Shown piece by piece: positions 1 through 64,000 of a stretch of DNA of 64,000 nucleotides. The notes under the pieces are model-generated. The model had not been told where the DNA came from, made no database searches, and saw nothing but the letters and a program-made list of their open reading frames with translations. The stretch covers positions 1-64,000 of the forward strand of contig NZ_JAUOPN010000006.1 in the NCBI RefSeq assembly GCF_030547005.1, given 5' to 3'. Positions within the stretch are counted from its first letter, which is position 1, and each line of letters starts with the position of its first letter. Both the position numbers and the translations under genes were made by a program. The DNA comes from Maribacter sp. 1_MG-2023. Lineage in GTDB: Bacteria; Bacteroidota; Bacteroidia; Flavobacteriales; Flavobacteriaceae.

Positions 1-46
1 GTTTTTCATCGTGACAGTTTGAATTTAAAGTTAGTAAATTCGAATT

Positions 47-607
47 ATGAACTGTCCTATTTTTAGGGAAGCCTACAATAGGGTTAAGGTTCTAAATTAT
101 AATGGCACCATTGAATCTATTGGAATTAGGTCTACACAAATAAGATTGCTTACAGGTCCATTAGTCTCTATTCCAAATGAAAAAATGGCATCTGTTGAAA
201 TTGAAAATATTCAAGCCAGACGATTTATCAGAAGAGATTTTGATATCAGATTGAAACATGATTCGCCATATGAAGAAGTCGATAAAATTGTTGGGATGAT
301 ACGAGATATATTATCAATTCCCGATAGTGAAGAAAATCATCCTAATCAAGCTATTAATGATCCTGATTATCCACCCAAGGTATTTTTTAATAACATCAAT
401 GAAGATTCCTTTAATATCTTCATACTATATTGGCATTTTCCACCTAATCATTGGGAGTATATGGAGCATGCACAATATATTATTATTAAGATCATTCAAG
501 AATTGAATGAATCGGGAATTGAGTTTGCATTTCCTACTCAGATGTTACATTTAACTGATGGTGTTAACATACCTAAAGATCAAGATAAGCATAAAATAAA
601 AAATTAA
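47..607 (+). pseudogene. MscS-family mechanosensitive channel, C-terminal fragment
   Basis: The encoded 186 residues match the cytoplasmic beta domain and C-terminal alpha/beta domain of small-conductance mechanosensitive channels: a segment reading VKVLNYNGTIESIGIRST followed by LVSIPNEKM is the usual post-pore signature. The transmembrane helices that precede this segment in every MscS protein are absent. Upstream in the same frame there are several stop codons (positions 20-37), so the pore half is not merely outside the window; the first 46 bases do not continue the homology in any frame. The first residues before the conserved part (FREAYNRV, where GDRV is expected) are already divergent. 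I read this as a 5'-truncated remnant. It ends 23 bp before the left end of an IS1182-type element. Seen: truncation and motifs; inferred: loss of function. Confidence 0.7.
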
Positions 608-630
608 TACTGGCTACAACAACAGTAACC

Positions 631-2339
631 GTTGCACAAGTCATTAATCCCTAAAAAAACGGATTTATACAAGCATCTTTACGGGGCTTTTTTTTTCGCT
701 CAGAAAGGGAAAGTTAATTTTGGACGCTTTAAGGAAGGACCGAACAGTAATTCAAAGGCACTTTTGACAAGTGTTGCAAAAGCGAATGTTCCTACCCCAC
801 TTTCCACAAGTTTTTGGTCGAATTTCAGGTACTTTTTCATATTATAGGCAATGGCCGATAGGTGCATTACCTTGTTCGCCTGTTTGATCCCGATGGTATT
901 TATCTTGCGCATGCCCATGAACTGGGTCAAGGTGCCAAATACCGGTTCTACCGTGCTCTGGCGTTTGCCCTTCATATACCTGCCTTGTTTACTGTTGACC
1001 CTGACTATGTTTCTCTGATACTCAGCTCTATAATACGTAACACTAAACTTCTTCTCTTGTGCGCTTTTACCTAAGCAACTGCTACGCATTGGGAAATCGA
1101 TACAAACCTGTTTTCTAGCACGATACTCTTTCTTCTTAGTCTTAGTGCGGTAATCTAAAAATTCCTTGGTAAAGGGGATAACCTTACCCTTTGGGCATAT
1201 ATAATGATCTGCTGTTTCATTATAAATGAAGTCCGTTGGCCCGCCTTTGTAAGTACCGTGGGGAGGAATGAAACTCTTTAACCCCTGGTTTTCTAAAAAT
1301 GCATAATTCTCCCCGCTACTATAACCTGTATCGGCTACGCAGTTTTCAAACACTAAACCTTGTTTCCATAATCTCCTTTGTAAGCGTTGTACTATATCTT
1401 GTAATTGCTGGTTGTCTTTGCCATCGGCATGGTACGCTTTAATATCCGTTATCACATGATGTGTCGTATCTACACTCAATTGTGAAAGGTAGTTCAGCTT
1501 TCTGGCCTTACCGGGTTTTACACTTATCCTGGCATCGGGATCCGTTGGGCTATAATGTGTTTTGTTACTGGTATACTTGGCTCCCTTGTTGCCGGCACAA
1601 GGCCTTTGGTCCTGGTCCTTCGCCCATTTCCTGTTACGGCCCTTTATCACGGAGAGCCCATTATCGTTGGCGGTAACACTTCGTTGTCCTTTATCCGACT
1701 TATCGTCTTTACTCTTACGGTGGGGCGCTTCTTTATCCATCGAACTAAGGGCACGTACCTTTCTAAGGTGCTCGTCAAGTTCATCTTCCGGTACCTTGAG
1801 CTCCAAGGTATCCATAGAAGCGTTCGCTTTCACGGGCGCACTGTCGATTGCCTGGGTATCACCGCTGACCATTCCCTTTTCAACACACAACTCTAAAACA
1901 TTCGTGAACACTTCCTCGAATACCGACTCGGAGAACAGTTGGCGGGTACGGCTTATGGTAGAATGCCATGGCAGCTCCTCGTCGATATCGTAGCCTATGA
2001 AATATAGAATATCCAAGCGCATGGAACAATGGTCGATAAGCTTACGGTCGCTGATGATGTTCTCCAAGTAGCCTACCAGACATATCTTGAAGAATACAAC
2101 GGGGTCAATGCTCTTCTGGCCGCTCTCACCATAATAGGGACGAGTAAGCATATAAAGAAATTCCAAATCCAGGACGCCTTTCAAACGCCTTTAAAAATTG
2201 TTCTTGGGAATGCGTTCGCTCAGTTGAAATTGTGCAAAAAGCTTTTCCTGATACTCCTTCTTTCCCTGCACACCTAAAATTACGATCGTTCTCCCTATTG
2301 GCAATGATCACAACCCGTTTTTTTCCTAACTTGTGCAAC
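631..2339 (-). mobile_element. IS1182-family insertion sequence, about 1.7 kb
   Basis: The element is bounded by imperfect terminal inverted repeats: both ends begin GTTGCACAAGT reading inward (631-641 on the left, 2339-2329 complemented on the right) and both then carry AAAAAAACGG, after an 11-nt spacer on the left and a 4-nt spacer on the right. One gene, a DDE transposase, fills the element on the minus strand. Base composition is visibly richer in G and C than the flanks, in line with recent arrival. I could not find an unambiguous target-site duplication: the flanks are GTAACC on the left and AGGCAC on the right. Exact ends are therefore good to a few bases. Confidence 0.8.
700..2271 (-). 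pseudogene. IS1182-family transposase interrupted by one in-frame TAA
   Basis: Reading from a GTG at 2271 gives VQGKKEYQEKLFAQFQLSE, the normal N terminus of IS1182-family transposases, and continues to ...RIPKNNF before a TAA at 2193-2191; the same frame then goes on with RRLKGVLDLEFLY and an otherwise complete protein to 700. Family members have a tyrosine in the NFYRRL motif, so a single base change (TAT or TAC to TAA) explains the stop. No frameshift is needed. The downstream part contains DUF772-like and DDE regions (PYYGESGQKSIDPVVFFK, PWHSTISRTRQL, a C-terminal VEPVFG segment). A TTG at 2184 just after the stop could restart translation, giving 494 residues without the N terminus. Most likely inactive, unless the stop is read through or the restart product works. 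Confidence 0.8.
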
Positions 2340-2578
2340 AGGCACAACATGTATAATTAATTGCTAGGTCACCGCCGACTTACGAACATTACTTCGGAAT
2401 ATTCTATCTGTGATTTATGTGCTAACTTTCGTTCATAACTACGTAACTTAACATACACAACAAAGTAAAAGACAGATTATTTTTTTTTAGAATTCAGAAA
2501 GAGCAATAAGAAAAAATCAATCAATTTTCATATAGGGTTTTTCCATTCTTAGTTATTATATAATCAAAACATGATCTT
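2340..2578. other. Non-coding gap right of the IS1182 element
   Basis: No reading frame of note. The stretch begins with GGCACAACATGTATAATTAA and later has CATACACAACA around 2452-2463, two similar CACAACA-containing words. It ends with the leader of the lipoprotein gene at 2579. I could not recognise a terminator, tRNA or attachment site here. Confidence 0.4.
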
Positions 2579-2977
2579 ATGAAAAAACTAATGGTATTGA
2601 CTTTGACAATGATTTTGATATTCAGCTGCGATCCTGTATCTGATATGGAAGCTAATATTGAAAATTTGACTTCTGAAAACCTAACGATAGAATTTATATC
2701 CTTTGATGTAAGTTCAAGTATAATATTACAAATTGCTCCAAATGAAATTCAACTCTTCCAAGAAAGTTTTGATATTGGAAGTACATTTCTTGAACCTTCA
2801 CTTGTGGAATACGACTCTGTAGTTATTAAAAATCAGTTGGATGAGGTTCTAAAGGTGTACAAACCAAATGACACCAATAGAAATATTTATAACATAGATA
2901 GCTATTGGATAGCTAGTGAACCATCAAAAAGATTTTTCAAATACGAATTTGAAATAAATGACCAGGATATCGAATAA
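2579..2977 (+). CDS. Small lipoprotein of unknown function
   Basis: A 132-residue protein. The first 20 residues form a lipoprotein signal: a lysine pair, a hydrophobic core and a lipobox ending IFSC with the acylated cysteine at about residue 17. After cleavage the product would be an acidic, beta-rich domain of about 115 residues exposed at the periplasmic or outer-membrane face. I do not recognise the family. The gene stands alone, with a 240-bp gap before it and more than 750 bp after it, in an accessory stretch flanked by an insertion sequence, so it may be a cargo or strain-specific gene. What is seen is the signal peptide and lipobox; any function would be a guess. Confidence 0.65.
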   Translation: MKKLMVLTLTMILIFSCDPVSDMEANIENLTSENLTIEFISFDVSSSIILQIAPNEIQLFQESFDIGSTFLEPSLVEYDSVVIKNQLDEVLKVYKPNDTNRNIYNIDSYWIASEPSKRFFKYEFEINDQDIE

Positions 2978-3761
2978 ACTCTTTTACCAACAAAAAACCT
3001 GGGTAAGAAACAAACAAATGCTATACTTAACTGAGACACTATTCTTCTAAGCTCATAGATTCTAAAATCAGATTCTAAGGCTTTTTTTATTATTATATTA
3101 TCTGTTTATGTAGTTAATCAATGCAACGAAATAAATATACTTGAAATTACCTCTAACCTTCATTATCTCTCCTTTAATATCGCTTTGGTTTATATAATTA
3201 TCCTATCATAAAACAAAGTAACAAACATATTTTAATAGTTTTTGGGAATCTAATTATGAAAATTAGATTTGAAAAATGGAAAGTACGAATGGCGAACAAG
3301 CACTTATGAATATTGAATTTTAATTAACACCAAGTGATTTTGATGTCTTGAAAATAGGCGAAAAATATCTATACTTTGTAAGGAGTTTAAAAAACATAAA
3401 CAGCAGGTACATGAATAGAATATTCAGATTGAGACTAGTTAAAGTTAAAAGATTAATGCAGGATATTTCACTTCTTAGATTGCGGAATGCAAATGTTATT
3501 AAATTCTGTCACAACACTAGCTCTTCCTCACCGCAGACCAATACCCCATACCATTTCAAAAGTTCTTTGTAGCCCTTCATTTTATTGAAAATATCGACAC
3601 AGAACCAATATTACTTAACTAGCTTTTTATTTTGAAAACACCATGATAGAGATAATTTAAATTTTGAAACATCGAAGCCCAAACTATGTTTACATACTTT
3701 TTCGGTTATAATAAATTACAAATTACCTGCGATAATCCAAAAAATAAATAACTTGCAGAAT
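2978..3761. other. Long AT-rich gap without a supported gene
   Basis: About 780 bp. Two copies of AGATTCTA stand close together near 3057-3079, followed by a T-run, but they are direct repeats and form only a weak hairpin. A perfect 9-bp inverted repeat lies at 3247-3269. A 74-codon frame at 3348-3572 is basic, has no recognisable motif and no homologue that I know; I do not call it. The stretch could be decayed sequence left after cassette or IS turnover. Confidence 0.4.
3247..3269. repeat. Perfect 9-bp inverted repeat
   Basis: AATCTAATT and AATTAGATT are separated by five bases (ATGAA). It is AT-only apart from one C/G pair and is not followed by a T-run, so it does not look like a terminator. 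Function unknown. Confidence 0.5.
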
Positions 3762-4211
3762 ATGGGAATATTCGACTTTAGGGATGCTAGTAAACGAAAG
3801 AAGAAAAGTGATAAGATTACTTTGGAATGTAGCCCAAAAGAGATACATCTTAATAATGTACTCATTAGTTTCCCTACCAACTACACAGTTCTAAAAAGTA
3901 TATTGGGAGAGGCATCACGTATTGAACCTATTAAACAAACAAAAAACAACGTCTATTTATGGGATGACCTTGGCATCTACTGCTCAACTCCTAATCCTGA
4001 GAAAATGCTGATGTTACTCTTAGTAGAAGATAACAGATATGGGCTAGGTCATCAGCCCTTAACTAATTTTAAGGGTATAGTTACAATCGACGGTGAACCT
4101 ATTGCTGAAAGCATACAAAATGTTGATGTAGACAGGCCCTATATGTTACGCTCAATTATAAAAGAGGATAAACAAGTAGCTATTGCTCTTGGCTGGAATC
4201 CAGGTGTTTAG
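3762..4211 (+). CDS. Small soluble protein of unknown function (possibly DUF7738-like)
   Basis: The ATG at 3762 gives a protein starting MGIFDFRDASKRKKK, about 149 residues; a TTG three codons upstream is less likely. No signal peptide or membrane segment is present. A basic N-terminal tail is followed by a mixed alpha/beta domain with the segment VYLWDDLGIYC, which I associate, without being able to check, with a family of small bacterial proteins carrying DUF7738. The gene is a single transcription unit, preceded by a long non-coding gap and followed by the promoter of the porin gene at 4296. No function can be given. Confidence 0.6.
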   Translation: MGIFDFRDASKRKKKSDKITLECSPKEIHLNNVLISFPTNYTVLKSILGEASRIEPIKQTKNNVYLWDDLGIYCSTPNPEKMLMLLLVEDNRYGLGHQPLTNFKGIVTIDGEPIAESIQNVDVDRPYMLRSIIKEDKQVAIALGWNPGV

Positions 4212-4225
4212 AATATATTTTAAAA

Positions 4226-4269
4226 GTGACAAATGTCATTTTTATTAAAGTTCAAATAGCGAACCTTTG
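4226..4269 (+). promoter_or_regulatory. Crp/Fnr-type site plus -7 element upstream of the porin gene
   Basis: GTGAC-AAAT-GTCAT at 4226-4239 is a near-perfect palindrome of the Crp/Fnr type. Exactly 22 nt further on lies AACCTTTG (4262-4269), seven of eight positions of the Bacteroidetes -7 element TAnnTTTG. The palindrome centre would sit near -41, the class II activator position. The same spacing is found at three other promoters in this window (nap, terB-like, usp). Start codon follows at 4296. Confidence 0.6.
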
Positions 4270-4295
4270 TTGCCAAATATGTTAAATCAACTATT

Positions 4296-5588
4296 ATGAC
4301 CATACAAAGATCTCATATAGGTATTCTATTTCTACTTATTTTCAACGTTATCCCTATAACAGCACAAACCCTAGAAGTAGATGCAGATTTAAGAGCACGC
4401 TTTGAATATCGCCACGGATTTAACAACCTCTTCCCTAATGATGCCGATCCAGCTGCATTTGTAAACCAACGTACGCGTCTTAATATTGGGTATACTGAGG
4501 AAAAATTAAAGCTATTTATTGCTGTACAAGATGTGAGTACTTGGGGAGATACCCGACAGGTATTATCGGTAGATGGTAATGATTCTTTCTTTTTGTTTCA
4601 AGCTTGGGCCCAATTAAAGTTCAATGAAAATTGGGCCACCAAATTAGGTAGACAAGTAATTTCTTATGATGATCAACGTATTTTTGGTGGCCTGGACTGG
4701 GCAATGCAAGGACGCTTTCACGATGCTGCAATCATAAGCTATAAGAAAGATGAATTCATGCTTGACCTAGGTGGAGCCTTCAGCCAAGAATCCACTCAAA
4801 ACGAAGGAACAGCATATAATATTCAAGGTTTTTTTACTTATAAATCTATGCAGTATGCCTATCTAAAGCAATCATGGCAGAAAAGTTCTGTGAGTTTTCT
4901 TTTTCTAAACACAGGTTTTCAAGATTTTACAGGTGATGCTAATGATATTGCAGACGGCGTTTCTTATAGACAAACTACAGGTTCTTACTTTAAATTTCCT
5001 ATTCAAAACATAGATTTAGCTGGTAGTGCCTATTATCAATTTGGAAAAGCAAATGCAACAACAGATTTAGCTGCCTATCAATTGGCTTTAGAGGCTACTT
5101 ATAAATCTAATAAAATTCTTTACGGATTAGGTATTGAACTTTTAAGCGGAACAGACCAAAACGGTGACTCAAAAAATAAATCGTTTTTTCCTCTTTATGG
5201 CACAAATCACAAGTTTAATGGATTCATGGATTATTTTTATGTAGGTAACCATGCTAACAATGTTGGACTTAATGATGTGTACGGAAAAGTTGTTTTTACC
5301 ACAGGACAAAAATCAAACCTATTGCTCAAAGGTCATTATTTTAGCGCCAACGCAGATCTTACCGGTGATGCAGATGCTTATCTGGGAACAGAATTAGATT
5401 TGGTATTTACACAGGTCTTAATGAAAAATGTAAAATTAAATGTAGGTTATTCTCAAATGTTTGCTTCAAATAGTATGTCGCTAATAAAAGGCGGTAGACC
5501 AAGTGATAATACCAACAACTGGGGCTGGGTTCAGCTAACCATCAACCCAAATCTTGTTAAAACAAATTTGAGTAAAGCATCAAACTAA
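4296..5588 (+). CDS. Outer-membrane beta-barrel porin, alginate-export/OprO-like
   Basis: 430 residues with a cleavable signal peptide (hydrophobic core to about residue 22, ending ITAQ). The mature protein begins with the pattern LEVDADLRARFEYRHGF and NQRTRLNIGY typical of the alginate-export family of barrels, then alternating beta-strand segments to the C terminus. Proteins of this family act as passive channels for anionic solutes in the outer membrane; the substrate here is not shown by the sequence. It lies directly beside the nitrate reductase and molybdenum cofactor genes and shares with the nap operon a Crp/Fnr-type promoter at the same spacing, so a role in letting nitrate or another oxyanion into the periplasm is a reasonable inference. 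A strong terminator follows at 5615. Confidence 0.75.
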   Translation: MTIQRSHIGILFLLIFNVIPITAQTLEVDADLRARFEYRHGFNNLFPNDADPAAFVNQRTRLNIGYTEEKLKLFIAVQDVSTWGDTRQVLSVDGNDSFFLFQAWAQLKFNENWATKLGRQVISYDDQRIFGGLDWAMQGRFHDAAIISYKKDEFMLDLGGAFSQESTQNEGTAYNIQGFFTYKSMQYAYLKQSWQKSSVSFLFLNTGFQDFTGDANDIADGVSYRQTTGSYFKFPIQNIDLAGSAYYQFGKANATTDLAAYQLALEATYKSNKILYGLGIELLSGTDQNGDSKNKSFFPLYGTNHKFNGFMDYFYVGNHANNVGLNDVYGKVVFTTGQKSNLLLKGHYFSANADLTGDADAYLGTELDLVFTQVLMKNVKLNVGYSQMFASNSMSLIKGGRPSDNTNNWGWVQLTINPNLVKTNLSKASN

Positions 5589-5614
5589 GCATACAACTAC
5601 CTCAACATGGTAAA

Positions 5615-5645
5615 GCTGCAATCCAAAAGATTGCAGCATATTTTA
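5615..5645 (+). terminator. Intrinsic terminator after the porin gene
   Basis: GCTGCAATC and GATTGCAGC form a perfect 9-bp stem around a five-base loop (5615-5637), followed by ATATTTTAT. It stands 27 bp after the porin stop codon and also blocks read-through into the oppositely oriented moaA remnant. Confidence 0.8.
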
Positions 5646-6650
5646 TCCACCATTAGCAACCATACCCCGATTGTAATGAGAATCTGAATTCTTAAATTTT
5701 TCTAGAGTATCCATACCGTTACGCATTTTTTGCTTTGCCTGTTACGCTTTCCCAATTATTGTAGTTATTGATTTTCCTTCACGAAGAGGTGTAAGTAATT
5801 CAAATTCCGTGGCAGAGAACAAACAATTCTTAAGTTACCCGTTTACAGTTAAGCGTATTCTATTACAACTATCGCAAAAAGGATTGGTTACAACAGAGCC
5901 TATGACTGCAAAAGTGCCCTTATAACCCCTTATTTGAATATTTTTGGCAGTATCATTAGGTACATCATTAAGTCTTGAATAACTGCTAGTATCATACTTA
6001 TTGTACACTTGTTGCCATACCTCTTCAGTTGAAACAAGTTTTTCCAAATTCCTGTTATTACCATCAAATGACGTAAACTCAATAAAACGAATCTGCACCG
6101 CGCAATTTTTGATAAGTACTATAAAATAGATAATCTCGTGTTCATTAAAATCTTTTATTAAAACACAGCTTATTTTTACCTCAAAGCCCTCATTTACCAA
6201 TATATATTGTATAGACCTTTTTAAAATAGTGCCTACGGGTTCTAAAAGTATGTGAACATTGTTCAAAATATCTAGGCTTACATTAATTTTTTTAAGTTCT
6301 ATTTTCTTAAAAGTATCAATAAATTTATCTACGATTACACCATTGGTGGTTATTGCCAATTCTATAGGAAGAGAAGCCAATTTCTCGATGATCAAAGCTG
6401 CATCCTTTCGTACTAAAGGCTCGCCACCCGTAAAGCTTATTTTGGTAACTTAATTATTCACAAACTCTTTTGCAATAACGTAGATATCCTCATACGTCAT
6501 AATATGAGATTTTGGAGAAAGTGGAATACCAGTTGCAAGCAGGCAATACGAACAGCGTAAATTACAACGTTACGTAAGCGAGATGCGTAAGTAGGTATAT
6601 ATTCTACCAAAATTATTGGTAAGTATGGTTTTAAATGCGGTGTCTAACAT
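5643..6650 (-). pseudogene. moaA: moaA (GTP 3',8-cyclase) remnant with four in-frame TAA codons
   Basis: Translation from the ATG at 6650 to TAA at 5643 keeps one frame for 336 codons, the usual MoaA length, but meets TAA at 6572-6570, 6452-6450, 5837-5835 and 5744-5742. Around the stops the protein is clearly MoaA: RCNLRCSYC (radical-SAM CxxxCxxC), VTKISFTGGEPLVRKD, LAITTNGV, and the C-terminal second-cluster motif FCDSCNRIRLT...NCLFSATEFELL. In intact homologues the stopped positions are normally Asp, Gly, Lys and probably Glu or Lys. Several conserved residues in the middle are also changed (the arginine-rich segment after NVSLD is lost). There is no insertion or deletion. The active enzyme makes the first intermediate of molybdopterin. 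It is the last gene of the leftward set moeA-modE-moaE-moaA, 4 bp after the ancestral moaE stop. Confidence 0.9.
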
Positions 6651-6696
6651 ATGATTAATTATTTACTTTCCATTGAAAGGATTGATCTTCAAAAAT

Positions 6697-7095
6697 TTAT
6701 TTTCCAAAAACAGGCACTTCTACTTTTATAGCTTCCACCACATATTCTAATGCTTTAAAGACTTCTTTTCTTCTAGGAGACGAGACAAAAACAAACAGAC
6801 ATATTTCTCCTGATTTTACCTCTCCCATACTGTGGTATATATGCATACATGTAAGGTTGAATTTATCAAAAGTAGCTTCTCGTATGTCATGAAATTTCTT
6901 ATTTGCCATATCTTCATATGCCGTATACTCAATAGCTGCAACTTTTTTATCATCTACAACATCTGCCCGCACTTGGCCTAGAAAAATATTATGCGCACCA
7001 ATAGAAGTTTTAGATTGATGTTTGGCAATAGATTCCGCTATAAATGACGAAGAAATTGCGCCTGGTTTAAATACGTTTTTATAAATAGTGCTCAT
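6697..7095 (-). CDS. moaE: MoaE, molybdopterin synthase large subunit, shortened by a premature stop
   Basis: 132 residues match MoaE, which with MoaD transfers sulfur to precursor Z to give molybdopterin in the cytoplasm. Recognisable parts are GAHNIFLGQVRAD, IEYTAYEDMA, IYHSMGEVKSGE and the C-terminal VEVPVFGK, where the last lysine corresponds to an active-site lysine of the family. Right after this lysine comes TAA (6699-6697); the same frame continues IFEDQSFQWKVNN to a second TAA at 6655, which is the normal MoaE tail. A GAA-to-TAA change explains it. The protein therefore lacks about 15 residues but keeps the catalytic region, so it may still work. Gene order places it between the modE-like gene and the ruined moaA. 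Confidence 0.8.
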   Translation of the reverse strand: MSTIYKNVFKPGAISSSFIAESIAKHQSKTSIGAHNIFLGQVRADVVDDKKVAAIEYTAYEDMANKKFHDIREATFDKFNLTCMHIYHSMGEVKSGEICLFVFVSSPRRKEVFKALEYVVEAIKVEVPVFGK

Positions 7096-7113
7096 GGGTC
7101 TAATTCTAGTTCT

Positions 7114-7476
7114 TTACTCTAATTTTGTATCTTTTAAAATTTCGTTTAGCATTTCAAATTCTTGATCCAAAAATTCCCAACACTTTTTGTTAATTATATC
7201 AAAGGCTACTATTAGTTTTTTGCCATAGGGTGTAATAACCGTCCCTCCTCCTTTTTGTCCACCAACTGATGTTGTTACGACAGCTTGCTTTGCAGATCTG
7301 TTTACAGCATCTACCAAAGTCCACGCTTTCTTATAAGACATGCCAATAGACTTTGCTGCTTTTGATAATGAGCCCAGTGTTTCAATTTCCTTTAATAGTC
7401 GAACTCTTCCCTCTCCTACTAAAACATTATCCCCTACTTCTATCCAAATCCTACTTTTAATTTTATAATCGCTCAT
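7114..7476 (-). CDS. ModE-type winged-helix regulator (DNA-binding domain only)
   Basis: 120 residues corresponding to the N-terminal winged-helix domain of ModE/LysR-type molybdate regulators: ETLGSLSKAAKSIGMSYKKAWTLVDAVN is cut here as a helix-turn-helix centred near residues 35-60, and GGQKGGGTVITPYGKK forms the wing. The molybdate-binding TOBE domains of full ModE are missing, as in many short ModE-like proteins of Bacteroidetes. It lies 10 bp after moeA and 18 bp before moaE in one leftward operon, so it probably tunes molybdenum cofactor or nitrate reductase genes; whether it senses molybdate itself cannot be told from the sequence. Confidence 0.8.
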   Translation of the reverse strand: MSDYKIKSRIWIEVGDNVLVGEGRVRLLKEIETLGSLSKAAKSIGMSYKKAWTLVDAVNRSAKQAVVTTSVGGQKGGGTVITPYGKKLIVAFDIINKKCWEFLDQEFEMLNEILKDTKLE

Positions 7477-7486
7477 AACAAACAGT

Positions 7487-8668
7487 TTATTTAGTGGGCA
7501 GTAATATGGTTTTTACATTTTGACCTTTTTTAATTTCTGTAGAGTTTTTAGGTAAACAAACCAGTGCATTGGCATCTCCAAAAGCACGTATCATAGCAGA
7601 ACTCTGTCCTCCTAAAATCATAATTCCGGCATCTTCTATTCGCGCTTTTAGAAATTGTGCTTGAGTTCCTTTTACCGAATAGTCAGATAACAAAGGCAAA
7701 AAAATACTTGGTAGTTTCATATGTTCTGCACCTTCGTACTTCTTTAAAAGAGGATACACATAAATATAGAAACAACTAAGCGCAGCGGCAGGATTACCGG
7801 GGAGTCCAAATATTGATGTTCCTTCCTTCATTCCAAAAAATAGTGGTTTTCCGGGCTTTTGTTTCACCTTATAAAAAATCTCTTGTACGCCAATAGCATT
7901 AAATGCTTTTCCAACATAGTCATAATCTCCTACTGATACACCACCTGTAACAATTACAATATCATGTCTTTTGATGGCAGCTTTTAATACATTTTTTGTT
8001 TTATCATAATCGTCCTTAATAATGAGAACCAAGGTATTTTTATAACCTAATTCTTTTAACACAGCGGTTAGCATAGCGCCATTAGATTCGTAGATCTCAC
8101 CATAACACAACTTAGCACCTGGACTTACAAGTTCGTTACCCGTAACTAAAATGGCTATTGACGGCTTTTCACAAACCGTAATTTTAGTAACACCCAAACT
8201 GGCCAAAAATCCTATATGAACTCCCTTAATTGTAGTTCCTTTGTTCATGGCAATACCACCTGCTTTAATTTGCTCTCCTTGGGGCCTGATGTTCGTATTC
8301 ACAATTAGAGATTCTTCAATGGTAATTTTACTGCCATCTACGATTACCTTTTCTTGCATTACAACCGTGTTTGCTGTAACGGGCACTGGAGCTCCCGTAA
8401 AAATGCGCACAGCTTCTCCCTTATTTAAAGTTAGATTGTTATTATCACCTGCCTTTACTTCACCTACGATAGTGTAAAAAACATCATCTCCTATATGTAA
8501 AGCATAACCGTCCATAGCAGATTGCCTAAAAGGAGGCATATCTATTTCTGAAATTACATCTTTGGCCAGAACATAATCTAGTCCATCACTAAGGTCAACT
8601 TCAAGAAATTTCGTATTAATGGAGCCATGTAATAAAACCAATTCTATGGCTGTAGTGGTATCTATCAT
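7487..8668 (-). CDS. moeA: MoeA, molybdopterin molybdenumtransferase
   Basis: 393 residues, full length for MoeA, which inserts molybdate into adenylylated molybdopterin. Seen: the N-terminal PPFRQSAMDGYAL motif, VRIFTGAPVP with QEKV, a central MPT-binding domain with ILVTGNELVSPG, YESNGAMLTA and VTGGVSVGDYDY, then KPGKPLFFG and IFGLPGNPAAALSCF, and a C-terminal beta domain. It is intact, unlike moaA further along the same operon, so cofactor insertion could still be done if molybdopterin is made from genes elsewhere. It is the first gene of the leftward operon; the promoter region between it and napD carries a palindrome shared by both directions. Confidence 0.93.
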   Translation of the reverse strand: MIDTTTAIELVLLHGSINTKFLEVDLSDGLDYVLAKDVISEIDMPPFRQSAMDGYALHIGDDVFYTIVGEVKAGDNNNLTLNKGEAVRIFTGAPVPVTANTVVMQEKVIVDGSKITIEESLIVNTNIRPQGEQIKAGGIAMNKGTTIKGVHIGFLASLGVTKITVCEKPSIAILVTGNELVSPGAKLCYGEIYESNGAMLTAVLKELGYKNTLVLIIKDDYDKTKNVLKAAIKRHDIVIVTGGVSVGDYDYVGKAFNAIGVQEIFYKVKQKPGKPLFFGMKEGTSIFGLPGNPAAALSCFYIYVYPLLKKYEGAEHMKLPSIFLPLLSDYSVKGTQAQFLKARIEDAGIMILGGQSSAMIRAFGDANALVCLPKNSTEIKKGQNVKTILLPTK

Positions 8669-8825
8669 TAGACTTGTGTTATACTTGCTTTAAATCTTAT
8701 TATGTAAACATTTAAAACCTAATTCAATTTTAAAATCAATATTTTTTCTAAAAAAATATTAGTTGTGCCCTTGTAATAAGTATCAATTTCAAGAAATGAT
8801 GAACACAAAAATCGTTATTTCCATT

Positions 8826-8900
8826 CAAATATAACGAGTGATTTATTACGATTTCTATGATATTAATCATCTTTTTAAACACTATGCTTTACTATTTTTA
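8826..8900. promoter_or_regulatory. Divergent nap/moeA promoter with one Crp/Fnr-type palindrome
   Basis: ATGAT-ATTA-ATCAT at 8857-8870 is a perfect palindrome like an Fnr box. On the plus strand TATTTTTA (8893-8900), seven of eight positions of TAnnTTTG, begins 22 nt after it, facing napD. On the minus strand a perfect element, TATATTTG, occupies 8833 to 8826, 23 nt from the palindrome, facing moeA. One bound activator could therefore switch both operons. The rest of the 295-bp gap is AT-rich and shows nothing else I can name. Confidence 0.65.
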
Positions 8901-8963
8901 TTAAATTGTTAAACAACTGTTAAAGAAAATTAATAGTTCTCACCCTTAAATGACCGACCAAAA

Positions 8964-9197
8964 ATGCCCATTAAAAGTTATCTAGCTCACCCTATCGCAG
9001 GAAGAAAAGAAGAATTAATGACCGCATTAGTTACTCTTGGACAATGCGAAGTTATTCCTGCTGAGAACCAAAACATTTTGGCATTGGTTACCGATACCCA
9101 AAACGAAAAAGAAGACGAAATACTAAAAGAAAAAATTGAAGCCCTAAGCAGTCTAAAATTACTTGCCTTAGTTTCTGGTTTTAACACCTCTCAATAA
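8964..9197 (+). CDS. napD: NapD-like chaperone for nitrate reductase maturation
   Basis: 77 residues, the size of NapD. NapD proteins are ferredoxin-fold cytoplasmic chaperones that bind the Tat signal peptide of NapA and hold back export until the molybdenum cofactor is in. The start MPIKSYLAHP, the centre NILALVTDT and the LLALVSGF end fit the short beta-alpha-beta pattern of the family. It is the first gene of the rightward nap operon, 11 bp before napA, which supports the call more than the short sequence alone. The Crp/Fnr-type promoter lies about 65 bp upstream. Confidence 0.85.
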   Translation: MPIKSYLAHPIAGRKEELMTALVTLGQCEVIPAENQNILALVTDTQNEKEDEILKEKIEALSSLKLLALVSGFNTSQ

Positions 9198-9208
9198 TTT
9201 ATATAGCT

Positions 9209-11536
9209 ATGTACGATTCTGTAACAAATAGAAGGAGTTTTATAAAAAAAATGGCAATGTTGTCTGCAATTACAGCGGCTGCATCTATGTTTCCAGGTAT
9301 TGTATTTGCCAGGGAACAAGAAAAAGGAATTCCTGAAAATGCAAAACTAGATTGGAAAAAAGGTCCGTGTAGATTCTGCGGCGTAGGTTGTGGCATACTT
9401 GTAGGTACTGAAAACGGAAAAGCTGTTGCGGTAAAAGGTGATCCAAACTCGGCAGTGAATAAAGGGTTATTATGTGTAAAAGGATACCACCAGATTATGT
9501 GTATTCAATCTAAAGACAGACTTGAAACAGCCTTAGTAAAGAAAAATGGAAAATACGTAGAAACCCCATTAAGTGAAGCTTTAGATCTAGTTGCCTCTAA
9601 GATGAAAGAATCAATTTCGCAGAACGGTAAAGATTCTGTAGCCATGTATACTTCCGGCCAGTCTACCATACCAGAAGGCTATATTGCTTCTAAATTTATG
9701 AAAGGAGCTATTGGAACCAATAATCTAGATTGTAATGCACGCCTTTGTATGGCAAGTGCCGTTACAGGGTTCTTAACCTCTTTTGGGGCAGATGAGCCTA
9801 TGGGTTGTTATGAAGATATTGATCACGCAGATTATTTTGTTACCTGGGGTAATAATATGGCAGAAATGCACCCGGTGTTATTCTCTAGAATGTTGGAACA
9901 AAAAACGAAACGTGGTGCTAAAATTATAGATTTTGCTACACGAACTACACGTTCTAGTACGGCATCTGATAGGTCTATCTTATTTGAACCGCAGACAGAC
10001 TTAGCGGTGGCTAATGCTATTTGTTATGAGATCATAAAAAACGGTTGGGTAAATAAATCCTTTGTTGAGAAGCATTGTAGCTTTAGTAAAGGTCTTACCA
10101 ATATTGGTTACGGTTTAGAAGACAAGTTTAAGTTTACTGATAAGCCAGAGAAAATAGATTTTGAATCTTATAAAGAATTTCTAAAAGATTATAGTCCAGA
10201 GAAAGTATCTAAATATTCTAAGGTATCGGTTAAGGACATTAAATATCTAGCGGCTATTTATGGTGACCCCAATAAAAAAGTAGTATCCTACTGGTGTATG
10301 GGAATGAACCAACACACTAGAGGAACATGGATGAACAATCTTGTTTACAACATTCATTTACTTACAGGTAAAATTTCACAACCTGGCAACGGGCCCTTTT
10401 CATTAACAGGGCAGCCATCTGCTTGCGGTACCGCTCGTGAGGTGGGAACCTTTACACACAAACTACCACACGGTTTAGTAGTGAATAAGAAAGATAGAGA
10501 AATGGCAGCTAAAATTTGGAAAGTTCCTGTAGAGCGTATTCCATCTAAACCTACCTATCATGCCACTGAAATGTTCCGAGCTGTAGATCGTGGAGATATT
10601 AATTTTATATGGGTACAAGCTACCAACCCTTTAGTTTCATTACCTAAGACCAGCCGTTACCGACCAGCAATGGAAAAGAAATCTTGTTTTGTTGTTGTTT
10701 CAGATGTATTCCCTACACCTACTACAGATGTAGCAGATGTTATTTTGCCGGCCGCTTGGCACATAGAAAAAGGTGGACTTTATGGTAATTCTGAGCGAAG
10801 AACACAGTATTGGCAGAAAATGGTTGATGCTCCAGGAGATGCAACACCAGATACTTGGATGTTTATTGAAGTAGCAAGACGAATGGGGTTTGAGGGCCTA
10901 TTCCCTTATAGCAAAGAAAATCACGTAGAAGAAATATATTACGAATACAGACAATTTCATGAAGGTGCAGAACACAGTATGGCACCACTTGAAGTTTTAA
11001 AGAAAGAGTCTGGGGTTATATGGCCTTATGTAAACGGCAAGTCTACTCAATGGCGTTATAATGCAAAATATGACCCCGCTTGTTCAAATGATGAAGACTT
11101 CCATTTTTATGGTAAACCAGATGGTAGAGCCGTAATCTGGCAACGTCCTTTTGAAGATGCACCAGAGAAACCAAATCAAGAATATCCATTCTGGTTAAAT
11201 ACAGGGCGAGTTGTAGAACACTGGCATACAGGATCTATGACACGTAGAATTCCAGTACTACATCAAGCAATGCCTAATGCTTATGTAGAGTTTCACCCAG
11301 ATGATGCGAAAGCTTTAGGAATTAGGAACGGAGAAAACATTAAAGTAAGCTCTCGCCGTGGTTCTTGCACCTTACCAGCATCTATTAATGAGAGAGGTTT
11401 ACCAACCAAAGGGCAAGTATTCGTTCCTTTCTTTGATGAAAATATGTTAATTAATGATGTAACCTTAGACTCGTTCTGCCCTATTTCTAAAGAACCAGAC
11501 TATAAAAAATGCGCGGTTAAAGTAGAAAGAGCATAG
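9209..11536 (+). CDS. napA: NapA, periplasmic nitrate reductase catalytic subunit
   Basis: 775 residues of the molybdopterin bis-MGD oxidoreductase family; it reduces nitrate to nitrite in the periplasm. A Tat signal is present at the N terminus (NRRSFIKKMA, hydrophobic stretch to about residue 34). A [4Fe-4S] motif follows with cysteines near residues 54, 57, 61 and 89 (CRFCGVGC ... GLLCVKG). The molybdenum-ligating cysteine is in CNARLCMAS at about residue 180. Later parts include the MGMNQHTRGTW and QPSACGTAREVG segments and the C-terminal cap (GRVVEHWHTGSMTRR) of NapA. No premature stop or frameshift is seen. It needs bis-MGD cofactor, yet moaA beside it is broken, so moaA function must come from another copy if NapA is active. 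Confidence 0.96.
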   Translation: MYDSVTNRRSFIKKMAMLSAITAAASMFPGIVFAREQEKGIPENAKLDWKKGPCRFCGVGCGILVGTENGKAVAVKGDPNSAVNKGLLCVKGYHQIMCIQSKDRLETALVKKNGKYVETPLSEALDLVASKMKESISQNGKDSVAMYTSGQSTIPEGYIASKFMKGAIGTNNLDCNARLCMASAVTGFLTSFGADEPMGCYEDIDHADYFVTWGNNMAEMHPVLFSRMLEQKTKRGAKIIDFATRTTRSSTASDRSILFEPQTDLAVANAICYEIIKNGWVNKSFVEKHCSFSKGLTNIGYGLEDKFKFTDKPEKIDFESYKEFLKDYSPEKVSKYSKVSVKDIKYLAAIYGDPNKKVVSYWCMGMNQHTRGTWMNNLVYNIHLLTGKISQPGNGPFSLTGQPSACGTAREVGTFTHKLPHGLVVNKKDREMAAKIWKVPVERIPSKPTYHATEMFRAVDRGDINFIWVQATNPLVSLPKTSRYRPAMEKKSCFVVVSDVFPTPTTDVADVILPAAWHIEKGGLYGNSERRTQYWQKMVDAPGDATPDTWMFIEVARRMGFEGLFPYSKENHVEEIYYEYRQFHEGAEHSMAPLEVLKKESGVIWPYVNGKSTQWRYNAKYDPACSNDEDFHFYGKPDGRAVIWQRPFEDAPEKPNQEYPFWLNTGRVVEHWHTGSMTRRIPVLHQAMPNAYVEFHPDDAKALGIRNGENIKVSSRRGSCTLPASINERGLPTKGQVFVPFFDENMLINDVTLDSFCPISKEPDYKKCAVKVERA

Positions 11537-11539
11537 ATT

Positions 11540-12256
11540 ATGAAAAAGAGACTTGGAATCATATCGTTTTTTGTCATAATCTTCATAGCGTTTATCGTTG
11601 TTTGGAACTATAGCTATGAACAAGGGTTAGAAGAAGCTTATATACCCATTATCGAAACACCAACAGGAAATTTCATTCCCTCAGAAAGTGGTGTTTTTAG
11701 ACGATTTGATGATGCAGGTATAGATTATCTAAATATGCCTGTAGATGAAAATCATCAACGAACGTTAGATACATATTATGATAATAGAGCATATCCAGGT
11801 GCTCCACCTAGTATTCCTCACCCGGTAATAAAAGAGCGAAGTTTTGGAGGCAATACCTGTATACAATGTCATCAAAATGGCGGATTTGTAGAAAAATTTA
11901 ATGCCTATGCCCCTGTTACACCGCATCCAGAGATGATAAACTGTCGACAGTGCCACGTTACTAAGAACACAACTAGTAATTTTATAGAAAATGGCTTTGA
12001 AAAACCAGAACCACCAAAAGTAGGTGAAGGAGCAAACAATGCATTAGTAGGAAGCCCGCCAATGATACCACATCAATTACAGATGAGAGAAAGTTGTATT
12101 TCTTGTCACGGAGGACCAAGTGCCCCTAAAGAAATAAGAGTTTCGCACCCAGACCGGATCAATTGTAGACAATGCCATTTACCAAAGCAAACTGAGCAAC
12201 CAAATATTGATACGAATACATTTTTAAGACAATTCGAAAAATTAAATGAAAAATAG
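11540..12256 (+). CDS. NapB-like cytochrome c with four haem motifs
   Basis: 238 residues, anchored by one N-terminal hydrophobic helix (about residues 5-22). Four CxxCH haem sites are seen near residues 107, 135, 186 and 209. The C-terminal half (PPMIPHQLQMRES, CISCHGG, SHPDRINCRQCH) is the classical diheme NapB unit, the electron donor to NapA. The N-terminal half repeats the same plan (PPSIPHPVIKERSF, CIQCHQNGG, PHPEMINCRQCH), so the protein appears to be an internal duplication giving a tetraheme NapB. NapB is usually diheme and soluble or anchored. It starts 3 bp after the napA stop and overlaps the next cytochrome gene by 11 bp, so the three are translated together. Confidence 0.85.
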   Translation: MKKRLGIISFFVIIFIAFIVVWNYSYEQGLEEAYIPIIETPTGNFIPSESGVFRRFDDAGIDYLNMPVDENHQRTLDTYYDNRAYPGAPPSIPHPVIKERSFGGNTCIQCHQNGGFVEKFNAYAPVTPHPEMINCRQCHVTKNTTSNFIENGFEKPEPPKVGEGANNALVGSPPMIPHQLQMRESCISCHGGPSAPKEIRVSHPDRINCRQCHLPKQTEQPNIDTNTFLRQFEKLNEK

Positions 12257-12878
12257 AACGCTAATATATCTTGTAGTATTACTTCTAGGGGGTACCTTAA
12301 TTTCTTGCAAAGAAAAAGAAGGAGAATACCACTCCATATCCGATAAAATAGAAGCAGAAAGTAAACCATACCACGGTAACCTGACCTCAGATGAGTTATT
12401 AGTTGATACAGAACTAATAAAAATTACCGAAGGGGAAAATACCTTTCTAATTCCAGAACGAAAAAGTCAAATAAAATCATTTGCCTGTATCGAATGTCAT
12501 AGTAAACCGTTATCTGAAATGGCAGGTACAGACATACAAAAAGCACATTGGGATATTAAACTGAGCCATGCAAATGGCGATGCCATGAACTGTGCAACCT
12601 GTCATAACGGTTCGAATATGAACAATCTAAACAGTTTAACAGGTAAAGACATTGATTTCAACTTAAGTTATAAAATTTGTTCGCAATGCCATTCTAATCA
12701 GTTTGAAGATTGGAAAGGTGGCGCTCACGGTAAAAAAGTAGCTGGATGGGCTCCGCCCCGAGCATCTAATACCTGTGTAAACTGTCATAATCCACACAGT
12801 CCAAGTTTTGAAAAAAGATGGCCCGTACAATTCAATACAAAAACGGCTATAGAACGTAACGAAGGTTTAGATCATTAA
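12246..12878 (+). CDS. Tetraheme c-type cytochrome lipoprotein of the nap operon
   Basis: 210 residues. A lipoprotein signal ends with LISC, putting the lipid-bearing cysteine at about residue 21. Four CxxCH motifs lie near residues 81, 116, 145 and 177, the last followed by NPHSPSFEKRWP. The arrangement is that of small multihaem electron carriers of the cytochrome c3/NrfB type rather than NapC. By position between napB and the iron-sulfur subunit it most likely passes electrons from the membrane-bound ferredoxin/NrfD-like module to the NapB-like protein. The start overlaps napB by 11 bp. I do not know a gene symbol for it. Confidence 0.8.
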   Translation: MKNRTLIYLVVLLLGGTLISCKEKEGEYHSISDKIEAESKPYHGNLTSDELLVDTELIKITEGENTFLIPERKSQIKSFACIECHSKPLSEMAGTDIQKAHWDIKLSHANGDAMNCATCHNGSNMNNLNSLTGKDIDFNLSYKICSQCHSNQFEDWKGGAHGKKVAGWAPPRASNTCVNCHNPHSPSFEKRWPVQFNTKTAIERNEGLDH

Positions 12879-12888
12879 ACATAAAGGT

Positions 12889-14016
12889 ATGAGTGATAAT
12901 AAAAAGTGGTACTCTCTAGACCTAGGTCTAAACAATAAAAAAGAATCATCAGGTACTTGTGGTTGCGGTAAAACAGAAGGTAGCTGTAACAGCAGTCCTA
13001 AAGAAGAAGAACTAAGCGCCGATGAGTTTTACGAGGCTGCCATTAATGCATCTATTGGTGAAGAACGCCACCGAGATGGTTTTGAGCAGGTTTTTGATGT
13101 AAAAATGGACAGAAGAAGTGCCTTCAAAAAACTAACTGCTAGCCTTTTAATTGGCGCTGGCGCAGTTACTACTTCATGTAGCGTAACCACCGGAAGCGAT
13201 ACCAAAGAAAAAGCTCAGATAGATTGGGAAGAGCAGTTTAAAGGAAACTATAAACTAATGACCGATGAGGAGAAGCAAGGCACCATAAATAGACTTATGC
13301 GTTCATATGAATTAAGAACGCATAAGAAAATAAACATGACAGCAGAAAATGCGGCAGAAGATGTACTCTTTGGCTATGCTTTCAATATTTCAAAGTGCCA
13401 AGGGTATATGAATTGTGTAAGCGCCTGTGTAGAAGAGAACAACCAAGACCGAAATTCTGAAATGCAATACATCCGTATTCATGAGATGAAAGATGGTGAA
13501 GGTTTTAAATTCAATAAAGCTGATGATAACTATTATCACGAGGTACCTGCAGAAGGCCATTTTTATATGGGAACGCAGTGTTTTCATTGTGATAACCCGC
13601 CTTGTGTAGAAGTTTGCCCCGTTCAGGCTACGTGGAAAGAAGAAGACGGTCTTGTGGTTATAGATTATGACTGGTGTGTTGGCTGCCGTTATTGTATGGC
13701 TGCTTGCCCTTACGATGGCAGAAGATTTAACTGGAGCAAACCTGAAGTTCCTGAACAAGAAGTTAACAAAAATCAACATTACTTAGGGAACAGAATGCGT
13801 AAAAAAGGTGTCATGGAAAAGTGTACATTCTGTGTGCAACGCACGCGTAAAGGTAAAAATCCTGCTTGTGTAGAAGCATGCCCTACAGGTGCCCGTATTT
13901 TTGGTAACCTATTAGATCCTGATAGTACCATACGTTGGGTATTAGAAAATAAGAAAGTATTTAGGTTGAAAGAAGATTTAGGTACAGAACCTAAATTCTG
14001 GTATTTTATGGACTAA
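12889..14016 (+). CDS. Four-cluster ferredoxin subunit, NrfC/NapG/TtrB-like, exported by Tat
   Basis: 375 residues. An unusual N-terminal extension of about 70 residues, with cysteines in TCGCGKTEGSC, precedes a Tat-type signal (MDRRSAFKKL then a hydrophobic stretch and a TTSC lipobox-like end near residue 97). The rest carries ferredoxin motifs: second cluster CFHCDNPPCVEVCP (about 231-243), third CVGCRYCMAACP (263-273), fourth KCTFC and ACVEACPTGAR (312-331). The first reads KCQGYMNCVSAC (170-180), where the second cysteine of the usual CxxCxxCxxxC is tyrosine (codon TAT; TGT would restore it). Such proteins take electrons from an NrfD-type quinol-oxidising subunit, which is the next gene. 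Here the pair probably replaces NapC/NapGH. Confidence 0.85.
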   Translation: MSDNKKWYSLDLGLNNKKESSGTCGCGKTEGSCNSSPKEEELSADEFYEAAINASIGEERHRDGFEQVFDVKMDRRSAFKKLTASLLIGAGAVTTSCSVTTGSDTKEKAQIDWEEQFKGNYKLMTDEEKQGTINRLMRSYELRTHKKINMTAENAAEDVLFGYAFNISKCQGYMNCVSACVEENNQDRNSEMQYIRIHEMKDGEGFKFNKADDNYYHEVPAEGHFYMGTQCFHCDNPPCVEVCPVQATWKEEDGLVVIDYDWCVGCRYCMAACPYDGRRFNWSKPEVPEQEVNKNQHYLGNRMRKKGVMEKCTFCVQRTRKGKNPACVEACPTGARIFGNLLDPDSTIRWVLENKKVFRLKEDLGTEPKFWYFMD

Positions 14017-14060
14017 CACGTATAGTGTTTATTAAAAGAAAGCACATAAATCGAAACGTT

Positions 14061-14081
14061 CAGAATATATTAAAAATTCTG
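14061..14081. repeat. Small inverted repeat between the ferredoxin and NrfD-like genes
   Basis: CAGAAT and ATTCTG are separated by nine bases in the 91-bp gap before the NrfD-like gene. It is weak and without a T-run; it could be an RNA processing or stabilising hairpin, or nothing. Confidence 0.3.
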
Positions 14082-14107
14082 TAGCGGTTGGTTTAAAATA
14101 ATATAAA

Positions 14108-15340
14108 ATGGGAACATTTAAAGTTTTTAAAAGTTTGGTTATAGATAGTTTAGATACTATAACTAAGGGATCTAAACGATATCACTTATGGATGGGTTTT
14201 TTAACCTTGGTAATGCTTATTGGTATGTATTGTTATTCTATACAATTAGAGGAAGGACTTAGCGCTACGGGAATGTCTGACCGCGTTAGTTGGGGGTTAT
14301 ACATTTCTAACTTTACCTTTTTAGTGGGTGTTGCGGCAGCGGCAGTTATGCTAGTAATGCCAACCTATGTTTTAAAAGACCTTGATTTTAAACAAGCCGT
14401 CTTAATTGGTGAGGGCCTAGCAGTAGCTGCACTAATTATGTGCCTAGCGTTTGTTGTCGCCGACATGGGCGAACCCTCTGTACTATGGCATATGATTCCT
14501 GGAATAGGGGTTTTTAACTTCCCTAACTCCATGTTAACTTGGGATGTTATTGTTCTAAACGGCTATCTATTTATAAATATTAGTATTCCCTTTTATATTC
14601 TATTTAAGCATTATCAAAACAAAGAAGCTAAGAAAAGTGTCTATGTTCCCGGTGCTATTTTATCTGTATTTTGGGCTGTGGGAATACATCTTGTAACCGC
14701 ATTTTTATACCAAGGTTTACAGGCTCGTCCATTTTGGAACAATGCTCTATTAGGACCTCGTTTTTTAGCTTCGGCATTTGCTGCAGGCCCTTCACTAATT
14801 ATTTTAATTCTAGCAATTATTCGTTCGTTTACCGCCTTCAAAATAGAGGATAAAACAATCAAAAAAATAGCGATGATCGTAACCGTGGCGGCTCAAATAA
14901 ATTTGATTATGCTTATTTCAGAGTTGTTTAAAGAATTTTATGCTCCTACGCATCATAGCGAAAGTGCCTATTACCTATTCTTTGGCCTACACGGCAAAAA
15001 CGCACTTTTACCTTGGATCTGGACTGCCATTCCCTTGAACGTTCTTGCAACGGTTCTGCTTACTTTTAACAAGCTAAGAAATAACCTCAAAGTTTTGTAC
15101 TTCTGTTGTTTTATACTCTTTGTAGCTATATGGATAGAAAAAGGCTTCGGTTTAATAGTTCCTGGTTTTATACCTGGACCTTATGGAAAAATAGTAGAAT
15201 ATTTACCTACGGGTGTAGAAATTGGCGTAACCATTGGCATATGGGCTCTAGGCGCATTTGTTTTTACTATTCTTGCCAAAACGGCTATTGGTATTGAGTT
15301 AGGTGAGCTTTATTACAAAGACAAAAATACTTCGACATAA
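14108..15340 (+). CDS. NrfD/PsrC-like integral membrane quinol dehydrogenase subunit
   Basis: 410 residues with eight to ten hydrophobic helices spread over the whole length. It fits the NrfD/PsrC/DmsC-type family, which oxidises menaquinol in the cytoplasmic membrane and passes electrons to a ferredoxin partner. Family features seen: the early WMGFLTLVMLIGMY helix, VSWGLYISNFTFLVGVAAA, and late segments with WIEKGFGLIVPGF. It comes 91 bp after the four-cluster ferredoxin gene, the expected order, and is the last gene of the nap operon. With the cytochromes it completes a route menaquinol to NrfD-like, ferredoxin, tetraheme lipoprotein, NapB-like, NapA. Confidence 0.88.
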   Translation: MGTFKVFKSLVIDSLDTITKGSKRYHLWMGFLTLVMLIGMYCYSIQLEEGLSATGMSDRVSWGLYISNFTFLVGVAAAAVMLVMPTYVLKDLDFKQAVLIGEGLAVAALIMCLAFVVADMGEPSVLWHMIPGIGVFNFPNSMLTWDVIVLNGYLFINISIPFYILFKHYQNKEAKKSVYVPGAILSVFWAVGIHLVTAFLYQGLQARPFWNNALLGPRFLASAFAAGPSLIILILAIIRSFTAFKIEDKTIKKIAMIVTVAAQINLIMLISELFKEFYAPTHHSESAYYLFFGLHGKNALLPWIWTAIPLNVLATVLLTFNKLRNNLKVLYFCCFILFVAIWIEKGFGLIVPGFIPGPYGKIVEYLPTGVEIGVTIGIWALGAFVFTILAKTAIGIELGELYYKDKNTST

Positions 15341-15665
15341 TAAAGCTTGATAAATATTTTAGTTTTTTAGTAAAAAATAAAATGGTTGAAATAGAGATAA
15401 GTTTAACAATCGTATACTACAGTGAAAATTTATCATAATAAAATGCCCTGACCAGAGATTCTTTTTCCAATTCACAAAACATGATTATGAAGATTTTAAT
15501 AAATTGGTGTATGCAATGAAATAATTAAAAATTAATGTAAATATCAAAAAGATTGATAATAATATAAACTTCTTACCTCAAAACCTTTCTCGCATATATT
15601 CAGGGGAAAATAAAAAGTTGGCTTCCCTTTCATAATTGCAATAACTAAACCATTGAAAAAGTCAT
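15341..15665. other. 325-bp gap after the nap operon
   Basis: Very AT-rich. A T-run and A-run near 15360-15382 could pair into an AT-only stem at the end of the nap transcript but I would not call a terminator. GGGGAA (about 15603) and TTCCCT (about 15625) just before the next gene are complementary with a long loop. No gene-like frame. Confidence 0.35.
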
Positions 15666-17246
15666 ATGATTCAATCCTATAAAAAGAAGCCGAAATTACA
15701 AGAAAAATATGATAGTATTGTTATAGGATCCGGAATGGGAGGTCTCGCTACTGCCGCAATTTTAGCTAAAGAGGGTCATAAAGTACTTGTTCTAGAAAGG
15801 CACTATACCGCTGGTGGTTTTACACATGTTTTTAAACGTAAAGGTTACGAGTGGGATGTTGGCATACATTATATAGGAGAAATGCAGCGTGAAACCAGTC
15901 TTTTAAAGAAGTTGTTTGACTACATCACAGACGGCGAATTAAAGTGGGCAGATATGGGTAATGTTTACGACCGCATTATCATCGGAAATAAACATTATGA
16001 TCTTGTAAAAGGAGCTAAAAATTTTAAAAAGCAGATGATTGCTTATTTCCCTGAAGAAGAAAAAGCAATAAACAGCTATGTAGATTTAGTTTTTAAGGCT
16101 GTAAAAACAAGTAAAAACTATTATATAAGTAAAGGCATAGCACCTATTTGGAATACCTTATTTGGTAAATATCTTAAAAAACCATTTTACAAATTTTCAG
16201 ACAGAACAACCTATGAGGTTATAAGTTCATTAACGAGCAACGAAACGCTAATAAAGGTCTTAACCGCGCAATATGGCGATTATGGTTTACCGCCAAAACA
16301 AAGTAGCTTTTCTATGCATGCTTCTGTAGTGCGTCATTATTTTGATGGTGGTAGTTTTCCGGTTGGTGGATCTTCTCAAATTGCAAGAAAAGTCGATCCA
16401 GTAATTACAGCTTCTGGTGGCACCATTTTGGTAAGTGCCGAAGTAGCAGAAGTAATTGTTGAAAATAACAAGGCTGTTGGTGTCCGTATGAAAGATGGAA
16501 AAGTATTTCATGCAGATAATGTAATTAGCAATGCCGGTGTAATGACAACCTATAACAAGTTATTACCATCAACTACAGTACAAAAACATCGACTAACCAA
16601 ACAATTACAAAAGGTAAATAGATCGGTAGCACACGCCAGTTTATATATTGGTTTAGAAGGGACACCTGCAGAACTAGGTTTACCAAAAACCAATTATTGG
16701 GTATACCCAGAAAACGGAGATCATGACACCTGCATAAATAACTATTTAAAAGATATGTCTCAACCTTTTCCGTTAGTATATCTTTCTTTTCCTTCAGCGA
16801 AAGATCCAGATTGGTCGAATCGCTATCCTACAAAAAGTACTATTGATGTTATTACTTTGGTGCCCTATGAAGCTTTCGAAGAATGGGAAGGCACACCATG
16901 GAAAAAAAGAGGCGCAGAATATGAAGCCAAAAAAGAAGAATTTGCACAACGGTTATTAAAAGAAGTTTATAAACAACTACCACAAGTTGAGGGTAAGGTA
17001 AATTGCTACGAATTATCTACTCCCCTAACTACACAACATTTTATAAATTATAAGAAAGGGGAGATTTACGGTCTAGACCACACTCCTGCTCGATATAGAC
17101 AGTCATTTTTAAAACCAAAAACCCCTGTCAAGAATTTTTATTTAACGGGACAAGATATTGTAACCGCAGGCATTGGTGGCGCACTTTTCTCTGGCGTACT
17201 AACTACCATGGCAATTACCGGTAAAAATATTTTAAAAAAGGTTTAA
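15666..17246 (+). CDS. FAD-dependent oxidoreductase of the RetSat/CrtI (carotenoid desaturase-like) family
   Basis: 526 residues, normal length for the family. The dinucleotide-binding motif is seen as VIGSGMGGLATAAILAKEG (about residues 19-37), followed by VLVLERHYTAGGFTHVF, which is typical of all-trans-retinol 13,14-reductase and phytoene desaturase-like flavoproteins. The C-terminal FAD-contact motif is NFYLTGQDIVTAGIGGALFSG. These enzymes saturate or desaturate polyene or lipid substrates; the actual substrate is not determined by the sequence. No carotenoid genes lie beside it. It forms its own transcription unit. Confidence 0.85.
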   Translation: MIQSYKKKPKLQEKYDSIVIGSGMGGLATAAILAKEGHKVLVLERHYTAGGFTHVFKRKGYEWDVGIHYIGEMQRETSLLKKLFDYITDGELKWADMGNVYDRIIIGNKHYDLVKGAKNFKKQMIAYFPEEEKAINSYVDLVFKAVKTSKNYYISKGIAPIWNTLFGKYLKKPFYKFSDRTTYEVISSLTSNETLIKVLTAQYGDYGLPPKQSSFSMHASVVRHYFDGGSFPVGGSSQIARKVDPVITASGGTILVSAEVAEVIVENNKAVGVRMKDGKVFHADNVISNAGVMTTYNKLLPSTTVQKHRLTKQLQKVNRSVAHASLYIGLEGTPAELGLPKTNYWVYPENGDHDTCINNYLKDMSQPFPLVYLSFPSAKDPDWSNRYPTKSTIDVITLVPYEAFEEWEGTPWKKRGAEYEAKKEEFAQRLLKEVYKQLPQVEGKVNCYELSTPLTTQHFINYKKGEIYGLDHTPARYRQSFLKPKTPVKNFYLTGQDIVTAGIGGALFSGVLTTMAITGKNILKKV

Positions 17247-17325
17247 GATTTACATCAAATAGAACCACACGAATTAAATTTAGATATAGGTTAACTTTTT
17301 GTATTGCCTATTTAAATTAATTAGA

Positions 17326-17679
17326 ATGAAAATAGATGTTGATACGACGGTATTGTTATCGGATAAAAGATTTCAATTTGGTCGCTTAGAAGTAACTGAA
17401 AAACTTAAAGAACTCAAGAAAGAAGGTTTGATTGACGAAAATCAAATTGAGAAAATATTGAGTGAAGATATTTTGTTAAAGATGAAATACAGAACTTATA
17501 AAAAATGTATTCGACAAGTATTCATCGCTATGCTTTTAATAGGTATTGGTTTAGGACTTATACATAATTCCCCACTATTCTACTCAATTATCGTTGGTGG
17601 AATAATTTTATTTATAAGCTCATTTTTTGGGATTCTATCTAATAAATTGACGAAAAATCAAAAGTTATATTTGAACTAA
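17326..17679 (+). CDS. Small membrane protein of unknown function
   Basis: From the ATG at 17326 the product has about 117 residues (a TTG at 17299 would add nine but gives an unlikely N terminus). The first 65 residues are charged and helical (GRLEVTEKLKELKKEGLIDENQ... spread over 20 residues or more), then two hydrophobic segments at about 70-88 and 92-110 form a membrane hairpin. I do not recognise a family. It sits 80 bp after the RetSat-like gene on the same strand, possibly cotranscribed. Moderate confidence that it is a real gene. Confidence 0.5.
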   Translation: MKIDVDTTVLLSDKRFQFGRLEVTEKLKELKKEGLIDENQIEKILSEDILLKMKYRTYKKCIRQVFIAMLLIGIGLGLIHNSPLFYSIIVGGIILFISSFFGILSNKLTKNQKLYLN

Positions 17680-17905
17680 AAAGTACATTCTAAATTTGAA
17701 AACATAATTATCTCTAAGTGTTTTTTCGCAAAAGCCGTAAAATATTTAATTCTCAAATCATAACAATATGCGCCGATAGTCTATTCACCATAAATAGTCA
17801 ATACCTCATTACAGCACTTTTAAAACTTCATGTAGTCTTTACATACCGCCACCCTACTATATTGCTGAAATATTGTAAATTACTAGAACTAAACACAAAC
17901 CAAAA

Positions 17906-19051
17906 ATGAAAAAGTTCTACTTTGCTTTCTTAGCAATTTTCTCTTTATCGCTCTCCGCCCATTCTCAAACGATAGATACGCTAGTAAATGTGGGCGGTCT
18001 CAACATGCATTTTAATATCATTAAAGGAGAAGGAACTCCGATTCTTTTTGAAGCCGGTGGCGGAGATGATAGTTCTGTTTGGACTCCTATTTTAGAAAGG
18101 ATACATCAAGTTACCGGCACTACATTAATAACCTATGACCGATCAGGTTTCGGACAAAGTGAATTGAATCCGGCATTGAAGAACGATTCAGATTTCGATA
18201 TTGAAAACGGAATAAAGGAATTAGAAACCGGACTTGCAAAATTAGGATACGATGATGATATCATTTTGGTTTCACATTCCTATGGCGGTCTCTATAATCT
18301 ATTATACGCGAATAAACATCCTAAGAAAGTAAAATCGATTGTTTTAATAGATGCTACGCTAAGTGATTTTTGGAATGATGATTTCTTAGCTATGAGAGAT
18401 ATGTTTGTTGACATAAACACCATACCAAAGGGTACCGGCGATTATTACCTGAATTTTAATTACAATGAAATTATGCGTTCATTACGAAACACGCAGTTTC
18501 CTGAAAATATTCCTGTTACAAATATTTTTCCAGATAAATCCGCTCCAGTATATCCAGAAGAATATGCTAATAGATGGAAAAAAGTACATGTAGATTTAGG
18601 CAATAAAAACAACAATGTAACCAATATTATAGCTGAAAGCAGTGGTCATGCTATTTTTAATGATAATCCTGGTTTAGTTATCAACGCTATAGTTAAAGTC
18701 TATGTAAAAACACTAGACGAAAATCAACAAAATGTAGTCTTACAAAAGGCTTTGGACAATGCAATTGACTTAACAATTGTAACTAAGGTCCATAATCGTT
18801 CAGAACACGACTTAAATACATTGGGCTACTCCTTTTTACAAACCCAAAAATTGGACAAAGCGCTAGACGTATTTAAAACAACCACCATATTATTTCCAGA
18901 AAGTGCCAATGCTTATGATAGTTATGGTGAAGCTTTGTTGATAGCAGATAAAAAGACTGAAGCTATTGAAATGTATGAAAAATCTATAACCTTAAACCCT
19001 AATAATGAACACGGAAAAGAGATGTTGTTGAAATTGAAAAAAAATAATTGA
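17906..19051 (+). CDS. Exported alpha/beta hydrolase with C-terminal TPR repeats
   Basis: 381 residues. A signal peptide (to about residue 20, ending AHSQ) sends it to the periplasm or beyond. Residues about 30-265 form an alpha/beta hydrolase: oxyanion region ILFEAGGG, strand TYDRSGFGQS, nucleophile elbow SHSYGG (serine about 125) and a late histidine in SSGHAIF (about 248); an acidic partner is likely the aspartate in VLIDA (about 149). Residues about 290-375 form two to three tetratricopeptide repeats (GYSFLQTQKLDKALDVF, AYDSYGEALLIADKKTEAI). The TPR part may bind a partner or shape the substrate cleft. A bidirectional terminator follows at 19120. Substrate unknown; esterase or lipase-like. 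Confidence 0.85.
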   Translation: MKKFYFAFLAIFSLSLSAHSQTIDTLVNVGGLNMHFNIIKGEGTPILFEAGGGDDSSVWTPILERIHQVTGTTLITYDRSGFGQSELNPALKNDSDFDIENGIKELETGLAKLGYDDDIILVSHSYGGLYNLLYANKHPKKVKSIVLIDATLSDFWNDDFLAMRDMFVDINTIPKGTGDYYLNFNYNEIMRSLRNTQFPENIPVTNIFPDKSAPVYPEEYANRWKKVHVDLGNKNNNVTNIIAESSGHAIFNDNPGLVINAIVKVYVKTLDENQQNVVLQKALDNAIDLTIVTKVHNRSEHDLNTLGYSFLQTQKLDKALDVFKTTTILFPESANAYDSYGEALLIADKKTEAIEMYEKSITLNPNNEHGKEMLLKLKKNN

Positions 19052-19119
19052 GCAAATAAGCTTTAATCAAAAATCACACATAAATCATTTAAAATCAGAC
19101 CAATGTACATACAGCAAAC

Positions 19120-19152
19120 AAAAAGCCTTAAGATCTATTCTTAGGGCTTTTT
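19120..19152. terminator. Bidirectional intrinsic terminator between convergent genes
   Basis: AAAAAGCCTTAAGA (19120-19133) pairs with TCTTAGGGCTTTTT (19139-19152) over 14 bp with one G-T pair and a five-base loop. A-runs on one side and T-runs on the other serve both the hydrolase gene (plus) and the glycogen-binding/HhH gene (minus). Confidence 0.85.
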
Positions 19153-19172
19153 GTTATGAATAATTTTTGTAA

Positions 19173-19829
19173 TTATTTACCACCGTCCAATTTATCTTGT
19201 AAAGTTTTTAATTTATCCCAATCTCCAGAAGTAGCTAATTTAGCTTGCTTTGGCCATGAACCGGGTTTATGCATGGTATAACGTGGACCAGCTTCTTTTA
19301 GAATTTGTTCAAGTGTCTTTACAGACGCCCCAGCTAATTTTTCAAAAGTTCCGATACCCTTATCAGTTAAAATAGATGCAATTTTTGGTCCAATACCTTC
19401 AATCTTTTTTAAATCATCTTTCTTAGCCTTAGCCGTAGATTTTTTTGCCACTGGTTTTTTAACTGCTGGTTTCTTAGCCGTTGCTTTTTTAACCGGTTTC
19501 TTTTTCGCCGGCAAAACAGTTAAATCTACAACGCTATTATCTATACCTGAATACGGTGATGGCACGTATGCATCAGCTGCATAATCATTAAACCAGCCTT
19601 TATCTTCGCTCAAGTATCTAAACTCGTAACGTTTACCAGTTTCTAGTTTTATGCTTTTTACATAAGACCCATTCTTTTTTTCCATTCGGTAAGAACTATC
19701 ATTAGTTTGCCAATCATTGAAATCTCCCAATAATATAACATTTGCTGCGCTAGGGGCTTCATTCTCCCCAACAGTAAACGTAACGGTAGTATGCGTACCC
19801 TTTCCTTTTGTCTCTTTTGTTAATGCCAT
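19173..19829 (-). CDS. CBM48 (glycogen-binding) domain fused to a helix-hairpin-helix domain
   Basis: 218 residues. Residues about 12-105 form an isoamylase-N/AMPK-beta-type carbohydrate-binding module (VILLGDFNDW, YVKSIKLETGKRYEFRYL, DYAADAYVPSPY). Residues about 108-136 are a lysine-, alanine- and proline-rich linker like a histone H1 tail. Residues about 138-168 form a helix-hairpin-helix (LKKIEGIGPKIASILTDKG), then a C-terminal segment. No signal peptide, so it acts in the cytoplasm. The combination of a sugar-binding fold with basic, DNA-type modules is odd; binding partners cannot be told. It is convergent with the hydrolase gene and divergent from arsR by 286 bp. Confidence 0.8.
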   Translation of the reverse strand: MALTKETKGKGTHTTVTFTVGENEAPSAANVILLGDFNDWQTNDSSYRMEKKNGSYVKSIKLETGKRYEFRYLSEDKGWFNDYAADAYVPSPYSGIDNSVVDLTVLPAKKKPVKKATAKKPAVKKPVAKKSTAKAKKDDLKKIEGIGPKIASILTDKGIGTFEKLAGASVKTLEQILKEAGPRYTMHKPGSWPKQAKLATSGDWDKLKTLQDKLDGGK

Positions 19830-20079
19830 TTTTCTGTAGTGTTTTAATTCTAGATAAAAGTTACATAGAAATTACTCATTTTCAAAAGTTTGCATAAAGT
19901 AATTAGAATATTTTACCAATAAGGTAAGATTTTAACTGATCCTAAATCTTTTTATTAAAGGAATGGAAACATATTATTAATTCTCTGTTATGATTGTAGT
20001 TACTTTGAGATAATGAATTAAAAAATGTTGGTGCGATTCCAGAAAAAAAACAATTTATTTACTTCATTATATTTTATAT

Positions 20080-20095
20080 ATCGTAATATTGCAAT
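20080..20095 (+). promoter_or_regulatory. Operator-like palindrome upstream of arsR
   Basis: ATCGTAATATTGCAAT is an imperfect palindrome (12 of 16 positions symmetric) lying 20 bp before the arsR start. It overlaps TAATATTG (20084-20091), seven of eight positions of the -7 element TAnnTTTG, so a bound repressor would block the promoter. A second copy, 13 of 16 bases identical, stands at 20465. Probably the ArsR binding site (autoregulation). Confidence 0.6.
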
Positions 20096-20115
20096 GAAAC
20101 AATTAAGTTAAAAAA

Positions 20116-20445
20116 ATGGGATTAGCAAAGACAGAGATGTTTACCAATGAGCAGAACAAGATTTCTATGTTCGCAAAAGCCTTTGGTCACCCTGCACGTG
20201 TTGCTATATTACAGCATTTGTTCAAGATAGACACTTGTATTTGTGGCGATTTGGTCAGCGAAATAGGCTTGGCACAACCTACCATATCTCAACATCTTAA
20301 AGAATTGAAGAATTTAGGATTAATAAAAGGTAATGTAGAAGGTACTAGCGTTTGTTATTGTATAGATAAAGACAACTGGTCTAGCATGAAAGATATTATG
20401 GCGCAATTTCTAGATCAAGATATCTCTAGCAACAGTTGCTGCTAA
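20116..20445 (+). CDS. arsR: ArsR-family metalloregulatory repressor
   Basis: 109 residues, the size of ArsR/SmtB repressors. The winged helix-turn-helix is clear: FAKAFGHPARVAILQHL, then GLAQPTISQHLKELKNLGLI with a wing GNVEGTSVCYCI. A cysteine pair in DTCICGDL lies at the start of the second helix, where the arsenite-binding CVC motif of ArsR (ELCVCDL) is found; further cysteines in VCYC and a terminal SSNSCC could add ligands. It heads an operon with DUF6428, arsC and acr3 genes, so it should release the operator when arsenite binds. Two operator-like palindromes support local control. Confidence 0.9.
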   Translation: MGLAKTEMFTNEQNKISMFAKAFGHPARVAILQHLFKIDTCICGDLVSEIGLAQPTISQHLKELKNLGLIKGNVEGTSVCYCIDKDNWSSMKDIMAQFLDQDISSNSCC

Positions 20446-20464
20446 AAAAAAATTAACATGATTA

Positions 20465-20480
20465 ATCGTTTTATTGCGAT
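20465..20480 (+). promoter_or_regulatory. Second operator-like palindrome, between arsR and the DUF6428 gene
   Basis: ATCGTTTTATTGCGAT shares 13 of 16 bases with the palindrome before arsR. It lies in the 73-bp gap ahead of the DUF6428 gene and could give that part of the operon its own ArsR-controlled promoter or a second repressor contact. Confidence 0.5.
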
Positions 20481-20518
20481 AAATAAATAATAGAAATTAA
20501 AATTTAAAACATAGCATT

Positions 20519-20986
20519 ATGAGACTATCAGAAATTAAAGAGCTTTTAGGACAGTTAGACACCATAGGGTTTCAATTACCAAATGGTGAATTGGTACCCA
20601 ATCATTTTCACGTAACCGAAGTTGGTAAGATCACCAAGAATTTTATTGACTGCGGTGGTACTGTTCGTAATGAAGAAGTTGCCAACTTCCAATTATGGAA
20701 TGCCAATGATTATGATCACAGGCTTCACCCAGAAAAACTGATCAATATTATTAAACTATCGGAAAAGGTTTTAGGGATAGATGATTTGGAAATTGAGGTG
20801 GAATACCAAGGACAGACCATTGAAAAATTTGGGCTTGATTTTGACGGTACTTATTTTACATTGACTTCTAAACAAACAGACTGTTTGGCTAAAGATAATT
20901 GTGGCATTCCTGAAGAAAAGCAAAAAGTAAAACTTTCGGATATTAATAATGAACCATGTTGTGCACCTGATGGCAATTGCTGTTAA
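20519..20986 (+). CDS. DUF6428-family protein of the arsenic operon
   Basis: 155 residues, cytoplasmic. The start MRLSEIKELLGQLDTIGFQL, with IPNH-type sequence PNHFHVTEVGKITKNFIDCGG, is characteristic of DUF6428, a family that I know from Bacteroidetes arsenic resistance loci, where its role is not settled. The histidines in NHFHVTE and conserved cysteine in DCGG might bind a metal. The tail has TDCLAKDNCG and ends EPCCAPDGNCC, a cysteine-rich motif that could bind arsenite. It lies between arsR and arsC. Function beyond arsenic handling is inference. Confidence 0.75.
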   Translation: MRLSEIKELLGQLDTIGFQLPNGELVPNHFHVTEVGKITKNFIDCGGTVRNEEVANFQLWNANDYDHRLHPEKLINIIKLSEKVLGIDDLEIEVEYQGQTIEKFGLDFDGTYFTLTSKQTDCLAKDNCGIPEEKQKVKLSDINNEPCCAPDGNCC

Positions 20987-21007
20987 CCTTTAAATAAACC
21001 AAAGAAA

Positions 21008-21640
21008 ATGATTACTACAAAAACGAATATGTTACCTGAAATTGAGAGTTTAATAAAAGAATTAAATACCGATGCTATTACAGCAGATCGTAAAGTTGTT
21101 TTACAACCATTGGTAGATTACATTCAAGAGAAAACAAACGCCAGTGAAGAAATCAGAATAAATTTCATCTGTACTCACAATTCCAGAAGAAGTCATTTAT
21201 CTCAAGTTTGGGCACAGACTATGGCAAACTATTACAGTATTAAAAATGTGTTTTGCTATTCTGGTGGTACAGAAGCTACTGCCCTATTTCCAATGGTGGC
21301 GGAAACATTAAAGAATCAAGGTTTTCAGGTTCAAAAATTATCAGAAACCACTAATCCGGTTTATGCTATTAAGTATTCTGAGAACGAGCATCCGGTAATT
21401 GGTTTTTCTAAATCTTATGAAGATTCTTTTAATCCGTCAGCACAATTTGCAGCAGTCATGACATGCTCTCAAGCAGATGGCGGCTGCCCTTTTATTGCAG
21501 GAGCAGAAAAAAGAGTTCCTATAACTTTTGAAGACCCTAAGGCATTTGATAACACTCCGCAGCAGGCAGAGAAATATACTGAAAGAAGTATACAAATTGC
21601 AACGGAATTATTTTACATATTCTCACAAATCAATAAGTAA
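21008..21640 (+). CDS. arsC: ArsC-like arsenate reductase, low-molecular-weight phosphatase fold
   Basis: 210 residues. The phosphatase P-loop CX5R is seen as CTHNSRRS near residues 55-61, with [11 protein letters not shown] and a late [12 protein letters not shown] segment holding the redox cysteines used in thioredoxin-linked arsenate reduction. It reduces arsenate to arsenite, the substrate of the pump encoded next (2 bp gap). The protein is longer than the classical 130-residue ArsC, with an extra N-terminal helix of about 40 residues, as is usual in Bacteroidetes. It could also act as a low-molecular-weight protein-tyrosine phosphatase, but the operon favours arsenate. Confidence 0.85.
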
Positions 21641-21642
21641 AA

Positions 21643-22698
21643 ATGGCTTCTAAAAAATTAAGTTTTCTAGATAAAAACCTAACATGGTGGATTTTTGCCG
21701 CCATGGCGCTTGGTGTCGGTATAGGGTACTTCTTCCCTACCTTCCCTGATTTCATTAATTCATTTAGCAGTGGCAGTACAAATATTCCTATTGCTATTGG
21801 GTTGATATTAATGATGTATCCGCCACTGGCAAAGGTTAATTATGCATTGCTGCCTAAGGTGTTTAGAAATACCAAAATACTATCTATAAGCCTTATTTTA
21901 AACTGGATTATTGGTCCTGTTTTAATGTTTATTCTAGCCATTACCTTTTTATCAGATTACCCAGAATATATGGTTGGTCTTATTCTTATTGGTCTGGCGC
22001 GTTGTATTGCTATGGTATTGGTGTGGAACGACCTAGCGGAAGGTAGCAGCGAATATGGAGCTGGTTTAGTTGCCCTAAATAGCATCTTTCAAGTATTTGC
22101 ATATAGTTTCTATGCTTGGCTGTTTATAACCGTGCTTCCGCCCTATTTCGGTTTTGAAGGTGCCATAGTAGATATATCTATTGGTACTATTGCGGAAAGT
22201 GTCGCCATCTATTTAGGACTACCATTTTTATTGGGAATCTTAAGCAGGCTAATATTAGTAAAATTAAAGGGAGAAGAATGGTATACTAATAAATTCATAC
22301 CTGCAATTTCACCAATGACGCTGATTGCACTGTTATTCACCATTGTCATCATGTTCTCTTTAAAAGGAGAATTAATAGTTGAAATACCGATGGATGTGCT
22401 CATCATTGCAGTCCCGTTACTTATCTATTTCACCTTAATGTTCATTATCGGATTTTTCTTTACCAAAGCAACTGGTGCAGAATATGATAAAACAGCATCA
22501 GTAGCATTTACAGCAGCCGGAAACAATTTTGAATTAGCAATTGCTGTTGCCATTGCGGTATTCGGACTCAATTCTGGTCAGGCATTTGCAGGAGTAATCG
22601 GTCCGCTAGTTGAGGTCCCTGCACTTATATTTTTAGTTCGGGTATCCTTTTGGTTAAAGAAAAAATACTTTGATAATCCGAAACCTAAAACAGCATAA
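21643..22698 (+). CDS. arsB: Acr3-type arsenite efflux transporter
   Basis: 351 residues with about ten membrane helices, typical of the Acr3 (bile acid:sodium symporter-like) family. The conserved cysteine of Acr3 lies in [18 protein letters not shown] (about residue 121) and the conserved glutamate in [14 protein letters not shown] near the end. It exports arsenite across the inner membrane. Coupled to arsC by a 2-bp gap and followed by a good terminator at 22728, it closes the ars operon. The symbol arsB is commonly given to Acr3 genes in this position; acr3 would be equally right. Confidence 0.92.
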
Positions 22699-22727
22699 TT
22701 TTTAAAAATTACATAACGAATTTAGAT

Positions 22728-22760
22728 AAGGTCAGGTTTTAATACCTGACTTTGTTTTTT
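22728..22760 (+). terminator. Intrinsic terminator of the ars operon
   Basis: GTCAGGT (22731-22737) pairs with ACCTGAC (22744-22750) around TTTAAT; three further A/G-T pairs extend the stem, and TTTGTTTTTTTG follows. It begins 30 bp after the acr3 stop. Confidence 0.85.
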
Positions 22761-22876
22761 TGATTATTACCTGCATTGTGGATACAATTACTACTCATAA
22801 CGTTAATGACATTATTTAACTTTCATAATCACTATTAAAACTCGTTTCTCTGAAAAATACAATTACATCGATGAAC

Positions 22877-22884
22877 TATCTTTG
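22877..22884 (+). promoter_or_regulatory. -7 element TATCTTTG before the MBL-fold gene
   Basis: A perfect match to TAnnTTTG, 67 bp before the start codon at 22952. No clear -33 TTTG is seen at the usual distance. Confidence 0.5.
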
Positions 22885-22951
22885 CATAAATATATTTAGA
22901 AGTACGACATCAGGTTCAGGTACAAAATGAGCCGCGGTCAAATAACATTAT

Positions 22952-24085
22952 ATGATCAAAAGAATTATTAAAAAAATAATGATAACAACCTTATTAATAA
23001 TTGCCGTACTGGCAATAGTTATTTTAGCATTCACCAGTTTTTACCCAAGCTTCGGTGGCGATAGTACCAAAGGTCAGAAATTAGCCTACGAGCAGTCTCA
23101 ACAATTTAAAGAAGGTAAATTTCGTAATGTAAAACCGGTACCAGAAGATTTAGCCTTTTCTGACAAGCTTAGTTTAGCCTACAAGTTTTTCACTACCCAA
23201 GTGCCAAATGGTCGCCCTAAGGCAGATTTAGTTCCGCAAAAAATAGATTCTGTAAACATTGCAGATTACAGCGGAGAAGCAAGAATGATTTGGTTCGGAC
23301 ATTCTTCTTTCTTATTACAGATTAATGGAAAAAATATTCTAATTGATCCTATGTTCGGTGCAGTAGCAGCCCCTCACCCGCTTTTAGGCGAAAAACGATT
23401 TAATAAAGAATTCCCCATAGCAATTGAACAACTACCACAGATTGATGCAGTTATATTTTCTCATGATCATTATGACCATTTAGATTACGAGTCTGTTTTA
23501 AAAATTAAGGATAAAACCAATCATTTTTATACTCCGCTAGGTGTTGGTAATCATTTAACTGCATGGGGAGTTTCTTATGCTAAAATCACGGAGATGGATT
23601 GGTGGCAAGAAACACAATTCGGAAATCTAAAATTCGTCTGTACACCGGCACAACATTTCTCTGGTAGAGGATTAAACAATGCACAAAGTACATTATGGAG
23701 TTCTTGGGTAATCTCATCAGAACATGAGAATATCTTTTTTAGCGGCGATAGCGGTTATGCCGATCACTTTAAAGAAATAGGAGATAAATACGGACCTTTT
23801 GACCTGGCGCTAATGGAATGCGGTCAATACAATCAAATGTGGTCAGATATTCATATGATGCCCGAAGAAACCGCGCAAGCAGGTATCGATGTAAAAGCAA
23901 AAAAAATAATGCCAATTCACTGGGCAGGATTTAAACTTGCCTTACATGAATGGACAGATCCTATTAAAAGAGTTGAAGCAAAAGCAACTGAATTAAACCT
24001 ACAGGTAATTTCTCCACAAATTGGGCAAGAGATTATTGTAAAAGATTCTATGAACAACTATGGTGATTGGTGGAAAGGACTGTAA
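22952..24085 (+). CDS. Membrane-anchored metallo-beta-lactamase-fold hydrolase (NAPE-PLD/UlaG-like)
   Basis: 377 residues. An N-terminal hydrophobic helix (about 10-30) anchors it, with the enzyme in the periplasm. The metal-binding motif HDHYDH is at about 171-176; other family marks are MIWFGHSSFLLQ, ILIDPMFG, a histidine in CTPAQHFSGRG, FFSGDSGY with a bridging aspartate, and IPIHW-type MPIHWAGFKL near the end. This pattern is that of N-acyl-phosphatidylethanolamine phospholipase D-like and UlaG-like hydrolases. Substrate not shown by the sequence. It is 42 bp upstream of a short-chain dehydrogenase gene on the same strand. Confidence 0.85.
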   Translation: MIKRIIKKIMITTLLIIAVLAIVILAFTSFYPSFGGDSTKGQKLAYEQSQQFKEGKFRNVKPVPEDLAFSDKLSLAYKFFTTQVPNGRPKADLVPQKIDSVNIADYSGEARMIWFGHSSFLLQINGKNILIDPMFGAVAAPHPLLGEKRFNKEFPIAIEQLPQIDAVIFSHDHYDHLDYESVLKIKDKTNHFYTPLGVGNHLTAWGVSYAKITEMDWWQETQFGNLKFVCTPAQHFSGRGLNNAQSTLWSSWVISSEHENIFFSGDSGYADHFKEIGDKYGPFDLALMECGQYNQMWSDIHMMPEETAQAGIDVKAKKIMPIHWAGFKLALHEWTDPIKRVEAKATELNLQVISPQIGQEIIVKDSMNNYGDWWKGL

Positions 24086-24758
24086 TTCACTAATTATTCA
24101 AATTACCTAATCAAAAAAAAAAGCGCAATGAAATTAGAAAATAAGGTAGTCAACGTAACAGGAGCCTCACGAGGTATCGGACAAGAAATTGCATTTCTAT
24201 TAGCAGAAAATGGTGCTAAAATAGTAGTCAATCATTCAAATAGCACAAAAGATGCAAACGCTACTGTGGCTAAAATTAAAAGTAATGGCGGAAACGCTAT
24301 TGCCATAAAAGCAGATGTAAGCGATAGAGATCAGGTAACTCAGCTATTTGACCAAACTATAGAAGAATTTGGTAAGGTAGACGTGTTGGTAAATAACGCT
24401 GGTGTCATGTTCAATAAAAAATTGAAAGACAATACTCAAGAAGACTTCAACAAACAGTTTGATGTAAATGTAAAGGGAGTCTTCAATATGTTACAAGAGG
24501 CTGACAGTAAGTTATCAGATAATGGCAATATCATAAATATATCGTCTACTACGGTAAAATTGATGTTCCCTACTTACGCTTTATACTCCGCCTCAAAAGC
24601 CGCGGTAGAGCAGATGACCAGAGTGTTTTCTAAAGAAATAGGAAGGGGAATACCTGTAAACGCCCTTGCACCCGGACCAACAGAAACAGAATTATTCTTA
24701 AATGGAAAATCAGAAAAATTCATTGATAAATTAAAGGGCATGAATGCTTTCGACAGAT

Positions 24759-26047
24759 GTTCGTTAAGAGACATAGTTTACACAAGTTAAAGATTAGGGT
24801 TTACACTAAATTAGTTTCTAACCTTGTAGATTCTTGTTTGTTTCTTAGGTTTCTTTGATCAAAGAAACCTAAAAATACATTTCTGTAAAAGACTTTCCAA
24901 ATGCCGTTACCTATATCCTCTATAGCTACATATTTTCCTTTCAGAGCTGCCGATACATATACCCAATAATATGATTTCCATCTTACAGCACCACTTTCGG
25001 TTACTTTAAGAACTTTATACTTGGTATCATAGTCAAAGTTTGGTATTCTTTCCGGAAAAGGTCTGGTAGAAAAGTCATGTATATCAGCTGGTGTTTTCAT
25101 CTCTAATGCTTCATGTGGCCTTATGTTATTATACTCTTTTACAAAATGATTTAATCGACGCTGTTGTGCCTTTAAATCAAATGCAGATGGTTTAGCGCAG
25201 GCCGCTTTCAGATCACGGTGCATACGTTCATGTCTTCCATTTTGTTGCGGACTGGCAGGGTCCGAAAACACAGGAGAAATACCAAGTTCAATAAACCAAT
25301 AAGATAGTTGAGTAAATCTTTGAATGGCCCTGACCGAACCAAAAGGACTTCCATTGTCCGTATGTATTTGTTTAGGAATGCCATATATTCTAAAAACCCT
25401 TTTAAATTCAGCCTTGGCAGATTTTAGATTTTCTTTATAGTGACCTTTGGCTGTGAACAAGAATCGGCTTCTAGAGTCAGCAATAGTAAGTGGGTGACAA
25501 TAGATTTTATTGCCCATTAAGAACTTACCTTTATAATCTGTACTCCACACTTCATTACAGGATTGAGGGTCAAAAATAGGGTGTACCGGTTTTACTCTTC
25601 TCATCCTTTTTTGAGGACATACTAAACCGTTCCTTTTAAGAATGTTATGAACCGTAACCACCGAAGGAACTTCTTGGGCTGTAAATTCTTTAAACAATAA
25701 TTCTCTTATTTTCTTAGCTCCCCAAAGCTTGTATTTCTTTTTTAATTTTAAAATACTTTCAACGATATTCTCCTTGGTTGCATTTGGGTATTTTCCAGGA
25801 GCTCTAGAGTGTTGTTTTAGTCCTTCAAATCCTTGATTTTCAAATCTGCTTATTAATTTATAAGCAGTAGGTCGAGAGATTTTAAAACTTTTACATAATT
25901 CCGTTATGGTATACTTTCCTGTACGCCATTCACAAATAAATTCGATTTTTTGTTCCATTATTGTTGTTACTTTCCAAGGCATGATAATTTGATTTTCATC
26001 TCAAATTAACTCCTAAAAAAGTGTAAACGATGTGCCTTTAACGTACC
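24759..26047 (-). mobile_element. IS481-family insertion sequence, about 1.29 kb
   Basis: The element is flanked by the direct repeat CAGAT (24754-24758 and 26048-26052), the target-site duplication; the uninterrupted gene has one CAGAT at this place. Terminal inverted repeats are imperfect over about 25 bp: inward from the left GTTCGTTAAGAGACATAG then TTTACAC; inward from the right GTACGTTAAAGGCACATCG then TTTACAC. One transposase gene lies on the minus strand. Ends may shift by one base because of shared T and C. Confidence 0.9.
24801..25982 (-). CDS. IS481-family transposase
   Basis: 393 residues, intact. N-terminal helix-turn-helix region (YTITELCKSFKISRPTAYKL), a second HTH-like part (KKYKLWGAKKIRELL), then an integrase core with the acidic triad seen in VWSTDYKGKF (D), IHTDNGSPFG (D) and QQNGRHERMHRD (E). 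The C-terminal part carries NIRPHEALEMKTPAD. It catalyses cut or copy of the element ends. Start ATG at 25982; a second ATG at 25958 is possible. As the gene is uninterrupted and the target duplication is perfect, the element is probably recent and still mobile. Confidence 0.92.
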   Translation of the reverse strand: MPWKVTTIMEQKIEFICEWRTGKYTITELCKSFKISRPTAYKLISRFENQGFEGLKQHSRAPGKYPNATKENIVESILKLKKKYKLWGAKKIRELLFKEFTAQEVPSVVTVHNILKRNGLVCPQKRMRRVKPVHPIFDPQSCNEVWSTDYKGKFLMGNKIYCHPLTIADSRSRFLFTAKGHYKENLKSAKAEFKRVFRIYGIPKQIHTDNGSPFGSVRAIQRFTQLSYWFIELGISPVFSDPASPQQNGRHERMHRDLKAACAKPSAFDLKAQQRRLNHFVKEYNNIRPHEALEMKTPADIHDFSTRPFPERIPNFDYDTKYKVLKVTESGAVRWKSYYWVYVSAALKGKYVAIEDIGNGIWKVFYRNVFLGFFDQRNLRNKQESTRLETNLV

Positions 26048-26178
26048 CAGATTGGCACAACCGATAGATATCTCCAGAGTAGCACTATTTTTAGCAAGCG
26101 ATGAATATAAATGGATTTCAGGTCAAGTTATCGCTGCAAATGGTGCATTAATTTAATCTCACATTTAAAGAACTATAC

Positions 26179-26994
26179 ATGAAATTTAAAATAGCTACCC
26201 TGCTGGTATTTAGTATTATAATAACTTCTTGCAAAGGCGAACAGATTGTTAAAAAAGAAACTATCAAAACTCCTGAATTTACAAACAAGGGGCAAGAATT
26301 GGTTTCAAAAATGCTTGAAAAAGTTGGCGACTATAAAACGCTTCGAACTAAAAAAGATGTCGTTTACACATATACTTACCAAACTCCCGATAGCAAAACA
26401 GATATCTCAACAGAGAAATACATTTTCGATGGTGAATTATCTTATGGAAAATACGAACAACATCAAAGAACCTTAAGTGACTTACAGGGCACAATTGAAC
26501 AAGGTTATGATGGTAAAGAATTCTGGTTAAAACATAACGGTAAAATACTAAATGATAGCATTGCCTTAAAACGAGTTGCGTTTAACAGACCTACTAATTT
26601 TTATTGGTTTACCATGTTTCAAAAACTAATGGACCAAGGAGTTGCTTATGAGTACATTGGTGAAAAAATAATTGACAGTTTAACCTATGACGTGGTTAAA
26701 GTATCTTTCAATTTTGGAGACGCTAATCCTACAGATATTTATCAGCTTTACATTAATAAGAACACAGCTCTTGTTGATCAATTTCTATTCACTGTAGCAG
26801 ACTTTGGTGCAATGGAAACTCCAAATTTAATGAGCTTAGAATATGAAGATGTTGACGGAATGCTTTTCCCTACTAAGCGAAAATATAAGAAATCTACTTG
26901 GGAAGCCGAAGTTAACGATGCACCATGGATAACTGTTAATTGGTCTAACATAAAATTCAATAACGGATTAAAAAGAACTGAATTTGAAAAATAA
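26179..26994 (+). CDS. DUF6503-like lipoprotein
   Basis: 271 residues. Lipoprotein signal with IITSC, cysteine at about residue 18. The mature part resembles the LolA/LolB-like beta-barrel-half fold found in DUF6503 proteins of Bacteroidetes: KDVVYTYTYQTPD, KEFWLKHNGK, YEYIGEKIIDSLTYDVVKV, and a closing VNWSNIKFNNGL. Such proteins may bind lipids or act in outer-membrane assembly; not shown. It lies 22 bp after the end of the split dehydrogenase gene, so the inserted element may also cut its supply of transcript from upstream. Confidence 0.7.
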   Translation: MKFKIATLLVFSIIITSCKGEQIVKKETIKTPEFTNKGQELVSKMLEKVGDYKTLRTKKDVVYTYTYQTPDSKTDISTEKYIFDGELSYGKYEQHQRTLSDLQGTIEQGYDGKEFWLKHNGKILNDSIALKRVAFNRPTNFYWFTMFQKLMDQGVAYEYIGEKIIDSLTYDVVKVSFNFGDANPTDIYQLYINKNTALVDQFLFTVADFGAMETPNLMSLEYEDVDGMLFPTKRKYKKSTWEAEVNDAPWITVNWSNIKFNNGLKRTEFEK

Positions 26995-27194
26995 GTAACT
27001 ATTTAAAACCACATCTGCATAAAACCTTAATTAATTGGCTTAGGTAAAGAATTTGAAGATTAACAAATTTTATTAAAAGGTTCTTAACAAAATTAAATAC
27101 ATTGCAGGTCTGTTTAAAAACCAACAAAGGCTTAAAACCCTTTAAACAGTACTCAACTTTGTCTTAATTAACAACCTAACTACCAACTCAACTT

Positions 27195-28922
27195 ATGTCA
27201 GTAAACAAAGACTACTCCACGTTTGAAAACTTAAACGAAGAACAATTACCTGTTTCAAAACATAAGCTACATGATTGGACCCATTTTGCAGGCTTATATG
27301 CTGCAGAACACGTAGCAGCTACAGAGTTTGTGATTGGCGCTACGTTTGTAGCACTTGGTGCAAAAACAATGGACATTATTCTTGGTCTATTAATCGGTAA
27401 TATTTTAGCAGTACTAAGCTGGACACTTATTACCTCTCCTATTGCTGTAGAAACAAGATTAAGTTTATATACTTACTTAAATAAAATTGCAGGAGATTCT
27501 ATGACCAAGCTTTATAATTGGGCTAACGTCATTATTTTCTCTGTAATATCGGCAGCCATGATTACCGTTTCTTCAACTGCCGTTCGATTTGCTTTCGATA
27601 TACCCGCACAATTAAACTGGTACCCCACAAATTTGTGGTTTGTACTCATTGTATTCTTAGTTGGTGTAGTTGTCGTATCAATTGCGTTATACGGATTTAA
27701 TGCTGTATCAGAATTTTCAGGCATATGTGCCCCTTGGTTATTCGTAATGTTCACCAGTGGCGCAATGGTTTTACTACCTGCTCTTTCTTTAGATGTTTTA
27801 GGAACAACATTACCAAACGGTTGGAACGATTTAATATCGCTCGGAGATCAATCTATATGGACAGGAGTTGATAGTGCCGGCGAACCCGGCATTGGTCTTA
27901 TAGAAGTCATAGGTTTTGCATGGGCGGCAAATTCAATAACACATTTTGGTTTGATCGATATGGCGTTATTACGTTTTGCCAAAAAGAAATCTTACGCTCT
28001 AGCGACTAGTACAGGTATGATGTTTGGGCATTATGTTGCATGGATTGCTGCAGGTATTATGGGAGCCGGTGCTGCTGTAATAATAGGCAAAACAATAGTT
28101 GAACTTGATCCGGGCGATGTTGCATTTTACGCGTTAGGTTGGTCTGGTTTCGTAATCGTAATCGTAGCAGGCTGGACAACAGCAATTACTAATTTATATA
28201 GAGCGGGCCTTGCAGCACAAGCCATTTTTTATAATCATTCACGTAAAAAGACAACTATTGTTGTTGGTTTAATCACTATTGCCATAGCCTGTTTCCCATT
28301 TGTTTTTTCACAGATTTTACCCTTATTAACCTATGCAGGTTTATTGGTAGTACCCGTTGGTGCAATTGTATTTGCAGAGCATCAAATATTCCCAAGGATC
28401 GGATACACACGCTATTGGTCTCAATACCGAAATTTAACGTTTAGTACACCCGCTATTGTTTCATGGGGGTTAGGATTGGTTTTCGGTTTTGGACTAAATG
28501 CTTTTAATGTAATGTCTTTCTTCTATTTGTTTATTCCAACATGGATTTTCACTATCGGAGTTTATACTTTGTTAGCTGGTCGCTACGGAGCAAAAGAGAA
28601 ATATCCTGAGGCGGAAGAACAAGAAAGAATACGCAATGAAAAAATTGTCGATTTTCAAGAAGAAAAAAGCAAATTAGAAACAACACCAAAGAAAGATACT
28701 ACCGTATTCTCAAAGATTTTGAAGTTGGTATCTCTTGTTGCCCTTATAATTACGTTGATATTGGCAGGTATTGTTTTATTCGACAGCGCAAATGAGAATA
28801 GCTATATCAACAATAGAGAACTATTTTATACGTATGCATTTATTTGTACGATTGCTTATTTCGTTACTGCATACTGGGCATTATTACGTGTAAAATCAAT
28901 AAACAAAGCTAAAAATGAATAA
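27195..28922 (+). CDS. NCS1-like (purine/cytosine permease family) membrane transporter
   Basis: 575 residues with about 12 helices in the first 480 residues, then a charged stretch (EAEEQERIRNEKIVDF) and two more helices at the end. The early part (VAATEFVIGATFVALGAKTMDIILG is one helix; LIGNILAVLSW the next) fits the NCS1 nucleobase-cation symporter fold. It overlaps the next gene, a mannitol-dehydrogenase-family enzyme, by 8 bp, so the two are translated together. This makes a polyol or sugar acid a better guess for the substrate than a nucleobase, but this is inference. A 200-bp AT-rich leader precedes it, with CTTTG-containing promoter-like sequence near 27154. Confidence 0.75.
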   Translation: MSVNKDYSTFENLNEEQLPVSKHKLHDWTHFAGLYAAEHVAATEFVIGATFVALGAKTMDIILGLLIGNILAVLSWTLITSPIAVETRLSLYTYLNKIAGDSMTKLYNWANVIIFSVISAAMITVSSTAVRFAFDIPAQLNWYPTNLWFVLIVFLVGVVVVSIALYGFNAVSEFSGICAPWLFVMFTSGAMVLLPALSLDVLGTTLPNGWNDLISLGDQSIWTGVDSAGEPGIGLIEVIGFAWAANSITHFGLIDMALLRFAKKKSYALATSTGMMFGHYVAWIAAGIMGAGAAVIIGKTIVELDPGDVAFYALGWSGFVIVIVAGWTTAITNLYRAGLAAQAIFYNHSRKKTTIVVGLITIAIACFPFVFSQILPLLTYAGLLVVPVGAIVFAEHQIFPRIGYTRYWSQYRNLTFSTPAIVSWGLGLVFGFGLNAFNVMSFFYLFIPTWIFTIGVYTLLAGRYGAKEKYPEAEEQERIRNEKIVDFQEEKSKLETTPKKDTTVFSKILKLVSLVALIITLILAGIVLFDSANENSYINNRELFYTYAFICTIAYFVTAYWALLRVKSINKAKNE

Positions 28923-30396
28923 AGAAATCATGTTGAACAAAGAGAATTTAGCAACGTTAAGCAAGCAAGTTCCAATTCCTACATTTGATAGAAAATCTCT
29001 AAAGGCAGGAATTGTGCATGTTGGTGTTGGTGGTTTTCATAGAGCACACGAAGCATATTACACGCACCTCTTACAAGAAAAAGAAGGTGCATCTGATTGG
29101 GGAATTTGTGGTATTGGTCTAAGAAAAGGAGATCAAAAAATTCATGATGTTCTTCAAAAACAAGACGGACTTTACACACTCATTATAAAGCATCCTGATG
29201 GTAAAATAGATTCACAAATAATTGGCTCCATTATCGACTTTAAACTTGGTCATGACACTCCCGATGTAGTTATTGACCAAATGGCACATCCTGATACCAA
29301 AATAGTTTCCTTGACCATTACAGAAGGTGGTTATAATTTTAATTCGTCAACGGGTGAATTTGATTTTGAAAATACAGATGTACAGCACGAATTACAACAT
29401 CCAAACAGCCCTAGAACCATTTACGGATTTTTAACTGCTGCCATTAAGAAAAGAAGAGCGTCAGGCTTATCTCCTTTTACTGTAATGTCTTGTGACAACA
29501 TTGAACACAATGGTGATGTTACCAGAAAGATGCTACTTGCTTTCGCAAACAGACAAGATAAAGAACTGGCTGCATATATCGAAAAGGAAGTCTGTTTTCC
29601 AAATAGCATGGTAGATCGTATTACACCTGTCACCACACCTTCGGACATTGAATATTTAGAGAGTACATATGGTTTAAAAGACGAATGGCCTGTAACATGT
29701 GAGCCTTTTATTCAATGGGTAATTGAAGATAATTTTTCTAACGGCAGACCAGAATTTGAAAAAGTTGGCGTGCAGTTTGTTCCAGATGTTAAGCCGTATG
29801 AAAAAATGAAACTTCGTTTATTAAATGCAGGTCATTCTGTACTTGGGCTTTTAGGCGCTATTCATGGTCACCCAACGATAAATGCCTGTATGGAAGACGA
29901 GGTATTCGTTACCTATTTAAGAGCGTTCATGGATCAAGAAGCTACACCGGTTTTAGACCAATTAGAAGGCATAGATTTAACGGCATACAAAGACAGTTTA
30001 CAAGAACGTTTTGCGAACCCTAATATTAAAGATAGCGTAAGCCGAATCTGCTCTGAGAGTTCTGCAAAATTGCCAAAATTCTTAATTGCTACCATTCAAG
30101 ATAATATAGCGAATGGTGGAAGCATTACCTACGCAACTTTAGTTATTGCGGCATGGTGCTATTACAGTGACAAGGGAATTGATAAAAATGGAAACGCTAT
30201 TGAAATCATTGATGCCATGCAAGATCAACTGCATGTGACAGCAAGCAAAACAGAAACTGATCCTTTAGCCTTTATTAGACTAGAATCATTATTTGGAAAC
30301 TTAATAAATGAAGAAAAATTCACCAAACTGTATAGCAAAATGGTTCAGGAAATATACAAAGATACTGACATTAAGAAACTGATGAAACAAGCTTAA
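28915..30396 (+). CDS. Mannitol dehydrogenase-family NAD-dependent oxidoreductase
   Basis: 493 residues, full length for the long-chain mannitol 2-dehydrogenase / fructuronate reductase family. The nucleotide-binding start reads IVHVGVGGFHRAHEAYYT (about 33-50); VMSCDNIEHNG and VDRITPVTTP follow; the catalytic region is YEKMKLRLLNAGHSVLG with the conserved lysine, asparagine and histidine. It oxidises a polyol (mannitol, arabinitol) or reduces a keto-sugar acid in the cytoplasm. It overlaps the NCS1-like permease gene by 8 bp; the permease likely brings in its substrate. Which polyol cannot be told. Confidence 0.87.
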   Translation: MNKEIMLNKENLATLSKQVPIPTFDRKSLKAGIVHVGVGGFHRAHEAYYTHLLQEKEGASDWGICGIGLRKGDQKIHDVLQKQDGLYTLIIKHPDGKIDSQIIGSIIDFKLGHDTPDVVIDQMAHPDTKIVSLTITEGGYNFNSSTGEFDFENTDVQHELQHPNSPRTIYGFLTAAIKKRRASGLSPFTVMSCDNIEHNGDVTRKMLLAFANRQDKELAAYIEKEVCFPNSMVDRITPVTTPSDIEYLESTYGLKDEWPVTCEPFIQWVIEDNFSNGRPEFEKVGVQFVPDVKPYEKMKLRLLNAGHSVLGLLGAIHGHPTINACMEDEVFVTYLRAFMDQEATPVLDQLEGIDLTAYKDSLQERFANPNIKDSVSRICSESSAKLPKFLIATIQDNIANGGSITYATLVIAAWCYYSDKGIDKNGNAIEIIDAMQDQLHVTASKTETDPLAFIRLESLFGNLINEEKFTKLYSKMVQEIYKDTDIKKLMKQA

Positions 30397-30794
30397 TTTA
30401 ATAGTAGTTCTATTTTAGCTAATAACATTAACTCAGACTTATTATTACCTGAGAATGAACTTGCAATAGCCTTGGCCGTCTTTTTGGTCAAGGTTTTTAT
30501 TTTATCTGAAAATGCATGTGGGTGAATTTTGTAAAATTCCTTGAACTCATCAAAACACTCTTTGCTATCTTTTTCAGACTCCATTAAAACATCAAACACA
30601 ATTTCAATTTGATTAGCTGCATCGGTACCATAACGGTCGGTAAAATCATCAATATACAGCCAATCTTCTTTTACATACTCCTTAACTTTTTCCCATTCAT
30701 TGTTATGCACAGTACCATCACTTATGGCAACGGCATAGAACAGTTTTCCTAAATTTTCATAGAGTCCGTTCATTGTTTTCGCAGTATTTTCCAT
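30393..30794 (-). CDS. TerB-like cytoplasmic protein
   Basis: From the ATG at 30794 the product is about 133 residues (an upstream in-frame start at 30902 would place the start inside the promoter and give an unlikely N terminus). It is an all-helical, acidic-metal-site type protein of the TerB/tellurite resistance-like family: NLGKLFYAVAISDGTVHNNEW is cut here as the first helices with an acidic pocket, and IKTLTKKTAKAIASSF the last. Function is not known in detail. Its stop overlaps the end of the dehydrogenase gene by 4 bp, tail to tail. Its promoter region, shared with the histidine kinase gene, contains a Crp/Fnr-type site at the spacing used by the nap and usp promoters. Confidence 0.65.
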   Translation of the reverse strand: MENTAKTMNGLYENLGKLFYAVAISDGTVHNNEWEKVKEYVKEDWLYIDDFTDRYGTDAANQIEIVFDVLMESEKDSKECFDEFKEFYKIHPHAFSDKIKTLTKKTAKAIASSFSGNNKSELMLLAKIELLLN

Positions 30795-30821
30795 TTTATC
30801 TTGTTTTAGCTGAATACCTAG

Positions 30822-30865
30822 TAAAAATATGAAGTAGGATATAATTTTAATATGACAAAAATCAG
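30822..30865 (-). promoter_or_regulatory. Crp/Fnr-type site plus -7 element upstream of the TerB-like gene
   Basis: On the minus strand CTGAT-TTTT-GTCAT (30865 to 30852) precedes TATTTTTA (30829 to 30822), identical to the nap -7 element, by exactly 22 nt. The predicted start point is about 22 nt before the ATG at 30794. The palindrome lies just upstream of the kinase promoter facing the other way. Confidence 0.6.
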
Positions 30866-30875
30866 TAGTAATCGA

Positions 30876-30883
30876 TATATTTG
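30876..30883 (+). promoter_or_regulatory. -7 element TATATTTG of the kinase-regulator operon
   Basis: A perfect TAnnTTTG ends only 4 nt before the kinase ATG at 30888, so transcription may start at or next to the start codon (leaderless mRNA). The Crp/Fnr-type palindrome at 30852-30865 covers the -33 region, where a bound protein would repress. Confidence 0.5.
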
Positions 30884-30887
30884 ATAT

Positions 30888-32399
30888 ATGCGGGATTTTC
30901 AAAAAAATAGTGACATATTCAATTTACTTTCGGAAGGTGTTTCAGAAGGTATTATCGTTGTAAATGCCGATCAAATTATTGTAGCTACAAATACCTCGTC
31001 TCTACAAATGTTTGGGTACGAAAAAGGCGAACTAATTGGCAAGCCTTTAGATATTCTAATTCCTAGTAGATACCATGCCGGTCATGATGCCCATGTAGAT
31101 AATTTTATCGCAAAGAGCGATAAACGCCAAATGGGGCATGGAAGAAATCTATATGGCATATGTAAAGACGGAAAAGAGTTTCCTGTCGAGGCAGGTTTAA
31201 ATCCGTTTGAATTCTATGGCGCTACCTATGTAATGGCATTGGTAATCAATATTACAGAACGTAAGAATAGAGAGGAAGAATTAAGCCACTGGGCACGTAT
31301 TTTTGATGAATCGCTGAATGAAATTTTTATTTTCGATGCCGATACGTTTAAGTTTTTAAATATAAATAAAGAAGCGCAAAGAAATATAGGGTATTCATTT
31401 GAAGAGTTATACAGAATGACTCCGGTAGATATTAAACCAGATATGGATATTTCTGAATTTAATACATTGATAGCTCCATTAGTTAATGATGAAACCGCAA
31501 AAGTAAAGTTCGAAACCAGACATGGAAGAAAAGACGGAACTTCGTACCCAGTTGAAGTACATCTACAACTATCGAAACTGGGAAAAGAAAAAGTATTTGT
31601 TGCCTTTATTCTAGATATCACAGAGAGAAAAAATTATACAGAAAACTTAGAAAAAATAGTAGAAGAACGTACCCATCAACTAACAGAAGCGCTCGCTGTT
31701 GAAAAAGAACTGAACGAACTTAAAACGCGTTTCTTATCATTAGTATCACATGAATTTAAAACACCTTTAAGCAGTATACTAACGTCTATCACCTTACTCG
31801 GTAAATATACCGAAACAGACCAACAGCCAAAAAGAGATAAGCACGTAACCACTATTAAGAATAAGGTAAAATATTTAGATACCATACTTAATGATTTTCT
31901 ATCTGTAGAACGATTAGAATCCGGTAAGGTGAATTATAAAATCGAAGAATTTCCGCTTAGTAAAACAGTTAATGAGGTTGTATATAACGCAAACATGTTA
32001 CTTAAATCTGGTCAACAAATACGTTACCCAGAAAACATTGACGAATTAAATATACAATTCGATGAAAAGACCTTAGAATTGGCGCTATCCAATTTAATAC
32101 ATAATGCTATCAAGTACTCTCCAGAAGATTCCACCATTAATATAAAAGTTGACATAAAAGATACAGGTTATGCCATTAGCGTCATTGATGAAGGCATTGG
32201 TATACCAGAAGAAGAGCAAAAACACATATTTAATCGTTATTTTAGAGCAGAGAACGCTTTATTGACCCAAGGCACCGGCATTGGTTTAAATATTGCAAAA
32301 CAACATATAGAAAACTTAGGTGGCAGTCTTGAGTTTTCAAGTGCAGAAAGTAAAGGGTCAACATTCACCCTAAGTATACCTAAACTAAAAATCAACTAG
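30888..32399 (+). CDS. Cytoplasmic PAS-PAS histidine kinase, FixL-like first PAS
   Basis: 503 residues without membrane helices. PAS 1 (about 8-125) contains LIPSRYHAGHDAHVDNF and MGHGRNLYGICKDGKEFPVE; by eye, histidine 66 aligns with the haem-binding histidine of FixL and arginine 86 with its distal arginine. Many haem-free PAS domains share part of this pattern. PAS 2 (about 130-248) is followed by a short coiled coil, the phosphoacceptor helix LVSHEFKTPLSS (histidine about 288), and an ATPase domain with NLIHNAIKYSP, DEGIGIPEE and GTGIGLNIAKQ. It autophosphorylates and should pass phosphate to the receiver-Crp protein encoded 3 bp downstream. Oxygen or redox sensing is inferred. Confidence 0.88.
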   Translation: MRDFQKNSDIFNLLSEGVSEGIIVVNADQIIVATNTSSLQMFGYEKGELIGKPLDILIPSRYHAGHDAHVDNFIAKSDKRQMGHGRNLYGICKDGKEFPVEAGLNPFEFYGATYVMALVINITERKNREEELSHWARIFDESLNEIFIFDADTFKFLNINKEAQRNIGYSFEELYRMTPVDIKPDMDISEFNTLIAPLVNDETAKVKFETRHGRKDGTSYPVEVHLQLSKLGKEKVFVAFILDITERKNYTENLEKIVEERTHQLTEALAVEKELNELKTRFLSLVSHEFKTPLSSILTSITLLGKYTETDQQPKRDKHVTTIKNKVKYLDTILNDFLSVERLESGKVNYKIEEFPLSKTVNEVVYNANMLLKSGQQIRYPENIDELNIQFDEKTLELALSNLIHNAIKYSPEDSTINIKVDIKDTGYAISVIDEGIGIPEEEQKHIFNRYFRAENALLTQGTGIGLNIAKQHIENLGGSLEFSSAESKGSTFTLSIPKLKIN

Positions 32400-32402
32400 A
32401 AG

Positions 32403-33455
32403 ATGAAAAGAATTTTATTGATTGAGGACGATAAAGCCTTACGAGAGAATACAGAAGAACTTTTAGAATTAGCGGGTTACACAGTTATGACGGCATCTAA
32501 TGGAAAAATAGGTATTTCAGCTGCAATTGAAAATTTACCTAACATTATCATTTGCGATATTATGATGCCCGAGGTTGATGGTTATGGTGTACTTGAAAAT
32601 CTTTCCAGTAATAAAAAAACGAAGCACATACCATTCATTTTTCTATCTGCAAAAACCGAGCATAAAGAAATTAGAAAAGGTATGGACCTTGGGGCAGATG
32701 ACTACCTAACCAAGCCCTTTGATGAAGAAGATTTAATGAGTGCGGTAGAGAGTAGATTAGCCAAAGCTGAGCTTTTGTTACGTATGCAAGATGAAACTTC
32801 AAAAGAACACGGCGTTTCTGAAAATGAAATGCGAACCATTCATGAACTTAAAAACTTCTTTGATGATAATGGCGAGGTGGTAAATTTCAAGCAAGGAGAA
32901 AATATTTATGAAGAAGATAACCGTTCTAACAAAATTTATCTTGTTTTAAAAGGACTTGTAAAATGCTACAATATGGATCCCGACGGAAAAGAGCTGATTA
33001 CATCTTTAGCTAAGGCAGATGACTTTTTAGGCTTCACCTCTTTTTTAAACAATGTACCCTATCAAGAATCTGCTACAGCATTAGAGGATGTTGAATTAGC
33101 GGGTATTTCGAAAGAAAACTTAAAAGAAATACTTAACGAAAACAAGACCATTTCTATGGAGCTTATGGAGCTTTTATCTGCAAATATTTCTAACATAAAA
33201 GCTCAGTTATTACAAATGGCCTATAGTTCTGTACGCAGAAAAACAGCACAAACCTTGTTACAATTTGCCGATGTTATGAATACAAAACCATATGAGCCCA
33301 TTAGAATTTCACGTAATGATCTTGCCAGTGTGGCAGGTATAGCGACCGAAAGTTTAATACGCACATTATCTGGTTTTAAAAAAGAAGGCCTCATTACTAT
33401 CGAAGGTCGCAACATTCAAATCATTGAAATAAAAGCATTACAATATGTAAATTAG
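32403..33455 (+). CDS. Response regulator: receiver domain fused to a Crp/Fnr-type transcription factor
   Basis: 350 residues. Residues 1-118 form a receiver (LLIEDD, phosphoacceptor aspartate about 52 in CDIMMPEVDGYG, KPFDEEDL with lysine 104). After a linker, residues about 145-265 form a cyclic-nucleotide-binding-type beta roll (FKQGENIYEE, KIYLVLKGLVKCY, GKELITSLAKADDFLGF), then a dimer helix and a winged HTH (ISRNDLASVAGIATESLIRTL). The recognition helix has E and R at the spacing used by CRP and FNR (E-S-L-I-R) to read TGA/TCA half-sites. There is no cysteine set for a sensory Fe-S cluster, so phosphorylation probably controls it. It follows the kinase by 3 bp and precedes a usp gene that has a matching site; it is the candidate regulator of the four related promoters. 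Confidence 0.88.
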   Translation: MKRILLIEDDKALRENTEELLELAGYTVMTASNGKIGISAAIENLPNIIICDIMMPEVDGYGVLENLSSNKKTKHIPFIFLSAKTEHKEIRKGMDLGADDYLTKPFDEEDLMSAVESRLAKAELLLRMQDETSKEHGVSENEMRTIHELKNFFDDNGEVVNFKQGENIYEEDNRSNKIYLVLKGLVKCYNMDPDGKELITSLAKADDFLGFTSFLNNVPYQESATALEDVELAGISKENLKEILNENKTISMELMELLSANISNIKAQLLQMAYSSVRRKTAQTLLQFADVMNTKPYEPIRISRNDLASVAGIATESLIRTLSGFKKEGLITIEGRNIQIIEIKALQYVN

Positions 33456-33462
33456 ACGATAT

Positions 33463-33506
33463 CTGATAAATATCATTTATCACGTTTCATCAACCATTTA
33501 CTTTTG
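33463..33506 (+). promoter_or_regulatory. Crp/Fnr-type site plus perfect -7 element upstream of the usp gene
   Basis: CTGAT-AAAT-ATCAT (33463-33476), then 22 nt, then TACTTTTG (33499-33506), a perfect TAnnTTTG. The gene starts at 33524. The site begins 8 bp after the stop codon of the receiver-Crp gene. Confidence 0.7.
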
Positions 33507-33523
33507 CATAGTAAGTCGATTGA

Positions 33524-34360
33524 ATGAAACATATTTTAATTCCCACAGATTTCTCTAGCAATTCATGGAATGCGCTTGAATATGCAGCAAATCTGTTCAC
33601 TAATGAGCAGTGCATATTTTATATACTACACGTAGATGAATTAAGCAATTCAGATATTCATGGTAATTCTTTATTGGTGCTGACTAAACCAAATAGAATC
33701 TCAGCTAAAGAAAAATTACAAGTACTTTTCAAAAAAATATCAAGTTTATACCCTAACCCGTTGCATCAATTTATTGCGTTAGAAGAATATGGCATTTTAA
33801 TTGACCATGTCAAAAAAACGGTAGAAGCCAAAAATATTGATGTAATAGTAATGGGTACAAAAGGAGCCACAGGGTTGAAGACTTCAGTTATAGGTGCTAA
33901 TACGGGTAATGTAATAACTAAGGTAGCTTGTAATGTATTAGTAATACCTGAAAATACGATTATAAAAAAACCAAGTAAAATTGGTTTTCCAACAGATTTT
34001 AACCTGTTCTACACCTACCCTATTTTAAATTCTATTACAGAGATTCTTGAAATTTCGAAAGCCAATTTAGATGTTATTCACATGACACAATCAAAACCAA
34101 ATTTTTCAAATTCTCAGGTAATTAACCAGGCTTATTTACATGATTATTTAAAAGAGCTATTTATTGACCACCATAGCTTTAATCATATTCTAGGTAAAAA
34201 TGTTAGAGACTCAATATTAGATTATATCACAGAAAATAAAATTGAAATGCTGACAATGGTTGCAAAAAATTTAAACTTGTTTCAGCAGATTTTCTTTAAC
34301 AACTCAATTGAAGAACTAAGCTACCAAACTTCAGTACCATTATTTGTAATGCATGAATAA
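33524..34360 (+). CDS. Tandem universal stress protein (UspA family)
   Basis: 278 residues made of two UspA domains. The first (about 1-145) has the start HILIPTDFSSNSWNALEYA and the ATP-type loop GTKGATGLKTSVIGANTGNV with CNVLVIP, as in nucleotide-binding Usp proteins. The second (about 147-278) starts KIGFPTDFN and ends TSVPLFVMH but lacks a clear loop. Usp proteins with such loops are often induced by Fnr/Anr in oxygen lack and support survival; the Crp/Fnr-type promoter here fits this. It lies next to the kinase and receiver-Crp genes. Confidence 0.88.
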   Translation: MKHILIPTDFSSNSWNALEYAANLFTNEQCIFYILHVDELSNSDIHGNSLLVLTKPNRISAKEKLQVLFKKISSLYPNPLHQFIALEEYGILIDHVKKTVEAKNIDVIVMGTKGATGLKTSVIGANTGNVITKVACNVLVIPENTIIKKPSKIGFPTDFNLFYTYPILNSITEILEISKANLDVIHMTQSKPNFSNSQVINQAYLHDYLKELFIDHHSFNHILGKNVRDSILDYITENKIEMLTMVAKNLNLFQQIFFNNSIEELSYQTSVPLFVMHE

Positions 34361-34512
34361 AAGCTTGTGAACTTTACTATTATTTTTATTCCATTTGTAA
34401 TTTGATGGCTATAAAATACTATTACACCTCAATAAAGCCATTGCATGAATAATTTAAGACATTCTGTCTTTTCAAAGAACTTAAGAACATATGTAATTAG
34501 CACTCAAAATCG

Positions 34513-34520
34513 TACTTTTG
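34513..34520 (+). promoter_or_regulatory. -7 element TACTTTTG before uvrA
   Basis: Perfect TAnnTTTG. It covers a TTG (34518) that would otherwise be a possible uvrA start, so the ATG at 34539, about 15 nt after the likely transcription start, is the better start. Confidence 0.6.
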
Positions 34521-34538
34521 CAACTTTGCTATGAATAC

Positions 34539-37370
34539 ATGATTAATTTTGAAGAAAATATAGAAGTTAAGGGCGCACGCGTTCATAACCTTAAGAATAT
34601 AGATGTTACCATACCCCGAGACAAACTGGTTGTTATAACTGGCTTATCTGGTAGTGGTAAATCTTCATTGGCTTTTGACACTATTTACGCAGAAGGGCAA
34701 AGACGTTATATCGAAACTTTTTCTGCATATGCCAGACAATTTTTAGGAGGTTTAGAACGACCAGATGTTGATAAAATTGATGGTTTATCTCCTGTAATTG
34801 CCATTGAACAAAAGACGACCTCTAAATCGCCAAGATCTACGGTTGGTACAATTACAGAAATATATGATTTCTTAAGACTACTTTTTGCCCGTGCAGCAGA
34901 CGCACATAGCTATAACACAGGCGAAAAAATGGTGAGTTATAGCGATGAACAAATTAAGAATTTGATCATTGAATCGTATAACGGAAAAAAAATAAACATA
35001 CTTGCACCGGTAATTAAATCTAGAAAAGGGCACTATCGAGAACTATTTGAACAAATTGCGAAGCAAGGTTTTGTAAAGGTTCGGGTTGATGGTGAAGTAA
35101 AGGATATCGTCAAAGGCATGAAAGTGGATCGTTATAAGGTTCATGATATAGAGATTGTCATTGACCGATTGAAAGTTGTTGAAAGCGAAGATTTTCATAA
35201 ACGTTTATCAGAAACTATAAATACAGCCATGTATAGTGGCGACAATGTATTAATGGTTTTAGAAGAAGGTACTGATCTACCGAGATATTTTAGTAGAGAT
35301 TTAATGTGCCCTTCTACGGGCATCTCCTATCCTACCCCTGAACCTAATACATTTTCATTTAACTCGCCAAAAGGCATGTGCCCCTATTGCAGTGGCTTAG
35401 GTCATGTGTACGAAGTAAATGAAAAGAAAATATTCCCTAATAAGAAACTATCTATTAAAGGTGGCGGAATAGCCCCATTAGGAGATTATAAAAAATCTTG
35501 GGCATTTAAACAGATAGAGACTATTGCTGAACGCTATAATTTTCAAATAACCGATCCTATAAATTCTATTCCAGCTGAAGCTATTGAGATTCTTTTAAAT
35601 GGCGGTAAAGAAAGTTTCGTAATAGACTCTAAAACTTTAGGTGTAAAACGCACTTATAAAATTGATTATGAAGGAATTTCTAATTTCATAAAAAATCAAT
35701 TTGAAGAAGCTGCTTCCACTTCAATTAAAAGATGGGCTAAAGAATATATGGACAGAATTACGTGTCCGTCATGTACAGGTTTCCGTCTTAGAAAAGAATC
35801 GCTATACTTTAAAATAGAAGATAAAAATATTGCAGAGTTAGCTAATTTAGATATTGTAGAATTAGCAGCTTTCTTTAATGGTTTAGACAAAAAGCTTACT
35901 GGCAACCAGTTGAAGATTGCTGAAGAAATCATAAAAGAGATAAGTACTAGAATACAATTTCTACTAGATGTAGGTCTAGATTATTTATCATTGAACAGAA
36001 GCTCTAAATCGTTATCTGGTGGTGAAGCACAACGTATTCGACTAGCGACCCAAATTGGATCGCAATTGGTGGGTGTACTTTATATTCTAGATGAGCCAAG
36101 TATCGGTCTACACCAACGAGATAATGAACGATTGATCAAATCATTAGAATCTCTTAGAGACATTGGTAACTCCGTTATCGTAGTTGAACATGACCGCGAT
36201 ATGATAGAAAGAGCTGATCATGTAATTGATATTGGTCCGAAAGCAGGTAAAAACGGTGGCGAAATTATATCTCAAGGTACGCCTGAAGAATTAAAGAATG
36301 TACATACGCTTACTGCCGATTATATAACCGGTGTAAAAGAGATTGAAGTCCCGAAAAAGAGAAGACCCGGTAATGGCAATGAAATTGTATTATCTGGTTG
36401 TACTGGTAATAACTTAAAGAATGTAACCGTCAAATTTCCTTTAGGAAAAATGATTGGCGTTACTGGAGTATCCGGTAGTGGTAAATCAACTTTAATAAAC
36501 GAGACGCTTTATCCAATAATGAACGCCCATTATTTCAATGGCGTTAAAAAACCAATGCCGTATAAGAAAATTAAGGGGCTAGAGCACATCGATAAAGTTA
36601 TTGATATCAACCAATCGCCTATTGGCAGAACACCAAGATCAAACCCTGCGACATATACCGGTGTATTTAGCGAAATACGTTCACTGTTCGCAAAAACTAC
36701 TGAAGCAGCTATTAGAGGTTACAAACCTGGCAGATTCAGTTTTAATGTAAAAGGTGGGCGGTGCGAAACGTGCCAGGGAGGCGGACTAAGAGTTATCGAA
36801 ATGAATTTCTTACCAGATGTTTACGTAGAATGCGAAACCTGTAACGGCAAAAGATTTAATAGAGAAACATTAGAAATTCGTTACAAAGGCAAGTCCATTT
36901 CAGATGTTTTAGAAATGACTATTAACGAAGCTGTATCATTTTTTGAACTTATTCCGAAAATACATCGTAAGTTAAAGACCATTCAAGATGTGGGCTTAGG
37001 TTATATATCTTTAGGGCAACAATCCACTACCCTTTCAGGTGGTGAGGCGCAACGTATAAAATTGGCAACAGAACTTTCTAAGAGAGATACAGGTAATACC
37101 TTCTATATTTTAGATGAGCCTACAACCGGACTTCATTTTGAAGATATTAGGGTTTTAATGGATGTTTTGAATAAATTAGCTAATAAAGGAAATACTGTGT
37201 TAGTTATTGAACATAATATGGACGTAATTAAAATGGTAGATTATATCATAGATATCGGTTACGAAGGCGGACGCTCAGGTGGTCAGTTAGTAGCCAAAGG
37301 TACTCCCGAGCAAGTTGCAAAAGACAAAAAAAGCTACACGGCAAAGTTTTTAAAGAGAGAATTAAAATAA
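34539..37370 (+). CDS. uvrA: UvrA, excinuclease ABC subunit A
   Basis: About 943 residues, normal for UvrA. Two ABC ATPase units: Walker [15 protein letters not shown] near residue 30 and [10 protein letters not shown] near 650; signature motifs LSGGEAQRI in both halves; zinc-finger cysteines in CPYCSGLGH and CETCQGGG...CETCNGK; DNA-binding insertion between. UvrA2B finds bulky DNA lesions for nucleotide excision repair in the cytoplasm. Start chosen at ATG 34539 because the -7 element occupies the upstream TTG. It is followed by a LOG-family gene on the same strand, 42 bp on. Confidence 0.97.
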
Positions 37371-37412
37371 TAGTTGGATAAAAATCCATCTAAATAGAAT
37401 ATAAAATAAAGA

Positions 37413-38099
37413 ATGAGATCAGAAAAACATCATAAAGGCTGGAACGAAATAAAGACCAATGACTCTTGGGCCATTTTTAAAATAATGGGCGAGTTTGTAA
37501 ATGGTTTTGAACGCATGAGTAAAATAGGACCATGTGTATCTATTTTTGGTTCTGCAAGAACAAAAGAAGAAGACCCATATTACAAACTAGCAGTATCGAT
37601 TGCAAAATCTATTGCAGAAGCAGGTTATGGCGTAATTACTGGTGGTGGGCCAGGTATAATGGAAGCTGGTAACAGAGGTGCCAACCTTGCAGGTGGTACA
37701 TCTGTAGGTCTAAACATCGACTTACCTTTTGAGCAACATGACAATCCGTATATCGATAATGACAAGAGTTTAGATTTCGATTACTTCTTCGTAAGAAAGG
37801 TAATGTTCGTAAAGTACTCTCAAGGTTTTGTAGTAATGCCAGGCGGATTCGGAACATTAGATGAGCTATTTGAAGCTATCACCCTTATTCAAACTCATAA
37901 AATTGGAAAGTTCCCAATTATATTGGTCGGTAGCGAATTTTGGACCGGACTAATGGATTGGATTAAAGGCACTATGCTTAAAATGGGAACTATTAGTCCT
38001 GAAGATTTAAATCTTATTAAAATTGTAGATACAGAAGAAGAGGTTGTTGAAATTATAGATTCATTTTACAAAGGGCACAGCATGAGTCCTAATTTTTAA
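37413..38099 (+). CDS. LOG-family protein (TIGR00730-type Rossmann fold)
   Basis: 228 residues. The family motif GGGPGIMEAGNRGA (about 78-90) and PGGFGTLDELFE (143-154) mark LOG (lonely guy) proteins, nucleoside 5'-monophosphate phosphoribohydrolases that free bases from cytokinin-type or ordinary nucleotides. The arginine and glutamate used in catalysis are within these motifs. The N terminus has a short extra helix (EKHHKGWNEIKTND). The protein is cytoplasmic. It ends 8 bp before the next gene, so the two may share a transcript with uvrA. Confidence 0.9.
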   Translation: MRSEKHHKGWNEIKTNDSWAIFKIMGEFVNGFERMSKIGPCVSIFGSARTKEEDPYYKLAVSIAKSIAEAGYGVITGGGPGIMEAGNRGANLAGGTSVGLNIDLPFEQHDNPYIDNDKSLDFDYFFVRKVMFVKYSQGFVVMPGGFGTLDELFEAITLIQTHKIGKFPIILVGSEFWTGLMDWIKGTMLKMGTISPEDLNLIKIVDTEEEVVEIIDSFYKGHSMSPNF

Positions 38100-38107
38100 T
38101 TCAGGAC

Positions 38108-40957
38108 TTGACACACAATTTAAAATTACTTTTCTACCTGTGCATAGCAACATTAGTCGCTAATGTAGCTAATTGCTATGCACAGTATGATACAGACCTT
38201 ACCGTTAACCTAAACGAGTATACCAATGAATTGGATATTCGTCAAGAATTCACCTATTACAATAAATCTAACTACAACTTAGGTGTCATTTATTTTAATG
38301 ATTGGGCAAATGCCTATTCAGATAAAAACACAGGACTAGCAAAGAGGTTTGCCCAAGAATTTAAAAAATCTCTTCATTTAGCAAAAGCAGATGAACGTGG
38401 TAAGACCACTATTATTAGTGTTGTCGATGATTCTTATAACGGACTAGAATGGAACCGAACAGAAGGCAAAGATATTTTAAAGGTTAAGCTAGACGATGTA
38501 CTATCCCCAAATACATCAACCAAAATTTTCATCACCTATAAGGTGAAATTACCACCAAACAAGTACACTCCTTATGGTTACAGCAGTAGAGGAGATTACT
38601 ACTTAAAAGATTGGTATTTAACTCCGGCTGTATACGACGGTAAATGGCATTTGTATTCAAATAAAAATCTTGAGGATCTTTATATGAACGAAACTAATAC
38701 CACCATTAATTTCAAATACCCCGATAGCTTATACTTAGCCTCTAACTTTGATGTAAATACAGAATCAAAATTCCCTAACGGGCAGTTTACCCAATTAAAA
38801 GGAAACTTACAGCGTGGTGGAGAAATTATTCTGAATACACAAAAAAACTTCTATACGCACAGAACGCCATACATGACTTTCTTGACAGACTTTAGCGCTC
38901 CAAGATATAGCACAATTGGTCAAGGTTTGTCAATAAATAAGGTTGCCAATTTTATTCACTCAAATCTTGGCGACTATCCTCATGATAAAATATTAGTTAG
39001 TGAGCTTGATTATAATAAAGACCCCCTTTATGGCATAAATCAACTCCCTTCATTTATACGCCCTTACCGAGAACAATTTCAGTTTGAAATGAAATTCTTA
39101 AAAACGGCAATCAACAGTATTTTAAGAGAAACCATGTTCTTAAATCCGAGAAAAGAACAGTGGCTAAACAGCGCTATCGCAAATTATTTGATGATAGCAT
39201 ATATAGAAGAATATTACCCAAATCAAAAATTAATGGGGAAACTTTCTAAAATTTGGGGCTTTAGAAGTTTTGAGCTGGCAAAGATGGATTTTAATGACCA
39301 ATATTCATTTCTATACAATTTAACGGCCCGTAAAAACTTAGACCAAGCGCTTAAAACATCAAACGATTCACTTATAAAATTCAATCAAAAAATAGCAAAT
39401 AAATATAAAGCTGGTTTAGGCTTGGCATATTTAGCGGATTACATTGGTAAAGAACATGTAGACCAAAGTATTAAGACATTTTTTGAATACTATCAATTAA
39501 ACACGGTAAAGGTTCATGATTTTGAATCTATTTTAAAACGTTCTACCGAACAAGATATTAATTGGTTTTTTAAAGACTATGTTTCAACGGATCGTAAAAT
39601 TGACTTTAAGATCAAAAAAGTAAAGAAAGAAAAAGATTCATTACATGTAACTATTAAAAATAAAGAAGGCACTAACGTACCTATTTCTGTTTTTGGTCTT
39701 AAAAAAGATTCGGTAGTTTCTGAATATTGGTTTAAAGATATTGAGCTAGAAGAAACCTTCGCTATACCAAATAATGAAGAGGATAGACTGGTATTAAATT
39801 ATGACCAAAAAATACCAGAATTCAATCAACGTGACAACTGGAAATCATTAAAAGGGTTTTTATCAAGTAACAAAAAACTAAAGTTCACTTTCTTCAAAGA
39901 TGCTGAAAATCCATATTACAACCAGGTATTCTATGTTCCTGTCTTGAGTTTTAATGTTTATGATGGATGGACCCCAGGTATGCGTCTGTATAACAAAACC
40001 TTACTAGAAAGACCATTTGTGTATGATTTCTCTCCCTCCTACTCATTCAGAGAAAAAGCTTTTGTTGGTTCAGGTAAATTCAGTTATAGAAAATACTTAA
40101 GTAAAAGCGGATTATATGTCGCGCAATATAACATTAGCGCTGGTACATCACACTTTAATGAAAACTCTAGATATTCATCTATAACACCATCTTTGAGTTT
40201 TGGCTTTAGACCAGCAGATTTATTGTCGAATAAAAGAGAGTTTCTATCCTTTAGGTACGTAAACATTTTTAGAGATTTCGACCCAACACTTTTAAGTCTA
40301 GCGAATGATCCAGAAAACCCAGATTATAGTGTTTTTAATACACGCTATTCTAGCAGAAACAACGGTATAATAGATTACAAATCATGGTTCTTAGATTTTC
40401 AATTAGCAGGCAATTTTAGCAAGCTGTCGTTTGAATATGAATATCGAAAATTATTTGAGAACAATAGACAATTGAATCTTAGATTTTTTGCAGGTAAATT
40501 TCTTAGCAACAAAACAGAGACAGATTTCTTTAGCTTTGCCCTTGACCGCCCTACAGATTATCTTTTCGATTATGGCTATTTAGGTCGATCAGAAGATTCT
40601 GGTATTTACAGTCAACAGATTATTATAGCCGAAGGCGGATTTAAATCTTTCTTGGATCAACAATATAGATTCTCTAATGATTGGATTGCGACCGTCAACG
40701 GTAGTTTCAATCTATGGAAATGGATCGAATTATATGGTGATGCAGGTTTGGTTAAAAATAAAGGGCTTGATGGTAAGTTCGTTTATGATTCTGGCGTACG
40801 TTTAAATCTAGTAACCGATTACTTTGAACTATACCTACCAGTTCACTCTAATAATGGCTGGGAAGTTTCACAACCCAACTACGGTGAAAAAATACGTTTT
40901 ATCATTACGGTGAGTCCGAAAACTTTGACAGGACTATTCACAAGAAAATGGTTTTAA
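38108..40957 (+). CDS. Large M1-peptidase-like protein without HExxH, with C-terminal outer-membrane barrel
   Basis: 949 residues from a TTG start (no ATG fits the signal peptide). Signal peptide to about residue 25 (NCYAQ). The N-terminal half has the domain order of M1 aminopeptidases: beta sandwich (DLTVNLNEYTNELDIRQEF), then a helical zone (WLNSAIANYLMIAYIEEY) equal to the helix following the zinc site, but no HExxH is present anywhere. From about residue 580 on, long beta strands with aromatic ends form a probable barrel, ending ...GLFTRKWF. I infer a surface protein made from a dead peptidase and a barrel. It is 8 bp after the LOG gene. Role unknown. Confidence 0.7.
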   Translation: MTHNLKLLFYLCIATLVANVANCYAQYDTDLTVNLNEYTNELDIRQEFTYYNKSNYNLGVIYFNDWANAYSDKNTGLAKRFAQEFKKSLHLAKADERGKTTIISVVDDSYNGLEWNRTEGKDILKVKLDDVLSPNTSTKIFITYKVKLPPNKYTPYGYSSRGDYYLKDWYLTPAVYDGKWHLYSNKNLEDLYMNETNTTINFKYPDSLYLASNFDVNTESKFPNGQFTQLKGNLQRGGEIILNTQKNFYTHRTPYMTFLTDFSAPRYSTIGQGLSINKVANFIHSNLGDYPHDKILVSELDYNKDPLYGINQLPSFIRPYREQFQFEMKFLKTAINSILRETMFLNPRKEQWLNSAIANYLMIAYIEEYYPNQKLMGKLSKIWGFRSFELAKMDFNDQYSFLYNLTARKNLDQALKTSNDSLIKFNQKIANKYKAGLGLAYLADYIGKEHVDQSIKTFFEYYQLNTVKVHDFESILKRSTEQDINWFFKDYVSTDRKIDFKIKKVKKEKDSLHVTIKNKEGTNVPISVFGLKKDSVVSEYWFKDIELEETFAIPNNEEDRLVLNYDQKIPEFNQRDNWKSLKGFLSSNKKLKFTFFKDAENPYYNQVFYVPVLSFNVYDGWTPGMRLYNKTLLERPFVYDFSPSYSFREKAFVGSGKFSYRKYLSKSGLYVAQYNISAGTSHFNENSRYSSITPSLSFGFRPADLLSNKREFLSFRYVNIFRDFDPTLLSLANDPENPDYSVFNTRYSSRNNGIIDYKSWFLDFQLAGNFSKLSFEYEYRKLFENNRQLNLRFFAGKFLSNKTETDFFSFALDRPTDYLFDYGYLGRSEDSGIYSQQIIIAEGGFKSFLDQQYRFSNDWIATVNGSFNLWKWIELYGDAGLVKNKGLDGKFVYDSGVRLNLVTDYFELYLPVHSNNGWEVSQPNYGEKIRFIITVSPKTLTGLFTRKWF

Positions 40958-41088
40958 ACTATCAATTCTCAATACGGATAGTAGTTTTTTCAACTTAAAT
41001 TCAGATATTTTCAATAAAATACCAAATTTGTTGAAAAATATGGAATAAATTAACGGGTAACAGCGTTGCTAAAAAGTACTTGATTCGG

Positions 41089-41096
41089 TAATTTTG
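41089..41096 (+). promoter_or_regulatory. Promoter of the E1 dehydrogenase gene
   Basis: Perfect -7 element TAATTTTG; a TTG at 41066-41068 lies 20 nt upstream as a possible -33 element. The start codon follows at 41115. Confidence 0.6.
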
Positions 41097-41114
41097 TAAA
41101 AACACGTATACTAC

Positions 41115-43526
41115 ATGGATGTTTCTTCTAAAACCAGTAATGATATTTCTTTTGAAGATTTCAAAGAACAAATTATCAATGACTACGAAATTGCTTTCTT
41201 AAGTAGAACCTGTAGCTTACTAGGAAGAAAAGAAGTCCTAACGGGCAAAGCAAAATTCGGAATCTTTGGAGACGGAAAAGAGCTACCTCAATTAGCCATG
41301 GCGCGTTCTTTTAAAAATGGTGACTTTAGAAGTGGTTACTATAGAGACCAAACATTCATGATGGCATTAGGTCTTTTACAGCCAAAAGAATTCTTTCACG
41401 CATTGTATGCAACAACAGATATAGAAAAGGAACCTATGAGTGCCGGTAGGCAAATGGGCGGTCACTTTTTAACGCATAGCTTAAATGCAGATGGCAGTTG
41501 GAAAGATTTAACAAAACAAAAAAATAGTAGTGGAGACATTTCATGTACAGCAGGGCAAATGCCACGTCTTTTAGGACTGGCTCAAGCATCTAAAGTATAT
41601 AGAAATCAACAAGGTTTAGATAGTGCAAAGTTTTCTGTAGATGGAAACGAAATTGCTTGGGGTACCATTGGTAACGCAAGTACTAGTGAAGGCATGTTTT
41701 TTGAGACTATAAATGCTGCAGGTGTTCTACAAGTACCTATGGTAATTAGTGTTTGGGACGATGAATATGGTATTTCTGTACCCGCAAAATTTCACACTAC
41801 AAAAGAAAATATTTCAGAAATTCTATCTGGTTTTCAAAGAACTGAAACCGAAAAAGGATACGAAATCTTAAGAGTAAAAGGTTGGGACTATACTGCATTA
41901 ATGCATGCCTATGAAAATGCTGCAGACATTGCAAGACAAGAGCATGTACCTGTATTAATTCATGTAAACGAATTAACACAGCCTCAAGGTCATTCTACAT
42001 CTGGATCACACGAGCGTTATAAAGACAACCAACGTTTAGAATGGGAACGTGACCATGATTGTAACAAACGTTTTAAAGAATGGATTATAGAATCTGGCAT
42101 TGCAACTACCGAAGAACTTGAGTCTATTGAAAAAAGAATTAAGCGTACCGTTAGAGAAGCTAAAAAACAGGCTTGGGATGAGTATTTGAAAGACAACCTA
42201 ACTGAGAAGTCTGTATTAATCAAAATAATAGAAAAAGCGGCTTCTAAAAGTGCCAACAAGAATTTCATTAATAAATTAAAGAATGATCTAATTGCAGTTG
42301 AAGAACCACTTCGTAAAGATTTGGCAATTTCAGCAAGAAAATCTTTACGTTATTTACTAGGAGAAAATACGCAAGAAAAGCAAGATTTAATTCAATGGAC
42401 TTCTACTTTTCTAAAAGAATCTCAGCATAAATTCAGCTCGTATCTTTATAGTGAGAATGATAAAAAAGCGACCAACGTTACCGCCATTACTCCTGTATAT
42501 AATGACGATGAAGAGCAGGTAGATGGTAGAGTTATTCTAAGAGACAATTTTGACAAGCTCTTTGAAAAATACCCTAATACTTTAATTTTCGGAGAAGATA
42601 CTGGTGCCATTGGTGATGTAAACCAAGGTCTTGAAGGCATGCAAGAGAAATATGGTAAAATACGCGTTGCAGATACCGGTATTCGCGAAACAACGATTAT
42701 TGGTCAAGGAATAGGTATGGCGTTAAGAGGACTTAGACCTATTGCCGAAATTCAATATTTAGATTATATATTTTACGCGCTATCTACTCTTACAGATGAT
42801 TTAGCAACTTTATTATATAGAACAGCTGGAAAACAAAAAGCACCGTTAATCATTAGAACAAGAGGTCACAGACTAGAAGGTATTTGGCATTCAGGATCAG
42901 AAATGGGCGGATTAATACATTTATTGAGAGGAATGTATATTTTAGCCCCAAGAAATATGACACAAGCTGCCGGTTTTTACAATACACTTTTAAAGAGTGA
43001 TGAACCTGCATTGGTTATAGAAAGCTTAAACGGTTATAGATTAAAGGAAAAGAAACCTAAAAATCTAGGTGAGTTTTGCACTCCGATCGGTAGAGTTGAA
43101 ACCATTAAAGAAGGTAGTGATATTACATTAGTTTCTTATGGATCAACATTACGTATCGTTGAAAAAGCAGCAAAAGAATTAATTGAGGTTGGTATTGATG
43201 CCGAAGTCATAGATGCACAAACGTTATTACCATTTGATATTGAAATGGAAGTACTAGAAAGTGTTAAAAAGACAAACCGTTTATTAGTAATAGATGAAGA
43301 TGTACCTGGCGGATGTTCTGCATATCTTTTAAATGAAATAATAGAAAAACAAGGTGCATTTGAGTATTTAGATAGTAAACCGCAAACATTAAGCGCAAAA
43401 GCACATAGACCTGCTTACGGTACTGATGGTGATTATTTTTCTAAACCGAATAGAGAAGATATTTTTGAAAAAGTATATGCAATAATGCATGAAGTCAATC
43501 CTGATGACTATCCGAAATTACGCTAA
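41115..43526 (+). CDS. Fused alpha/beta E1 component of branched-chain 2-oxoacid dehydrogenase type
   Basis: 803 residues. Residues about 1-370 are the E1 alpha part (RSGYYRDQTFMMALG, thiamine diphosphate region GTIGNASTSEGMFFETINAAG, WDDEYGISVP). After a lysine-rich helical linker, residues about 460-803 form E1 beta (VILRDNFDKLFEKYPN, FGEDTGAIGDVNQGLEG, LDYIFYALS, RTRGHRLEGIWHSGSE). It decarboxylates branched 2-oxo acids, feeding branched acyl-CoA for the iso-fatty acids that dominate Bacteroidetes membranes; acetoin- or pyruvate-type substrates are possible. The fusion is common in this phylum. A terminator follows at 43548. Confidence 0.9.
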   Translation: MDVSSKTSNDISFEDFKEQIINDYEIAFLSRTCSLLGRKEVLTGKAKFGIFGDGKELPQLAMARSFKNGDFRSGYYRDQTFMMALGLLQPKEFFHALYATTDIEKEPMSAGRQMGGHFLTHSLNADGSWKDLTKQKNSSGDISCTAGQMPRLLGLAQASKVYRNQQGLDSAKFSVDGNEIAWGTIGNASTSEGMFFETINAAGVLQVPMVISVWDDEYGISVPAKFHTTKENISEILSGFQRTETEKGYEILRVKGWDYTALMHAYENAADIARQEHVPVLIHVNELTQPQGHSTSGSHERYKDNQRLEWERDHDCNKRFKEWIIESGIATTEELESIEKRIKRTVREAKKQAWDEYLKDNLTEKSVLIKIIEKAASKSANKNFINKLKNDLIAVEEPLRKDLAISARKSLRYLLGENTQEKQDLIQWTSTFLKESQHKFSSYLYSENDKKATNVTAITPVYNDDEEQVDGRVILRDNFDKLFEKYPNTLIFGEDTGAIGDVNQGLEGMQEKYGKIRVADTGIRETTIIGQGIGMALRGLRPIAEIQYLDYIFYALSTLTDDLATLLYRTAGKQKAPLIIRTRGHRLEGIWHSGSEMGGLIHLLRGMYILAPRNMTQAAGFYNTLLKSDEPALVIESLNGYRLKEKKPKNLGEFCTPIGRVETIKEGSDITLVSYGSTLRIVEKAAKELIEVGIDAEVIDAQTLLPFDIEMEVLESVKKTNRLLVIDEDVPGGCSAYLLNEIIEKQGAFEYLDSKPQTLSAKAHRPAYGTDGDYFSKPNREDIFEKVYAIMHEVNPDDYPKLR

Positions 43527-43547
43527 TAACGACAATTTTTAAGTAAG

Positions 43548-43577
43548 AAAAATCCCATATATACTGGGATTTTTTTA
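43548..43577 (+). terminator. Intrinsic terminator after the E1 dehydrogenase gene
   Basis: AAAAATCCCA (43548-43557) pairs perfectly with TGGGATTTTT (43565-43574) around a seven-base loop, followed by further T. Nothing else is seen in the 237-bp gap before the doxX gene apart from A-rich sequence. Confidence 0.85.
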
Positions 43578-43763
43578 TGCCATAATTTCTTGTTTAAAAA
43601 TATTTAAATAATTTAATGAAAGCTCACAATCTCTTAACATGTTGAAAACTAAGCGAACTCAAAATTTCATTTTAAAAAACAAATGATTTAACACTATAGG
43701 AGCACAAACAAATCTCGAAAAAACAAAAAAAATCGATACTTTTAAAGGAAATAATGAGTATTC

Positions 43764-44141
43764 ATGAAAAACACTTTATTAAAAGACATAGGTCTAGCTT
43801 TTTTTAGAATAGCAATTTCAGCCATGATGTTAACCCATGGTCTTCCAAAATTTCAAAAGCTTATTTCTGGAGATTTTAAATTTGCTGATCCTTTTGGTAT
43901 TGGTGAAACTCCTTCATTATTTTTAGCTGTAATCGGTGAATTTATTTGTCCTATTTTAATAATTATAGGTTTTAAATCGCGTTTAGCAGCAATACCGGTA
44001 GCCATCACTATGGCAGTCGCAGCATTTATCACTCATGGTGCAGATGATTTTAGTACAAAAGAAAAGGCTTTATTTTACTTAGTAGCTTTTGTTACTATAT
44101 CATTATTAGGTCCGGGTAAATTCGGAATAGACAAAAAGTAA
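43764..44141 (+). CDS. DoxX-family membrane protein
   Basis: 125 residues with four hydrophobic helices. The family start IGLAFFRIAISAMMLTHGLPKF, with the conserved histidine-glycine, and KEKALFYLVAFVTISLLGPG at the end are typical of DoxX/DUF4267-like proteins of the inner membrane. Members have been tied to quinol oxidase subunits or to redox stress; no partner is next to this one. It converges on holA with only 3 bp between the stop codons, so the pair has no separate terminator. Confidence 0.88.
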   Translation: MKNTLLKDIGLAFFRIAISAMMLTHGLPKFQKLISGDFKFADPFGIGETPSLFLAVIGEFICPILIIIGFKSRLAAIPVAITMAVAAFITHGADDFSTKEKALFYLVAFVTISLLGPGKFGIDKK

Positions 44142-44144
44142 TCG

Positions 44145-45146
44145 CTATACTATTTTATAAAGTAGTTCTTTAAGTAAATCAGATTCCTTCATTGGTGTTG
44201 CCCCTACTCCTTTTCCTTTTAAATCCATTTCACGAAGACTAGAAATGATTCCGCTAACTTTCTTCATCGGGTAGTTACGTGCCGCAGTTTGTATTTCACT
44301 TACAAAATATGGGTTAATACGTAATGCACTAGCCACACTTTTAGGCGAATGATCTGAAAGTCCGTGATACTGTAATAACTGCGTAAAAAATGAATGTAGT
44401 AAGGTAATCGTTAAAATAAACGGATTGTCTTTCGGGTTTTGAGCAAAGTAGTTGATTATTTTAGTCGCTTTCACGATGTCTCTATCACCAATAGCCCTTT
44501 TCAATTCAAAATTATTATAATCTTTACTAATACCAATATGCTCTTCAATATGCTGAGGGTTTATCTCGGTCTGTTTGGGCAGAACTAATTTTAGCTTGTC
44601 AAGCTCTTTGCTAATTCTACCTAAATCGGTACCCAAATATTCTACCAGCAATAAAGCAGCCTTGTGAGATATGGTGTATCCACGGCTTACCAAATGCTTT
44701 CTTAGCCAATCGCTCACCTGATTCTCATATAATTTTTTACTTTCAAAAACTACTCCGTTCTTTTTAATAATCTTGTGTAGCTTTTTACGCTTATCTAACT
44801 TCTTGTATTTATAACAAATAACAAGTACAGTAGATTGCTGCGGATTCTCTGCATACGAACAAAGATTCTCTATAGTACGCGAAAGATGTTGTGCCTCTTT
44901 TACGATAACCACTTGCCGTTCGGCCATCATTGGGTAGCGTTTGGCATTACCAACAATATCTTCAATAGATATATCACGACCATAAAGTACCATTTGGTTG
45001 AAACCCTTCTCTTCTTCGGTCAACACATTAGCTGCTATATAATCAGAAATTTTATCAATGAAATACGCTTCTTCCCCATACAGGAAATAAATAGGACCAA
45101 TCTGCCCTTTCTTAATTGCATTGACTATTTGTACGGCTTCATCCAT
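44145..45146 (-). CDS. holA: DNA polymerase III delta subunit
   Basis: About 333 residues from the ATG at 45146 (MDEAVQIVNAIKKGQIGPIY). A GTG at 45182 is in frame but would overlap the divergent gene start and add an unusual N terminus. Seen: IYFLYGEEAYFIDKISD, MVLYGRDISIEDIV, RYPMMAERQVVIVKEA, and C-terminal helices (PMKKVSGIISSLREMDLKGKG). The delta subunit opens the sliding clamp in the clamp loader. It is divergent from the HSDR_N gene by 26 bp, an arrangement I believe is common in Flavobacteriaceae. Confidence 0.92.
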   Translation of the reverse strand: MDEAVQIVNAIKKGQIGPIYFLYGEEAYFIDKISDYIAANVLTEEEKGFNQMVLYGRDISIEDIVGNAKRYPMMAERQVVIVKEAQHLSRTIENLCSYAENPQQSTVLVICYKYKKLDKRKKLHKIIKKNGVVFESKKLYENQVSDWLRKHLVSRGYTISHKAALLLVEYLGTDLGRISKELDKLKLVLPKQTEINPQHIEEHIGISKDYNNFELKRAIGDRDIVKATKIINYFAQNPKDNPFILTITLLHSFFTQLLQYHGLSDHSPKSVASALRINPYFVSEIQTAARNYPMKKVSGIISSLREMDLKGKGVGATPMKESDLLKELLYKIV

Positions 45147-45172
45147 TAAGAAAAAATCATCAACTTTGTATA

Positions 45173-45619
45173 ATGCAGCCACTAAATTTCCCTAGCTACA
45201 CTTTCAGGGTCAAAAATAGCGAAAATAGAACCTTGATCTTTGACGTTATACGTAAAAAATTTTTGGTTCTTACTCCCGAAGAGTGGGTAAGGCAACATGT
45301 CGTTCAGTTTCTTATACAAGAAAAGAACTATCCATTGAGCCATATTAACGTAGAAAAGCAAATAACACTTAATGGTTTAAAGAAAAGATATGATGTGGTC
45401 GTATTTAAACCTAATGGTGAATTGCACATACTAGTGGAGTGCAAAGCACCAGAAGTTTCAATATCTCAAATGACCTTCGATCAAATCGCTCAATACAATT
45501 TTAAATTGAACGCTACCTACTTGATGGTCACAAACGGACTCTCTCATTATTACTGTCAAACTGACTTTGTTGCGGAAAAATATGAATTTATGCAAGAGAT
45601 TCCTGATTTTAGCCGTTAA
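45173..45619 (+). CDS. Small HSDR_N-like protein with a PD-(D/E)xK-type fold
   Basis: 148 residues. The centre (EEWVRQHVVQFLI, KQITLNGLKKRYDVVVF, LHILVECKAP, ISQMTFDQIAQYN) matches the N-terminal nuclease domain of type I restriction R subunits, with the catalytic D (YDVVVF) and ExK (VECKA). It is free-standing; no methylase or specificity gene is near, so it is not a restriction system. A housekeeping nuclease or nucleic-acid-binding role is the best guess. It is divergent from holA (26 bp) and 12 bp before a glycosyltransferase gene. Confidence 0.85.
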   Translation: MQPLNFPSYTFRVKNSENRTLIFDVIRKKFLVLTPEEWVRQHVVQFLIQEKNYPLSHINVEKQITLNGLKKRYDVVVFKPNGELHILVECKAPEVSISQMTFDQIAQYNFKLNATYLMVTNGLSHYYCQTDFVAEKYEFMQEIPDFSR

Positions 45620-45631
45620 TTTGCGATCGTT

Positions 45632-46633
45632 TTGAAGATAGCCGTAGTCATATTAAACTGGAATGGTGAAGTGCTTTTAGAAAGGTACTTGCCTTCTGTT
45701 ATCAATTATTCTGCTAATGCAGATATATACGTAGCAGATAATGCTTCAACAGACGGCTCTGTCGCATTTGTCAAAGCCAACTACCCAACAGTAAAAATCA
45801 TTCAGAATACAGAAAATGGTGGTTTCACCAAGGGCTATAATGATGCTTTGGTACATGTAGACGCAGACATCTTTTGTTTATTGAATTCAGATGTAGAAGT
45901 TTCCCCTAATTGGCTTACTCCTATTAAAGAAACATTTAAGAATGTACCCGAAGCAGCTATCATTCAACCCAAAATTTTAGATTTACTTAAAAAAGATCAT
46001 TTTGAATATGCCGGTGCCGCTGGCGGTTTTATTGACCAACTAGGATATCCGTTCTGTAGAGGTAGAGTTTTTCAGACTTTAGAAAAGGATGAAGGCCAAT
46101 ACAATGATATTCGAGAAATTTTCTGGGCAACAGGAGCCTGTATGTTTATCAAGAAAAAAGTTTTTCAAGAGTTAAAAGGATTCGATGAAGATTACTTCGC
46201 CCATCAAGAAGAAGTAGATTTATGCTGGCGTGCAAAAAACCATGGGTATAAAATATTTTATATAGGTACATCTAGAGTTTATCACTTGGGCGGTTCTACG
46301 TTAAGTAATATGAACCCGAAAAAGACCTATCTCAATTTCAGAAACACATTATTCTCCATCACCAAAAACCTTCCTAGAAGAAAAGCTTTCATCATTATTT
46401 TCTTAAGATTACTCTTAGATGGTATTGCGGCAATACGATTTCTTTTCCAGTTAAGATTCAAACACTTTTTCGCTATTTTTAGGGCACATTTAAGCTTTTA
46501 CAGACAGTTTAGAAAAATGTATAAAAAGAGAGAAAAAACCCAATTTCTCAGAAATTATTACGCTACGAAGTCCATAGTATGGTCTTACTTCGTACATAAG
46601 ATAAGTAATTTTAACATTTTAGTAAAAGATTAA
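45632..46633 (+). CDS. Family 2 glycosyltransferase (rhamnosyltransferase-like)
   Basis: 333 residues from a TTG start giving the usual GT2 N terminus LKIAVVILNWNG. Motifs: VADNASTDGSV, NGGFTKGYNDAL, the metal-binding region LLNSDVEVSP, EIFWATGACMFIKK and GFDEDYFAHQEEVDLCWRAKN, which are typical of the WbbL/rhamnosyltransferase-like GT2 branch. A hydrophobic amphipathic region near residue 255 may touch the membrane. It adds a sugar to a cell-surface glycan or glycolipid; the acceptor is unknown. It is 12 bp after the HSDR_N gene. No other polysaccharide genes are adjacent. Confidence 0.88.
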   Translation: MKIAVVILNWNGEVLLERYLPSVINYSANADIYVADNASTDGSVAFVKANYPTVKIIQNTENGGFTKGYNDALVHVDADIFCLLNSDVEVSPNWLTPIKETFKNVPEAAIIQPKILDLLKKDHFEYAGAAGGFIDQLGYPFCRGRVFQTLEKDEGQYNDIREIFWATGACMFIKKKVFQELKGFDEDYFAHQEEVDLCWRAKNHGYKIFYIGTSRVYHLGGSTLSNMNPKKTYLNFRNTLFSITKNLPRRKAFIIIFLRLLLDGIAAIRFLFQLRFKHFFAIFRAHLSFYRQFRKMYKKREKTQFLRNYYATKSIVWSYFVHKISNFNILVKD

Positions 46634-46666
46634 CTAACATGTCATGTAAATAACTTCGTAATTATA

Positions 46667-46674
46667 TAATTTTG
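46667..46674 (+). promoter_or_regulatory. -7 element TAATTTTG before the OmpA lipoprotein gene
   Basis: Perfect TAnnTTTG, 59 bp before the start codon at 46734. Confidence 0.55.
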
Positions 46675-46733
46675 AAGTCGCTTAGATGCGAAAAATTGAG
46701 TAAACCACTAAATAATTATAATAGAATAGAATT

Positions 46734-47588
46734 ATGAAAAAAGTATTATTAGGATGTCTTGCAGTAACGCTTTTACTTTCGTCGTGTGTATCTTCAAAAA
46801 AGTACGCTGATCTTGAAGCTAAGCACAAAAATGCACAAGATTTATTGAATTCAGCGACAGTAAAATTAAATGATTGTTTAGAAGAAAAAGCAACTGCTTC
46901 ATCTAGACTACAAACTTTAGAAGATCAGAATTCGTTTTTGAAAGCAAACAATCAAGAGTTGATCAACAATATGGGTAACTTAACAACTTTGACTACCAAA
47001 GGTGCTGAGAACTTAGAAAAGTCGTTAGAGAGCTTACAAGAAAAAGATTTAACTATTCGTAAGTTAAATGATGCTATTACACGTAGAGATTCTGTAAACC
47101 TTTCTTTGGTACAGAGCTTAAAAGGTGTATTAGGAAACTTGGATGATGAGGATATCGAAATTAGCGTTGAAAAAGGTGTTGTTTTCGTTTCTATTTCAGA
47201 CAAATTATTATTTAGCAGCGGTAGCTACAATGTTACTAACAGAGCTAAAGAAGTATTAGGTAAAGTTGCTAAAGTTGTAAACAACAAGCCTGATTTTGAA
47301 TTCTTAGTAGAAGGTCATACTGACAACGTACCTTACAGAGGTAACGGTTCTTTATTAGACAACTGGGATTTAAGTGTTAAACGTGCTACTGCTGTTGTAC
47401 GTATACTTCAAAATGATTTCAATGTAGATCCTAAGCGTATGACTGCTGCTGGAAGATCAGAATATGTTCCGATTTCTACAACTGAAAAATCTAAAAACAG
47501 AAGGACTCGTATCGTTGTTCTTCCAAAAATCGATCAGTTCTATAGCATGATTGAAGAAGGAATGAAAGATCCTGCAATTAACAAATAA
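46734..47588 (+). CDS. OmpA-family lipoprotein with coiled coil
   Basis: 284 residues. Lipobox LLLSSC puts the lipid on a cysteine at about residue 18. A helical coiled coil (about 20-130, KKYADLEAKHKNAQDLL and onward) links the lipid anchor to an OmpA C-terminal domain (about 145-275): FSSGSYNVTNRAKEVLGKVA, FLVEGHTDNVPYRG, DLSVKRATAVVRIL, MTAAGRSEYVPI, NRRTRIVVLPK. The aspartate and arginine used to hold diaminopimelate of peptidoglycan are present. The protein ties the outer membrane to the cell wall. It has its own promoter and terminator. Confidence 0.92.
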   Translation: MKKVLLGCLAVTLLLSSCVSSKKYADLEAKHKNAQDLLNSATVKLNDCLEEKATASSRLQTLEDQNSFLKANNQELINNMGNLTTLTTKGAENLEKSLESLQEKDLTIRKLNDAITRRDSVNLSLVQSLKGVLGNLDDEDIEISVEKGVVFVSISDKLLFSSGSYNVTNRAKEVLGKVAKVVNNKPDFEFLVEGHTDNVPYRGNGSLLDNWDLSVKRATAVVRILQNDFNVDPKRMTAAGRSEYVPISTTEKSKNRRTRIVVLPKIDQFYSMIEEGMKDPAINK

Positions 47589-47610
47589 TACCTGATTAGT
47601 ATATAAAATT

Positions 47611-47638
47611 AAAGCGGCTCAATTGAGCCGCTTTTTTT
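47611..47638. terminator. Strong terminator after the OmpA lipoprotein gene
   Basis: AAAGCGGCTC and GAGCCGCTTT form a perfect 10-bp stem around AATT (47611-47634), followed by TTTT. The symmetric A and T ends let it work for the tsaC-like gene on the other strand too. Confidence 0.9.
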
Positions 47639-47664
47639 ATGCTTATAATTTAGAAAAGAGAAAT

Positions 47665-48288
47665 CTATATTATATCTAAACTTCCTTTACCCTCACGAAG
47701 AACTTCTGGTGATCCACCAGTAGAAACATCTATAATAGTAGAACCTACATTACCGCCATAACCACCATCTATTACAACATCTACAAGGTTATCCCATTTC
47801 TCATAAATCAATTCCGGATCAGTTGTATACTCTAATACATCATCTTCATCACGAATAGATGTAGATACTATTGGATTACCTAATTCTTCAACCAAAGCTT
47901 TAACAATACTATTATCTGGCACACGAATACCAACGGTCTTCTTCTTTTTAAATTCTTTAGGTAAATTATTATTACCAGGCAAAATGAACGTATAAGGTCC
48001 TGGCAAAGCCCTTTTCAATATTTTGAATGTTGCAGTATCAATTTGCCTAACATAATCTGAAAGATTACTAAGATCAGTACATATAAAAGACCAATTAGCT
48101 TTCGCCAATTTTATCCCTTTTATACGAGCAATTTTCTCCAATGCCTTGGTATTTGTAATGTCGCAACCTAAACCGTAAACCGTATCGGTTGGATAAATCA
48201 CCAAGCCACCTTTACGCAATACCGCCACTACCCTTTTAATTTCTTTAGGGCTAGGGTTCTCTTCGTATATTTTAATGAATTCTGCCAT
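47665..48288 (-). CDS. Sua5/YciO/YrdC-family protein (threonylcarbamoyl-AMP synthase-like)
   Basis: 207 residues. The YrdC fold is seen in GGLVIYPTDTVYGLGCDI, ALEKIARIKG, ALPGPYTFILPG, VGIRVPDN and PIVSTSIRDEDD. TsaC/Sua5 makes threonylcarbamoyl-adenylate for the t6A base of tRNA; the single-domain YciO branch is a related paralogue whose activity is less clear. In the SxxxxxG region the KxR/SxN residues look closer to YciO (KANWSF rather than RP), so I do not give a symbol. It lies on the minus strand just after the helicase gene and may be cotranscribed with it. Confidence 0.85.
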   Translation of the reverse strand: MAEFIKIYEENPSPKEIKRVVAVLRKGGLVIYPTDTVYGLGCDITNTKALEKIARIKGIKLAKANWSFICTDLSNLSDYVRQIDTATFKILKRALPGPYTFILPGNNNLPKEFKKKKTVGIRVPDNSIVKALVEELGNPIVSTSIRDEDDVLEYTTDPELIYEKWDNLVDVVIDGGYGGNVGSTIIDVSTGGSPEVLREGKGSLDII

Positions 48289-48333
48289 TGTCTTTAGGTT
48301 TAAAAAACCTAGTTGATATTAAATATAATAAAA

Positions 48334-50661
48334 CTATCCCAATACCTCTAACTTGGCAAAGCGTAGCAATAGTTTTTTAATATCTCCTTTATCGAACATT
48401 ATTTCTGCCTTTCTATCATTACCTGAGCCTTCAATTTTCACCACCTTACCACGACCAAAACGGGTGTGATTAATTAGAGAACCCACAGTAAGGCTCGGAT
48501 CAATTGTATTGGTATTACCAACAGGTTCTGACAATTGCGGTTTTAGTTTACGTAATTTTTTAAGTTGCCCTGTGTTAGGTTGACCAACAATTGGTGGTGT
48601 ACCTCTTACCGGCTTATCTTGACGTAATCTACTCTTATCAACTTCTCCAAAAATATCAGCATTTATAAGCGGCTTATAACGGTAGCCGCCATCTACCGGA
48701 GTAAGATTTTCAACATATTTCTCATCTATCTCTTCTAAGAATCGACTAGGTTCTGCATCAATCAATTTACCCCAACGATATCTATTCTGGGTATATGTTA
48801 AATACGCTTGTTTCTCTGCCCTTGTCAAAGCAACATAGAACAACCTTCGCTCCTCTTCCAATTCACTACGTGTACTCATACTCATACCAGAAGGAAAAAG
48901 GTCTTCTTCCATACCTACAATATATACGTACGGAAATTCTAGCCCCTTTGCCAAGTGAATAGTCATCAATGCTACCCTATCGTCATCACCGGTATCATTA
49001 TCTAAATCTGTCGCAAGCGCAACATCTTCTAAAAATTCACTAATGTTACCTGTTGCTCCATCTATTTCTCTTTGACCTTCTACGAAATCTTTTATACCAT
49101 TTAAAAGCTCTTCTATATTCTCCATTTTACCAATACCTTCTGGAGTTCCATCTTTTTTAAACTCTAAAAGAACACCCGTTTTTTTGGCAACATGTTCAGA
49201 CAACGCAAAAGCATCTGTAGTTTCATTCATGACCTGAAAACTTTTGATCATGGTAACGAAATCTTGAAGTTTTCGTTTTGTGCCAGAATTGATTTTTAGA
49301 TCGATTCTGTCTATATTTTCCATTACTTCGAAAATAGAGCGATTGTAATGGTTGGCAGCAACCACTAACTTATCTAGCGTGGTACTACCAATACCCCTTG
49401 CAGGAAAATTGATTACCCTTTTTAGCGCTTCTTCATCTTTTTGGTTGATTACCAAACGTAAGTAAGAAAGCACATCTTTAATCTCTTTACGTTGGTAAAA
49501 TGAGAGTCCGCCATAAATACGATACGGAATATCTCTTTTACGCAAGGCATCTTCCATAGCCCTAGATTGGGAGTTTGTTCTATATAATATACAAAATTGA
49601 CCATTGGTCATTTGTTGCTGCATTCTATGTTCCCAAATAGAATTTGCTACAAACCTACCTTCTTCAGCATCTGTAGTACTTCTATGTATTTTTATAGCAG
49701 CACCATCGTCATTATCTGTCCAAACTACTTTTTCAATTTGGTTTTTATTTTTTCCGATTACGGAGTTCGCAGCGTTTACAATATTTCGGGTAGAACGGTA
49801 ATTTTGCTCTAAACGATACATACCTACATTATCGTAATCTTTTTGAAAGTTCAAAATATTACTAATATTGGCTCCCCTAAAAGAATAAATACTTTGCGCA
49901 TCATCCCCTACCACACATATATTCTGAAAACGATCAGCCAAAGCCTTTACGATTAAATATTGAGAGTGGTTAGTATCTTGATACTCATCTACCAATATGT
50001 ATCTAAATCGATTTTGATACTTCGCCAACACATCAGGAAAACGTGTTAATAGCTCGTTGGTTCGTAGCAGTAAATCATCAAAGTCCATCGCACCTGCCTT
50101 ATAACAACGTTCTACATAATTTTCGTATATATCACCTGTTCTAGGCTTTTTCGCCATAGCATCTTGCTCTACCAAATCTGGGTCATTACGATAAGCTTTA
50201 ACAGTAATCAAGCTATTCTTGAAAGAAGAAATTCTATTTTGAATCTGCTTGTATTTATAAATATCCTTATCAAGCCCCATTTCCTTAATAATCGAAGCTA
50301 ATAATCGCTGAGAATCTTGCGTATCATAAATGGTAAAATTGGCTGGATACCCCAGTTTATCTCCATCAATACGTAATAACTTTGCAAAAACGGAGTGAAA
50401 AGTTCCCATCCAAAGATTTTTTGCTTCAGCATTACCCACAATATTAGCAATACGTGCCTTCATTTCACGTGCTGCCTTATTGGTAAATGTTAATGATAAA
50501 ATATTAAAAGAATCTACCCCCTGTGCCATAAGGTGTGCAATTCTATAAGTTAGTACACGAGTTTTACCCGATCCAGCACCAGCAATAACCATTAAAGGTC
50601 CGTCTTTATGTAAAACAGGAGCCTTTTGGGCATCGTTCAATTCATCTATAAATGAGCTCAA
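48334..50661 (-). CDS. UvrD/PcrA-type DNA helicase
   Basis: 775 residues, full length. Superfamily 1A motifs in order: NDAQKAPVLH (Q), AGAGSGKTRVLTYR (Walker A, about 27-34), LSLTFTNKAAREMK (Ia), YILVDEYQDTNHSQY (Walker B), CVVGDDAQSIYSFRGA (III), LEQNYRSTRNIV (IV), VALMTIHLAKGLEFPYV (V) and FYVALTRAE (VI). It moves 3' to 5' on single-stranded DNA in repair and replication restart. A C-terminal Tudor-like piece (GRGKVVKIEGSGNDRKAEIMF), which binds RNA polymerase in PcrA, is present. Divergent from the M20 gene. Confidence 0.94.
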   Translation of the reverse strand: MSSFIDELNDAQKAPVLHKDGPLMVIAGAGSGKTRVLTYRIAHLMAQGVDSFNILSLTFTNKAAREMKARIANIVGNAEAKNLWMGTFHSVFAKLLRIDGDKLGYPANFTIYDTQDSQRLLASIIKEMGLDKDIYKYKQIQNRISSFKNSLITVKAYRNDPDLVEQDAMAKKPRTGDIYENYVERCYKAGAMDFDDLLLRTNELLTRFPDVLAKYQNRFRYILVDEYQDTNHSQYLIVKALADRFQNICVVGDDAQSIYSFRGANISNILNFQKDYDNVGMYRLEQNYRSTRNIVNAANSVIGKNKNQIEKVVWTDNDDGAAIKIHRSTTDAEEGRFVANSIWEHRMQQQMTNGQFCILYRTNSQSRAMEDALRKRDIPYRIYGGLSFYQRKEIKDVLSYLRLVINQKDEEALKRVINFPARGIGSTTLDKLVVAANHYNRSIFEVMENIDRIDLKINSGTKRKLQDFVTMIKSFQVMNETTDAFALSEHVAKKTGVLLEFKKDGTPEGIGKMENIEELLNGIKDFVEGQREIDGATGNISEFLEDVALATDLDNDTGDDDRVALMTIHLAKGLEFPYVYIVGMEEDLFPSGMSMSTRSELEEERRLFYVALTRAEKQAYLTYTQNRYRWGKLIDAEPSRFLEEIDEKYVENLTPVDGGYRYKPLINADIFGEVDKSRLRQDKPVRGTPPIVGQPNTGQLKKLRKLKPQLSEPVGNTNTIDPSLTVGSLINHTRFGRGKVVKIEGSGNDRKAEIMFDKGDIKKLLLRFAKLEVLG

Positions 50662-50869
50662 ATTTTCTTTCTTTTAGTGACGTAAATTTAGCCATAATTG
50701 AGGGATAGTAAAAGTGAAGTGTTTTAGATTTGTAAACAATAGATGGTATTTCTTTTCATTTTGAATATATTTAAACTTTAATTCCGCAATAAAAGAATAC
50801 CAGTTGATGCATTTAAGTCTTAAATGACCCACTGAAACATAGAGAACAATTTAATATTAAATACTGATT

Positions 50870-52180
50870 ATGAGAAAACTAGGTTTATTGGCCCTCGTTC
50901 TTTTCGGTTTTACCGTTCAGGCACAGGGACCAAATCTTGAAAAAGACTATAAAGCTATAGAAAGCAAGGTGGTTGATTGGAGAAGAGAAATTCATCAGAA
51001 TCCGGAATTAGGGAATCGTGAATTCAAAACAGCAGAAAAAATTTCCAAGCACCTAAAATCTTTAGGTATTGAAATTCAGACTGGCATTGCTCATACTGGC
51101 GTAGTTGGTATTTTAAAAGGAGATTTACCTGGTAAAGTGGTAGCATTGCGAGCAGATATTGATGCCTTACCTGTTACAGAACGAAATAATTTACCTTATA
51201 AATCTAATGTTACTTCAGAATTTATGGGTGAAAAAGTAGGTGTTATGCATGCTTGTGGGCATGATACGCATACTGCCATTTTAATGGGCGTTGCTGAAGT
51301 AATGTCTAAAAACAAAGATAAAATCAAAGGAACTATAAAATTCATCTTTCAACCAGCAGAAGAAGGGCCACCACCAGGAGAAGAAGGCGGAGCACTTTTA
51401 ATGGTAAAAGAAGGCGTTATGAGTAATCCTAAGGTTGATGCCATATTCGGATTGCATATTAACTCTCAAACTCCTGTAGGAATTATAAAATACAAATCTG
51501 GAGGTACAATGGCAGCTGCGCAGAGCTTTACAATTAACGTAAAAGGAAAGCAATCTCACGGTTCTCAACCATGGTCGGGTGTTGATCCAATTTTGATCAG
51601 TGCTAAAATTATTGACGGGCTACAAACAATAATCAGTAGAGAAACTGACCTAACCAATGAAGCAGCAGTAATTACTGTTGGTAAAATTAAAAGTGGTGTT
51701 CGTTTTAATATTATACCAGAATCTGCAGAAATGATTGGTACTATTAGAACGTTAGACTATGACATGAAAGACAAACTTAACAAGCGTATGGTCGAAATGG
51801 TAAGCGATATTGCCAAAGCTTACGGTGGCGAAGCAACATGTGAAATTAAAGATGCTACAGATATTACATACAACAACCCAGAGTTGGTAGAACAAATGTT
51901 ACCTACCATGAAAAGAGTAGCTGGCGATGCTAATGTACAATTTCAAAAAGCGGTTACGGGTGCTGAAGATTTCTCATATTTTCAAAGAGAAGCTCCAGGG
52001 TTTTTCTTTTTCTTAGGAGGAATGACCCCTGGTACTACAGAATCTTATCCACACCACACACCAGACTTTTTAATTGACGATAGTGGTTTACTTTTAGGAG
52101 TTCGTACACTGACAGAAATGAGCTTAGATTATTTAAACAGCGACCAAACACCGCTTTTAGATTTTAAAATAAAAGGATAA
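50870..52180 (+). CDS. Exported M20 amidohydrolase (N-acyl amino acid/carboxypeptidase type)
   Basis: 436 residues with a signal peptide to about residue 19 (TVQAQG). M20D motifs: RREIHQNPELGNREF, ALRADIDALPV, GVMHACGHDTHTAILMG (metal ligands in 127-136), FQPAEEGPPPGEEGG with the catalytic glutamate pair, GLHI, a dimerisation domain with GKQSHGSQPW, and GAEDFSYFQREAPG with a late histidine in YPHHTPDF. It removes acyl groups from amino acids or cuts small peptides in the periplasm. A 208-bp leader stands before it. The glutamate-synthase-like gene follows after 5 bp. Confidence 0.9.
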   Translation: MRKLGLLALVLFGFTVQAQGPNLEKDYKAIESKVVDWRREIHQNPELGNREFKTAEKISKHLKSLGIEIQTGIAHTGVVGILKGDLPGKVVALRADIDALPVTERNNLPYKSNVTSEFMGEKVGVMHACGHDTHTAILMGVAEVMSKNKDKIKGTIKFIFQPAEEGPPPGEEGGALLMVKEGVMSNPKVDAIFGLHINSQTPVGIIKYKSGGTMAAAQSFTINVKGKQSHGSQPWSGVDPILISAKIIDGLQTIISRETDLTNEAAVITVGKIKSGVRFNIIPESAEMIGTIRTLDYDMKDKLNKRMVEMVSDIAKAYGGEATCEIKDATDITYNNPELVEQMLPTMKRVAGDANVQFQKAVTGAEDFSYFQREAPGFFFFLGGMTPGTTESYPHHTPDFLIDDSGLLLGVRTLTEMSLDYLNSDQTPLLDFKIKG

Positions 52181-52185
52181 TTTTG

Positions 52186-53742
52186 ATGAACGGTTTTTTT
52201 AATACTTTTCCAAGTCCACCATGGTGGACTTGGATTTTTTTGTTTCTTTTCATAGTTGCCATTTGGGATATTTTTATTCAGAAACGGCACACCATAAAAC
52301 ATAACTTTCCAATTGTAGGGCACTTACGTTATTGGCTAGAAAGTATTGGTCCAGAGATGCGTCAATATTTTGTTGCTAACAATAGAGAAGAACTTCCTTT
52401 TAATAGAATAGAAAGAGGTTGGATCTATGCTTCGGCTAAAAAGGAAAACAATTATGAAGGGTTTGGTTCTGATCGAGATTTATATGCACACCAGCATATA
52501 TTTATCAAAAACAGAATGATGGGTTACGAAGTACCTGCAGGACACCCAAATGCTGCAGAGCCTAACTTTATACCTTGTGCAAAGGTTATGGGTCAGCACA
52601 ATAATCGCAGAAAACCATTTAGACCAGGTAGTGTTGTAAATGTATCTGCCATGAGTTTCGGTTCATTATCAGCTGCAGCTGTAGAAGCCATGAACAAAGG
52701 TGTTAAAAAAGCAGGAGCTTATCATAATACTGGCGAAGGCGGACTCTCACCTTATCATAAACATGGTGGTGATATTGTATTTCACTTTGGTACCGGTTAT
52801 TTCGGTGTAAGAACCGAAGATGGCAATTTCTCTATGGAGAAAATGAAAAAATTGGTTGAAGACAATCCATGTATAAAAGCAATTGAAATAAAATTATCTC
52901 AAGGTGCGAAACCAGGAAAAGGAGGAGTTTTACCGGGAGCAAAAATCACTCCTGAACTTGCCGAAATTAGAGGTGTTGAAGTTGGTAAAGATGTATTATC
53001 ACCAGCGACTCACAAAGCATTTTCTAATGTAAAGGAGTTAATGGCACTTATAGAAGATATTGCCAATGAAACAGGTTTACCCGTAGGAATTAAAGGAGCA
53101 ATAGGAAAATTAGATCAGTGGGAAGAATTGGCTGATTTAATGGTTGAGACTGGTAAAGGTCCTGATTTCATTACTGTAGATGGTGGTGAAGGTGGTACCG
53201 GTGCCGCTCCCCCATCATTTGCCGATCATGTATCCTTACCATGGGTATACGGATTCTCTAGTTTATATAGAGTTTTCTTAAACAGACATCTTACTGAGCG
53301 TATTGTATTTATAGGTTCAGGTAAATTAGGTTTCCCTGCAAAAGCCGCCATGGCATTTGCAATGGGTGTAGATTGTATTAATGTTGCTCGCGAAGCAATG
53401 ATGAGTATTGGTTGTATTCAAGCACAAGTTTGCCATACCAATACCTGCCCAACAGGTATAGCGACGCAAAGTAAATGGTTACAAAAAGGTATTAATGTGC
53501 CTTTAAAATCTGACAGATTAGCGCAATATTTTAATACGTTTAGAAAAGAGTTTTTAGAAATCACACATGCTGCAGGCTATGAACACCCTAGCCAATTTAC
53601 GATGGACGATGTGCAAGTAAATGTAGATGATAACGACCTAAATAAAAGTTTAGCTTCTACTTACGGCTATAATAAAGCAAAAGTACCGTTCGGTGGAGTT
53701 CAACAATTAAAAGACTGTTCGTATCTTGGCAGCAAAATTTAG
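52186..53742 (+). CDS. FMN-binding glutamate-synthase-family membrane-anchored protein
   Basis: About 518 residues from the ATG at 52186 (a TTG precedes it by one codon). One N-terminal membrane helix (about 12-28) is followed by a glutamate synthase central/FMN barrel domain: SAMSFGSLSAAAVEAMNKG, NTGEGGLSPYH, EIKLSQGAKPGKGG, DFITVDGGEGGTGAAP and a 3Fe-4S-type cysteine motif CIQAQVCHTNTCPTG. The glutamine amidotransferase domain is absent, so it does not make glutamate from glutamine by itself; the reaction is unknown. A 26-bp perfect palindrome and T-run lie 23 bp into the coding region. Confidence 0.87.
   Translation: MNGFFNTFPSPPWWTWIFLFLFIVAIWDIFIQKRHTIKHNFPIVGHLRYWLESIGPEMRQYFVANNREELPFNRIERGWIYASAKKENNYEGFGSDRDLYAHQHIFIKNRMMGYEVPAGHPNAAEPNFIPCAKVMGQHNNRRKPFRPGSVVNVSAMSFGSLSAAAVEAMNKGVKKAGAYHNTGEGGLSPYHKHGGDIVFHFGTGYFGVRTEDGNFSMEKMKKLVEDNPCIKAIEIKLSQGAKPGKGGVLPGAKITPELAEIRGVEVGKDVLSPATHKAFSNVKELMALIEDIANETGLPVGIKGAIGKLDQWEELADLMVETGKGPDFITVDGGEGGTGAAPPSFADHVSLPWVYGFSSLYRVFLNRHLTERIVFIGSGKLGFPAKAAMAFAMGVDCINVAREAMMSIGCIQAQVCHTNTCPTGIATQSKWLQKGINVPLKSDRLAQYFNTFRKEFLEITHAAGYEHPSQFTMDDVQVNVDDNDLNKSLASTYGYNKAKVPFGGVQQLKDCSYLGSKI
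52209..52241 (+). terminator. Terminator-like perfect palindrome inside the start of the glutamate-synthase-like gene
   Basis: A 26-bp perfect palindrome (52209-52234, centre ACCATGGT, arms CCAAGTCC and GGACTTGG) is followed directly by seven T. As RNA it is an ideal intrinsic terminator, yet it lies within codons for PSPPWWTWIF of the membrane anchor. It may end part of the transcripts from the M20 gene upstream. Confidence 0.55.
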
Positions 53743-53767
53743 ATTAACCTATTTAATGCATATTCAT

Positions 53768-54538
53768 ATGAAACGTTTTTTTATTTATTCAGCGATATTT
53801 CTTTTGGGACTAAGTACAATTCAAGCTCAGAAAAAAAGTGAACTGATCGAACAGAATCAAGAATTAAAATATAAACTAGATTCTATATCGCGAATGGTAA
53901 GTACATCTCAAAGAAATGAGAAGTTAGCTGACCAACGCTCAAATGAGTATCAATCTCAAGTGACAGAGTTGCAAGATGCAAACGCGACTTTAATGAAGAA
54001 CTTAAATAGTTTTGCAGCCTTATCTAGTCAGAATTCAGAGAATATCAATAAGACCATGGCTGCTTTAGATAGAAAAGAAAAGCAACTAAAAGGAGTTACA
54101 GATGCTGTTGCCAGCAATGATTCAACTGCTGTTGTAATATTGACTAATGCTAAGCAAGTTTTAGGAGAAAATGCAAAAGTTGGTGTCGCTGATGGCTCTG
54201 TAATTATTTCTGAAAAATTAGGTTTTTTCTTTACCGACGGTGTTGGCGTTAATCCGTCAAGTGAATCAATCGGGTGGATAGAAAATGTGGCGAAGGTTGC
54301 AAACGCAAATCCTAATAGTGTTATTACTGTTGCTAGTTTAAATATCACTGGTGAAATGAATATTGCCATACAACAAGCGACAGCAATTGCTAGTATTTTA
54401 ATAAAAGATTTTGGTGTAAAAGGTGAGCGAATTATAGCTGTTGCTCAAGATGGTGGCTTACGAGAATCACTACAAATTAAGTTTCAACCAGATTATAAAG
54501 CATTTTATGATATGGCTAAGGGAGACGCTAAAAATTAG
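53768..54538 (+). CDS. Exported coiled-coil protein with a degenerate OmpA-like domain
   Basis: About 256 residues from the ATG at 53768 (MKRFFIYSAIFLLGL), which starts a normal signal peptide ending IQAQ; an upstream start at 53756 is possible. A coiled coil (about 20-110, ELIEQNQELKYKLDSISRMV and onward) precedes a domain of OmpA size and strand order (VIISEKLGFFFTDGVGVNPSS, SIGWIENVAKVAN, IQQATAIASILIKDFGVKGERI). It is laid out like the OmpA lipoprotein at 46734, but the peptidoglycan-binding GHTDxxG and LSxxRA parts are missing and there is no lipobox. It overlaps nothing; it follows the glutamate-synthase-like gene by 25 bp. Confidence 0.75.
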   Translation: MKRFFIYSAIFLLGLSTIQAQKKSELIEQNQELKYKLDSISRMVSTSQRNEKLADQRSNEYQSQVTELQDANATLMKNLNSFAALSSQNSENINKTMAALDRKEKQLKGVTDAVASNDSTAVVILTNAKQVLGENAKVGVADGSVIISEKLGFFFTDGVGVNPSSESIGWIENVAKVANANPNSVITVASLNITGEMNIAIQQATAIASILIKDFGVKGERIIAVAQDGGLRESLQIKFQPDYKAFYDMAKGDAKN

Positions 54539-54548
54539 ATTACTTGTA

Positions 54549-54562
54549 TTTCATCGATGAAA
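54549..54562. repeat. 14-bp perfect palindrome
   Basis: TTTCATCGATGAAA, in the gap before the gene at 54622. It could be an operator or chance; no T-run follows. Confidence 0.4.
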
Positions 54563-54621
54563 CACTATACTAATTGAGAAATTTGGACGTTCTTATTTCA
54601 TAATTAATAACTAATTAAAAA

Positions 54622-55140
54622 ATGAACTCCGACCAAATTTTTCAACTTTTCGCTTATTTAATACCTTCAGTAGTTACTGGTGCCATAGCTTTCTATTTCT
54701 TTAGAATGCACACTAATAATGAAGAAGGAAGAAGACGTTTTCTTTTACATAAAGATTCTCAAAAAGATACGCTGCCAGTTCGCTTACAAGCTTACGAAAG
54801 AATGGCTTTATTTTTAGAACGTATTGCAATACCAAGCTTAGTTGTGCGTGTGGCACCACAAAGCGATGACAAAAATGCATACGAGAATTTATTGGTTAAA
54901 AGTATAGAAACTGAATTTGACCATAACCTTTCTCAGCAAATTTATCTGACCGATGAATGTTGGAATATTATTAAAGCAGCAAAAAGTGCAACGATTCAAA
55001 TGATCAGAAAAGCAGCAATGAGCAACACAGAAACTGCAGATAAATTGAGAGAAGATATCTTAAATGAAACAATGGACAAAACTTCACCATCGGCAACTGC
55101 CCTAACTTTTGTAAAAAGGGAAATTGGCGATTTATGGTAG
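54622..55140 (+). CDS. Membrane-anchored protein, DUF7935-like
   Basis: 172 residues. One N-terminal membrane helix (about 7-25, FAYLIPSVVTGAIAFYFF), then a positively charged stretch (EEGRRRFLLHKDSQKD) and an all-helical cytoplasmic domain with LQAYERMALFLERIAIPSLVVR. I associate this pattern with DUF7935 proteins of Bacteroidetes but cannot check it. Function unknown. A strong terminator follows at 55163, closing the unit. Confidence 0.65.
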   Translation: MNSDQIFQLFAYLIPSVVTGAIAFYFFRMHTNNEEGRRRFLLHKDSQKDTLPVRLQAYERMALFLERIAIPSLVVRVAPQSDDKNAYENLLVKSIETEFDHNLSQQIYLTDECWNIIKAAKSATIQMIRKAAMSNTETADKLREDILNETMDKTSPSATALTFVKREIGDLW

Positions 55141-55162
55141 AAATTAAAATTATACTGAAATA

Positions 55163-55195
55163 AAAAAATGCTTTCCAGATGGAAAGCATTTTTTG
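55163..55195. terminator. Strong terminator between convergent genes
   Basis: AAAAAATGCTTTCC (55163-55176) pairs perfectly with GGAAAGCATTTTTT (55181-55194) around AGAT, with A-run and T-run at the two ends. It can serve the DUF7935-like gene and the patatin gene. Confidence 0.9.
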
Positions 55196-55234
55196 TTTAT
55201 AGCTATTACGTTAAAGCCTATTTCTCAAAGAACA

Positions 55235-56149
55235 CTATTCATGCTCGTTGGGTTCTATTGGGTTTGTTTCTTCATTCTTATTTTTAGCATACAGATAACC
55301 TCTTTTCCACCATAAGGTCATTTTTGCCTTATCGAATATTAAAGAATTGGTTGTTAATATGGTAGGCGTATAAAAAAGATTGATAATGGCATTCTTTTGA
55401 TTAGCAACCAACTTACCTATTCTAATGTTTTGGTTTTCAATTCTATCTAAGATAAAACTCATCATAGTAGTAATCAACTCGAACGGATTACGAGATGCCA
55501 CCCTATTCATATAATTGACTTCAGTATGTAAAACAACAACATCTACTTCTGTTGCCCCCCTTTTAATTGCTTCTTCTATAGGCACAATACTACCTAAACC
55601 ACCATCGGCATACTCACAGTAATTTTTACGAACCAAGCTCATAAACGGCGTGTAGTTGGCTGAAATCCAGATCCAATCGCAATAATCTTCGTAGGTACAA
55701 TCTTTAATAGATTTGTACTCAACTTGATTTAATGATAAATTAGAGACTGTTATAATAACATCAGAATTACCATTTTTCAAAGTTTCAAACTCCTCTATAG
55801 TTAGACTGTTTTCAATTAGCTTACGCAAGTTTTCGCTTTCACCAAAAGTCTTTTTTCCTGTCATGAAGTTTCTAAAAACATTCCAATGATTTATGGAAAT
55901 CTCTTCGTTACCACGTATATTCTTAACCAAAAACGGACAGTTATTAAAAATGCTCTTCTGATTTACATTAGAATATATTTCTTTGATTTTATCTAATTTA
56001 CCCAGTGCTAAATGAGAAATTAGAAGACTTCCGGTAGAAGTACCCACAAAAATATCATACTTTCTTCCTTCTTCTTGTATTAGGTATTGGGCAACGCCAC
56101 CTGCAAAGGCTCCTTTACTACCACCACCAGAAATAACCAATGCTTTCAT
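55235..56149 (-). CDS. Patatin-like phospholipase
   Basis: 304 residues. Oxyanion loop ISGGGSKGAFAGG (about 6-18), nucleophile elbow GTSTGS (serine about 38) and the DGG motif in YADGGLGSIVP (aspartate about 187) give the Ser-Asp dyad of patatins. No signal peptide. It hydrolyses acyl groups from lipids; the substrate is not known. Its stop-to-start neighbour upstream is the M1 aminopeptidase gene, only 2 bp away, so the two are one operon. Confidence 0.9.
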   Translation of the reverse strand: MKALVISGGGSKGAFAGGVAQYLIQEEGRKYDIFVGTSTGSLLISHLALGKLDKIKEIYSNVNQKSIFNNCPFLVKNIRGNEEISINHWNVFRNFMTGKKTFGESENLRKLIENSLTIEEFETLKNGNSDVIITVSNLSLNQVEYKSIKDCTYEDYCDWIWISANYTPFMSLVRKNYCEYADGGLGSIVPIEEAIKRGATEVDVVVLHTEVNYMNRVASRNPFELITTMMSFILDRIENQNIRIGKLVANQKNAIINLFYTPTILTTNSLIFDKAKMTLWWKRGYLYAKNKNEETNPIEPNEHE

Positions 56150-56151
56150 TA

Positions 56152-58221
56152 TTACTCTAATTTCGTTTTAAGATAACGCAAATCTGATGAATTTAGTTGA
56201 TTTGCTACCTTTTCAATTTCTTTTTTCTGTTCTTCATCAATCCATAAGGCATCAAATAACTGTCTCGCATAGTTTCTAAACTGCCAAGAATGATGATTGG
56301 TTGCCTTTATCAAATTAATATAGGCATCGCCATTTAAGGCTTTAATTTCAAATAAATACTGAAACGCTGTTTGTCGAACTTCTGGATTATAAATAGCGCT
56401 CGTATAACCAACAAGCTCTCGATGATAATAAACACTTTCTGTAGGATTAAAATCGGGTGTAAACAATGCCAATGTTAGCCATAACAGTCGTACATTCTTA
56501 TTTGGCAACCCAATAATATCTTTCGTCTTTTCTAAGAAAACACTTCTATCATAATCAAAACTGGACCATAGATTATAAAGCATTAATTCATTGGTAATAT
56601 AACTATCATCTAATAACAACGGCTCTGAATACTCTTTTAAACCCTCTGGAATCTTGCTCATTTTCTGAGCTGCATATTGTCGTATTCTAATATCTTCACT
56701 AGCAATTAAAGGCAAAAGCTCTAATTCAGGAAAATCACCTTTTTGTTGAAGTAATTCTAACTTTAATTCAGTTGCTAAATCTTTGTCCTTAATAATGTCA
56801 GAATAAGTAAAGTTCTTCTCACCTTCTTCTTTTAAATCATAATACATTCTTAATGATGCACTATTTTTCATTAAATAATCCTTGGCATCATCCATTGGAA
56901 ATACGTCTCCTTCTAACCAAATAGTTTTAAAATTACTTAAATCGTGATTACCAGCCTCCTCCATTTCAGTAATAAAATCAGCAACAGTCACATTTTGGAA
57001 CTTATACGTATTTAGATATGTTTGAATTCCCGTTTTAAAATTTTCTTCACCTATTTCATCTTTAAGTATAGCCAATGCCCAAGCTCCTTTTTCATAGAAA
57101 GTAAGACTACTAGCTTTCGGGTTCAATAAACTCTCCCCTTCTCCCTTTTCAGATATCTCATTTAATATTGTAGCTGTATCAAACAATTTCCAATAAAAAT
57201 AGTCGTCTCCAAAAATCTCCTTCTCAGCCAAATAAGCATAGTAAGTAGCAGAACCTTCATGTAACCAATGATGCTCGCTGTTCTTTTCGGTAACCAAATT
57301 ACCAAACCATTGATGCGCCATTTCATGAGCATTAATGTTCACATAATTTCTATCAATAAACGAAGTGGAATCAATAACATAAGCATCAGAGAAAAAAGTA
57401 GCGCTTGTATTTTCCATACCGGCATATAAAAAATCATGTACAGGAACCTGCTTATAATCTTGCCAAGGATACCCCACGCCAATTTCATTTTCTAAAAAAT
57501 CAAATATCCTTTTTGTATATCTATAAGTAGGTTCCACTTTTAGACTATCATTAGGGTAATAGTAATTTTCAATTGTTACTCCGCTATCAGATTTCAAAAC
57601 TTGCTTATTGTAATTGCCCATAGCGAACGCCAACAAATAACTACTCATTGGTTTTTTCATATCAAATAACCAAATAGCATCTTCCTCATCATTATCAGTT
57701 TTTAAAAGTAGGTTACCATTCGCAATTACTTGATATTTTTTATCGGCTTCAATTGTAAAATCAAATTCTACCTTTTCTTCCATATCATCAAAACTAGGGA
57801 GCCAATGGCTGGTGTATTTTCCTTGCCCTTGCGTCCATATTTGTTCATTGCCTTCCACATCATCATCCCAACCAATGAAATAGACCGTTTGTTTGGGTTT
57901 CGCCACATATTCAAGAAACAGTTTATGCGATTCTCCCTTTTTGAATTTATGTTTAATGGAAATTGTCTTTTCTGTAGCAGTAAAAACTATCTTTTTCCCA
58001 TCAAGTTCTACTTTTGAAAAATCCATATTCTTTGCATCAAAAAATACGGAATCAACATTTTGTAACACATTAAAACGATAGATCACTCCACCTTTTATCT
58101 TTTTCTCTTTAGGTAATGGACCTAAGTAAACCTTCCCTTTTATAAAATCTACTTTATCTTGATGTTGACCATAAGAACTGAAATAAAAACAAAGAATAAA
58201 GGCTAGAACTATTTTTTTCAT
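56152..58221 (-). CDS. Exported M1-family aminopeptidase
   Basis: 689 residues with a signal peptide to about residue 18 (FSSYGQ). The M1 fold is complete: N-terminal beta domain, GAMEN-like AGMENTSA, zinc motif HEMAHQWFGN and the third ligand in HHWLHEGSATYYAYL, followed by a helical C-terminal domain. It cuts N-terminal residues from peptides in the periplasm. It is the active counterpart to the HExxH-less protein encoded at 38108. It is the first gene of a two-gene operon with the patatin. Confidence 0.93.
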   Translation of the reverse strand: MKKIVLAFILCFYFSSYGQHQDKVDFIKGKVYLGPLPKEKKIKGGVIYRFNVLQNVDSVFFDAKNMDFSKVELDGKKIVFTATEKTISIKHKFKKGESHKLFLEYVAKPKQTVYFIGWDDDVEGNEQIWTQGQGKYTSHWLPSFDDMEEKVEFDFTIEADKKYQVIANGNLLLKTDNDEEDAIWLFDMKKPMSSYLLAFAMGNYNKQVLKSDSGVTIENYYYPNDSLKVEPTYRYTKRIFDFLENEIGVGYPWQDYKQVPVHDFLYAGMENTSATFFSDAYVIDSTSFIDRNYVNINAHEMAHQWFGNLVTEKNSEHHWLHEGSATYYAYLAEKEIFGDDYFYWKLFDTATILNEISEKGEGESLLNPKASSLTFYEKGAWALAILKDEIGEENFKTGIQTYLNTYKFQNVTVADFITEMEEAGNHDLSNFKTIWLEGDVFPMDDAKDYLMKNSASLRMYYDLKEEGEKNFTYSDIIKDKDLATELKLELLQQKGDFPELELLPLIASEDIRIRQYAAQKMSKIPEGLKEYSEPLLLDDSYITNELMLYNLWSSFDYDRSVFLEKTKDIIGLPNKNVRLLWLTLALFTPDFNPTESVYYHRELVGYTSAIYNPEVRQTAFQYLFEIKALNGDAYINLIKATNHHSWQFRNYARQLFDALWIDEEQKKEIEKVANQLNSSDLRYLKTKLE

Positions 58222-58299
58222 ACAAATTAATAAGCTAGTAGAAACTCAAATTTAATACTTTAGTTTGTCGCAATTCTACCTAAAGACTATTTTAGTGCC

Positions 58300-60405
58300 A
58301 TGAACGCAAACTTCTTGCAAACCCCTGTTGTATACCTAAAAGGTGTTGGTCCAAATAGGGCTGAAACCTTAAAGTCTGAATTGGGGATTGAAACCTGTCA
58401 AGATTTGCTGAATCTTTTCCCAAATCGATATATCGATAAAACCCAATATTATAAAATAAGTCAGCTACAACGTAGCAGTGCCGATGTTCAAATTATTGGT
58501 AAAGTAGTTCACTTAAAAACAGTTGAGCAAAAGAAAGGTTCGCGCTTAGTAGCCCGTTTTAAAGATGATACCGGCGAAATAGAATTGGTTTGGTTTAGGG
58601 GACAAAAATGGTTGCGAGAAAATCTTAAGCTGAATATACCTTATGTCATCTTCGGAAAATGTAATTGGTACAATGGCACGTTTTCAATGTCACACCCAGA
58701 AATGGAACCTTTGTCTGCGCATGAACAAGGCACAAAAGTGTATATGCAACCCGTATATCCATCAACCGAAAAACTAAGTAATAAAGGTGTGACAAATAAG
58801 GTAATCAGTAAGATGTTGCAACAACTTTTTATAAAGATGAACGGCAAATTTTCTGAAAGCCTATCGGATAAATTGCTGTATGATTTAAAGTTGCTACCAA
58901 AACCGGCAGCATTATTCAATATACATTTCCCAAAAAGTCAAGAGTTGTTAGCGAAGGCGCAATTCCGCTTAAAGTTTGAAGAGTTATTTTATATTCAACT
59001 ACAGCTGATAGGTAAAAATGTATCTCGAAAGAAAAAGATTAAGGGCTTCCCTTTCAATGAAGTGGGTGAATATTTTAAAGATTTTTACTCTAATAAATTA
59101 CCTTTTGAACTTACCGGAGCACAGAAGCGAGTAATTAAAGAAATTCGTGCAGACCTTGGTAGTAATGCTCAAATGAACCGTTTACTACAGGGTGATGTAG
59201 GTTCGGGTAAAACCATCGTTGCCGTAATGACAATGCTTTTGGCAATTGATAACGGATTTCAAGCTTGCCTTATGGCACCCACAGAAATTCTAGCTAATCA
59301 GCATTATCAAGGTATTTCCGAATTGCTAGAAGGAACGGAGATTAACTGCGCATTATTAACAGGCTCTGTTAAAAAATCTGCACGTAAACCAATCCACGAA
59401 CAACTTGAAAATGGAGAGTTGAATATTCTAATAGGTACTCATGCCCTTTTAGAAGATAAAGTAAAATACAAAAATTTAGGCATTGCCATCATTGATGAGC
59501 AACATAGATTCGGGGTTGCCCAACGTTCTAAGCTTTGGCATAAAAATGAGTTTCCGCCACACATATTGGTAATGACGGCAACGCCAATACCTAGAACATT
59601 GGCAATGAGTTTATATGGTGATTTAGATATCTCTGTCATAGATGAATTACCACCCGGGCGTAAACCTATAAAAACAGTACACCGTTATGATGCCAATAGA
59701 TTAAAGGTTTTTCGTTTTATACGAGATGAAATTGAAAAAGGCAGACAGATATATGTGGTTTACCCATTAATTCAAGAGTCTGAAGCTATGGATTATAAGG
59801 ATTTAATGGATGGTTATGAGAGTATAGCCCGCGATTTTCCACAACCGAAATATCAGATTTCTATTGTTCACGGACAAATGAAACCAGCGGACAAGGAGTT
59901 TGAAATGAACCGTTTTGTACAGGGCGAAACTCAAATTATGGTTGCAACCACCGTTATTGAAGTTGGGGTTAACGTACCTAATGCTTCAGTAATGATTATT
60001 GAAAGTGCGGAACGTTTTGGTCTTTCGCAATTACATCAGTTACGTGGTCGTGTTGGGCGTGGTGCCGATCAAAGCTTTTGTATTCTGATGACGAGTCATA
60101 AATTATCTAGCGAAGCTAAGACTAGACTAGAAACCATGGTAGCCACCAATGACGGATTTGAAATTGCAGAGGTTGATCTAAAACTACGAGGTCCCGGCGA
60201 TATTATGGGAACCCAACAAAGCGGACTATTAAATCTAAAAATAGCCGATATCGTTAAGGATAACGATATCTTAAAATCTGCTCGTTACCACGCCTTGCAA
60301 CTACTAAAAGAAGACCCATCTTTAAGTAAATCAGAGAATCTAATTATTAGACATATGTACGCCCAGTTGGTGAAGCATAAAAATATCTGGACATATATTA
60401 GTTAA
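58300..60405 (+). CDS. recG: RecG, branch-migration DNA helicase
   Basis: 701 residues, full length. N-terminal wedge/OB region (LKGVGPNRAETLKSELG, RFKDDTGEIELVWF) and superfamily 2 helicase motifs: GDVGSGKTIVAVM (Walker A), MAPTEILANQHY (Ia), ALLTGS, IIDEQHRFGVAQR (Walker B), MTATPIPRTLAM (III), VYPLIQESE (IV), VATTVIEVGVNVPNAS (V) and QLRGRVGRGADQS (VI). It remodels stalled forks and Holliday junctions. Divergent from the M1 aminopeptidase gene by 78 bp. Confidence 0.96.
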   Translation: MNANFLQTPVVYLKGVGPNRAETLKSELGIETCQDLLNLFPNRYIDKTQYYKISQLQRSSADVQIIGKVVHLKTVEQKKGSRLVARFKDDTGEIELVWFRGQKWLRENLKLNIPYVIFGKCNWYNGTFSMSHPEMEPLSAHEQGTKVYMQPVYPSTEKLSNKGVTNKVISKMLQQLFIKMNGKFSESLSDKLLYDLKLLPKPAALFNIHFPKSQELLAKAQFRLKFEELFYIQLQLIGKNVSRKKKIKGFPFNEVGEYFKDFYSNKLPFELTGAQKRVIKEIRADLGSNAQMNRLLQGDVGSGKTIVAVMTMLLAIDNGFQACLMAPTEILANQHYQGISELLEGTEINCALLTGSVKKSARKPIHEQLENGELNILIGTHALLEDKVKYKNLGIAIIDEQHRFGVAQRSKLWHKNEFPPHILVMTATPIPRTLAMSLYGDLDISVIDELPPGRKPIKTVHRYDANRLKVFRFIRDEIEKGRQIYVVYPLIQESEAMDYKDLMDGYESIARDFPQPKYQISIVHGQMKPADKEFEMNRFVQGETQIMVATTVIEVGVNVPNASVMIIESAERFGLSQLHQLRGRVGRGADQSFCILMTSHKLSSEAKTRLETMVATNDGFEIAEVDLKLRGPGDIMGTQQSGLLNLKIADIVKDNDILKSARYHALQLLKEDPSLSKSENLIIRHMYAQLVKHKNIWTYIS

Positions 60406-60473
60406 CAACAGTTTCATTAAAACAAACCCAATCGTTTGTTTCATAAAAGCTTAAAAAGAGACAATCATTTAGA

Positions 60474-60911
60474 CTAATTATTAATTCGTGTGCGAAGTTC
60501 ATAAATTGAAACAACAAACAATATAGAAGCTATTGTTATGAGCAATGAAGTAAATTTCCATAGATACTTGTTATCTATATAAACATTTTTTGGCTCATCA
60601 ATATCATATTTCAAAAGCACACTTTCACCTATTTCATATGGTTTAAAATCTTGATAATTACCATTATTTAAGGTAAACTTAAAATTATCTTTTGTAACAA
60701 AAGAAAATGAAGGTGAGTATACTAGCTTTTTACTGCCAAATATTGCTTGTGAACTTTTTGTTTTTGAAAGATATTCAGTAATCACACCTTCTGTCTGAAT
60801 TCCAGAATTTTCAACTTTTAACTTTCTATAAATTTGAGACCCTCCAAATATTAATAAAATCAAGCTACAAACTAGCATGATATAAACGAACAAAATACTA
60901 TGATTTTTCAT
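60474..60911 (-). CDS. DUF3592-like membrane protein
   Basis: 145 residues with helices at both ends (about 7-27 and 117-137) and a soluble beta-rich middle of about 85 residues: GIQTEGVITEYLSK, YSPSFSFVTKDN, YEIGESVLLKYDIDEPKNVYID. The order helix, beta domain, helix and the VxVxYxPxxP-like end of the beta domain are those of DUF3592. Function unknown. It is isolated, convergent with recG and divergent from leuC. Confidence 0.8.
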   Translation of the reverse strand: MKNHSILFVYIMLVCSLILLIFGGSQIYRKLKVENSGIQTEGVITEYLSKTKSSQAIFGSKKLVYSPSFSFVTKDNFKFTLNNGNYQDFKPYEIGESVLLKYDIDEPKNVYIDNKYLWKFTSLLITIASILFVVSIYELRTRINN

Positions 60912-61054
60912 TATAATTATTAATGATATAAATTATTAAATTCACTTTGTTCAAAACGAAATAAAACCCTGAATATTTTAAAACTAACAGATAATTACAT
61001 TTTGAACATCGTAATTTACAAGTGTGTTAATTTCTAAGAAACCCTTGTTTTTAA

Positions 61055-61062
61055 TAGATTTG
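61055..61062 (+). promoter_or_regulatory. -7 element TAGATTTG before leuC
   Basis: Perfect TAnnTTTG, 21 bp before the leuC start at 61084, giving a short leader of about 18 nt. No attenuator or leader peptide is seen. Confidence 0.6.
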
Positions 61063-61083
61063 TGAACTTAGATTAGAAAGAAT

Positions 61084-62496
61084 ATGAGCGCAACAAAAAC
61101 ATTATTTGACAAAGTGTGGGATTCCCACGTAGTACATAAAATACAAGATGGTCCTGATGTACTGTTCATTGACAGACACATGGTTCATGAAGTAACAAGC
61201 CCTGTTGCTTTTCTAGGTATTAAGAATAGAAATATTCCTGTTATGCATCCTGAGAAAACATTTGCAACAGCTGACCATAACACTCCAACTATTAACCAAC
61301 ATTTACCGGTTGCAGATCCACTTTCTGCAAACCAGTTAAGAATGTTAGAAGAAAATGCTAATGAATATGGTATTTCTTATTGGGGATTAGGTCATGCAAA
61401 GAATGGTATTGTACACGTTGTAGGTCCTGAATATGGTATTACCCAACCAGGTGCTACTATTGTTTGTGGAGATTCACATACTTCTACACACGGTGCTTTT
61501 GGTGCAATTGCTTTTGGTATTGGTACATCTGAAGTTGAAATGGTATTGGCTACACAATGTATTATGCAGCCTAAGCCTAAGAGAATGCGTATTAATATTA
61601 ACGGTAAAATGAGTAAAGGGGTTACACCTAAAGATGTAGCTTTATTTATCATTTCTCAATTAACGACTTCTGGTGCAACCGGGTATTTTGTAGAATATGC
61701 TGGAGAAATTTTCAGAGACATGAGTATGGAAGGTCGTATGACCGTTTGTAACTTAAGTATAGAAATGGGTGCCCGTGGAGGTATGATCGCTCCTGATGAA
61801 AAAACATTTGAATATGTAAAAGATCGCGAGTTTACTCCAAAAGGTGCAGATTGGGATAAAGCAATGGCATATTGGGAAACATTATATACCGATGAAGATG
61901 CCATTTTCGATAAAGAATTAACTTTTGATGGTTCTCTTATTGAACCTATGATTACGTACGGTACCAACCCAGGTATGGGAATGGGAATTTCAAATGATAT
62001 TCCTATGGCAAATGACGTTCAAGGTGGTGCTACTACATACCAGAAATCATTGAAGTATATGGATTTCAATGAAGGCGATAGTATGATGGGCAAGCCTATT
62101 GATTTTGTTTTCCTAGGAAGTTGTACAAATGGTCGTATAGAAGATTTTAGAGCTTTTGCCTCTATCGTAAAAGGCAGAAAAAAAGCTGACAATGTTACGG
62201 CATGGTTAGTACCTGGATCTCATAAAGTTGAGGCTGCTATTAAAGATGAAGGAATTCTTGATATTTTGACCGAATCTGGTTTTGAACTTCGTGAGCCTGG
62301 TTGTTCTGCTTGTTTGGCAATGAACGATGACAAAGTACCTGCTGGTAAATTAGCGGTAAGTACATCGAACAGAAACTTTGAAGGTAGACAAGGACCTGGT
62401 TCAAGAACTTTATTAGCTAGTCCGTTAGTTGCTGCTGCAGCTGCCGTTACCGGTAAAGTAACTGACCCAAGAGAATTAATGGTAGAACTTGTGTAA
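61084..62496 (+). CDS. leuC: LeuC, 3-isopropylmalate dehydratase large subunit
   Basis: 470 residues, normal length. Aconitase-family marks: [52 protein letters not shown] and [12 protein letters not shown]; the cysteines in SCTNG and CSACL hold the [4Fe-4S] cluster. With LeuD it converts 2- to 3-isopropylmalate in leucine synthesis. It is the first gene of the leucine operon leuC-leuD-leuA in this window. Confidence 0.97.
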
Positions 62497-62595
62497 CAAG
62501 TTTACCTTTCGCTATTAGCCCTTGGCTTTTAGCACAATAACAATTATAATAATACAAGCTAATGGCTAACACCCATGAGCAAAAAGCTATAAAAA

Positions 62596-63192
62596 ATGGC
62601 ATACGATAAATTCGACATATTAACTTCAACTGCGGTTCCTTTACCTATAGAAAACGTAGATACAGATCAAATTATACCTGCACGATTTTTAAAGGCAACT
62701 GAGCGTGTTGGATTTGGGGACAACCTATTTAGAGATTGGCGTTACAATCAAGACAATACTTTGAAAGAAGATTTTGTTTTGAACCAAGATAAGTTCAGTG
62801 GTAAAATATTAGTAGGTGGTAAAAACTTTGGTTCGGGATCATCTCGTGAGCATGCTGCTTGGGCAGTTTATGATTACGGATTTAGATGTGTAGTTTCAAG
62901 TTTCTTCGCAGATATCTTTAGAGGTAACTGTCTTAACATCGGTGTATTACCTGTACAGGTAAGTGCCGAATTTTTACAGAAAATCTTTGATGCTACAGAA
63001 GCAGACCCAACTACAGAGTTAGAGGTTAATCTAAAAGAGCAAAAAATCACTTTACTATCAACAGGCGAAAGTGAGTCTTTTGATATTAACGGCTACAAGA
63101 AAAACAACATGCTTAACGGTTTTGATGATATCGATTATTTATTGAACATCAAAAAAGATATTGAAACATTCGCAGAGAGTACTCCGCTATAA
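62596..63192 (+). CDS. leuD: LeuD, 3-isopropylmalate dehydratase small subunit
   Basis: 198 residues, normal length. Seen: [21 protein letters not shown] at the start, [17 protein letters not shown] (substrate recognition loop) and [18 protein letters not shown]. It is the partner of LeuC and follows it after 99 bp. That gap holds words such as GCTATTAGCC and AGCTAATGGCTAAC that are roughly complementary and may form a loose hairpin between the two cistrons. Confidence 0.96.
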
Positions 63193-63236
63193 ACTCATAT
63201 ATCAAAACAATACAAAGCATTTACGTTAACTAACCC

Positions 63237-63267
63237 AATGCCATTTTTCAAATCGAAAAATGGCATT
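63237..63267 (+). promoter_or_regulatory. Perfect 13-bp hairpin just before the leuA-like start
   Basis: AATGCCATTTTTC (63237-63249) pairs perfectly with GAAAAATGGCATT (63255-63267) around AAATC. It ends 8 nt before the ATG at 63276 and is not followed by a real T-run. It may hold down or protect translation of the leuA-like gene, or be a weak terminator after leuD. Confidence 0.5.
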
Positions 63268-63275
63268 TAGAACAC

Positions 63276-64000
63276 ATGAAAAAAAGAAAGTTAGAAATAA
63301 TGGATACCACCCTAAGGGATGGTGAACAAACTTCAGGCGTATCCTTTTCTGCATCAGAAAAACTGACCTTGGCAAAACTACTTTTAGAAGAACTGAAAGT
63401 AGACCGAATTGAAATCGCATCTGCTCGCGTTTCTGATGGAGAGCTTGAAGCTGTTCAGAAAATTACCGAATGGGCTGGTGAAAAAGGTTATTTAGAACGT
63501 GTAGAAGTACTAACTTTTGTAGATGGAGGTATTTCATTAGATTGGATGCAGAAATCTGGAGCGATTTCTCAAAATTTACTGACCAAAGGTTCCATGAACC
63601 ATTTAAAGTATCAGTTAAAGAAAACTCCCGAGCAACATTTTTCTGAAATCGCCGAAATTTTTAAACAAGCCACAGAAAGAGGTATTATCAATAATATCTA
63701 TTTGGAGGATTGGAGTAACGGAATGCGAAATTCAAAAGAATATGTTTTTGAGTTTCTAGATTTTCTATCCACTCAAAATGTAAAAAGAATATTACTGCCA
63801 GATACATTAGGTATTTTAACGCACACCGAAACATATGCGTATTTATCTGAAATAGTACAAAAGTATCCTAGTTTACATTTCGATTTCCACGGTCATAATG
63901 ATTATGATTTGGGTGTTGCTAATATTATGGAAGCTGTAAAAGCTGGCTGCCATGGTTTACACCTTACCGTAAACGGTATGGGCGAAAGAGCTGGTAACGC
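63276..64000 (+). CDS. LeuA-family 2-isopropylmalate synthase-like protein, cut by the window end
   Basis: About 241 codons are visible with no stop to position 64000. HMGL-type TIM barrel marks: MDTTLRDGEQTSGVSF at the N terminus, KVDRIEIASARVSDGE, RILLPDTLGILT and the metal-binding HFDFHGHNDYDLGVAN, then NGMGERAGN. The family joins acetyl-CoA with a 2-oxo acid; after leuC and leuD this is most likely 2-isopropylmalate synthase, though citramalate synthase is possible. The regulatory domain would lie beyond the window. A perfect hairpin stands directly before the start. Confidence 0.9.
   Translation, partial: MKKRKLEIMDTTLRDGEQTSGVSFSASEKLTLAKLLLEELKVDRIEIASARVSDGELEAVQKITEWAGEKGYLERVEVLTFVDGGISLDWMQKSGAISQNLLTKGSMNHLKYQLKKTPEQHFSEIAEIFKQATERGIINNIYLEDWSNGMRNSKEYVFEFLDFLSTQNVKRILLPDTLGILTHTETYAYLSEIVQKYPSLHFDFHGHNDYDLGVANIMEAVKAGCHGLHLTVNGMGERAGN

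Follow-up and report, generated by a model that had tools for sequence, protein, structure and literature searches.

Class II activation by CRP and FNR in Escherichia coli takes place from a palindrome TGA-N6-TCA centred on position -41.5. The Bacteroidota promoter is unusual, and to our knowledge the positions of activators on it have been little mapped. In F. psychrophilum a TAnnTTTG box has been mapped at -12 to -5, and the genes for cbb3 oxidase and heme synthesis rise under oxygen limitation, according to the accessible part of that study (PMC9723704). In the Alphaproteobacteria, FnrN and FixL-FixJ-FixK use common boxes, and in the Caulobacterales FixK replaced FnrN (PMC4999443); R. leguminosarum uses its hFixL and FnrN branches at different O2 levels (PMC7888657); for both articles this refers to their accessible parts.

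Here we describe sites of a related kind in Maribacter sp. 1_MG-2023, starting from a stretch of 64,000 nucleotides (the window; G000:C42:1-64000) of a genome of 4.27 Mb in 45 contigs. The sites, their fixed spacing, their spread through the genome and the family and their conservation at promoters were established by computation. We propose, with a probability of about 0.7, that the sites are class II operators for activation of the FNR/FixK type, and that they belong to a low-oxygen circuit with two readers, in which a FixL-like kinase and a merged FixJ-FixK protein stand beside FNR.

Boxes, -7 elements and genes in the window

According to the original prediction, four palindromes are each followed after 22 nt by a -7 element that resembles TAnnTTTG in seven or eight of the eight positions. 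Read base by base, coordinates, letters and spacings are all correct, one element being perfect and three having one mismatch. The box GTGAC-AAAT-GTCAT (4226..4239, plus strand) with the -7 element AACCTTTG (4262..4269, plus strand; one mismatch) lies upstream of the gene for an outer-membrane beta-barrel of 430 aa (4296..5588, plus strand; PF13372, Alginate_exp), called porin in the original prediction and below. The box ATGAT-ATTA-ATCAT (8857..8870) is common to nap on the plus strand and moeA on the minus strand and has toward nap the element TATTTTTA (8893..8900, plus strand; one mismatch). CTGAT-TTTT-GTCAT (30852..30865, minus strand), followed by the same element TATTTTTA (30822..30829, minus strand; one mismatch), precedes an ORF of 133 aa (30393..30794, minus strand) that is divergent from a kinase gene, and CTGAT-AAAT-ATCAT (33463..33476, plus strand) precedes usp with TACTTTTG (33499..33506, plus strand), the sole full TAnnTTTG among the four. 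Below, gaps are counted after TCA; a gap of 23 equals 22 nt after TCAT. The nap box has in addition a reverse-strand -7 element toward moeA, TATATTTG (8826..8833, minus strand; gap 24), which was found by pattern search and had been overlooked before.

Behind the nap box follow an ORF of 77 aa without Pfam match (8964..9197, plus strand), which from its position and reading we take to be NapD-like, and the nap operon (9209..15340, plus strand; assigned by family searches) with the genes for NapA (9209-11536), NapB (11540-12256), a multiheme c-type cytochrome (12246-12878), a 4Fe-4S protein (12889-14016) and an NrfD-like protein (14108-15340), all on the plus strand. The gene moeA (7487..8668, minus strand) encodes a molybdopterin molybdotransferase-like protein of 393 aa, for which MoeA is the best NCBIfam model, below the equivalog cut-off. 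The label terB-like, which had been given to the 133-aa ORF, is not supported: neither a Pfam nor an NCBIfam match was found at E 0.001. On its other side lie the gene for the sensor kinase of 503 aa (30888..32399, plus strand; two PAS stretches, HisKA and HATPase, the first PAS closest to the FixL heme-PAS), the gene for a receiver-Crp fusion of 350 aa (REC-Crp; 32403..33455, plus strand; recognition helix ATESLIR; PF00072, PF00027 and PF13545 all over cut-off) and usp, encoding a universal stress protein of 278 aa (Usp; 33524..34360, plus strand; PF00582). A probable reader of the box, not noticed in the original prediction, is encoded in the window itself.

The exact box TGAY-N4-RTCAT occurs at five distinct places in the 64-kb window, the one at 8857 reading on both strands. 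The fifth (20706-20718) is located inside an ORF of 155 aa and has no -7 element with at most one mismatch at gaps 14-30. With the window's own background of 0.0109, the probability that at least four of five boxes have a -7 element with at most one mismatch at one given gap is 7e-8, or approximately 1e-6 after the choice among 17 gaps. When the box alone is counted with at most one mismatch, the window has no excess of it (68 matches versus a mean of 61 in shuffles). It is therefore the spacing that carries the evidence, and the statement that fixed spacing is stronger evidence than the sites alone was right.

Placed via the -7 map of F. psychrophilum, and not via start sites of Maribacter itself, the 14-bp palindrome comes to lie at -48 to -35 with its centre at -41.5, and the moeA site with its gap of 24 is centred at -42.5. 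The TGA-N6-TCA palindrome of class II sites is present, and their fixed distance to the core promoter is found here as the distance to the -7 element. Apart from the T completing TCAT, all columns of the own-genome sites between box and -7 element stay at or below 0.39 bits. A conserved -33 element is thus absent, and its role is probably filled by the activator.

Sites in the genome and in the family

A genome-wide search, as suggested with the original prediction, for TGAY-N4-RTCA followed after 22-24 nt by TAnnTTTR yielded 27 matches versus 2 for the backward pattern, 23 of them at exactly 22 nt after TCAT (strict sites). Contig C2 carries 13 of the 27 and the window 4, from three boxes; the porin site is absent from them because of the mismatch in its -7 element. 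Outside the strict sites are C9:66077 (gap 24, inside a frame of 782 aa), C23:284773 (gap 24), C41:16805 (gap 22, before a ferredoxin-reductase-like gene) and C42:8826 (gap 24, moeA), the last counted as a separate member. When TAnnTTTG was demanded and gaps of 8-38 were allowed, 9 of 22 own-genome matches fell on gap 23. Downstream of 17 of the 23 strict sites the longest ORF found begins 4-26 nt past the -7 element.

By family search, the genes behind strict sites encode five Usp, HemN, CcoS then CcoN, a DnaJ protein, an OsmC protein, a rhodanese/metallo-beta-lactamase protein, a pyridine nucleotide-disulphide oxidoreductase, a pyridoxamine-oxidase-like protein and a YtxH protein. Strict sites also precede the gene of an FNR-like regulator, nap, the 133-aa ORF of the window and further genes without a name; two ORFs behind them (L013 and L018) have no Pfam match. 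The cbb3 oxidase and hemN are under the box, as in FNR/FixK regulons. The original prediction of a local anaerobic/nitrate regulon with one Crp/Fnr-type class II activator therefore stands in part: the regulon is real and its fixed geometry is kept in relatives, but a local range is not supported, given the distribution of the 27 matches, nor is a main concern with nitrate, in view of the sites before CcoS/CcoN, HemN, the five Usp, DnaJ, OsmC and the FNR-like gene, nor a single activator (see below).

The form with TAnnTTTG at gap 23 is carried by 162 of 395 genomes drawn from the phylum and by all 41 genomes of the same family (Flavobacteriaceae), with 343 sites in total. Ten off-gaps (26-35) in the 41 genomes together gave 177 sites, or 17.7 per gap, which corresponds to a 19.4-fold enrichment at gap 23, and each of the 41 genomes exceeds its own off-gap mean. 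The backward pattern, which gave 8 sites in the 41 genomes, was rejected as main control: with 84 occurrences against 744 in REC-Crp loci, its box word is some nine times less frequent, and the count understates the background. The off-gap counts were used instead because the backward control is too lenient. In 80 REC-Crp loci, related loci not being collapsed, gap 23 accounts for 229 sites, whereas gaps 18, 20, 26 and 28 have 0.75 on average; with TAnnTTTG and repeats collapsed, 104 are found at gap 23 versus 43 over 40 other gaps.

The comparison of the promoters in relatives, likewise suggested with the original prediction, shows them to be conserved. Behind REC-Crp, 58 of 80 relative loci have a full site at the usp promoter; gaps of 22-24 were allowed, but every one of the 58 has gap 23, and neither the backward pattern nor the other strand gave a site in any of the 80. 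Of 73 relative loci compared beside the kinase gene, 39 have a site that points away from that gene, with a gap of 23 in 38 cases and of 22 in one. The case for activation of the kinase gene itself from the box is weak, as 11 of the 73 have a site pointing toward it, 8 of these with a gap of 24. For nap and porin the best-scoring 30 loci each were compared, from 37 NapA-bearing and 84 porin-bearing genomes of 199; a site with at most one mismatch is present before nap in 22 (17 at gap 23, 4 at gap 22, 1 at gap 24) and before porin in 16 (15 at gap 23), and the backward controls gave none in either set of 30. One nap-locus site, at -624, is probably spurious. No site is present in 22 of the 80 usp loci, nor in 8 of the nap and 14 of the porin loci, out of 30 each.

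The gene moeA is a fifth promoter and a further member in the window. Sixteen nap loci have moeA within reach, and 11 of them carry a moeA-facing site, always at gap 24; 8 of these use the nap box and 3 a second box. The 14 nap loci that lack moeA contain one such site, with a gap of 23.

Candidate readers of the box

The genome encodes 13 proteins with a cNMP-binding domain, two of which have the helix ATESLIR, namely the REC-Crp of the window and the FNR-like protein, whose gene is on contig C2, the contig densest in sites, with a strict site of its own upstream. Cysteines C5, C8, C54 and C107 of the FNR-like protein are present in 30 of 30 orthologues; C5, C8 and C107 align with cysteines of A. 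fischeri FNR, and the position of the third N-terminal cysteine is not a cysteine. The closest PDB sequence is A. fischeri FNR (4.3e-23), followed by a Crp/Fnr protein of P. gingivalis, which is also the top fold match of the model (pLDDT 81.7). We call the protein FNR-like only, because with its best NCBIfam model, Fnr, it scores 104.7 bits, below the cut-off of 228. It probably is an Fe-S oxygen sensor, with cysteines 5, 8, 54 and 107 as candidate ligands. Autoregulation of fnr is not a general rule, since just 8 of 30 FNR loci have a site in their 1.5-kb flanks.

REC-Crp has its closest named relative in Maribacter spongiicola (96% identical). Of 80 loci, 73 have the kinase ORF immediately upstream of REC-Crp, and several of the remaining 7 are truncated by a contig end. 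A following ORF was found in 77 loci and is Usp-like in 74 of them. For the first PAS of the kinase FixL is the best match both by sequence (3.8e-13) and by model (pLDDT 76.9); PAS domains of LOV photoreceptors match the model too. H66 and R86 of the kinase align with the residues of FixL that we take to be its heme His and distal Arg. The His position is kept in 67 of 74 kinases, the Arg position in 52 and both in 51, R86 varying in 22 of 74. Like its counterpart in FixL, this PAS is probably a heme-binding domain. The FixJ and FixK NCBIfam models match REC-Crp below cut-off, and in 6 of 23 REC-Crp rows the helix is TSPETVSR in place of ATESLIR. REC-Crp is no more than a candidate sister group of FNR: each forms one side of a branch, but the join of both with the VETVIR type has support 88/49.

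Presence of the two proteins was called in the 41 family genomes at E <= 1e-60, plus full length for REC-Crp. FNR only was found in 18, REC-Crp only in 7, both in 16 and neither in none, the enrichment of sites over the off-gap expectation being 15.7-fold, 17.4-fold and 23.5-fold for FNR only, REC-Crp only and both, respectively. The 7 genomes with REC-Crp only span just 4 genera. Five of them (G053, G130, G234, G355 and G367) have 64 TAnnTTTR sites versus 2 in the backward control; among the 30 of these 64 that were fetched, G053, G355 and G367 each have a ccoN and a hemN orthologue behind a site, and G053, G130, G234 and G355 have Usp-like genes there. The closely similar recognition helices of the two regulators, together with the enrichment in genomes in which one or the other was not detected, speak against the single activator of the original prediction. 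Sharing of the box by FNR-like protein and REC-Crp is well supported at the level of sequence comparison, and both probably read it.

The circuit that we propose would operate as follows. An active dimer of the Crp/Fnr family would bind TGAY-N4-RTCA, whose centre lies 41.5 bp before the start, and would aid RNA polymerase on the TAnnTTTR promoter, by which low-oxygen and stress genes would be turned on: cbb3 oxidase, hemN, the periplasmic nitrate reductase with moeA, the Usps and the outer-membrane channel. One reader would be the FNR-like protein encoded on C2, sensing oxygen via an Fe-S cluster; the other would be the REC-Crp of the window, phosphorylated by the adjoining kinase with its putatively heme-binding first PAS. 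The wiring would thus lead from a FixL-like kinase to a merged FixJ-FixK, parallel to FNR.

Accidental encounters of box words with AT-rich -7 words have practically no probability left as an explanation. The box at one mismatch is indeed at chance level in the window and the backward-read control is too lenient, its box word being rarer (84 versus 744), but the off-gap control, which is free of that flaw, still gives 19.4-fold enrichment in 41 genomes (343 sites at the exact spacing versus 17.7 per off-gap), and the site is kept at orthologous promoters. That the sites serve a Crp regulator of the cAMP or carbon-sensing type (MalR-like), and not an oxygen response, is very improbable. One study, in its accessible part, gave the Crp/Fnr proteins of a Flavobacteriales MAG a role in carbon sensing (PMC8510549); against this reading are the targets (cbb3 oxidase, HemN, nap and moeA), the invariant cysteines of the FNR-like protein and the kinase PAS closest to FixL.

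More weight, although we consider it unlikely, has the explanation that only the FNR-like protein or its relatives read the box and that REC-Crp has another operator and simply adjoins a box-controlled usp. The FNR-like gene has its own site on the densest contig; the 18 genomes with FNR and without full-length REC-Crp keep the enrichment; and 5 of the 7 FNR-lacking genomes have another candidate, G088 and G312 (counted as REC-Crp only) retaining an FNR-like protein at 31% identity and G053, G355 and G367 possessing another Crp protein with the helix VETVIR. However, G130 and G234 show neither such protein, yet have 3 and 7 strict sites plus a cluster of sites around REC-Crp. Moreover, the helix is common to REC-Crp and the FNR-like protein, and the box comes after REC-Crp in 58 of 80 loci. 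We prefer the circuit with two readers. Its extension to the family is tentative, with a chance somewhat short of even: Flavobacteriaceae may have a low-oxygen circuit with two inputs. In it, the merged FixJ-FixK, phosphorylated by a FixL-like heme kinase, would use the same -41.5 box as an FNR-like protein whose Fe-S ligands are altered, and lineages would have dropped either sensor and kept the operators.

Relation to known systems

Neither the regulon nor the -7 spacing nor the REC-Crp/FixL-like pair was found described in titles and abstracts, subscription papers and preprints being outside the search. From the fixed -41.5 box, promoters in many Flavobacteriaceae genomes can be predicted exactly and the predictions put to the test, and the regulon offers a handle on how marine Flavobacteriaceae meet low oxygen and nitrate.

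With class II sites of CRP and FNR in E. coli the sites have in common TGA-N6-TCA centred on -41.5; different is that the distance runs to a TAnnTTTG -7 element and that -41.5 derives from the F. psychrophilum map. The sigma-A promoters of F. psychrophilum have the same -7 element, with cbb3 oxidase and heme genes up at oxygen limitation, whereas the main text of that study, in its accessible part, describes no activator site, "Crp" and "palindrom" each occurring 0 times (PMC9723704). The predicted Crp/Fnr targets of the Flavobacteriales MAG concern the same protein family in the same order; that study, as far as accessible, used a MalR matrix and a carbon-sensing reading, with no -7 spacing (PMC8510549).

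Closest are FnrN and FixL-FixJ-FixK of the Alphaproteobacteria, where, going by the accessible parts of the articles cited at the outset, an Fe-S FNR and a FixL-controlled Crp/Fnr protein likewise act on common boxes, cco and hemN are targets, and one branch can replace the other (Caulobacterales). In contrast to the rhizobial system, receiver and Crp-type regulator of Maribacter are one protein (receiver, cNMP-binding domain and Crp HTH), and hence there is no separate FixJ with its own fixK target. The promoter here is of the Bacteroidota TAnnTTTG type, many targets are Usps, and the consensus is TGAY-N4-RTCA versus the alphaproteobacterial TTGA..TCAA. By analogy, the Maribacter circuit may work like FixL-FixJ-FixK, and we do not file it as a member, since the defining separate FixJ and FixK are missing. 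If true, a merged FixJ-FixK and an FNR-like protein on common operators would be an independent case of dual oxygen sensing of the rhizobial type. The regulon is a real one of a known kind, and what is new compared with the described systems is probably the wiring of a merged FixJ-FixK together with an FNR-like protein.

Divergent promoters with two spacings

In the divergent promoters of the window (8826-8870), of 30 nap loci of relatives (L251-L280) and of the kinase loci (L051-L130), in which a sensor kinase gene lies beside that of a receiver-Crp fusion, the gap between the TCA of the Crp/Fnr-type box and the TAnnTTTG -7 element is 23 nt on one side and mostly 24 nt on the other, which corresponds to positions -41.5 and -42.5. 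The gap was 24 nt in all 11 sites facing moeA, the gene divergent from nap (L251-L280), and in 8 of the 11 facing the kinase gene (L051-L130).

An integrase-core transposase (rve, IS481-type zipper; 24801-25982, minus strand) lies between the nap region and the receiver-Crp region of the window. Pfam searches at E 0.001 gave no match for the ORFs of 271 aa (26179-26994) and 575 aa (27195-28922).

FNR-like proteins of the genome

The FNR-like protein L131 (contig C2:8916-9602) and its orthologues L132-L160 all retain C5, C8, C54 and C107 (30/30). The third of the N-terminal positions that hold cysteines in FNR is occupied by another residue; C54 may be a replacement cluster ligand. A second FNR-like paralogue, L028 (C41:177689-177943), has an N-terminal CxxCx4C, one more cysteine further along and the helix EEQVIR.

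Sites elsewhere in the genome and phylum

At C2:78739-86644 (L010-L012) three Usp genes inside 5 kb have one strict site apiece.

Genomes G271 and G306 belong to the same phylum, a different class and family f47. They contain 28 and 30 gap-23 sites, respectively, the pattern read backward giving 0 in each; by sequence, this is a predicted large regulon with the same box geometry, far from the Flavobacteriaceae.
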